DNA from: Colwellia sp.
GTDB lineage: Bacteria > Pseudomonadota > Gammaproteobacteria > Enterobacterales > Alteromonadaceae
Length of the DNA stretch: 34,892 nucleotides
NCBI GenBank assembly: GCA_022969215.1
Contig: JALJPA010000020.1
Span: 1-34,892, forward strand
Direction of reading: 5' to 3'
The notes beneath the pieces are model-generated. The model was not told the DNA's origin and ran no database searches. It saw only the letters and a program-made list of their open reading frames with translations. The translations under genes were made by a program, and so were the position numbers. Positions 1 through 34,892 of this stretch are shown here, one piece after another. Every line of letters begins with the position of its first letter. Position 1 is the first letter of the stretch.

Positions 1-1
1 C

Positions 2-295
2 AAGCTGATGTGGAATAATCCTAAGCATGATGATTTTGTCGGCAGTTTTGTGGTGCGAAATCGTTTTCATCCACCTAAATCACCATATGATGGCGTTAAA
101 TTGTATGGTGGTCCAGACGATTATACCTTTGATAATTTTGCTAATGCCAATATTGAAAAATATTATTCGGTGTTCAGTTATGATGATATACCTAATTTTT
201 CTGAGCCTATCAGCATTCAATATGTTGCTAAAGAAGGGTTTTCGGTTATTGAGCAAGAATATGAACCACAAGATGAGGATGAAGAAATAGATTAA
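2..295 (+). CDS. Partial hypothetical protein (3' end only)
   Basis: The reading frame is open to the left edge of the window and ends with a stop at 293-295, so about 98 C-terminal codons are visible. The tail is strongly acidic (ends PQDEDEEID) and the body is rich in Tyr, Phe, Asn and Asp. I recognise no family motif, signal peptide or membrane segment in the visible part. It converges on bcp and is separated from it by a strong bidirectional terminator at 366-403, so it is probably the last gene of a rightward unit. The ATG at 8 is probably internal, because the frame continues upstream of it. Function unknown. Confidence 0.5.
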   Translation, partial: KLMWNNPKHDDFVGSFVVRNRFHPPKSPYDGVKLYGGPDDYTFDNFANANIEKYYSVFSYDDIPNFSEPISIQYVAKEGFSVIEQEYEPQDEDEEID

Positions 296-365
296 CAGAG
301 TGTACTAACCATTTAGTCAGAGCTACCATGCTATTGTCGGGCATAGAACTCAAAAGCTATCACTA

Positions 366-403
366 AAAAGGTCTAAGTTAATTTTAGTTAACTTAGACCT
401 TTT
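366..403. terminator. Bidirectional rho-independent terminator
   Basis: A perfect 16-bp stem (left arm 366-381, right arm 388-403) encloses a 6-nt loop. The A run at the left foot and the T run at the right foot (continuing to 410) allow it to work in both directions. It lies between the converging partial gene and bcp. Confidence 0.85.
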
Positions 404-441
404 GATTTTTACTTAATTGACGACTTTAAAGATTGAATGGC

Positions 442-918
442 TTACTGATTTAGCTCATTCAGTACAGCTAAAACAACATCATGATGCTCTTTAGTTTTAA
501 ACTTATTAAAAACATGGCTGATTTTGCCATCAAGGCCAATTAAAAAACTTAAACGGTGAATGCCGTCATACTCTCTGCCCATAAACTTCTTTAAACCCCA
601 AACACCAAATTCATCCGCCACCTTATGATCAACATCAGATAGTAGGGAGAAATTTAGTTCATCACGTTGGCAGAACTTAGTTAAACGTTTTACTTCATCA
701 GGGCTAATACCAAAAACAACGGTATTTAATTCATTAAGCTCTGCTTTGATATCACGTAAACCTTGTGCTTGAACGGTACAGCCAGGTGTCATCGCTTTCG
801 GGTAGAAATATACTAATACTTGTTTTTTGCCGATATAATCAGCCAATGATACTGACTCATCATTTTCATTAGCTAGGGTAAATAGTGGCGCGGTATCACC
901 AATGTTTAAAGTATTCAT
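442..918 (-). CDS. bcp: Thioredoxin-dependent thiol peroxidase, PrxQ/Bcp family
   Basis: A cytoplasmic peroxiredoxin that reduces H2O2 and organic hydroperoxides using thioredoxin. The 158-residue length is normal. The peroxidatic site PKAMTPGCTVQ places the active cysteine at Cys47, with the family's FGVWG and YDGIHR segments later. E. coli Bcp has a second cysteine five residues after the first (CTVQACGLRD); here that residue is Gln52. Another cysteine is at position 83 (TKFCQRD), where some PrxQ proteins keep the resolving cysteine (the Xylella PrxQ Cys47-Cys83 type, from memory). I therefore infer an atypical 2-Cys enzyme with an alpha3-type resolving cysteine. It lies 72 bp downstream of gcvR on the same strand, as in E. 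coli, so the two are probably co-transcribed. Confidence 0.95.
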   Translation of the reverse strand: MNTLNIGDTAPLFTLANENDESVSLADYIGKKQVLVYFYPKAMTPGCTVQAQGLRDIKAELNELNTVVFGISPDEVKRLTKFCQRDELNFSLLSDVDHKVADEFGVWGLKKFMGREYDGIHRLSFLIGLDGKISHVFNKFKTKEHHDVVLAVLNELNQ

Positions 919-990
919 TATAAACTCACTGTTAAAAAGGGATGAAAGTCATTTTTCTTATTAGGGATATTGTCTTGGTCTTAATGCTTA

Positions 991-1521
991 TCACTGTAAT
1001 AAATTAGCATTGGCTTTTTTGATACAGCCTTGCACATCCGTTTGTTGACAAAGCTCTAAGAAGTCACGTTCAAGCTCATCAATACTAATTTTCTCTGTTA
1101 AAGCAAACAATATGTTGGCACTCATATGGTTTGTTTTAGGGTCTATTGCAGATTTTAATGAAGAGATATCTATTTTACGTGTGGCAAAAAAAGCGGTCAT
1201 GGCTTTTAAAATACCGGGTTGATCAATACCACAATACTCGGCTTGGTAATGCTTGACCAAGTCAAAGGTTCTATGACCAGAAGTTCGCTTCATCATAGTG
1301 ACTAAATCTAAACTATGAGCGACTTTGGGGATTCTGGCTTCAATCTTATTAATTGCTCTGGCTTCGCCATTAAGCAGCATAATGAAGGTAAATTCAGAGC
1401 CAAAAAGGGCCATTCGGCTGTCTAATATATTACATTCGCATTCACTTGCTAATTTAGTTAACTCACTAACACAACCTGTTCGGTCCGCTCCCATCGCTGT
1501 TAGTACTAAATATTGTGACAT
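991..1521 (-). CDS. gcvR: Glycine cleavage system regulator GcvR, two ACT domains
   Basis: A 176-residue protein with two tandem ACT-type regulatory domains: about 4-88 (LVLTAMGADRTGCVSELTKL) and about 90-170 (AEYCGIDQPGILKAMTAFFA). There is no DNA-binding domain. In E. coli GcvR represses the glycine cleavage operon by binding GcvA rather than DNA, and glycine relieves this; the same role is inferred here. The order gcvR-bcp on one strand, divergent from bamC, matches the enterobacterial neighbourhood except that dapA is absent between gcvR and bamC. The start gives the usual MSxYLVLTA opening. Confidence 0.93.
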   Translation of the reverse strand: MSQYLVLTAMGADRTGCVSELTKLASECECNILDSRMALFGSEFTFIMLLNGEARAINKIEARIPKVAHSLDLVTMMKRTSGHRTFDLVKHYQAEYCGIDQPGILKAMTAFFATRKIDISSLKSAIDPKTNHMSANILFALTEKISIDELERDFLELCQQTDVQGCIKKANANLLQ

Positions 1522-1814
1522 TCATTACGCCTAAGTTGTCCAGAAAGGCGCATTGTAACTGATCATGATTAAAGTTGGAATCATCTTGCATTTTTGTGGT
1601 CATATAACTTGTGTTTGTAAAATCAGCCAAGTACCATGGGGCGCAATGTTTAGCCCTATTTTAATGTAAAGGCGTTGAGTTTGTTATGGATCCTCTGGCC
1701 TCGCCTGAGGAAATAATAGATTTGCTCGTTTGGTATTAAATCGAATTGTTTTTAGTTTTTTTAGTGAGCTTAGTTGGGTTTTGAATATCAATAACCTAAG
1801 CCACAGGAGTTTTA

Positions 1815-2984
1815 ATGAGTTGTAGAGTATTTTATTTATCACTGTTAGCCTTATCACTAACAGCTTGTGGTTCTGTTAATAATAAACAAGCCCAAGGCAG
1901 TTTTGATTATCAGTATAAACCTGAAGCTAACGATCTCGTTATTCCAGCCAATTTAAATAAACCAAAGCAAGCGAAGGATTTTTTTGTCACCGATAAAATA
2001 AATCATCAAGGCCCTATTGGTGAAGATATGGATATTCGAGCACCGTCACTGGTTATGCCTGTTGCTGCTTCTTCAAGAGTTGTGGACGAGTCTGGTGTTG
2101 CGATTATTTGGTTTGATAAAGTTTTAGAAGATAAAGATTTATTGGATTTTATCGAAAAAGTTGTCACTGAAAAGTTAGTTGAAGATAACATTGGTTATAA
2201 CTACGTTGAAGAAGATACTGAGGTTACTTTAAGTAAAGTTATTGAAGGGGCGACCAGCTTAAAAGAAACCAGTATTAAGCGAGAAGGTATTAAAACCGCG
2301 ATCCTAGAGTCGGATTGGTATCACAACGAAGTGGATGTTGGTTGGATTTTTACCGACATACAATTTTCAAAGAGTGTACGTTTTCGTTATCAATTATTAG
2401 CTAAGCCACATGGTCGCAGTGTTTCATTACGTGTTTCATTAGTTGATTTTTTACAAACCGATGAAACCGGTGGTAGCCAAACAATGGATCCCATTGATAA
2501 GCAACGTGCTGAAAAAGCCATGCTTAATGAGCTAATTGCCGCCGTTGATTATAGTTATCGAGTGCAACAACGTGCAGATCGCTTAACTCGTGCCAATCAA
2601 AAGTTAGTCACAATAGGCCAGAACATTGAAGAGGAACCCGCTTATATAATTGAGATGGGTTTAGACGACCTATGGGGCAATATGCCACTATTCTTTGAAA
2701 AGCATGGTTTTACTATTAGTGATTTGAATGATGATAAGAAAATTTACTATGTCGACTTTGTTAAACCAGAGAGTAGTATTTGGGACAGTATTTGGGGTGA
2801 TGATGTACCAGTAATCGATGTAAGTGATGCCCATTATCAATTTGTTTTAGCGCCTATTGATGAGCTTGATCAGAAGACCGCAGTCACCATTTATAATGCT
2901 GCCGGTGAGCCATTACCGTTGGCAACGTTAGAAAGAATATTCCCAATATTTGAGCAGGGTTTATCGTTTAGAAACGTTTTTTAA
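1815..2984 (+). CDS. bamC: Outer-membrane assembly lipoprotein BamC (NlpB)
   Basis: A lipoprotein component of the beta-barrel assembly (BAM) complex. The N-terminus is a lipoprotein signal with lipobox LTAC|G at about residues 15-19. The following stretch is a polar, Pro/Asn-rich unstructured region, as in BamC, where it contacts BamD. Two helix-grip-type domains should follow (roughly 90-250 and 270-385). At 389 residues it is longer than the E. coli protein (about 344). CAGGAG at 1804-1809 provides the ribosome binding site. In E. coli bamC follows dapA in an operon; here it is preceded only by 290 bp of non-coding DNA, so it must have its own promoter. It ends before a strong bidirectional terminator. 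Confidence 0.9.
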   Translation: MSCRVFYLSLLALSLTACGSVNNKQAQGSFDYQYKPEANDLVIPANLNKPKQAKDFFVTDKINHQGPIGEDMDIRAPSLVMPVAASSRVVDESGVAIIWFDKVLEDKDLLDFIEKVVTEKLVEDNIGYNYVEEDTEVTLSKVIEGATSLKETSIKREGIKTAILESDWYHNEVDVGWIFTDIQFSKSVRFRYQLLAKPHGRSVSLRVSLVDFLQTDETGGSQTMDPIDKQRAEKAMLNELIAAVDYSYRVQQRADRLTRANQKLVTIGQNIEEEPAYIIEMGLDDLWGNMPLFFEKHGFTISDLNDDKKIYYVDFVKPESSIWDSIWGDDVPVIDVSDAHYQFVLAPIDELDQKTAVTIYNAAGEPLPLATLERIFPIFEQGLSFRNVF

Positions 2985-3039
2985 GGCTGTATCGACTAAA
3001 AAGCGTTTACTTGCTCTTTATCGAAATAAGGTAAAGAGC

Positions 3040-3080
3040 AGACATAAAAAAACTCCACATGTTGGAGTTTTTTTATGTCT
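3040..3080. terminator. Bidirectional rho-independent terminator
   Basis: A perfect 18-bp stem (3040-3057 with 3063-3080) with a 5-nt loop. ACTCCA/TGGAGT is the GC-richer top, and seven A and seven T form the flanking runs. It sits between the converging bamC and the leftward yffB-dapE unit and can stop both. Confidence 0.9.
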
Positions 3081-3096
3081 TGAATTAGTCAAAAAT

Positions 3097-3285
3097 CTAA
3101 GGTTTGTTTTTTTCAATAGTTGCCAATTTATGGCCACTTTTGCTGGTTCTAGGCAGGGTTTCTTTTAAGTCATTTAAATTGTGTTTACGCATTTTTTGCT
3201 TGGAGTTTTTTTGAAAGGTGCTTAAGTTGCCTATGATGATGACTAGCGCCAATACGATCATACAAATAGCTAACCAATTGGTCAT
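3097..3285 (-). CDS. Small membrane protein, DUF2897-like
   Basis: A 62-residue protein with one N-terminal membrane helix (LAICMIVLALVIIIGNL, about residues 5-21) followed by a short, Lys-rich cytoplasmic tail. Size, layout and position beside dapE and an M15 peptidase fit the DUF2897 family of Alteromonadales, whose function is unknown. It is the last gene of the leftward unit, 49 bp after the peptidase gene and just before the terminator. The assignment is from general resemblance, not from a specific motif. Confidence 0.6.
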   Translation of the reverse strand: MTNWLAICMIVLALVIIIGNLSTFQKNSKQKMRKHNLNDLKETLPRTSKSGHKLATIEKNKP

Positions 3286-3333
3286 TGGAATGCCTCTTAA
3301 TAAGTTTGTTAAGGCTAAGTAAAGACACTCAGC

Positions 3334-4050
3334 TTACAGTTTAGTGAGTATAACATTTGTTGGCACCGCACAGACATTATTAATATAACGCTTGGCTATG
3401 TCATCTAGATTATTAATGATTTCGTCTTTGCCCAAGATACTGCTATTTACTAATGCCTTGGCTAATCGTTCAATATTAAAAGCTTGCTGATATTGTTGTG
3501 CTAACGGCGCGTAAGATAAATGCCAAGGCTCACTGGCAACACCGCCTTGGAAGCTAGCATAAGGGAAATAAAAGCCAAATTGGTGCGCGTATTTAACCAG
3601 CCAAGTTGATAGCTTAGCTAAAGGCCCTTGTTCGCTATATTCCCACGGTTCAAGCTGTAGTTGATAATCATCAGCGAGTAGGTTTGGCGCGTAAACATCA
3701 ATGTCACAACCCCAATGGTGGCGACTAGCGCCAGGCAGGGCGGAATAAAGCAAAATACTGTGCGCTAAATCAAGTGGCGATAAGCTCGCCGGGGAAATTA
3801 CTTCGCCAGTCATATTCTTAATCGGTGTTTTACCCGAAAATTTATTGTTCCAAAGCAGCAGCTGTCGGTCAAACGAGCGAAAGCCACTGGCAATTTTCAA
3901 GTCAATATCAACGGCGCTAGCCGCTGCAACTAAAGCTGAAAAAGCAGTTTTCATTTCTTGGTGAATAGCCACTCGCTCATTAACATAATACAAGTGTTGC
4001 TCGGTTTGACCCAGTATTTGAGCTGAATTTATGTCCTTGCTAGTCGGCAT
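3334..4050 (-). CDS. M15-family D-Ala-D-Ala carboxypeptidase (VanY-like)
   Basis: A zinc peptidase predicted to trim D-alanine from peptidoglycan stem peptides. The M15B signature is complete: SGFRSFDRQ at about 55-63, SRHHWGCDIDV with zinc ligands His111 and Asp118, and EPWH with the catalytic Glu174 and the third zinc ligand His177. The length of 238 residues is usual for single-domain members. No signal peptide or membrane helix is evident at the N-terminus (MPTSKDINSA), which is odd for a periplasmic enzyme; it may be cytoplasmic. It follows dapE by 29 bp in a unit with yffB. The pairing with dapE is suggestive of peptidoglycan precursor turnover, since diaminopimelate is the DapE pathway product. 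Confidence 0.88.
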   Translation of the reverse strand: MPTSKDINSAQILGQTEQHLYYVNERVAIHQEMKTAFSALVAAASAVDIDLKIASGFRSFDRQLLLWNNKFSGKTPIKNMTGEVISPASLSPLDLAHSILLYSALPGASRHHWGCDIDVYAPNLLADDYQLQLEPWEYSEQGPLAKLSTWLVKYAHQFGFYFPYASFQGGVASEPWHLSYAPLAQQYQQAFNIERLAKALVNSSILGKDEIINNLDDIAKRYINNVCAVPTNVILTKL

Positions 4051-4079
4051 GATTCAATGAAACCTTGTCAGTAAATGAA

Positions 4080-5279
4080 TTAACCATTAATGTTTTTGTG
4101 GCTGCATAAAACATTAACCAAGCAGTGATAATAAATATCAACCAGTTGCTCTAAATCGTTACAAGAAACCGATTCATTGACTTGATGGATAGTCGCGTTA
4201 CATGGACCTAGTTCAATCACTTGTGCTCCCGTTGGCGCGATAAAGCGACCATCTGAAGTGCCACCTGCGGTTGAAAGTTGAGTTTCCCTACCGGTAACTG
4301 TGAGTATGGCTTGGCTGACAGCGTTTAAAAAACCGTGCTCTGAGTCTACATGCTTGGTAATAAATGGCTTGCCATTAAAAGTCCACTTTATCTCATAATC
4401 AAGTTGATGTTTGTTCAAAATCGACTCGACTTGCTCAACAATCATTTGATCGGTTAGTTCTGTACTATAACGTAAATTGAATAATGCGGTTAAATGACCA
4501 GGCACGACATTGGTCGCGCCGGTACCCGAATTAATATTTGATAATTGAAAGCTTGTCGCCGGGAAATATTCATTGCCCTGATCCCACTCAACTAGGCTCA
4601 GCTCAGTTAAAGCTGGCATTGCTAGATGAATTGGATTTCTCACATGTTCAGGGTAGGCAACATGACCTTGTTTACCTTTAATATCAACTTCTGCAGTAAT
4701 TGAACCACGGCGACCGTTTTTAACAATATCACCAACAGCATTGGTACTTGAAGGCTCACCGACAATACAATAAGTGATTTTTTCATTACGTGCTTCTAGG
4801 GTATCAATAACCCGAGTGGTGCCATTAATAAATGGACCTTCTTCATCACTGGTAATTAAGTAAGTGATAGCGCCTTGGTGATCTGGGTGGTCTTTAACAA
4901 AGCGCTCTGTCGCCACTATCATTGCCGCTAAACTACCTTTCATATCTGCTGCGCCACGACCATATAACATACCATCGATAATGGTTGGTTCAAATGGCGG
5001 CGTATTCCATAATTCAAGGTTACCAGCCGGCACTACATCGGTGTGACCAGCAAAACAAAAAACTAAATCATTGCTCTTGCTCACACTACTATCGCGACGA
5101 GACCAAAGGTTAGTGGTATCAGCAAAGATCATGCTTTCATTATTAAAACCAAGCTTGGCTAATCGCTCTGCCATGAGTTTTTGGCAGCCGACATCTTCGG
5201 GAGTGACTGAAGCTCTGGCGATAAGTTCTTTGGCTAATTCAATAACAGCACTTTCTTTTTTTTGTTCGGTTTGACTCAC
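4080..5279 (-). CDS. dapE: Succinyl-diaminopimelate desuccinylase
   Basis: A di-zinc M20-family hydrolase that releases succinate from N-succinyl-LL-2,6-diaminopimelate in lysine and peptidoglycan synthesis. Visible active-site blocks are [11 protein letters not shown] (His79), [10 protein letters not shown] (Asp112 bridging zinc), TSDEEGPF (Glu146 general base, Glu147 ligand), GEPSS, and the C-terminal ATIHQVNE histidine. The 399-residue length includes about ten residues before the usual IELAKELI opening. The start is GTG at 5277-5279 with AAGGG about 10 nt upstream; no better ATG exists. Its order yffB-dapE is the same as in E. coli. Confidence 0.95.
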
Positions 5280-5336
5280 AACGATTACCCTTAATTTATT
5301 TTGAATACCTGGCTTTAAACAGCAGTGTTTTTTTGA

Positions 5337-5687
5337 TTATTTGTTGTCGAAAAGGCTTTGATACTGCTCAATTTTAAAACCGAGGTTGAGTTCACCATTT
5401 AATGGTAGTAATGGTCTTTTAAGTAATGTTGGTTGCTCAAGCACTGCGGCAAACATTACTTCATCAGTAAGATTGTTTTTTATCTCATCGGGTAGGTTAC
5501 GAAAAGTGGTACTGCGCTTGTTTAATAATAACGACCAATCACTCTGATTAACAAATTGAGTTAATAACTCTGTAGTTAAAGGTTGTTTTTTAAAGTCATA
5601 AAGTTGATGAGCAATGTCGTTTGCTGCAAGCCATTTAGTGGCCTTTTTTACAGTGTCACAATTCTTAATTCCGTAAAGTGTAATCAT
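5337..5687 (-). CDS. yffB: ArsC/Spx-family protein YffB
   Basis: A 116-residue thioredoxin-fold protein of the ArsC/Spx/MgsR superfamily. The N-terminus MITLYGIKNCDTVKKATKWL contains one redox-position cysteine (Cys10) in a CxxV rather than CxxC arrangement, typical of YffB. The RPLLP segment near residue 92 is the family's C-terminal cis-proline region. E. coli YffB is described as having glutathione-dependent reductase-like features; its physiological role is unclear. It is the first gene of the leftward unit yffB-dapE-M15-DUF2897. Its start codon is only about 10 bp from repeat R0, so the promoter probably lies inside or across that repeat. Confidence 0.88.
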   Translation of the reverse strand: MITLYGIKNCDTVKKATKWLAANDIAHQLYDFKKQPLTTELLTQFVNQSDWSLLLNKRSTTFRNLPDEIKNNLTDEVMFAAVLEQPTLLKRPLLPLNGELNLGFKIEQYQSLFDNK

Positions 5688-5696
5688 ATTTGAGCA

Positions 5697-5770
5697 ATAT
5701 CCAATTGTTAATAATTTATGCTAAATATGATATCAGAAAGAGTAGGCTATATCCGCTTTTCTTAGGACAG
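5697..5770 (+). repeat. R0: left-type attachment-like repeat, recombinase 5' remnant
   Basis: Bases 5727-5765 read ATG and encode MISERVGYIRFS followed by a TAG stop. The intact recombinase at 19241 starts MISETVGYIRFSS, so only one residue differs before the stop. DNA identity to R2 continues upstream through an AATAATTTA block and downstream to GGACAG at 5765-5770, then ends abruptly. It lies immediately upstream of yffB and marks the left edge of the island. Confidence 0.75.
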
Positions 5771-5980
5771 AAAACAGCTGTGAAACTTACAATATAATAG
5801 CCCTAAGCCAATATACATTTTCCTAGGGAAATTAGTAATCAAGCTGTGCAATAGTTAAAAACTAGACTAAGCTTATAAATCCGTACCCAATCAAGCGTGA
5901 AACATTGTAACAGCTTGAGCTTTCTTAATTTTCTGGTAACCATCCTTTTTGATTCAGTGAGTTGATTATTATCAATGTAA

Positions 5981-6373
5981 TTATTTATCTGTCTTGAGGT
6001 CAGAGGGAATAAGGCGTATTGCTTTACCCGATAAAATGCTTTCTTGTCCTGCGGGTTCGCCATCAAATCCTTGAGCAATACCGGTATTAGATGATGTTAA
6101 AATAATCGCATGTGCACCAATGCTCGCGGCTTCCTTCTTTAATGCAGTCATAGCCCTATCTTTACTTTTATTTTTTGTAAAACCCACACCGTTTGAATCG
6201 ACTAAAGCGATGACTATAAATTCTTGCTCTGGTGTATCTAATAAAATCGTAATGTCGGCAACTTGAGTAGCAGCATATACCTTACCCGACGTTGTATGTG
6301 ATGCATCAGATAGTGAACATGCTGTTAACATTGTAATTAACCATAATGAAGGTATTATTTTTAATTTATTCAT
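5981..6373 (-). CDS. Putative lipoprotein of unknown function
   Basis: A 130-residue protein with a lipoprotein signal: positively charged start, hydrophobic core (IIPSLWLITML) and lipobox LTAC|S at about residues 16-20. The mature part has a strand-helix-strand pattern with a conserved-looking SIGAHAIIL segment near residue 90. This resembles small periplasmic RcsF/YbjQ-like folds, but that is only a pattern impression. It is divergent from the AraC-type pseudogene and lies just inside the left boundary of the island. No ribosome site stronger than AAGGGAAA is seen upstream of the start. Function unknown. Confidence 0.65.
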   Translation of the reverse strand: MNKLKIIPSLWLITMLTACSLSDASHTTSGKVYAATQVADITILLDTPEQEFIVIALVDSNGVGFTKNKSKDRAMTALKKEAASIGAHAIILTSSNTGIAQGFDGEPAGQESILSGKAIRLIPSDLKTDK

Positions 6374-6552
6374 ATTTTCCCTTTTAAAATGTCAAATTGA
6401 AATATTTTCAAATTCAATTTATTTTGTTAAAAATCAATGTTGCTCTCAAAAGCATTCCTATGCTCTTGAATAAGATTTGTTGATTGAATTGCCATAAATA
6501 AACTGATTTAATTAGCCAAGAATATAATGTAACAAAAATATAACAAATTGGA

Positions 6553-7530
6553 TTGTTAAAATATATGCATATTCCGCAAGCCTCAAAATTAATTCGACGT
6601 TTAAACACAATAAACTTAAAAAAGTTAACAGACTTTCAACTAAATAAAAATAGACAATATACCCAACTAGAATCTGGAAAATTAAATGCGCAGTATATTG
6701 AAGTGAATTTAGGTGATATGCAGTTATTTATAGAAAGTCTGAATGTTGGCGCTAGAATAGAGGCCGCACCTGCTAAGCATTACCTACCTTTTGCCTATAT
6801 TTATCCTCGTATCAGTGAACATCGATTTTGTGGGCAAGAGCATAATAATAACTCATTGATTCAAGCAAGTGGCGGGCTTTGAGATGTTTGCTCAAAAGGT
6901 CGTTTAGATTACATATGCACTGCATTTAACAGGAAATACTTTTATAACGCTTATAACATACTAATAGGACAAGAAATTCCATCGCAGTTTTTAATTAGCC
7001 AAACAGTACAAACATCGAATCAAGCGTTATCGCGTTATGTAGTAGCAATGGATTTTATTTTAGAGAAAATACAACTGTACCCTATGATTTTGGATCATAA
7101 GAATATAATTAGTTTAATTTACTCACTGTTACTTAAGCTTACCATTGATGCATTATTACCAACTTTTAACAACTATAGTTCGTTAAAGCCCCAGCCGAAA
7201 AGAATGACGGGTACTAAACGTGTCATTGAATATCTACAAATGCATGCCGTACAATAACCTGATATGGCAGTATTATGTAAGGTGGCGGATTTAAGTGAGC
7301 GTTCTTTAGAATATGGTTTTCAAGAATATTTAGGTATTACGCCAATTCAATATTTAAGAGTTTTACGACTTAATGGCGCTAGATTGGATTTTTTAAGTAA
7401 TATTAATAGCAGAACTAAAGTATCTGACATTGCTTTGACGTGGGGCTTTTTAGAGTTTGGCCGCTTTGCCAATAATTATCGTCAATTATTTCAAGAACGG
7501 CCTTCTGTAACGCTAAAAACGATGATGTAA
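6553..7530 (+). pseudogene. AraC-family regulator interrupted by two in-frame stops
   Basis: One frame of 326 codons stays open from 6553 to 7530 apart from TGA at 6880-6882 and TAA at 7255-7257. The N-terminal third (QYTQLESGKLNAQYIEV) fits the sensing domain of AraC-type activators. The C-terminal 90 residues are a clear double helix-turn-helix domain: VADLSERSLEYGFQEYLGIT, then DIALTWGFLEFGRFANNYRQ and a final PSVTLK. The absence of indels shows that both lesions are point mutations and that decay is recent; TGA after GGL may replace a Trp codon and TAA a Gln codon. The C-terminal part starting at ATG 7264 could still give an isolated DNA-binding domain. It is divergent from the lipoprotein gene and may once have regulated it. 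Confidence 0.8.
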
Positions 7531-7885
7531 TCGGTGTTTGAATAACAAAGAATACGGCTGAAAAGAGCATAATTCATTTTTGTTGAAAATATTACCATCC
7601 ATCAATTTCTGTTAATGAATTATTCCAATCTGCCCCAAACAGCTATAGAGCCATTAAATTTTTATTGTACAAAAAATCATGTAAAACGATATTAACCGAA
7701 TGTCCAATTTTGGTGTTTTTAATCAAATTTTAATTTTTATTTTTCAAGCCATAAATTGAATTTTTGAACTCGCTCTTTATATAATGCAGGGCAGCTTTGT
7801 CGGATCAGTTGCCGTTATAAAAGCAAAGAATAACGTCTATTTTCGTATCTAAGTGGTCATTATATTGGAAAGTTTTGAACAATAA
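7531..7885. other. Non-coding AT-rich stretch
   Basis: No plausible gene, terminator or repeat was seen between the AraC pseudogene and the coding remnant that follows. It is poor in GC and full of short T and A runs. Confidence 0.5.
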
Positions 7886-8041
7886 ATTAAGACCGCTTTG
7901 TGGCTTGAGTTCAACCGATGGACGCAACACGAAAATACTCAGTATCGTTTATTGCCTGTTACTTACAGCTTAGGCAATGCATTACCAAACCAACCATTGC
8001 TTATTTACGGGGCAGTGGCTAATGAATATTTAATCATATGA
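7886..8041 (+). pseudogene. Possible 3' fragment of a lost gene
   Basis: Fifty codons follow an in-frame stop and end at TGA 8039-8041. They read as normal-looking protein (for example NRWTQHENTQYRLLPVTYSL) without a start codon in a sensible place. Composition is unlike the non-coding DNA before it. I cannot name the family. It converges on the end of the neighbouring regulator gene, 28 bp away. It could be chance. Confidence 0.3.
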
Positions 8042-8069
8042 ATACCGCCTTTACCTTATTCGTTATTTT

Positions 8070-10283
8070 TTAATGCATGGTGCGATGTACATCGCCTTCA
8101 AGGCTTTCTAAGTCACTTAACATTATCTTGGCGTTACTAACGTCATAGCCATAAAAATCATTTAAAAGAAATTGACTACCTTTTTCTATATTATTTATCG
8201 GCACGGCATTTAAATAAATACTGTCGCTTTCATCGCTACCATAATACAAAGTATTGGCGTCTATTTTTACGTGGAAAAAACCAGTGGGTAGGGTTACTTG
8301 AGTTTTAGTAAATTCACCTTGGTTACTGACTGAATCATCAGTAAATGTTAGTGAATTGGTACGATATAAAATATTACTTTGTTGTTCAATTAAATAGTTA
8401 TATTGCGGATGTTGGCTATCTGTCAGTCCATAAGCCCACTTACCTTTGAGCTGTTGTACTTTATTATTAAACAAATTGACGACCATTAATTCAGGTATAC
8501 CATTATTAACGGTAGTAATTGCCACACCATTTTTTGTCAGCCAATTAAGTGAGATAATAGGGTGCTCGCTGGTAAAAATTAGGTTTTCTTGTTTGAGAGT
8601 TGTTAACGGATTCACCTCATTTAAAGCGCTTATAGGCAAAAGATAAACCTCATTATCTACATTTAATAATACACTTTGGTCATCGGCTGACACAGTCATA
8701 TAGCTTAACCAATAAGACTGAGAAAAATTAGTCACTATTTCGGCTTGATTGGCGTCATAATGCCCCAAATATAATTGTCTACGGCCACTTCGTTTTGAAA
8801 TAAACAAATACTGTGAGCTGTGATGAAATAACGCAGGGTTAATATCGTCAACCGTTGAGTTATCAATGTCGCTAATTTGTTTTGGTGGTACTAACCAACG
8901 GTTACTATAATTTTTCTGCTCGGTACTGAACAATATATTTTTGCCATCAGGAAATAATGACATGTGTGGCGATAAATATTCAGAGATACTGACAACCGTA
9001 GTAGCGTTGCTACCATTTAAGTCGCTTTTAATAATTTGATGGGCAGGCGGCGGCGCATAATAATAGACTTGTTCAGAGTCATGATGCCAAATAGCTTCAG
9101 AAACAGGGTAATCAAACTTAAAACCCTCTGTTATTTCGTTATTAAGTAAATTTAATACCAGTAGTTGGGTTTTGAAGTCGCCCTTAGTACTCATGATTAA
9201 TAGTTTATTGCCATCTGGGGAAATATCAATACTGTGGTGCCCCCAGCCTACAGGCTCAACTTGTGTTACAAAGCTATGTTTTTTAGTGGCTACGTTAAAG
9301 GCATATATTTGGTTTGGCCAAAGGTTTCTCGGCTGTGCAGCGTAATAAATCATATTTTTACTGATATGATAATCAATATCCTTTATCCGTTTATCACTGC
9401 AATCAAACAACTTTTCAGCTTGTTGCCATTGCATTGTTTTATTAGTTTGCCTTAGCTGTTTCTTATTATTTATTTGTCTAAGAGTAGCTTGATAAACACC
9501 ACAACTGTCTTGCTTTTTATCAAGGTAAAACAAATGGGTAGTATCACTACTTACCCCGGTAACTGCCCCTGGAACTACGGCGATAATTTTACTAATGTTG
9601 GTTTCAGCTATATTTACTTGCTTAGTTTTTGCCGTATGAATGTTTTTTATCCACAGTTGATAACTTGTATTTTCTGAATCCTTTTTTAACTTCTTTTTTA
9701 AATAATAAAGGTGGTTATTATCGGGATGCATACGTGCTGACTCTTCTGCGCCATGTGCACGGGTTAACTCCATGGTATAACGATTTGTATTGTCTTTATT
9801 ATCCTTACTACTAAATACTTGCCATAAAAACAAGCTACAAAGCAGTAATAACAGGGCGATTATTACTTTGCTGTACCCCTTATTTGGTAAGTTTTTTTTG
9901 AGGCTATTTTTGCGGTTATTAGTATCACTTATGCCATCAGTTATGATCTGGCCTTTTTCAGCCAAATTTAAGCTTTCAAGCAAGTTCACTTCACATATCA
10001 GTCGATAACCTCGTTTAGGCACCGTTTGAATATAACGAGGATTTTTAGGTTCGTCAGCCAGCACTTTACGCAAGTTGGCAACCAGTTTATTGATGGCATT
10101 ATCGGTAACCAGTGAACCTGCCCATAAATTATCTAAAATATCTTGCCGAGAAATAATTGTATTTGGCTGATTAACAAACATTAATAACAGTTCAAATAAC
10201 TTAGGCTCTATCGCAACGTCTTTGTCTTGAAATATTAGCCGTGCTTGTTTGTCATCAAGAGTAAACTCACCAAATTGCATCAT
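8070..10283 (-). CDS. CadC-like membrane regulator with TolB/PD40 sensor domain
   Basis: A 737-residue one-component membrane regulator. Residues 1-97 are an OmpR/CadC-type winged helix (FGEFTLD..., IISRQDILDNLW, DNAINKLVANLRKVL, YIQTVPKRGYRL). A linker precedes one membrane helix at about 139-156 (KVIIALLLLLCSLFLWQVF). The remainder is periplasmic and contains TolB/PD40-type beta-propeller repeats (DISPDGNKLLIMS, LFPDGKNILFS). Such proteins bind DNA from the inner membrane and sense a periplasmic signal. It is divergent from a secreted esterase gene across a 251-bp intergenic region, the likely target. A paralogous regulator/esterase pair occurs at 12418-15825. The signal is unknown. Confidence 0.85.
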   Translation of the reverse strand: MMQFGEFTLDDKQARLIFQDKDVAIEPKLFELLLMFVNQPNTIISRQDILDNLWAGSLVTDNAINKLVANLRKVLADEPKNPRYIQTVPKRGYRLICEVNLLESLNLAEKGQIITDGISDTNNRKNSLKKNLPNKGYSKVIIALLLLLCSLFLWQVFSSKDNKDNTNRYTMELTRAHGAEESARMHPDNNHLYYLKKKLKKDSENTSYQLWIKNIHTAKTKQVNIAETNISKIIAVVPGAVTGVSSDTTHLFYLDKKQDSCGVYQATLRQINNKKQLRQTNKTMQWQQAEKLFDCSDKRIKDIDYHISKNMIYYAAQPRNLWPNQIYAFNVATKKHSFVTQVEPVGWGHHSIDISPDGNKLLIMSTKGDFKTQLLVLNLLNNEITEGFKFDYPVSEAIWHHDSEQVYYYAPPPAHQIIKSDLNGSNATTVVSISEYLSPHMSLFPDGKNILFSTEQKNYSNRWLVPPKQISDIDNSTVDDINPALFHHSSQYLFISKRSGRRQLYLGHYDANQAEIVTNFSQSYWLSYMTVSADDQSVLLNVDNEVYLLPISALNEVNPLTTLKQENLIFTSEHPIISLNWLTKNGVAITTVNNGIPELMVVNLFNNKVQQLKGKWAYGLTDSQHPQYNYLIEQQSNILYRTNSLTFTDDSVSNQGEFTKTQVTLPTGFFHVKIDANTLYYGSDESDSIYLNAVPINNIEKGSQFLLNDFYGYDVSNAKIMLSDLESLEGDVHRTMH

Positions 10284-10534
10284 AACGAATTGTTTTCTCT
10301 TGAAATAAAAATAGCACTAACGATAAATCAGTTTATCACGCAACTAATCAGATACAAAAGCCAGTTAAATGAATAAACCGGCGGTTCGTTCAAAAAAAAC
10401 ACTAAAGCGACCACATTCACCTTTTAATCACCTTTTTTCCTACATTCGTCATTACATTAGCGCTAAAAAATATAACAGTAACTCAATACCAATAACCAAA
10501 AACAAAAAACAAAACCAACTTAAAGGATTACTTT

Positions 10535-11785
10535 ATGTTTAAACATCTAATAACAATTTTTATCATTACTCTGCTTACTAATATCAGTACTGCCTATGCC
10601 AATGTGCGGGGAGAGTCGAAGGTTGACCGCCTGTCATCTAAAATATTAACTGAGGAACGTGAGTTAATAGTACACCTGCCAAATAACTATCAGCAAAATA
10701 CAGCGCTAAATTATCCCGTTCTTTATTTATTAGATGGTCAAAGAAATTTCGCTCATGCCGCTGGTACCTTAGACTTGCTAATTCAATCTCATATGGCGCA
10801 AGAAATGATTATTATTGCCATTAAAAATACCCATCGTACGAGAGATTTAACGCCAACGTATGATGAAAGTTATAACGAATGGGGTATTTCTGGTGGTGCT
10901 GATAACTTTCTAGATTTTATCGAACAAGAGCTGATCCCCTATGTGGATACAAATTATCGTACCAACAACTTTAAAATATTGTCGGGTCATTCTCTTGGCG
11001 GGTTATTGGTTGTTTATGCCTTGCAAACAAGACCACAGCTGTTTCAAGCTCACTTTGCCTTCAGCCCAAGCTTATGGTGGCATGAACAAGTGATATTTAA
11101 AGAAGCTGAACATTTTTTTGCTAATAAAGCTGAGTTGAATAACTATTTATATCTAAATTTGGGCAATGAAAGTGGCGATATGTTAAGTGCTTTTGAGCGA
11201 TACAACAAGTTGCTGAAAATACATACACCTAAAGGCTTTAGTTATAATTCAGACATAGATGAACAAGAGAACCATGGCACTAGTGCGCTTATAGGGCAAA
11301 CCCTCGCATACCGATATTTACACGCATCATTGCAATGCCCTAAAGAGGTCATTGCCCAAGGTTTGCCTGTTATTGAGCAATTCTTCAAAATGCAGTCTGA
11401 AAAATATGGCTACCAAATAAAGCCGAGTTTCACTGCAATTAATCACGCTGGCTATATAGCTTTAGAGAATAAAGACATTGCTAAGGCAATAAAAATATTT
11501 GAAGGCAATGTAAAAAACTATTCATATAAAGCCGATGGTTATGACAGTTTAGCCGATGGACTTGTAGCAGACGGTCAACTTAATAAGGCACTACAAATGA
11601 GGAATATAACCATTACAAAAAGCTTGAGCGAAAATATTGAAAACAATTCTTATAAAACTCGTCGAACCAATTTATTAGCCTTAATTAAGGAAACAAATGC
11701 AAAGACCTCGGGACTGTGTTTGAGGAAAAATATACCCATAGTGTTGAACAATAAATGCAATGTAATTCCCTTGCCATCAACTTAA
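10535..11785 (+). CDS. Secreted esterase (PF00756 esterase D-like) with C-terminal extension
   Basis: A 416-residue protein with a Sec signal peptide (about 1-22, cleavage near AYA|N). The alpha/beta-hydrolase domain covers about 30-265: PVLYLLDGQ, nucleophile elbow GHSLGG with Ser153, SPSLWW oxyanion-side segment, and catalytic His247 in ENHGTS. This is the esterase D/IroE-like family, which includes siderophore esterases and carbohydrate esterases. Residues about 300-370 look helical and TPR-like (NHAGYIALENKDIAKAIKIF). AAAGGA at 10522-10527 supports the start. It is divergent from the CadC-like regulator at 8070-10283, which I infer controls it. Substrate not predictable from sequence. Confidence 0.85.
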   Translation: MFKHLITIFIITLLTNISTAYANVRGESKVDRLSSKILTEERELIVHLPNNYQQNTALNYPVLYLLDGQRNFAHAAGTLDLLIQSHMAQEMIIIAIKNTHRTRDLTPTYDESYNEWGISGGADNFLDFIEQELIPYVDTNYRTNNFKILSGHSLGGLLVVYALQTRPQLFQAHFAFSPSLWWHEQVIFKEAEHFFANKAELNNYLYLNLGNESGDMLSAFERYNKLLKIHTPKGFSYNSDIDEQENHGTSALIGQTLAYRYLHASLQCPKEVIAQGLPVIEQFFKMQSEKYGYQIKPSFTAINHAGYIALENKDIAKAIKIFEGNVKNYSYKADGYDSLADGLVADGQLNKALQMRNITITKSLSENIENNSYKTRRTNLLALIKETNAKTSGLCLRKNIPIVLNNKCNVIPLPST

Positions 11786-11877
11786 ATAAACTGGGCAAGT
11801 TAGAGATTGTAAAGCCTGTTGCTAGCACAGTGATCGTTAGATGTAGTGAGTTCTATTAAAAGTAATGACCGATATTG

Positions 11878-12060
11878 CTCAAAGTTAACGTTCAATAATC
11901 GAATATGAGTGACAGCTTTGAGCATAAACCTGCCGTTACGGACGTAAGCTCTAATGTCCGCCAAGCTAACAGTTTTATCGGGTTTGTATGCGCATAACTA
12001 TTATTCTTAAAGCTTGGGTTTGTTAAGGGGTAATAGCAGCGATAGAACTAAATACTCTTT
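11878..12060. repeat. Diverged intergenic repeat block, copy 1
   Basis: Shares ordered blocks with 18936-19142: CAAAGTTAACGT, TTACGGACGTAAG followed by TCTAATGTC, and GGGGTAATAGCAG. A 9-bp inverted pair TGCTCAAAG/CTTTGAGCA lies near 11877-11930. Each copy directly precedes an attachment-like repeat (R1 or R2). The stretch from 11786 to 11877 holds nothing recognisable. Confidence 0.6.
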
Positions 12061-12203
12061 GCGGCACTAGTATAAAAAATACTCGCAATTATTTACTCCA
12101 TAAAGGGTGACCATAGTTAGGGAGTATCCAAACATCTAATCATTAAGGCTTAAGATGATATCTGAAACCGATAGGCTATATCCGCTTTTATTCGGCTAGG
12201 TGA
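12061..12203 (+). repeat. R1: right-type attachment-like repeat, recombinase 5' remnant
   Basis: Aligns almost end to end with R3 (31637-31778), beginning at CGGCA and TATAAAAAA and ending at CGGCTAGGTGA. The block ATGATATCTGAAACCGATAGG from 12155 matches the recombinase start at 19241 with a one-base insertion that shifts the frame. The shifted frame would read IGYIRFYSAR and stop. No recombinase sequence follows. From 12204 to 12417 nothing is recognisable. Confidence 0.75.
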
Positions 12204-12417
12204 GTGCTAAAACGGCAGTAAGCAGCTATTAAATTCGATCTGTTTTAGCTGGGGTAGAAAATCTAATATAGACCGATTCAATAGGGTGCGATTTAGGTAT
12301 ACTCATCGCAGACCGGCTTAATCTGTGCTTTGTCTGTAAACGGACCTTAGTCAATACAAATTACATGAGTCAAATATACAAGAATCAGTCACCAGTATCT
12401 AAATCACTTTAGTTTTT

Positions 12418-14667
12418 TCAATTCCTTAACGTGAGTTCAGCCACTTCTTTTTTAGCGGTAATACGTAGTGTCAGTAGAATGTCAGACTGATTAATATCGG
12501 TTAATGAATCAACGTTGTTAGGTATATTACCTAAGGTCTCAAATCTATCCTCGTTAAGATCATAAGACCACAATTGAAATTCCTCATTAATGCCATAAAT
12601 GACATTGTTTTTTATTATGAAGCGTTTGTCGCTTCCTTGGCTTGCTAGTGATTCAATCAGTTGGTCTTCGGCGGGACCTGGCTGCCAAAAACGGTCCAAT
12701 TGATCGGTGTAAATTAATCGACCATCTTCACTTTTTAGCGCCCAGTTTACTTTCTTGTCGGTTATTACCCTAAACGCTGAGTTATGCAGATTGAACTCGC
12801 CAAACTTTAAAACTCCTTTGATACGTACAAGTAATAAAGCGGTATTGTCTTCACTATCCCAATGAAAAAGTTGTTCAATACGGTGGTCGAATGGAAATGA
12901 TTTTTGGCTTGAATCTAGGCTCGCCTGAGTGAGCCTATTATTAACATTGACCAAAATACTTTGTCCATCAGCGGCCCAATTCATACCATTAATAGAAGAA
13001 TCCATCGTGAAATTGGAGAGTTGCTGTGCGCCGTTGCCATCAGTTATCCAAATTTGATTATCGCCAAAGCGAGTTGACTTAAAAGCGATTAACTCACCCT
13101 TAGGTTGGTAAATGGCGTTGTCTTCTTCCAGTGTTGAGCGTTCCAGTATTGTCGGGACAGGATTTGACGGGGCAGGGTTTGAGTCACTGTTATTTGCCCT
13201 AGTTAGCGATTGGTTCGCTTGAGTCTGGGTTAATTGTGCTTTGGCTGATTGTGACTTAGTTATTTGTGATAGGGACATCGTCGCGATATCACTATCCCAA
13301 TTTCCCTTAATCACCAGCGCTCGTTTACCGTCTGGATGAAATATCGGCGAACCCATTGGTTCATCAAGTGGCAGACTAATATTGGTTATCTTGCCATCAT
13401 AAGAGAGGGTAAAGAGTTGTCTGCCAGTGCTAAAAATAAGCAGTTCACTTTTTGGCGTGAAGTTTGGATAGATATTTCTAAAGTTTGCTATTTCTGGCGG
13501 GTATTCAATCTGATGACTGGATAAAACCTGGCCATCTGGTTTTAGTATTTCAATGTAGTGCTGGCCATCATTGTGAATACTGGTTAACGCGATAAGATCG
13601 TCGGTGACGGAATAGTCATAGTCAACGAAGTTACCGTCTTCCAGTTCGTATATGACCGTACTTTTGTTGTCCGCTATCGAATAGCTGGTTAACTTCCAAC
13701 GATTAGAAAACTCCTGCAATAAAGCGATATTATTATTATTGAGCCATGTAGCCTTGGCTATTCTTGAGTTTTTACACTCCATTAGTAAATTTGGAGATCG
13801 AGGTGCTGCAAGTGCTTTTTCAAAATCCAAGGTCATTAGTTTATAACAATCCTTCTGAGTCATTGGTTTGTTGCAGTTTTCAGTTTTAATAAATACCAGT
13901 TTCTTGCCGTCTTTTGAGAAACTGTGGCTACCATAGCGACCCATGTTTTTAGTGAGTTGGGTTTCTTTTTGTGTTTTGATATTTTTTGCCCAGATATTGC
14001 TACTAGTACAGAGCTCTTGTGAATAGCGGTTAAAAACTATGTATTCACCGTCAGGCGAATAAATACCCGAATGTTCTTTGTTGTCAGTGGCTGTTAATGA
14101 ACGCAACTCGCCAAAGGATAATTTTAATGATTGCGTTGGTGTTAGGTAGCTAAAACCGATAATAGCCAAAATAACAATACCAACAACAGCAATGATCTGT
14201 TTAAAAAAAGACCTTGGAGGCTGAGCTTTATCAGTTGCATCAGTTTCGGTACTAACATTGGTCTTGCTGACTTCATTTTCTGGTGAACTATCAGCTATTG
14301 CTAGGTCTCTTCCTGTTTCTGCTACTGTTTCTGGTTTAGCTTGTGTTTCATCATGCCATTTAACATCACACTCCAGGCTATATCCCTGTTTAGCATGGGT
14401 CTTAATATAGGATTGCTGGCTAGTGTCTTGACCCAATACTTTTCTTAATTGGGCGATACTTCTTTGTAATGTATTAGGCGTAACAATCGTGTCGGGCCAC
14501 ACTTTAGCAAACAATTCATCGTAGCTAACCACTCGGCCCTGATTTTCAGCCAGATAGGTTAAAACAGCTAAAGCTTTAGGAGCAATAGTTTGTGATTGCT
14601 CTTTTTGAGTGACTTGATTCCTAGATAAATCAACAAAGAAATCACCGACCCAATATTGTACTGCCAT
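12418..14667 (-). CDS. CadC-like membrane regulator with TolB/PD40 sensor domain (paralogue)
   Basis: A 749-residue relative of the regulator at 8070-10283 with the same plan. The winged helix spans about 3-102 (YWVGDFFVDLSRNQVT, VVSYDELFAKVWPDTIV, TLQRSIAQLRKVLG, YIKTHAKQGYSLEC). A Glu/Thr-rich linker follows, then a membrane helix at about 157-174 (IIAVVGIVILAIIGFSYL). The periplasmic part has PD40 repeats (GIYSPDGEYIVFNRY, SFSKDGKKLVFIK, IFHPDGKRALVI). It is divergent from the esterase at 14959, and the run of cargo genes to 18873 is probably under its control. Its start is ATG with little choice nearby. Signal unknown. Confidence 0.85.
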   Translation of the reverse strand: MAVQYWVGDFFVDLSRNQVTQKEQSQTIAPKALAVLTYLAENQGRVVSYDELFAKVWPDTIVTPNTLQRSIAQLRKVLGQDTSQQSYIKTHAKQGYSLECDVKWHDETQAKPETVAETGRDLAIADSSPENEVSKTNVSTETDATDKAQPPRSFFKQIIAVVGIVILAIIGFSYLTPTQSLKLSFGELRSLTATDNKEHSGIYSPDGEYIVFNRYSQELCTSSNIWAKNIKTQKETQLTKNMGRYGSHSFSKDGKKLVFIKTENCNKPMTQKDCYKLMTLDFEKALAAPRSPNLLMECKNSRIAKATWLNNNNIALLQEFSNRWKLTSYSIADNKSTVIYELEDGNFVDYDYSVTDDLIALTSIHNDGQHYIEILKPDGQVLSSHQIEYPPEIANFRNIYPNFTPKSELLIFSTGRQLFTLSYDGKITNISLPLDEPMGSPIFHPDGKRALVIKGNWDSDIATMSLSQITKSQSAKAQLTQTQANQSLTRANNSDSNPAPSNPVPTILERSTLEEDNAIYQPKGELIAFKSTRFGDNQIWITDGNGAQQLSNFTMDSSINGMNWAADGQSILVNVNNRLTQASLDSSQKSFPFDHRIEQLFHWDSEDNTALLLVRIKGVLKFGEFNLHNSAFRVITDKKVNWALKSEDGRLIYTDQLDRFWQPGPAEDQLIESLASQGSDKRFIIKNNVIYGINEEFQLWSYDLNEDRFETLGNIPNNVDSLTDINQSDILLTLRITAKKEVAELTLRN

Positions 14668-14958
14668 ATAAACGCTTACCAGAATGAAAGTTGTTACTCA
14701 AAAGTGAGTCTACACGAGAAGGCTTATCCTAGCATAAACCAAAATCGCAGTTAACATACTTTGTATCTATTTGATTATAAAGGTAAATTATAAAGTCAGG
14801 GAGAAGTCAGCGAAAATTCAGTAGCACGTCAGGTATTTTAGTTTCAAATCATTTAAATTCAGCTCATGCCAAGGTTGTAAAGAACAACCTTTTGAAAAAC
14901 CGTTATTTTAAAGAACGAATTTTAAATGCAACAGAGTAAAAAATAAGTGGATAAATTA

Positions 14959-15825
14959 ATGAATATGAAGAAGAGTTTAATTTTAGTTTTTTTGTTTTCT
15001 CTGCCTTTAATAGGCGCCGAGGCTAGTGAGAAAAATTCATATGAGATATCTGGAACACAGCTATTACCTATTCAGGATACTCAATCTGATAGGCAATACG
15101 AACTTTATATAAAATTACCTGAAAACTATGGGAAAAATAGCGATAAAAAATATCCTGTCATTTATTTTACCGATGCAGAGTGGCATATCGAATTATTATC
15201 CGCTGCCACGGCATACCAGATGGAAGAGGTTATTTTGGTTGGAATTTCCTGGCAAAAACACATCAAAGAAGATTCAAAAAAAGAAATAAAGGCACATGTC
15301 AGTAGGTTTCGAGATTATACAATAAGTAAGTCAAGCAACCCAGTTCGTCAAGCTAAATATCAATATGGGCAGGCTAGTAATCATCTGACCTTTATTCGCA
15401 ACGATGTCTTTAAGTTTATAGAAAGCAACTACCGAACCGACCCGAAAAATCGCACTTATTTCGGCTTTTCCCTTGGCGGCTTATTTGGTGCTTACATCTT
15501 AATGGCACAACCCGATACCTTTAAAAACTACATATTAGGTAGTCCTTCACTTTGGCGAGATATCCCCTTACTTTTTTCTCTTGAAAATACAGCATTAAAA
15601 AGTAAAACGTTAGAGACCAACCTGTTCATTTCCTATGGCGAATTGGAGCAGAAATTGGGTATGCAAGTCGAAGAATTTATTACCCAACTAAAAAATAAAA
15701 AATATGAAGCATTATCATCAATAAAGCATGTAGTGATTAAATCTTCTGGCCATAGCGACTCGTTTCCTATGGTTGGCGTGCGTAGTGTCAAATGGTTATC
15801 AAGCTTAGTAAAAGAGGAAGAATAA
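14959..15825 (+). CDS. Secreted esterase, PF00756 family
   Basis: About 288 residues from the ATG at 14959 (a GTG at 14947 gives four more but precedes a poorer signal sequence). A Sec signal peptide (MKKSLILVFLFSLPLIGAEA) is followed by a single alpha/beta-hydrolase domain: YPVIYFTDAEWH, nucleophile elbow GFSLGG (Ser about 171), GSPSLW and a late catalytic His in SSGHSDSFP. It lacks the C-terminal extension of its island paralogue at 10535. It begins an apparent operon, ending 3 bp before the next gene. Divergence from the CadC-like regulator repeats the arrangement at 8070-11785. Likely a periplasmic or exported carboxylesterase; substrate unknown. Confidence 0.85.
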   Translation: MNMKKSLILVFLFSLPLIGAEASEKNSYEISGTQLLPIQDTQSDRQYELYIKLPENYGKNSDKKYPVIYFTDAEWHIELLSAATAYQMEEVILVGISWQKHIKEDSKKEIKAHVSRFRDYTISKSSNPVRQAKYQYGQASNHLTFIRNDVFKFIESNYRTDPKNRTYFGFSLGGLFGAYILMAQPDTFKNYILGSPSLWRDIPLLFSLENTALKSKTLETNLFISYGELEQKLGMQVEEFITQLKNKKYEALSSIKHVVIKSSGHSDSFPMVGVRSVKWLSSLVKEEE

Positions 15826-15828
15826 ACA

Positions 15829-16719
15829 ATGAACCGTAACACTATTTTTATTGCTCTGCTGCTTTCTGTGTTAACGATGAGTAGCAAAAGTTATAGTCAA
15901 AATGAATTTCCAATTCTAAAAGGTCCTTATATGGGGCAAAAACCTCCAGGCATGGTGGCAGAGCCGTTTGCACCGAGCATCATATCGACAAAAGGCTGGG
16001 AGGTTGAGGGCGTTTTTGCCCCCGGCATGAAAGAATTTTACTTCACCCTAGACCGCAGCGAATACACAAGTTCCACTGATAAAAAATTCCGCCCAACCGT
16101 TATCGGCTACCGCCAGGAAAACAATATCTGGAGCAAGTATCTGGAATTCCCGCGGAGAGGTGAAACCTCGTTCTCGCCTGATGGCAAGCGCATGCATATG
16201 GCAAAAGGCTATAAAGATCGTATTGGCGATGGTTGGTCAGAACGCAAAAGTCTTGGGCCGATGTTTGATCGTAAAGACTGGGGCATTATGCGCCTGACGG
16301 CGTCCGCTCAGGGCACCTATGTTTTTGACAATTATATAAGCAGCAAAATGCGTATTTCAATGTTTAAAAATGGCAAGCGCCAGGCGCCAAAGTATCTCAA
16401 CAAAGATATAAACTCAGGTAAATGGACTGCTCACCCTTTTATCGCTCCCGACGAGAGCTACCTAATTTGGGATAGCGAACGGGAAGGCGGCTATGGGGAA
16501 ACTGATCTTTATATTAGTTACCGACAAAAGGATGGTTCATGGGGGCCTGCGATAAGCATGGGTGATATGATTAATTCTGATAAAGACGACTTTTACGCAA
16601 GTGTCACCCCTGACGGCAAGTACATACTTTTCAACAGAACCATGGATGGAAAGAGCGAAAATATCGATATCTACTGGGTGGACGCAAAAATTATTGAGAC
16701 CCTCAGGCCCAAGCCATAA
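15829..16719 (+). CDS. Periplasmic PD40/TolB-like repeat protein A
   Basis: A 296-residue protein with a Sec signal peptide (cleavage near SYS|Q, about residue 23). It contains several PD40-type beta-propeller motifs: SFSPDGKRMHMAKG, PFIAPDESYLIWDSE and SVTPDGKYILFNR. The opening after the signal (PILKGPYMGQKPPGMVAEPF) is nearly repeated in the protein at 18022, so the two are paralogues. GAGGAA overlapping the end of the esterase gene is its ribosome site, so it is co-translated with the esterase. Function unknown; proteins of this sort often sit beside hydrolases and may bind their product or partner. Confidence 0.75.
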   Translation: MNRNTIFIALLLSVLTMSSKSYSQNEFPILKGPYMGQKPPGMVAEPFAPSIISTKGWEVEGVFAPGMKEFYFTLDRSEYTSSTDKKFRPTVIGYRQENNIWSKYLEFPRRGETSFSPDGKRMHMAKGYKDRIGDGWSERKSLGPMFDRKDWGIMRLTASAQGTYVFDNYISSKMRISMFKNGKRQAPKYLNKDINSGKWTAHPFIAPDESYLIWDSEREGGYGETDLYISYRQKDGSWGPAISMGDMINSDKDDFYASVTPDGKYILFNRTMDGKSENIDIYWVDAKIIETLRPKP

Positions 16720-16802
16720 AACAAGGACATTAACGCAGATGTAAAGGGTGCGAATCCATATCGATTTAAGAATAAAAAATAAACAAAAAAAAGGGAGTAC
16801 CT

Positions 16803-18011
16803 ATGGAAATCAACTTAAAATTCAAAAGTTTAATCGCCGTCACTCTATTAAGCTGTTTTAGCAGCATTGCTACAGTGAGTGCTGTAGAAAGCACCGACAG
16901 GAATAATAGCCTAGCGCCAGAGGTCACAGCCGACGAGGCTAAACTCTCATTCTGGGATATGCCTTTTCTCAAAAAATCCTATATTGATTCAAGCCCAACC
17001 GATAGAAAAGACGGTCTTGCAGTTGGCGTATTAGGCGTTGATGGTGGTAATAAAGACAATATTGTCAAGTTGGCTCAAGAAATCGCTGACAGTAAGCACG
17101 GTAACTACGACAGCCTGCTCATTGTTCATAAGGGCAAACTCCTTTTTGAATCTTACTATCAGCGTGCTCGTATCAATCTGGCACACGGCCAAGCGTCAGC
17201 CGTTAAAGCCTACACCAGCTTGGCACTGGGCCGCGCTATCCAGATGGGCTATCTGACCATGGCCGATTTGGACAAACCTCTGGTTAGTTTTCTGAAAGAC
17301 TTAGACCCTACAAAATTTGTTGAGGGCGCAGAAAAAATCACACTCCATAAGGCATTGACCATGCACGGGGGGCTTAGCGTCAGTAGCGATAAATGGGAAG
17401 AACTTCAGAAAAATCCCGCAGCGTTAAAAGGTCAAGGCTTCGTTCAAGCCCTTCTTGAGCATAGCGCGCCTATCACCGCAGAGTCTCAGATCTATAAATA
17501 TGGTAATTTCAATCCACCGTTGGTGATGCAAGTCATCGAGGCAGTCGTGCCGGGCACGGCCAAAGACTTTATTAAACGTGAACTTCTCGACAAAATGGGC
17601 ATCAGAAATTATAGCTGGCAGACTAGCGTTAGTGGTCTACCGGAAGCTGGTTGGCGCGTGAAATTTACCTCTCGTGATATGCTCAAGTGGGGCAGTGTGA
17701 TCATCAACAAAGGCAAGTGGCAGGGTGAACAGCTTATTCCAGCAGATTATCTGGCTAAGGCGACTAGTGGGCTTGTTAAGCCTACTCAAGATTGGATGCC
17801 AGAAACCTATCGCTATGGCTATTTTTGGTATCAAGCAACTATAACCGCCGGTGATAAGAGCTATGATGCCAAATTTGCATGGGGTGGTGGTGGACAACGG
17901 ATAATTGCGGTTGCAGAGCTTGATTTAATTGTTGTGATCACTGGCGTTGATGAGGAAGATACAATAATGACTCAGGTTTCAAAAACCATCATACCTGCGT
18001 TTGTTAATTAA
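16803..18011 (+). CDS. Serine hydrolase, class C beta-lactamase/PBP4-like fold (PF00144)
   Basis: A 402-residue exported protein: signal peptide about 1-27 (ending VSA|V). Catalytic motifs of the family are present: SxxK as SAVK (Ser132, Lys135), YxN as YGN (Tyr233, Asn235) and a late GGGGQRI box near residue 360 in place of the KTG triad. Most members with this form are esterases or peptidases rather than antibiotic-degrading enzymes, so I do not call resistance. AAGGGAG precedes the start. It lies between the two PD40 paralogues and overlaps no gene; the following gene begins 10 bp later. Probably a periplasmic or outer-membrane-associated hydrolase working with the esterase. Confidence 0.85.
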   Translation: MEINLKFKSLIAVTLLSCFSSIATVSAVESTDRNNSLAPEVTADEAKLSFWDMPFLKKSYIDSSPTDRKDGLAVGVLGVDGGNKDNIVKLAQEIADSKHGNYDSLLIVHKGKLLFESYYQRARINLAHGQASAVKAYTSLALGRAIQMGYLTMADLDKPLVSFLKDLDPTKFVEGAEKITLHKALTMHGGLSVSSDKWEELQKNPAALKGQGFVQALLEHSAPITAESQIYKYGNFNPPLVMQVIEAVVPGTAKDFIKRELLDKMGIRNYSWQTSVSGLPEAGWRVKFTSRDMLKWGSVIINKGKWQGEQLIPADYLAKATSGLVKPTQDWMPETYRYGYFWYQATITAGDKSYDAKFAWGGGGQRIIAVAELDLIVVITGVDEEDTIMTQVSKTIIPAFVN

Positions 18012-18021
18012 GGGAAAAGTC

Positions 18022-18873
18022 ATGAAATCTATTTACCCTTCAATATTTTTGTTACTTTCTCTGTTGATAATGAGTAGCGGAAGTCATGCCCAAGATGAGT
18101 TGCCAGTGCTCGAAGGCCCTTATCTTGGACAGAAACCACCAGGTTTAATTCCTGAATTATTTGCTCCTGGAATTGTCTCGACAGAAGAGTATCGCGAAAC
18201 TGTTGTAACGTTTTTACCCGATATGACGGAGCTCAGTTTCACTAGGTCTGGTGGGCAATATAAAAAACCTACATTGTTTGTAATGCAATACAAAAACGAG
18301 CGATGGAGCAGGAAGTCTATCCCGTCAACTGATACAAATAAATATGCGGAGAAATTCAATCCTAGTTTGTCAGAGATGAAAAACCTTAATGCTTTCAAAG
18401 ATATCCCTATCACTGGTTTCACCGTCTCCGCTAAAGGAACTTATTATTTTTATTTTATAGATTTTGAAAAAGACGGCAATGGTCATATGAGTTATTCACG
18501 TCGTATAAACGGCAAATATGAAACCCCTATAAAAATGAGCAAGGCGATTAACACAGGAAAATATATTGCCCACCCCTTCATTGCGCCAGATGAATCCTAT
18601 TTAATGTGGGATGCTGAGAAAGTAGATGAAGATACCCCTGACATCTATATTAGTTTTCGACTGAAAGATGGTTCATGGGGAGCAGCAATTAACATGGGAG
18701 ATAAGATAAACACCGCAGCCTATGAACAGCGCCCGAGAGTGACACCCGATGGAAAATATTTGTTTTTTTTGAGGGGAGATATAAAGGTTAGAGAAGATGG
18801 AAGTACTTATTGGATAGAAAATCCTCATTGGGTTGATGCTGAATTTATTGATAGGCTCAGACCTAAAGAATGA
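18022..18873 (+). CDS. Periplasmic PD40/TolB-like repeat protein B
   Basis: About 283 residues from the ATG at 18022, chosen because AAGGGAA lies 5-10 nt upstream and the signal peptide (MKSIYPSIFLLLSLLIMSS, cleavage near SHA|Q) then starts normally; a TTG at 18001 in the same frame is rejected. It is a diverged copy of the protein at 15829: both have GPYxGQKPPG after the signal, HPFIAPDESYL, KDGSWG and WVDAxxIxxLRPK at the end. PD40 motif VTPDGKYLFFLRG is visible. Its position after the hydrolase suggests that one duplication placed two partner proteins around it. Function unknown. Confidence 0.75.
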   Translation: MKSIYPSIFLLLSLLIMSSGSHAQDELPVLEGPYLGQKPPGLIPELFAPGIVSTEEYRETVVTFLPDMTELSFTRSGGQYKKPTLFVMQYKNERWSRKSIPSTDTNKYAEKFNPSLSEMKNLNAFKDIPITGFTVSAKGTYYFYFIDFEKDGNGHMSYSRRINGKYETPIKMSKAINTGKYIAHPFIAPDESYLMWDAEKVDEDTPDIYISFRLKDGSWGAAINMGDKINTAAYEQRPRVTPDGKYLFFLRGDIKVREDGSTYWIENPHWVDAEFIDRLRPKE

Positions 18874-18935
18874 ACCATATTACAATCGCAGCAAGAGTGA
18901 CGCAAAAAGGCGGTGTGCCTTCTGCCGTTAGAGAT

Positions 18936-19142
18936 CAAAGTTAACGTCAGTTTTTGTATCAAAGCGAATATTTGAACGAATGGTATTGAATCGTAAATTT
19001 AGTCCACTCAGGCTCACAGCTGTCTTTACGGATGTAAGGTCTAATGTCAGCAAAGTGCTAATAGCAGAACTAAAGCCTCACCTAATTTATAAGTGAATGA
19101 TCGCCTTTCTTAGGGGGAAGGTCTGTTCTGGGGTAATAGCAG
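18936..19142. repeat. Diverged intergenic repeat block, copy 2
   Basis: Carries the blocks CAAAGTTAACGT, TTACGGATGTAAGGTCTAAT and GGGGTAATAGCAG in the same order as 11878-12060, with different spacing. It leads straight into R2. Bases 18874-18935 hold nothing recognisable. Confidence 0.6.
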
Positions 19143-19285
19143 TTTACGGTATAAAAAACTGCTCGCATCTATTGGCAGAAGTGCCGTATAATTTAATAAC
19201 CTTTTAAGGGTATCCAAATATCCAATAATTTAGGTTTAAGATGATATCAGAAACGGTAGGTTATATCCGCTTTTCTTCGGACAGA
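19143..19285 (+). repeat. R2: left-type attachment-like repeat containing the live recombinase start
   Basis: Runs from TTTACGGTATAAAAAAC to GGACAG and includes a TATAAT at 19187-19192, the recombinase start codon at 19241 and codons through about 15, among them catalytic Ser12 (19274-19276). The segment from about 19222 on matches R0 best; the upstream part matches R1 and R3 in patches. It is the only copy whose reading frame continues. Confidence 0.75.
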
Positions 19286-20767
19286 CAGGCAGAAGGCGAT
19301 AGCGTTGAAAGGCAGAGAACGCTTATACTTGACGTAGCCAAAGGGCGAGGGCTTGAAGTTGATAGGTGGGTATTAGATGAGGGTGTATCAGCCTTTCATG
19401 GAGATAACCTCACAGGTGCTTTAGGTGGAATAATAGCAGAAGCAAATAGCGGTAAGTTCAAAGGTACATTACTAGTAGAAAACCTAGATAGAATATCTCG
19501 CCAGCACCCAGAAAAAGCTTTACAAGTATTACTTAATTTAATGCAAAAAGGCGTTACTGTCATTACTTGCGCTGACAATAGGGAACACTCAAGCGGTGGC
19601 GACCCTATGAACCTATTTAACTCACTAATTACATTCATAAGGGGCAATGAAGAAAGCGTGATGAAAAGCCGCAGGGCTAATTCTGTTTGGGCTAGTAATA
19701 GAGATAAGCTCAAGGATGGCTTAAAGATAAAGAATGCTTACATTCCAAGGTGGCTTGAGTGGTCTGCTGATGACTTAATAATAATCGAAGAGAAAGCAGA
19801 GCTAATCAGAAGAATGTTCAAGCTATGTACTGAAGGGTTGGGTTATTCGGCAATATCTAAGATACTAAATAACGAGAGTATACCTACTCTATCAGGTCTG
19901 GGTCTTCATAGAGCTAGTGGCGTAGCTCATTTTATTAAAAACCGTAGCGTTATAGGTGAGTACCAGCCGCATACTAACGTTGACGGCAAACGCCAGCCAG
20001 TAGGGGAGGCTATAGCTGATTACTATCCGAGTATTAGTGAAGACTTATTCTATCGCGCTGCTGGCGCTGTAGCTATTAGGAATAACTATGGTAGCGGTGG
20101 TTATCGAAGGGGGTCTTTTACTAACCTTTTTAGTGGGTTAATTAGGTGTGCTTGTGGCGAAATGATGCTGCTTAAAAATAAAGGTAAAGCTGGAATTGAT
20201 CAGCACTACCTATTATGCCCTAGTAAAGACTATGGTAGTTGCGAACAGAAATCTATTAGGTATGACGTTATCGAGAAGCAGATAATAGTAGCGCTTTCTA
20301 TATTACCTGATGTTAATAAGACTAGGGACAACGGGGCAGCTATAGATAGCCTAAACGGGCGCTTAATTACCTTAAGTAAAGCTAGGGATGAACTTGTAGA
20401 AGTATTGGTGCAAGTACCATCAAAAGCAGTTACAGAGCGCCTAGTGGCAGTAGAGAAAGATATCAATAAGCTAAGTGAAGATATTGAAGCTCTTAAGCGA
20501 GAGGGTAGCTCAGAGCATGGCTTCAAGATAATAGACGTTGACGATAGACCTAAGTTTAACCAACAGCTAAAGAGTTGTTTATCGATGGAACTAATAGATA
20601 ATGTTATAGCTTATCGCAACCTTGACGGTAATGTTTTACTTGAGCAGCACTTTGGGGTGAAGTATCGAGCTAGTAAGGTTCTTAATATGGAGGGAGAGGT
20701 GTTAGCAGAGACTAAGACCGACATACCGCTAAGGGCTAAGAAACAGAACATAAGAGTAAAACAGTAG
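19241..20767 (+). CDS. Large serine recombinase (integrase)
   Basis: A 508-residue site-specific recombinase. Residues 1-150 form the resolvase catalytic domain: YIRFSSDRQ with nucleophile Ser12, then DEGVSAF, ENLDRISRQ and the arginine cluster near residue 140. Residues about 165-265 are the recombinase DNA-binding domain (GLGYSAISKILN, GEYQP). A zinc ribbon follows (IRCACGEMM ... LLCPS ... GSCEQ, about 302-330), then a coiled-coil stretch (about 365-415) typical of large serine integrases. Its first 15 codons and upstream DNA lie within a sequence repeated at three other places. It is the leftmost gene of a 12.5-kb segment ending at R3. AGA, AGG, CTA and ATA codons are frequent here and in the replication gene, unlike in dapE, suggesting transfer. 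Confidence 0.93.
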   Translation: MISETVGYIRFSSDRQAEGDSVERQRTLILDVAKGRGLEVDRWVLDEGVSAFHGDNLTGALGGIIAEANSGKFKGTLLVENLDRISRQHPEKALQVLLNLMQKGVTVITCADNREHSSGGDPMNLFNSLITFIRGNEESVMKSRRANSVWASNRDKLKDGLKIKNAYIPRWLEWSADDLIIIEEKAELIRRMFKLCTEGLGYSAISKILNNESIPTLSGLGLHRASGVAHFIKNRSVIGEYQPHTNVDGKRQPVGEAIADYYPSISEDLFYRAAGAVAIRNNYGSGGYRRGSFTNLFSGLIRCACGEMMLLKNKGKAGIDQHYLLCPSKDYGSCEQKSIRYDVIEKQIIVALSILPDVNKTRDNGAAIDSLNGRLITLSKARDELVEVLVQVPSKAVTERLVAVEKDINKLSEDIEALKREGSSEHGFKIIDVDDRPKFNQQLKSCLSMELIDNVIAYRNLDGNVLLEQHFGVKYRASKVLNMEGEVLAETKTDIPLRAKKQNIRVKQ

Positions 20768-21195
20768 TTTCACCATGCGCCAGCTACGGATTTCTGGCGT
20801 TTCCCACTAAATATTCTTAAATATTCCTTAACCACCTACTTTTTCAATCTCTTCTCGCTATATCTAAGCTAAATAAAAGGATAAGTGTGTAAGTAATCTC
20901 GTAATGTTGTGATTAAATTGTTAATCAGTTTTTTGGGGATGCTTTAAGTTATTCCCTTTTTATAGTGGTTTATTATCAGTAAATATCTATAAATATTATT
21001 ACAAATACATGCTGTAGCGCTATTTCAACCCTGTGAGATTAATGGGGAATTAAAGTGTAAACGTCTAAAATATCTTCAATCCAACTGTAACCCAATGGTA
21101 CAAATCAACAACAATGCGCTTCAAAACCCCTTGTTTATCAATAGTATAATCTGTTAATGCCAAGTCGGCACTGTAGACAATAGGAGTCAAAGAGT
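20768..21195. other. Intergenic region before the replication genes
   Basis: A weak hairpin CGCCAG/CTGGCG (20778-20799) could end the recombinase transcript. A palindrome GATTAA-4-TTAATC (20911-20926) is followed by a T run. TATAAT at 21145-21150 without a clear -35, and a small dyad TGCC-5-GGCA just after it, suggest a regulated promoter for the genes that follow. No gene seen. Confidence 0.35.
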
Positions 21196-21375
21196 ATGAG
21201 AGACTATTCAGAATTAATAGTAGTAGACCTATTTGAGAGAGTTAAGGGACTAGATTATAGAGGTAGTAATTTTGCTACTCGAATTAAAGATCTAAAGAGA
21301 CTGGCAGAGGTACTTGGTATATCACAACAGAGAACAATGAGTAACATACAACCAGTGGGGGGAGGTAGCGAATGA
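21196..21375 (+). CDS. Small protein coupled to the replication gene (59 aa)
   Basis: A 59-codon frame starting at ATG 21196 with AGGAG at 21182-21186 in good position. Its stop codon overlaps the start of the next gene (ATGA at 21372-21375), so the two are translationally coupled. The protein opens MRDYSELIVVDLFERVKGL and carries a helical, Arg/Lys-rich middle (RIKDLKRLAEVLGISQQRTM) that could be a short helix-turn-helix. I recognise no family. By position it may control or assist the primase-helicase, as small copy-control proteins do in plasmids; that role is inference. Confidence 0.65.
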   Translation: MRDYSELIVVDLFERVKGLDYRGSNFATRIKDLKRLAEVLGISQQRTMSNIQPVGGGSE

Positions 21376-24300
21376 AAGCACTACTATCAGTACTAAGCAG
21401 TGATGAAGAGACTACTAAGCGCTTTGAGCTTAACGAAGACGGAACGCTAGCTAAAGGTACGTTTAGCCAACCTAGAGAATACACCTTACGAAACATATTA
21501 GCCGCTGATACTGCTGACGGATGCACACAGCAATTGCTTGACCTAATCGGTGAGGGCTTCGGCTTCTGTCTTGGGTACATACAGCATGATTTTTATTGTA
21601 CGGGTATCGAGTACAAGATATTACCTAAATGGAAATTTAACCACTTACGTGATGGTCAGAATATATGGGGTTATGACGATACTTACGGGATACTAGAGGG
21701 CGGTCTATCTGATATGCCTATAGCTACTCGCACTAAGCTTAAGACACGAAACAGAACCGAAGCCAGTAATCGAGACTTTACCAATATGCAGAACGCGAGA
21801 ATATTAGCGTTTGACATAGATGTACATGACGGTATTACCTACAACGAAGTCGAAGCTAGGGCTATGAGTTCCGTAGAGAACTACGTTGAATGGTTGCACG
21901 AATTACTACCAGAGATAGGTTTTGATAAAGCAGCTTATCTAGCTACTGTTTCTACTTCTGGTAAGCCTAGAAAGAACGGTACGCCAGAGTTACCCTTTAA
22001 TGTGCTATCAAAGCGTGGGATGCACATCTACTTTATACTTGATGATGCTACGACAGGCGTAGAGCATAAGAAGTTTGAAGAGACTGTAAAGGCTAGGCTA
22101 TTGTCTGCTGGTCTAATGCGACCTATACCTAGACGCCACATGTATTCCGATAAGATTAACGCAGGTATTGAGCTGACAGAGCAAGAGAATAGCGTATACG
22201 GCTTACCTAATGGGACTCTATTCGTTACTGCTGAAATACTTGATACAGCGATACCTAATGATATCAATAGATTACTATTTGAAGCTGACCCGATAGTACC
22301 TGACGGATATGGCACGCATTCAGACCGCTTCTATCGTAAAACTGGTGATTTTGTATCCCTTAAGACCTTACCTTATGAGACGGTTAGAAATAAAGACAAA
22401 GCAGAAATCAAAGCGACCTTTAGGCAAGAGATACTTAGCCGTAAATGGTTCAAGCGCAACGGTGACTTATACACAACTGATGAAGTGCTAGCGCATCTTA
22501 AGGTTACTAGTTTTAGTGTAATAGACTCAGAACTTAACTACACGCTAGACCTATCTGACACGTTGACCTTTGACCGTAAGAATGTGCTAGACCCGAAGCG
22601 TAGCGCTAAGGCAGTGTGGACTATTGGGGAGGTTTACGAATACCTTAATAGCCAGAAGACTACTAGGGATAGAGGCAGAAATTTAGACTTACTATGTGTG
22701 TATTCTGAAATGCCCGAGCGTACTACTAGGCTAATGACAGATGGGCGCGACTTTAAGCTATACGTACCTAAGATGAAGATGTACTGCAAGCTATCGGCAC
22801 ATTCTGAAAGCATACTATATCGAGATAATGCGGTTGATTACTTCTTAGATAAGACAGCTATTGACGATACTGGCAGCGACCATAATATAAAGCTAGGTGA
22901 GGCTATTGAGGCTGGACTAGATCGGGTAGTTTCAAAGGCTCTACACTCAACGGGTAAGACACATAGCATGTTAGCAATGGCTAAGCGTCCTAATACGTTT
23001 AGTGTCGTTGTAGCACCTCTTAAGTCACTGGTTAGCAATATCATAGCTAAGTTTAAAAGCGAGGGGATTCGCCTATTGAATTATGAAGACCTTAGAAACT
23101 TTAGAGGAGACTTTACAGAGTACGATGGTATAGCCGTTTGCGCTCCCTCAGTTCCTAATGTTATTCGAGCAGTACAGGCTAATAAAGATAAGAAGTTTTG
23201 CCTATTAGTAGATGAAGTCGAGTGTATCTTAAAAGCTATTAACTCAGTGCCAGAGCCTAAAGCGGAGATAATCTATACTGAACCCGCCAGAACCATATCA
23301 GTACTCAAGCAGCTAATAGAACATGCTGACAGCTTTATGCTTGCTGATGCTGATGCGGGGATAGCTACTAGGGATTTTATAGATTACTGTCAGGTAGATT
23401 ATGTCGTACATCGTAACAATACGCCAAAGAAGATTAAAGCTGATGGTACTAGAGCGCTAGCGTACATTAACCGATTTACTCGGGACGGGTTGGGCAAGGT
23501 CAAGAAAGATATCGTTAGCCGTATTAACGCGAACCGTGACGCAGGTAAGAAAACTATCGTTTGCTCTGCTACTAAGAAGATCCTAGTAGAGCTATTTATC
23601 CTACTTGACCCGAACAATGTTGCTTTAGTGTCGACTAAAGTTAACGCCAGTAATAGCAATCCTGACGAAGCAAAACTGCAACAAGCTAAGGTTATCAATA
23701 CACTCATCAATGAGGGTGATAAGTTCCTAAAGAACCCTGATGAAATGCTGGCTAACTACGATGTAATAGGACTGAGTCCAAAGGCTACTAACGGGTTAGA
23801 TATTACTATCAAAGACGATGCTGGCGAGTTCTTAGACGCGGAGCTTATCTATATTCATGATACACACCTTAACTATACCCATGAGGTCTGCATACAGCAC
23901 ATTCTAAGGTTACGTGGGGCTAATCAAGTACACCTTTGGCTATCAGATTACTTTCGACCAACTAATCATAAGGTTGATATTGCCGCGGTCAATAATGATC
24001 ATTTAGATAATGCTGCGGTAGCTGGTAACGAAGTAAGCAACGATGATGTATTTAGGTTTATGGTAGCTAATACTGCTAGATATAATGAGATGCGGAATGA
24101 AGACTCTAGACAATTCACACAGAGGCTTTTCGGATACCTTAGCAGAGTTGGCTTCGAGCTAATGACGCAAGAGTATTGCGTTGATGCCAGTAAGAGTATT
24201 GCGGGTAGCATACAGAGCGTTTGGTCAGGTGATGCTTTGATAGTTAAGTGGGAAGCGCTGGCGCTCGGTGGCGGGTCTTATACGGTGCAGAGGCGCAATG

Positions 24301-25004
24301 CAGCTATGCTATCGTTCTTTATTCGTAATGTAGTTGAATGCGAGGTTGGTAGGTTCGCTGACTTTAACGCATGGCAGATTAAAGATATAGATTCAATATT
24401 AGCTAAGTATTCTAATCGTAAGCTAGGTGGTGATGCTATTAGCGCTTGCCTAACCGAGATAAGAGCCATTAAAACTTCTATAGGTCTGAGACTGTCTAAG
24501 GCAGGCAAGCCTATTAGTATTAAACCTAATGATGGGCTTTATCGATACGAATTTAACGAGCGAGCAATGCAAGTGCCTGTAGTTGATTTAATCATTGACC
24601 AGAAGAAAGATGATAGAAAGAACTTACGGGCTATCTGTAGCGCCTTTGGGTATGCAGTGGGGCGTAAAGATACTAAAAGTACTACGGATGATATGAGTGC
24701 TAGCGAGCGGGTTACATTAGAGAATAAAGGTAAAGTAACTTTGCTTTGGCTTAAGCGCTTAGAAGTCCCGATGATACCGATTGAGTCAGTTAATCCTATT
24801 CATTGCTTTTGTATGGCAACTGATCTAGACGAGCTTGGAGTATCCTCCTGTAACTGTCAGGAAGAGTTAGAGGTTATCGATAATGAAATTATCTATCAGG
24901 ACGGGTTGACGCCTTACGACTTTCTTAAGGATTGGCTTGGGTATGGTAGCAGTCTAAGAGGATTTATTACGGCTAAAGATAGAGGTCAATCAGTAGTACG
25001 TTAG
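21372..25004 (+). CDS. Replication protein: AEP-type primase fused to SF2 helicase
   Basis: A 1210-residue protein. The N-terminal part has archaeo-eukaryotic primase motifs: FDIDVHD with metal ligands Asp148 and Asp150, and SKRGMHIYF with His218. The central part has SF2 helicase motifs: a degenerate Walker A (HSTGKTHSML, about 520-530), DEVE in CLLVDEVECILK (about 614-617), LADADAG, and later IVCSATKK and GLSPKATNGLDI. The helicase style resembles the herpesvirus origin-binding protein (UL9) family and cyanobacterial-type plasmid replication proteins. Together these suggest that the element can initiate its own replication after excision. It is coupled to the 59-residue protein upstream and followed by iteron-like repeats. 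Codon use (many CTA, AGA, AGG) matches the recombinase. Family assignment is from motifs only. Confidence 0.75.
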   Translation: MKALLSVLSSDEETTKRFELNEDGTLAKGTFSQPREYTLRNILAADTADGCTQQLLDLIGEGFGFCLGYIQHDFYCTGIEYKILPKWKFNHLRDGQNIWGYDDTYGILEGGLSDMPIATRTKLKTRNRTEASNRDFTNMQNARILAFDIDVHDGITYNEVEARAMSSVENYVEWLHELLPEIGFDKAAYLATVSTSGKPRKNGTPELPFNVLSKRGMHIYFILDDATTGVEHKKFEETVKARLLSAGLMRPIPRRHMYSDKINAGIELTEQENSVYGLPNGTLFVTAEILDTAIPNDINRLLFEADPIVPDGYGTHSDRFYRKTGDFVSLKTLPYETVRNKDKAEIKATFRQEILSRKWFKRNGDLYTTDEVLAHLKVTSFSVIDSELNYTLDLSDTLTFDRKNVLDPKRSAKAVWTIGEVYEYLNSQKTTRDRGRNLDLLCVYSEMPERTTRLMTDGRDFKLYVPKMKMYCKLSAHSESILYRDNAVDYFLDKTAIDDTGSDHNIKLGEAIEAGLDRVVSKALHSTGKTHSMLAMAKRPNTFSVVVAPLKSLVSNIIAKFKSEGIRLLNYEDLRNFRGDFTEYDGIAVCAPSVPNVIRAVQANKDKKFCLLVDEVECILKAINSVPEPKAEIIYTEPARTISVLKQLIEHADSFMLADADAGIATRDFIDYCQVDYVVHRNNTPKKIKADGTRALAYINRFTRDGLGKVKKDIVSRINANRDAGKKTIVCSATKKILVELFILLDPNNVALVSTKVNASNSNPDEAKLQQAKVINTLINEGDKFLKNPDEMLANYDVIGLSPKATNGLDITIKDDAGEFLDAELIYIHDTHLNYTHEVCIQHILRLRGANQVHLWLSDYFRPTNHKVDIAAVNNDHLDNAAVAGNEVSNDDVFRFMVANTARYNEMRNEDSRQFTQRLFGYLSRVGFELMTQEYCVDASKSIAGSIQSVWSGDALIVKWEALALGGGSYTVQRRNAAMLSFFIRNVVECEVGRFADFNAWQIKDIDSILAKYSNRKLGGDAISACLTEIRAIKTSIGLRLSKAGKPISIKPNDGLYRYEFNERAMQVPVVDLIIDQKKDDRKNLRAICSAFGYAVGRKDTKSTTDDMSASERVTLENKGKVTLLWLKRLEVPMIPIESVNPIHCFCMATDLDELGVSSCNCQEELEVIDNEIIYQDGLTPYDFLKDWLGYGSSLRGFITAKDRGQSVVR

Positions 25005-25061
25005 TACGCAAAGTACGCAGAATGATGTATTTATATTAACCAGATATGTCTTTTTGCGTAC
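24995..25061. repeat. Iteron-like AGTACG repeats at the end of the replication gene
   Basis: AGTACG occurs at 24995, 25003 and 25012 (spacing 8 and 9 bp), the last two extended to AGTACGCA. An inverted copy TGCGTAC is at 25055-25061. They overlap the stop codon of the replication gene and may be its binding sites or a transcription stop structure. Confidence 0.4.
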
Positions 25062-25171
25062 CTTTACAGTTAAATACCCCTAAGCAAGTAACACTAAAGA
25101 ACGAGCTAAAACTCACACAGGCTAATACCAAAAACCCATTTGGGGATATTTTAGAAAAAGCTAAGGGCTAA
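25046..25171 (+). CDS. Possible 41-residue protein
   Basis: A frame from ATG 25046 to TAA 25169-25171 encoding MSFCVPLQLNTPKQ and ending DILEKAKG. It reads like an ordinary soluble peptide, but no ribosome binding site is visible and no family is recognised. It overlaps the inverted iteron-like repeat. It could be chance or the end of a decayed gene. Confidence 0.25.
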   Translation: MSFCVPLQLNTPKQVTLKNELKLTQANTKNPFGDILEKAKG

Positions 25172-25795
25172 CTAAACCTTACAAGGGCTGATTTCAAAAA
25201 CACGTTCTAACCTGAAAAAACCATACGAATATATGTTAATTAATTGATATAACAATAACTTAAGTTTAAAAGGAACAATTAATAAAACACATTTCGGCTA
25301 AAAGCAACTAAGCGCGGGTTCAGCATGGAAAGTCGATTACCCCAGATATCCCCCCCCATTAAATACAATAATAGTCTTCTGGTTAACAACGAGTTTAGCT
25401 TATACATACAAATAGACTCAAACACTATCTTTATAAGTACCATAAATTAAATCTGTTCAGGGAGTCGGTTCATACCACAAATAAGACCAAATATTGAGCT
25501 GAGATAATTCTAAAATAGATGCGCGATCGAAAAATAAGCAGTCATAAATACTTGAAACACTTTGTCCACATAGCTGACGTTAATCAAAAAATACTTTCTA
25601 ACGATGACTTCGCCATATTTATAGTCATTTATATGTATCTATGTATTTTAAGTACCTGTTTTGTAGTAAGCTGATTTTATTAAGAATAAGTGAGTTTACT
25701 AAACCATAAGTAGATGAATTAAACGTAGCTTATGTATTTTGTATGAAAGCAAAATAGTTATAGTACTGAGATAATGTATTAAGAGGTTAATTTAG
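25172..25795. other. Non-coding gap between replication and RES genes
   Basis: No plausible gene in either direction. A run of eight C (near 25350) is the only unusual composition in an AT-rich stretch. It could contain the element's replication origin because it directly follows the replication gene, but I see no convincing DnaA boxes or iteron arrays. Confidence 0.35.
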
Positions 25796-26824
25796 ATGAT
25801 TATAGATGAAGAAAAGGTTTTAGAAGAGCACGGTGTTATGTTTGAAGATAACTTTATTTCAGATCTAGATTCATGGTTTTCAGCAGATATAGCATGTTGC
25901 AATGGTTGCTATGATGGATTTGTTACATTCTGGCCATTGGCTAACGATGTTGAGTTTGAGCGTTCTCTAATCGGGATTCAGTCTTTTTATGATGGTTCTA
26001 AAAGGTGCAAAAAAATTTATACCAATGAAGAATTTGATATATTGATATCTTCGGTAGAATGTCCACATTGTGATGAGTCACTTTCTAGTAGTAGTACTAT
26101 TTGGCTCTATGAGTTACCGTTTAAGTATGATGTAAATGTGACAGATTTTGAATCTCATATTTATGATTTAGTCAGAATATCTGAGACTACTCCATTTCTA
26201 CTATTAACAAACCAATTTGCTTCGAACATATGTGAAATACTTAAAAAGTTGTCTTTAAAAACATTAGCTGAAAAAATAGAACACCCACTATATAGAGCTA
26301 GAGTTGCAACTCAAATAGATCAATTAAGTTTTGACCAATTTACTTTACCACCTAACCGTTTTATACAAGAAGGTCGCTATAATCATGCAGGTCAACAAGC
26401 TCTGTATTTAGCTAGTGATCAACAAACCTGTTTCCAGGAAGTTGGTAGTGTTCTATGTTATGTTGCTGAGTGTGAGATTAATGATAAAATAAAGATATTA
26501 GATCTTTGTAATCCAAACGATTCTCATCCTGATTTTGCTATTGAGTTATGGGCTTTAGCATATTCAGCTTTAATGAGTAGAGTGTTAGATACAGAAGGTT
26601 ATCACAAGCCATGTTATGTTTTTTCTCGGTTCATTACTGATTGTGCTAGGTTGGCGGGCTTTGATGCTATCAAATACCCGTCTACTAAGGTTACCGACAA
26701 TAATTTCAACTTAGTAATATTAAACAATGAAATAGCAAAGGAAAGTCTAAAGTTTAATTCGTTAACATTAAAAGATAACAATCAAAATTATCCAATTAGT
26801 ATAGCTACATCATCTGTAACTTAA
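25796..26824 (+). CDS. RES-domain protein, predicted NAD+-consuming toxin or effector
   Basis: A 342-residue protein. The C-terminal part (about 164-315) has the RES pattern: PLYRAR (166-169), GRYNHAGQQALYLASD (193-208), an E in FQEVG (Glu215) and a Ser in AIKYPSTK (296). Characterised RES toxins phosphorolyse or hydrolyse NAD+ and are held by an Xre-type antitoxin. The N-terminal part (1-125) has two cysteine pairs, CCNGCY (34-38) and CPHC (89-92), likely a zinc-binding domain as found in long RES proteins. No antitoxin gene lies next to it: the nearest genes are over 350 bp away and do not look like Xre. I infer a defence-type effector rather than a classical toxin-antitoxin pair. Confidence 0.75.
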   Translation: MIIDEEKVLEEHGVMFEDNFISDLDSWFSADIACCNGCYDGFVTFWPLANDVEFERSLIGIQSFYDGSKRCKKIYTNEEFDILISSVECPHCDESLSSSSTIWLYELPFKYDVNVTDFESHIYDLVRISETTPFLLLTNQFASNICEILKKLSLKTLAEKIEHPLYRARVATQIDQLSFDQFTLPPNRFIQEGRYNHAGQQALYLASDQQTCFQEVGSVLCYVAECEINDKIKILDLCNPNDSHPDFAIELWALAYSALMSRVLDTEGYHKPCYVFSRFITDCARLAGFDAIKYPSTKVTDNNFNLVILNNEIAKESLKFNSLTLKDNNQNYPISIATSSVT

Positions 26825-27156
26825 ATGGATAAAAAAATAGATAGCTATTATTAAGCAGTTTGAACGCTCGTTAACTATGGATAATCTAAGTACGTTTAAC
26901 CTGTCATGACTAGTATTGATCCAACAACGGAAGTTTGGTTTTAATCACCATTCCCCCCGCACTTTGCGCACCAAAAAGTCATTAATGGTGAACTATTTTT
27001 AACTATTATAGATAGTTGAGTGAGTTGGATTAGTTTTTTGTATCGATAACCCCGAAAGAATGGGCTTAAAATTGTTTGCTAAAATGTTGGTGAACGAAAC
27101 ATAAAAAATGTTTAAGTCCTATTTATTTGCTTGTCATGTACTTTATGGCACACTAT
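26825..27156. other. Non-coding stretch after the RES gene
   Basis: No plausible gene. Short dyads such as ACTATT near 26992 do not form a convincing terminator. The stretch leads into the promoter at 27157. Confidence 0.4.
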
Positions 27157-27185
27157 TTGCCAGCTTTATGATTCAGTGATATAAT
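27157..27185 (+). promoter_or_regulatory. Strong sigma-70-type promoter pointing into the inverted-repeat segment
   Basis: TTGCCA at 27157-27162 and TATAAT at 27180-27185 are separated by 17 bp, close to the ideal. Transcription should begin near 27192, only a few bases before ATG 27199, and run through the left inverted repeat and the hairpin at 27249. Confidence 0.65.
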
Positions 27186-27198
27186 GGAAGGTATCATC

Positions 27199-27246
27199 AT
27201 GATTGATGTAGCAAAGAAGAGCTTTTGGAAGAGTTTTTATAATTAA
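27199..27246 (+). CDS. Possible 15-residue peptide, aromatic-rich
   Basis: ATG 27199 is preceded by GGAAGG (27186-27191) with a 7-nt gap, and encodes MIDVAKKSFWKSFYN before TAA. A second in-frame ATG at 27184 would give 20 residues. The promoter at 27157 would start the transcript after the GGAAGG, so that site is used only by a longer message; otherwise the peptide would be nearly leaderless. Phe, Trp, Phe and Tyr codons in a row of eight, followed at once by a strong hairpin, recall a leader peptide. The left 16-bp inverted repeat lies inside it. Whether it is translated is uncertain. Confidence 0.3.
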   Translation: MIDVAKKSFWKSFYN

Positions 27247-27248
27247 GC

Positions 27249-27278
27249 GAACAACAATAGTTCGAGCTATTGTTGTTC
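27249..27278. terminator. Perfect 12-bp hairpin without T-tract
   Basis: Arms GAACAACAATAG (27249-27260) and CTATTGTTGTTC (27267-27278) around a 6-nt loop. Three bases separate it from the peptide stop codon. It lacks a T run, so it may be an attenuator, an RNA stability element or a protein-binding palindrome rather than a terminator. Confidence 0.45.
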
Positions 27279-27416
27279 ATAGTAATCTGTTGATACAGAT
27301 ATAACACCAAAAAGGGATAGGTGATACTTAATAAGAAGGGTAATGTACCGTAAAGTTCATTGCTTGTAAAGCCTAAACCTTAGTAAATCTATACTGAGGT
27401 AAACAATATCTATAAC

Positions 27417-27614
27417 ATGAACACCCCTACAGCTTTTGTACTAATAGCTGGATTCCTATGTGTGACATTCTTAGTAGTTTTCATGCTAAATACCGTAAAC
27501 ATTCATACCTTACCTAAAGAAAGATTAAAACCTTACCAAGAATCTTTAGAGGTTATACATAAGGGTATGCCCGAAACAAAATTAGATATAAAAATGGAGA
27601 TTGATATGAAGTAA
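27417..27614 (+). CDS. Possible small single-pass membrane protein (65 aa)
   Basis: A 65-residue frame with one long hydrophobic helix (FVLIAGFLCVTFLVVFML, about 7-24) and a charged, Lys/Glu-rich tail. It lies wholly inside the segment bounded by the 16-bp inverted repeats and downstream of the promoter at 27157. The ribosome site is weak. No family recognised; small hydrophobic proteins of this layout include toxins and phage-related membrane proteins, but nothing here decides. Confidence 0.4.
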   Translation: MNTPTAFVLIAGFLCVTFLVVFMLNTVNIHTLPKERLKPYQESLEVIHKGMPETKLDIKMEIDMK

Positions 27615-27806
27615 AAATAATGCCTAAAACCCTAAGGTAACTCTCTTAGGTAAAACTCTTCCAAAAGTTTTAATTACCCATTCAGATTGATAGCCTAATT
27701 ATAGGTTTATTCAGACTGAAAAGACTATAAAGCGCACTAACTTGACAGTTCTGATAGTCCCCATCATTTTTATGATCTAATGCTGTCTAACCCAAGCTTT
27801 TACACC

Positions 27807-27917
27807 TCAATAGGACACAATTACATTCTGTCTGATAGGGAAGTCAATAAAAGTACGCTTATTTTCTGTTTGTTACTTTCAATAGGACACAATGTAAGTA
27901 TAATAAACTTATGTCCT
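27807..27917 (+). promoter_or_regulatory. Repeated operator-like sites in the tyrosine recombinase promoter
   Basis: TCAATAGGACACAAT occurs at 27807-27821 and again at 27879-27893. The second copy lies between a weak -35 (TTTCAA 27877) and TATAAT at 27899-27904. An inverted core TGTCCT follows at 27912-27917, pairing with AGGACA at 27885-27890 around the -10. The layout suggests a repressor or the recombinase binding its own promoter. Confidence 0.5.
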
Positions 27918-27936
27918 AAAGATTACCAAGAAGATT

Positions 27937-28494
27937 ATGAACGAAGTTAACGCAGTTACGAACAAAGCACAGTTAGAAATGATCCCAGTATTATTAGAAA
28001 AGCACTACGGGCAACAATCTGCTGATATATGGAGCTTTGGCGTTCAGGTAGCTTTAAGAATCTCAGACTTATTGAGTATCGAAATGACTGACATTGCTGG
28101 CGATATCCTAAAGATTACGGAAAGTAAAACGGGTAAAGTTCAAGACATTAAGCTTAATTTTAAAGCTATGGAAATACTTAACCGTGTTAAAACAGATTAC
28201 CCTAACAGCGTTTACTTGTTCCAATCACGTACCAGTAACAGAGTTAAGGGCAAGGTTAAGGCATTAGGACGTAGTACTATTAGCGCCAGCTTTAAAGCCA
28301 TAGGTGAAATGATAGGTTTAGCCATTGGCACTCATTCAATGAGAAAGACTCGCGGCTACCATGTATACCAAGCAACGAAAGATATCGCTTTCGTTATGCA
28401 CATGCTAAACCATAGCAGTGCAGCAGTTACCTTGAGATACATAGGCATTACGCGAGAAGACCAGCACCAAAGCTACCTAGATATAGTGTTATAG
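27937..28494 (+). CDS. Small tyrosine recombinase (catalytic domain only)
   Basis: A 185-residue site-specific recombinase. The catalytic set is present: Arg in ALRISDLL, Lys in ESKTGK, His-x-x-Arg in THSMRKTRG, His in MLNHSSAAVT and the nucleophile Tyr in LRYIGI. The N-terminal core-binding domain of most integrases (about 100 residues or more) is missing, as in the FimB/FimE group of about 200 residues. That group flips short DNA segments between inverted repeats; a pair of 16-bp inverted repeats lies just upstream. A second role could be resolution of element dimers. Repeated sites overlap its promoter. It is not the C-terminal fragment of a longer frame: a stop-rich region precedes the ATG. 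Confidence 0.85.
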   Translation: MNEVNAVTNKAQLEMIPVLLEKHYGQQSADIWSFGVQVALRISDLLSIEMTDIAGDILKITESKTGKVQDIKLNFKAMEILNRVKTDYPNSVYLFQSRTSNRVKGKVKALGRSTISASFKAIGEMIGLAIGTHSMRKTRGYHVYQATKDIAFVMHMLNHSSAAVTLRYIGITREDQHQSYLDIVL

Positions 28495-28662
28495 ATAGTC
28501 GTGATGCAGTACTAGGTCTTTAAACATTAGCCTCTACAGAATTTACACTCAATGAAAGAACTATTACCACTACTATTCTTATTAGCTTCTTATTAGTATT
28601 AAAACGCTTACCTTTGGCCAAGAAAAAACTAGGTTGAAGAGTATCTATAAAATCCAACCTGA

Positions 28663-28752
28663 GTCATTCTATTGTGGTTAAGTGAACGGACTAAAGAGTC
28701 ACTAGCTAAAAAGAAAGCAACGGGCTTTAAGTTAAGTAGACCAGAAGTATAG
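28663..28752 (+). pseudogene. Remnant of a small serine resolvase/invertase
   Basis: After a stop at 28660-28662 the frame reads LSERTKESLAKKKATGFKLS then RP and ends at TAG 28750-28752. This matches the stretch after the catalytic domain in small plasmid-type resolvases (SERTKEALAxKKAxGVKLGRP). No catalytic domain survives upstream. It shows that a further recombinase once lay between the tyrosine recombinase and the defence genes. Confidence 0.5.
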
Positions 28753-29213
28753 CAACTCGCGAAACGGTACAACCGCATAAAACTCAGGGCTTAAGCCTAG
28801 ATAAAGTCGTGAAAGCTACATGCTGATCTTTATCAAGTGTAAAACATCACTGGAAGTTATAGCGCTTATTGAATTGGCAAGCTTTAGTGATTCTCCTCAC
28901 TATTTGTGAATAAGATTATTTCATTCAGAATATTATCTATATTCATAATTATCGATAAAACTTCTAAACTTTAGTGCAATGTTACTATGGATCAATATTT
29001 ACTTTTTTCTATGAGTATAGTATTTCAAAGCTATCATAACTTCTTGGTGGAGAGAGCTTTTCTCTTAATAAATCAATTAGATAATTAAGATATTTTATCG
29101 AGTAAATGATAGGCTTTAGTTTATGTAAATAACTCGGCTGTTGGGTAAAATAAATGGAACGGTCAGAGGGAAATATTGGAGCAGTGAACCTTAAGGGTTT
29201 AAAAAACGATTAT
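28753..29213. other. Non-coding region before the PARIS-like genes
   Basis: AT-rich and without a plausible gene; it should contain the promoter of the defence operon, but no clear -35/-10 pair stands out. AGGAAG at 29214-29219 is the ribosome site that favours ATG 29228 over the GTG at 29219. Confidence 0.4.
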
Positions 29214-29227
29214 AGGAAGTGATGATT

Positions 29228-30643
29228 ATGGAAGCATATCTTAAAAGGGCGGTTATTACAGGCTTATTCTCAGGGAGTAGGAGTTTAGATGTTTCATTTG
29301 AGCAAGGTGTTAACTGTATTCATGGCGTTAACGGTTCAGGAAAAACTGTCTTTATCAATCTCCTCATGGGAGCTCTAGGATGCCAAAAAGAATACCTAGG
29401 GAAAGTGAGATTTCAGTCTATTGATATTTATATACAAAAATCGGGAAACCAAAGGGCTTCGAAATTATTTTCAGTAATAGCTCATGGTGAAAAAGTGGTC
29501 AAGTATGTATTTCATCAGAAAATGACTCCTTCATTGATACATAGAGTTTCAGGGGGCCTTTCGGGCTATAGGTTCACTGGACATGAGCCTGTTAAAAAAG
29601 GCGACATAATAGCGATTGATTTGTCTGATGATGATATGTTTGATATAGATGTAGAAAGAATAAGGAGTTTAATAAACTCAACATTTGCTACAACCTATGT
29701 ACCGTTATTAAGGGGAGTTAATTCTAGAGTTAACAGGTTCTATGAGGACAATGATGATAATGACCCATATGTTGCTATGCTTGACCACCTTCAGGAAACG
29801 TTTTCAAGGCGCTATGGTAGTGCCCTTTCAATAGTTAATAAGGGTCTGGAAAAGCTTAAGTCAAAGATTTTTGAAAAACTAATGTTTGATGATACAACTG
29901 ATTCCTCCGTTTCTAGTGAGATAAATGCTGTATCTGAAATAATTCGTACTGGTAAAGTCATTGAAGTAAGTGCAATGGATGAGGCTCTTCTTCTAGAAGA
30001 TATAAAAAATTCAGATTTGCCAATATCAACAGCACAATTAGAGAGGCATTTTGAAATATGGGCGGGAATACAGAATAGGGTAATAAAAGCAAACCATGAG
30101 TACCTGAGGTTAGAGGAAGAGTTTGGTGAGAAATCAGGAGAAGTAATAAAGTCTAGAAATGAGTATACAGAAGCATACTTTAAGTGTTTAAGCTCGGTTA
30201 AGTTTTATAAAAGGTTTTCAGAAGCGGTAGATGAGATAAGAAGTGTTCAAAAAGATAAAAATAAAGAGTTAGCTCCGTTTAGAAAGTTTGTCGAACAGAT
30301 GAATGAATTTTTATCGTTGGGTAAAACATTCTCACTTACCGCTTCTGGAGCTTTTCAGGTGAGGTTTGATGGTGAATATTTAAGGTTTGAAGATTTATCC
30401 TCAGGTGAAAAACATATATTAGCCATATTGGCTAGAGTTTGCTTATCGGCATTTAGTAAAAGTACGCTGTTTGTTGCGGATGAACCAGAGCTGAGTCTGC
30501 ATTTAGAGTGGCAACGAATGATTATCCCTTCAATCAAAACGGTATCACCAAACATGCAAGTGGTGGTCGCTACTCACTCGCCCTCAGTTATACCCGATGA
30601 TGCGAATATGATTAATATCTTGGAGTGTTACGGATATGAGTAA
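29228..30643 (+). CDS. ariA: PARIS-like AriA: AAA/ABC-type ATPase
   Basis: About 471 residues from ATG 29228 (AGGAAG lies 8 nt upstream; a GTG at 29219 is also in frame). Walker A is GVNGSGKT (33-40), the ABC-type signature is LSSGEKH (390-396), and Walker B with the switch region is LFVADEPELSLH (Asp418, Glu419), followed by VVVATHSPSVI. The middle is helical and charged. This is the OLD/RecF-like ATPase form with no nuclease domain of its own. The next gene, overlapping by 8 bp, is a DUF4435 TOPRIM-type protein; that pairing defines PARIS, where AriA senses phage anti-restriction proteins and releases AriB. The gene symbol is by analogy. Confidence 0.75.
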   Translation: MEAYLKRAVITGLFSGSRSLDVSFEQGVNCIHGVNGSGKTVFINLLMGALGCQKEYLGKVRFQSIDIYIQKSGNQRASKLFSVIAHGEKVVKYVFHQKMTPSLIHRVSGGLSGYRFTGHEPVKKGDIIAIDLSDDDMFDIDVERIRSLINSTFATTYVPLLRGVNSRVNRFYEDNDDNDPYVAMLDHLQETFSRRYGSALSIVNKGLEKLKSKIFEKLMFDDTTDSSVSSEINAVSEIIRTGKVIEVSAMDEALLLEDIKNSDLPISTAQLERHFEIWAGIQNRVIKANHEYLRLEEEFGEKSGEVIKSRNEYTEAYFKCLSSVKFYKRFSEAVDEIRSVQKDKNKELAPFRKFVEQMNEFLSLGKTFSLTASGAFQVRFDGEYLRFEDLSSGEKHILAILARVCLSAFSKSTLFVADEPELSLHLEWQRMIIPSIKTVSPNMQVVVATHSPSVIPDDANMINILECYGYE

Positions 30644-31475
30644 TACTCCATCTTATACTTCGAATGAAATATTTAGGGCCGCAGAAATGGACTCAGTGGG
30701 AAAATATATCATTGTGGAAGGAGAAACAGATAAACCAGTTTTTAGTGAGTTAATAAGAATGAAGCAAGCTTTCGATGGAATAAGTGAGCGAATAATCATA
30801 GGTGCAGGGGGCGGAAAACCGAACATACTATCTTGGTTAGAATCAAAGAGAGCGGTTAATATTAAAGTTGTTCTAGACAGAGACTTTGATGATTTACAAG
30901 TAGAGTTAACAGACCGCAGGATAATCTCATTAGATGTATATTCTATAGAGAATTATTATTTTTCAAGTGAAGTCATAGCACCATTATTCGCCCACTTAAC
31001 TCAATCAACCATTGAAGAAGTAGAAAGGTGGATGAACTTAGAATCGATGACTATAAATTGGTCGGGTAATTTGGAGGAGTTGTTGGCTACTTTGTACTAT
31101 TATCAAAAGCAATATGGCGGTGAGAAAAGTGGATGGGGGGATAGGGATATAATTAAAAACCGTGATAACTGGGAGGTTTGTCCTCGAAAAGTTCAAAAAT
31201 TGACTAATGATTTACTTGAACAGATGGAGGGGGTTGAGTTGGTTACATGTGTAGACTTTTTTAATTTGCAATTTCCTTACATTGAATGCCTCTCAAAGTC
31301 TTTTCCCGGAAAATTACTTAAAAAGTCATTGTATAGGTATTTAAAGTTACATTGTGAACAGAGTGGTGGAGAATTTACGAGTATTACAAATACGGAGCAG
31401 TTAATGCAGTCTCTTACACCTAGGTTGATGTGTAGTAGCCAAGTGCAAGGTGTATTAAGAAGACTAGTTGCCTGA
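30636..31475 (+). CDS. ariB: PARIS-like AriB: DUF4435 TOPRIM-type effector
   Basis: A 279-residue protein with DUF4435 landmarks: KYIIVEGETDKPVFSEL (acidic residues Glu28, Glu30, Asp32), VVLDRDFDDL (Asp81, Asp83, Asp85, Asp86) and VYSIENYYFS (104-109). These form the acidic TOPRIM-like metal site. In E. coli PARIS the released AriB is a nuclease that cuts host tRNA and stops phage growth; the same is inferred. Its start overlaps the end of the ATPase gene, so translation is coupled. It lies 160 bp before the right-hand repeat R3, the usual cargo position at an element end. Other DUF4435/ATPase pairs exist, so subtype is uncertain. Confidence 0.75.
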   Translation: MSNTPSYTSNEIFRAAEMDSVGKYIIVEGETDKPVFSELIRMKQAFDGISERIIIGAGGGKPNILSWLESKRAVNIKVVLDRDFDDLQVELTDRRIISLDVYSIENYYFSSEVIAPLFAHLTQSTIEEVERWMNLESMTINWSGNLEELLATLYYYQKQYGGEKSGWGDRDIIKNRDNWEVCPRKVQKLTNDLLEQMEGVELVTCVDFFNLQFPYIECLSKSFPGKLLKKSLYRYLKLHCEQSGGEFTSITNTEQLMQSLTPRLMCSSQVQGVLRRLVA

Positions 31476-31636
31476 CCTGTGAATACAAAAAGTTATGAAG
31501 GGACTAGTCATATTTATTGTCCCTGAATGCTCCCTCCTTTCTAGAAATTAGTATACCCCTTGTTCTGTATCATATTCTATAGGTCTTTGGATTGTTTACT
31601 ATTAGGTTGAAAGTTATAAAACGCCATTTTAATTAA
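31476..31636. other. Spacer between defence genes and right-end repeat
   Basis: Contains a weak hairpin AGGGAC/GTCCCT (31499-31524) without a T run that may end the defence transcript, and an imperfect palindrome around 31620-31644. No gene. Confidence 0.35.
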
Positions 31637-31778
31637 ACGGCATTACTATAAAAAACTGCTCACAATTTTTTATACCATAAAGGGTGAACATCGTTAGGGA
31701 TTATCCAAACATCTAATAACTAAGGCTTCTGATAATATCAGGAACGATAGGTTACATCCGCTTTGTTCGGCTAGGTGA
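31637..31778 (+). repeat. R3: right-type attachment-like repeat, recombinase 5' remnant
   Basis: Matches R1 over about 142 bp, from ACGGCATTAC through CCATAAAGGGTGAACAT and TATCCAAACATCTAAT to CGGCTAGGTGA. The position of the recombinase start codon is ATA (31732) rather than ATG. Homology stops just after GGTGA. It is the right edge of the island. Confidence 0.75.
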
Positions 31779-32336
31779 ATACCCTATCGGAAGTGAAATG
31801 ATGTCCTTTTTAATATTAGCTTTATGAGCCAGTAGTAAGTTATATAGCTGCTATAGCAAAGAATTAATTGCCGTTTGATCGAATATGTAAAACCTTTAAC
31901 TAATAACTCCTTTTTACAAAATGTCAGCTTATATAATATCGATAATTCATTAGTTCGCCTATTTTCTTTTCAAATTTAATGTCTCAAATGTCGTATTTCT
32001 CCATTTCTGTTGACAGACTACAGTTTATTATAATGAAATAAACTGCGGTATCGCTCAAAGCTCATATTTGTTTGATCGATCAAATCAGAGATGTAGAAAA
32101 CATGGGGCATAATTTCAATTTCGAGGAATCCTGACTGATGTAGGGAAACTTTGATGATAATAAAATATATAACAGTTGTTAAACTTTCATTTTTGGCCGA
32201 CAGCACATTACGCCTGAACGGGTTATCTAGAAATATAAAGTACTTGATCATATGGTGGAGAATACAACTATTGCTATCCTATAAATTAAAAAAGATAGTC
32301 TATAATCATTCCTAAGGATTTATTTATATTGCTCAC
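31779..32336. other. Non-coding region right of the island
   Basis: No convincing gene. A 77-codon leftward frame at 32018-32251 shows no recognisable motif and no ribosome site. TATAAT at 32301 may serve the PAS-GGDEF gene. If the island model is right, DNA from about 31779 on is the other half of the original insertion site. Confidence 0.4.
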
Positions 32337-32356
32337 GGAGGATCTTTATGAAATAA
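32337..32356 (+). promoter_or_regulatory. Strong ribosome site in front of a two-codon minigene
   Basis: GGAGGA at 32337-32342 is ideally placed before ATG 32348, but the frame is ATG AAA TAA. It is in the same frame as the following GGDEF gene, whose usable starts (GTG 32360, ATG 32372) have no good site of their own. Either the original start has gained a stop, or the minigene controls re-initiation. Confidence 0.55.
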
Positions 32357-32371
32357 AAGGTGTGTGTAGTA

Positions 32372-33625
32372 ATGAAAGAAAATGATCTCCTCTTAGAAAA
32401 GTCTATCTATCGTTTATTTGAAATAACCCCTGTTCCAATTGCCTTGTCTTTTCCTAGCGGCAAACTTGAATATGTTAATCCTGCACTTAAAAGAATGCTT
32501 GGTTATGAAGGTGACGAAATATATGCTAATAAAGTCACTATTACCCACCTTGATGATATTCATGTTAATGAAGCCATAAGAAAAGAATTAACTCTGCACC
32601 CATTTGTACCCATTCAAGTGGAAAAAAGATATAAACATAAACTAGGACATACTATTTCTGTTCAATTGAATATTGTTGCACAAGCAGATAATGACAACTT
32701 GATAAAAAGGTATATTGCACAGTTAATAGATTTAACAACGATCAAAAAATCAGATGCGGCAGAAATACTACTCAATCATTTAGTAAATAAATCCAATGAT
32801 GCCATTTATGTTGTTGAACCTGAGTATGGCCAAATTTTAAATTGTAATCAGTTGGCGCATCAAAGATTAGGTTACTCCAAAGATGAATTACTCAAGCTAT
32901 CAGTTTCAGACCTTAATTCGAAATTCGATATAGAAGGTAAGTGGAAAGAACATTGTAAACGGATAAAGCTTGCAGGAAACATTGTTATTGAATCCACACA
33001 TACAAGAAAAGATGGCACTAAATTACCCATAGAAGCGAGCATTAGTTTCATTGAATATAATCTTAAATGTTATTTGCTGGCAATCGTAAGAGATATTTCA
33101 AGACGCAAAAAGAAAGAAATAGCAGCATTGGAATTAGCTAATTTAGACCCATTAACTAAACTTCCTAACAGAAGATCACTTGAAAATAAATTAGAAAAGC
33201 TGTTTAAAAAGTCAAAGTTAAAAAACACATTGATCGGATTTTTCTTTATTGACCTTGACCATTTTAAGCTTATTAATGATTTACATGGACATAGTGTTGG
33301 CGATGAAATTTTAGTCGGTACGGCGAATAGATTAAAACATTGTATTAGAGAATCAGATATTGTTACTCGCATGGGGGGAGATGAGTTTCTTGTAGTAATA
33401 AGTGGTGTTGAAGATCGTTCATCTATAAAAATAATGGCTGATAAATTACAAGAAGAATTCAATTCACCTTTTAAAGTACAAAAACATTTAATACCGGTAA
33501 AAGCTAGTATTGGGGTTTCTGTGTATTTAAATAACAATGGCGATGCCCACACCTTAATACAATTGGCAGATGAAGCAATGTATGAAGCTAAAAAAGAACT
33601 TGGAACGTCCATTTACTATATATAA
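32372..33625 (+). CDS. Diguanylate cyclase with two PAS domains
   Basis: About 417 residues, soluble. The first PAS domain covers about 10-120 (FEITPVPIALSFPSGKLEYV), the second about 130-240 (SNDAIYVVEPEYGQILNCNQ) with a PAC-type end (AIVRDISRRKKKE). The GGDEF domain follows (LDPLTKLPNRRSLENK, IDLDHFKLINDLHGHSVGDE, MGGDEFLVV). The intact GGDEF motif predicts synthesis of cyclic-di-GMP. RESD five residues before it is the product-inhibition I-site. No membrane helix is present, so a cytoplasmic signal (ligand, redox or light) is likely. The start is ambiguous: ATG 32372 is chosen, GTG 32360 is in frame, and the best ribosome site belongs to an ATG followed at once by a stop. Confidence 0.88.
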   Translation: MKENDLLLEKSIYRLFEITPVPIALSFPSGKLEYVNPALKRMLGYEGDEIYANKVTITHLDDIHVNEAIRKELTLHPFVPIQVEKRYKHKLGHTISVQLNIVAQADNDNLIKRYIAQLIDLTTIKKSDAAEILLNHLVNKSNDAIYVVEPEYGQILNCNQLAHQRLGYSKDELLKLSVSDLNSKFDIEGKWKEHCKRIKLAGNIVIESTHTRKDGTKLPIEASISFIEYNLKCYLLAIVRDISRRKKKEIAALELANLDPLTKLPNRRSLENKLEKLFKKSKLKNTLIGFFFIDLDHFKLINDLHGHSVGDEILVGTANRLKHCIRESDIVTRMGGDEFLVVISGVEDRSSIKIMADKLQEEFNSPFKVQKHLIPVKASIGVSVYLNNNGDAHTLIQLADEAMYEAKKELGTSIYYI

Positions 33626-33797
33626 AATTACTCAATACTGTCTGTAGCAGTCAAGTAAAACCAGTCATAAATTTATCATCAATGGGAACAGAGTACCCAT
33701 TGTCTCCCAAGTGTTTATGCACGCTTACGTACCTATAGCGTCTCTAGTTTTGAATAATTTAATCTGCTTTATAAGCTGATTAAATTATGCATTAGCT

Positions 33798-34177
33798 CTA
33801 TATCACTAGATATTGATTATCCCGCAGCGCTGCAATTGCCTGATTAATAAACTCTTCTTTAACCAGGATATAATCGGTATCGAAAGTAGATATGGCGAAA
33901 ATACTAATTTTCTCATTAGCTAATACCGTAGAAATGTTTGATAAAATACCGGTCATGGTTAAAGCCAAAGGACCAACAACCTCTAAAGCTTGCCAATTTA
34001 ACTCCACTTCATCGCTGGCGATAGTAATGCTTTGTGGCAAAACAATGGATATTTCATCGAAAGTCTTAGCGATAAAAAAATACTGGCGCTAAAGACCTCC
34101 CCTGGGATAGTTGCACTTTCGGATAAGCTATGAATGGCAAAGTGCTCGTTAATTAGTCTAAGTGTTAATTGTGACAT
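33798..34177 (-). pseudogene. ACT-domain protein disrupted by a one-base frameshift
   Basis: The N-terminal part starts at ATG 34177 (AAGGA just upstream): MSQLTLRLINEHFAIHSLSE and IPGEVFSASIF. The continuation lies in another frame: FIAKTFDEISIVLPQS, EVVGPLALTMTGILSNIS and ISIFAISTFDTDYILVKEE, the hallmark of a small ACT/CASTOR-like family of about 125-130 residues. The frames join at a run of seven A (34074-34080, T on the coding strand); one extra base would restore a full-length protein. It is either a recent loss, a sequencing error in the homopolymer or slippage-dependent expression. Confidence 0.75.
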
Positions 34178-34660
34178 CAATGTCCTTAAAGGTTGCTAAA
34201 GTCGTTTAACTATAGCACTTGTTATATACCGTCAGGCTTAAATGACCAAGATGACTATAGGTTTGATCGCTAGCTGTGTTTGAAAATGTAAAGCTTTAAC
34301 TGAAATTTATATAAAACGGCTATTTACGAAAGTTTTACTAGGTTGTCTTAGGTGATTATTAATAGTTATCTTGAAATATTCTATCCACAAAACCTGTGGA
34401 TAGAATTGTGAGTAATCTTGTAGTAACTACCTTTAGCATTGAAATATAAGGATAAAACGAGTAGCTCATTTTTTGACTAGTTAGGTGTTTAATACTAATA
34501 AATTGGATAAGTGATCAAAATAGCCTGTTGGATACTTTTATTGGTAAAGTTGACATTTTAATGCGGTTAAACTGGTTAAAAGCCACTTTAACCGCACCTT
34601 TAATCCTTAAATGATTATTTTTTAACAGGTTCTAAAAGGTGACTAATACCAATCGGACTA
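34178..34660. other. Non-coding region with two strong hairpins
   Basis: No gene seen. One perfect 11-bp stem lies at 34379-34405 (TTCTATCCACA with TGTGGATAGAA, 5-nt loop). A second 10-bp stem lies at 34562-34596 (TGCGGTTAAA with TTTAACCGCA, 15-nt loop). Either may be a terminator for a gene outside the window or a regulatory structure. Confidence 0.5.
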
Positions 34661-34662
34661 AT

Positions 34663-34803
34663 TTATTGATCACTTAGCGAGAATTAAAAGGCTTAGAGGC
34701 AAGGCATTGATTGAAGAGAATGGTTATTCCCTTGTCAAAATCAATAACGCCGCATATAAGCCTTTTAAACTCGCCCTTTGGGAACTCGTTAGTAAACTGA
34801 TAA
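34663..34803. repeat. Palindromic dispersed-repeat-like element
   Basis: A nested imperfect palindrome. Inner arms TTAAAAGGCTTA (34684-34695) and TAAGCCTTTTAA (34757-34768) are perfect. ATTGATT (34707) pairs with AATCAAT (34739), and outer arms TTATTGATCACTTAGCGAG (34663-34681) pair loosely with 34784-34803. I recall very similar elements scattered in Colwellia-like genomes, probably non-autonomous mobile repeats; that is memory, not a search. Confidence 0.55.
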
Positions 34804-34892
34804 CATCACAAAATTAATGAAATATAGAATAACTATGTTTAACTCATTTTGTTTGTTCTAAGCTCACTAACGTAGTTCTAAGTTGGTCAGTT

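Follow-up and report, generated by a model that had tools for sequence, protein, structure and literature searches.

Putative mobile islands stacked at codon 11 of arsC in Colwellia, most likely placed by a serine recombinase

RESULTS

Four repeats at the start of arsC

The window, the whole stretch of DNA analyzed here, is a 34.9-kb contig from a Colwellia assembly of 5.04 Mb in 434 contigs. It holds an arsC gene (positions 5337 to 5687, minus strand, with the start codon at 5685 to 5687) for a 116-amino-acid protein of the Spx/ArsC family (Pfam ArsC, E = 7.7e-19), which directly abuts the first of four repeats, R0 to R3. The repeats are composed of arsC codons 10 to 1, running from codon 11, a spacer, and the first ~12 to 15 codons of a large serine recombinase (LSR) gene. 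R0 (5656 to 5770) is the start of arsC itself, in which codons 10 to 1 are followed by a 39-bp spacer and a relic of LSR codons 1 to 12 with its ATG at 5727. R1 (12061 to 12203) and R3 (31637 to 31778) each comprise a P arm, a TC dinucleotide (12083-12084 and 31660-31661, respectively), a displaced arsC start, a spacer, and a core. R2 (19140 to 19285) comprises a P arm, TC at 19163-19164, a P′ arm, and the LSR start codon at 19241. All four are given on the plus strand. Counted from the TC of arsC codon 11 (5656 in R0, 12083 in R1, 19163 in R2, and 31660 in R3), the spacing along the window is 6427, 7080, and 12497 bp. The arsC starts in R1 and R3 can still be read (MVTLYGVNNC and MFTLYGIKNC), and the R2 arm is arsC-like but different from both; a fragment of the target gene, either an arsC start or an arsC-like arm, is thus found at every boundary (R1, R2, and R3).

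An earlier note on this DNA had listed four copies at these places and in the same orientation, which we confirmed in two ways. A profile search returned R0 (E = 1.4e-28), R1 (3.7e-30), R2 (8e-25), and R3 (2.3e-27), values that are biased because all four copies belonged to the profile seed. For an unbiased check, the copy from genome G222 was used as a plain DNA query and matched R1 at 91%, R3 at 84%, R2 at 89% (partial), and R0 at 79% identity. The flanks quoted for the copies are present in the sequence; the left limit of the repeat needed revision, as it reaches further, to the TC in arsC codon 11.

No tRNA or tmRNA gene was found in the window, which rules out either as the target, and an Rfam search gave no known RNA family at the gathering score. 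Searched for as one exact degenerate pattern, the core was present in 0 viral contigs. At 33798 to 34180 (minus strand) lies an ACT-domain gene, the neighbor of arsC in empty genomes, which is split over two frames in the window.

Units and cargo

The first unit, E1 (5656 to 12084, plus strand; 6.4 kb), has no LSR and carries a CadC-like regulator (8070 to 10283, minus strand) and a putative esterase (10535 to 11785, plus strand). E2 (12083 to 19164, plus strand; 7.1 kb), also without an LSR, has a parallel module of CadC-like regulator and putative esterase, along with PD40 proteins and a serine hydrolase of the beta-lactamase-fold family. E3 (19163 to 31661, plus strand; 12.5 kb) carries the LSR, a 1210-amino-acid protein that matches no Pfam family, a RES-domain protein, and a short tyrosine recombinase of 185 amino acids (27937 to 28494; Phage_integrase domain, E = 1.4e-17). 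It also holds a PARIS-like pair (29219 to 31475, plus strand), made up of an AriA-like ATPase (29219 to 30643, plus strand; PADLOC AriA, E = 1.3e-28) and an AriB-like DUF4435 protein (30636 to 31475, plus strand; AriB, E = 1.1e-11). E4 (31660 to 33797, plus strand), with a GGDEF gene (32360 to 33625), would be the oldest remnant in the insertion order that we infer; in genomes G402 and G323, it directly adjoins arsC. The segment lengths in the earlier note (6.4, 7.1, and 12.5 kb) agree with the TC spacings, and its remark that two of the three cargo segments have no recombinase holds in that the LSR is in the third only.

The LSR and its relatives

The LSR (19241 to 20767, plus strand) is 508 amino acids long with Resolvase, Recombinase, and zinc-ribbon domains (Pfam PF00239, PF07508, and PF13408). 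It is the only LSR among the annotated window ORFs of 70 amino acids or more, and E3 is the only unit to carry such a full-length protein with catalytic, recombinase, and zinc-ribbon domains. Residues Y8, R10, S12, Q16, E80, D83, R84, S86, R87, R134, and E138 are invariant in an alignment of five sequences. A phmmer search of the PDB gave no match, no close relative was confirmed in the genome contig collection, and the matches in 31 plasmid and 25 phage records were all under 60% identity.

At E ≤ 1e-10, there were 14 LSR matches in 11 of 39 Colwellia genomes, and none among them lies upstream of arsC except for that of the window. The best of the others (39%; L010 in G369, a genome without the repeat leader) is on the contig of arsC, beyond its 3′ side, where it adjoins a GcvR-like ORF 4 to 5 kb from arsC. 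Relatives L006, L007, L008, and L106 adjoin ORFs that we take to resemble ComM/YifB. In all, the surroundings of eight LSR relatives were viewed, and only one relative is at arsC. This LSR, from G689 in another family of the order, is 39% identical to the E3 LSR and runs in the opposite direction to arsC across a gap of 39 bp, equal to the distance between the start codons in R0. When it was used as the query against 369 genomes of the class, only the window LSR and G996 were found at E ≤ 1e-60.

Distribution among Colwellia genomes

Counted at E ≤ 3.2e-14, the leader was found in 13 of the 39 Colwellia genomes; a looser tally of 21 genomes at E ≤ 0.1 takes in 8 with the arsC start or short pieces only. 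A leader copy adjoins arsC in all 13, and one further arsC-adjacent copy is on the named contig L077. Named contigs with the same core belong to Colwellia in 8 of 8 cases, and the strains recorded with the leader include Colwellia piezophila ATCC BAA-637 and Colwellia sp. 75C3. In the assemblies, additional copies lie away from arsC arrays, namely G339:C19 and two on G399:C251. The genome of the window is the only one of the 13 with this LSR.

Cargo accompanies the leader in 12 of 13 genomes. The exception, G314, has the repeat without an insertion, a situation that the earlier note had held against its own reading, and its ACT gene is also missing. The cargo at arsC is varied and strain specific (TonB receptors, tryptophan halogenase, LysR/LysE, sensor kinase, BlaR1-like genes, and the PARIS-like pair), and 9 of 10 proteins scanned from the relatives' loci had a Pfam family. 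Among the 26 leader-less genomes, arsC was located in 25. The site is free of cargo in 23 of these, including G364, and the other two (G038 and G397) run to contig edges; ACT is beside arsC in 14 of the 25 loci, and pta lies within 0.6 kb in 8. Relatives lacking some or all segments, with which the earlier note had proposed a comparison, do exist, and its view that the island grew by repeated insertion at one site is supported.

Predicted crossover and attachment arms

We computed identities by region across the 13 leader-bearing loci. Between G314 and G379, identity was 59% in arsC codons 12 to 116 and 91% in codons 1 to 11; between G222 and G247, it was 85% and then 94, 90, 100, and 100% further right. 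At the far end of the G247 element, the usual right-end sequence is followed by a native-type arsC start, as in leader-less genomes, and then by ACT, with the caveat that ~30 bp are absent at the join and the two element ends come from separate contigs. G689 has a displaced arsC start as well (LTLYGIKNC), which breaks off at codon 11, 8564 bp away. Taken together, these comparisons point to the TC in arsC codon 11, 71 to 78 bp left of the LSR start codon (78 bp in E3), as the probable crossover.

With this TC as the center and 23-bp arms, each predicted attP was compared with its own reverse complement and with 20,000 shuffles. Matches were 15/23 in E3 (P = 5e-5) and 16/23 in both E2 and G689 (0 of 20,000 shuffles each), the palindrome was weak in G222E (11/23, P = 0.016), and E1 had none (9/23, P = 0.16). 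A predicted, imperfectly palindromic attP beside an LSR gene is found in E3 and G689, but not in E1. When the arms were set to 18 bp, TC ranked first among the scanned centers in 3 of 4 units. Native arsC has no palindrome around TC (3 to 6 of 18 in five genomes). The P′ arms of E3 and G689 are identical at 20 of 23 positions and the P arms at 14 of 23. By eye, the right ends of E1, E2, G222, G247, and G339 have ~95 bp in common, and the E3 right end matches the other units in the last ~26 bp only. In seven leader genomes (G314, G135, G374, G379, G398, G332, and, owing to a contig break, G399), no right end was seen in the examined stretch.

Read with a crossover in codon 11, R0 would be B.B′ (uninterrupted arsC), R1 and R3 would be P.B′, and R2 would be P.P′. 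The earlier note had sorted the copies into left-type R0 and R2 and right-type R1 and R3; the second pair holds together on this reading, and the first comes apart. The left arms of LSR-less units are B′-like in 14 of 14 cases, agreeing with the native consensus at 15 to 23 of 23 positions versus 5 to 10 for the E3 P′ arm, and their circles would therefore be P.B′. Because R2 reads as P.P′, a pairing other than attP × attB would be required, and serine integrases are described as not joining other att pairings (PMC3783163).

The recombinase relic and a predicted arsC promoter

LSR-less units keep the first LSR codons, an unusual trait that an arsC promoter within this stretch might explain. 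LSR codons 1 to 12 are recognizable in 14/14 arsC-adjacent leaders (13 genomes and L077). The third codon positions of the relic have a mean majority of 0.86, and 6 of 12 are invariant, compared with 0.69 and 11% for arsC at the same 14 loci. The start codon is lost in three of the leaders, and codon 11 is turned into a stop in two. Since third positions are conserved despite the lost starts and the stops, the relic seems to be under constraint as DNA and not as protein. The spacer is less conserved (50 to 95% pairwise identity) than the core (68 to 100%).

Because the two start codons are just ~39 bp apart, any arsC promoter would have to overlap the LSR start. An extended −10-like motif on the arsC strand, TGrTATyAT, is present in all 14 arsC-adjacent leaders and in 3 of 5 displaced copies and is suggestive only as a predicted arsC promoter element. 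A consensus promoter scan of R0 gave 2 sites versus a shuffled mean of 1.3 and so lent no support; one of them, on the arsC strand, matches at 10 of 12 positions and overlaps the arsC start codon.

DISCUSSION

The comparison shows stacked units with shared ends, a boundary at arsC codon 11, and a link between LSR and arsC in a second family. As far as sequence can tell, at least three mobile islands lie end to end at one point of arsC, most likely placed by a serine recombinase. We consider it quite probable that they are site-specific integrative units, stacked in codon 11 and inserted via an LSR like that of E3. In the mechanism that we propose, the LSR would catalyze recombination of a circular attP (P.TC.P′) with arsC (B.TC.B′). 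Insertion would separate arsC from its own first codons and promoter; the left end of the element would furnish a divergent promoter together with a substitute start for arsC, whose old start would end up at the far end. Repeated insertions would have left R0 to R3, each marking one unit. E1, E2, and the units of 12 other Colwellia genomes may have been moved in trans by a helper LSR, may have lost an LSR of their own, or may have arrived by homologous recombination.

The earlier note had taken the core as the attachment core. In such a model, recombination would occur in ATATCCGCTTTT, and the first LSR codons would be swapped at each insertion. Leaders are indeed near identical up to the core, with unrelated sequence directly after it: one arsC-adjacent leader type precedes several unrelated tails (window, G222, G399, G402, G247, and G339, with G323 more diverged). 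Displaced copies (R1, R3, G222 R′, and G339:C19) belong to a different leader type, G402 and G323 resemble empty sites for core exchange, and G399:C251 has the right half of the core only, beside unrelated sequence. However, a core crossover leaves unexplained why identity jumps at codon 11, why a native-type arsC start lies displaced in G247, and how the coreless G689 junction came about. Nor do core copies share a palindrome center: the best centers in eight copies score 8 to 10 of 18 and lie at offsets 40, 24, 42, 23, 23, 18, 18, and 11, though three copies agree at 23-24. We regard the core as an unlikely place for the main crossover. Some exchange within it nonetheless appears to have occurred, by homologous recombination or by a recombinase, because unrelated tails follow like leaders, the E4 leader type in G402 and G323 differs from that in the window, G222, and G339, and G399:C251 keeps a half-core.

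Homologous recombination or transformation could have built the whole stack, with the LSR carried along in E3 as a passenger and active at arsC for that unit only. This would suit the 12 of 13 leader genomes without such an LSR, the B′-like left arms of LSR-less units, the shuffled leader and tail combinations, and the ends and flanking arsC that units have in common. Yet the right ends of E1, E2, E3, G222, and G339 all retain the P arm at TC, although the E3 right end is otherwise unlike the rest by eye, and the joined ends of E2 form as good a palindrome as the G689 ends do, which makes this origin very improbable. It is scarcely credible that the tyrosine recombinase of E3 is the integrase. 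Its Phage_integrase domain speaks for it, but the gene is inside E3, distant from both ends, no relative was found in the relatives' loci examined, and it is the LSR that occupies the attachment site both in the window and in G689.

The proposed insertion by an LSR in codon 11 has a close parallel in G689, where the LSR diverges from arsC at 39 bp and the displaced start ends at codon 11. Unlike the Colwellia stack, G689 has a single 8.6-kb element, and no stack or LSR-less unit was seen. The SCC of staphylococci, serine-recombinase islands with a CcrA/CcrB pair, are comparable as well; the scanned window ORFs hold one LSR and no ccrA/ccrB pair. For the Enterococcus cassette chromosome, too, the literature describes serine-recombinase islands whose cargo varies, with inverted repeats at the joined att site and multiple att sites in a composite island, as here, but with a CcrA/CcrB pair and another target (PMC6222049). 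Like the Colwellia units, Dehalococcoides ssrA islands (DsiB) are described as standing in tandem at one gene with a target-gene fragment at each boundary, a serine recombinase (CcrB-like) near the left edge, and integrase-less units, 15 of 31 being without an integration module (PMC3146451). They differ in targeting the 3′ part of the tmRNA gene instead of the arsC 5′ end and in having a two-recombinase module, compared with the one LSR found in the window (PMC3146451). The target here is arsC, neither ssrA, for which the window has no tmRNA gene, nor dusA. The integrases of dusA islands form the dusA family, of the tyrosine type. Those islands likewise enter a protein gene at its 5′ end and give it a fresh 5′ end that includes a putative promoter, and the passages seen mention neither stacking nor a recombinase relic (PMC4482086). 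By target or recombinase, the Colwellia units are none of the ssrA, SCC/ECC, or dusA islands, and we class them as a new family within a known kind. None of the literature matches listed deals with arsC as an LSR integration site, and the word "recombinase" is absent from the passages seen of a paper on Colwellia islands (PMC7542103).

LSR-less units probably keep the first ~12 to 15 LSR codons since the arsC promoter overlaps them. More tentatively, and with real doubt, we suggest that the first LSR codons are the host arsC promoter: LSR-less units would have to keep the relic or silence arsC, so that host expression would select the relic. LSR-less units would restore an attB-like arsC start (B.TC.B′), and the landing site would therefore stay open for stacking, whereas the LSR element (B.TC.P′) would not leave it open. 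What would be new, if true, is the promoter role of the relic. Overall, these data name an integration hotspot, arsC codon 11, with the leader in 13 of 39 Colwellia genomes and varied strain-specific cargo, and they provide an LSR whose predicted attP and attB lend themselves to a direct test. They also offer a case in which the host may be using an integrase relic as a promoter.

The probable oldest remnant, E4, and copies of R

E4, probably the oldest remnant in the stack at codon 11 of arsC, carries a GGDEF gene (positions 32360-33625 of the window). In this gene, the window and Colwellia piezophila G339 share 93.5% identity. Because arsC is only 81% identical in the same pair, comparison of the sequences suggests that E4 was transferred recently. 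The ACT-domain gene, which neighbors arsC in genomes without the island, is split into two frames in the window (33798-34180) and is intact in G222, another Colwellia genome.

A second copy of the repeat R was found in C. piezophila (contig G339:C19, region 13768-16342 of locus L059), together with the GGDEF gene and a partial ACT-domain gene; arsC was not found on this contig within 4000-51766. On G399:C251 (L056, around 2355), the right half of the core, the stretch of R matching the first codons of the large serine recombinase (LSR), abuts unrelated sequence, which resembles the end of a reverse-strand gene.

Inside E1, window positions 7800-7920 appeared by eye to be similar to the region at the right end of the element in G222 and are perhaps the trace of a further old unit. 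The contig end interrupts a repeat of approximately 245 bp (34644-34892) that had no match in Rfam. Among the matches listed, many copies at 83 to 98% were present across genomes of the genus.

Cargo of E3 and relatives of its LSR

The cargo of E3, the unit carrying the LSR, includes a PARIS-like AriA/AriB pair (29219-31475). After the short tyrosine recombinase, the frames at 28500-28900 showed, by eye, a broken resolvase-like C terminus. Related LSRs at four loci (L006, L007, L008, and L106) adjoin open reading frames that we take to resemble ComM/YifB. Thus, the group to which the LSR of the window belongs seems to use several target genes.
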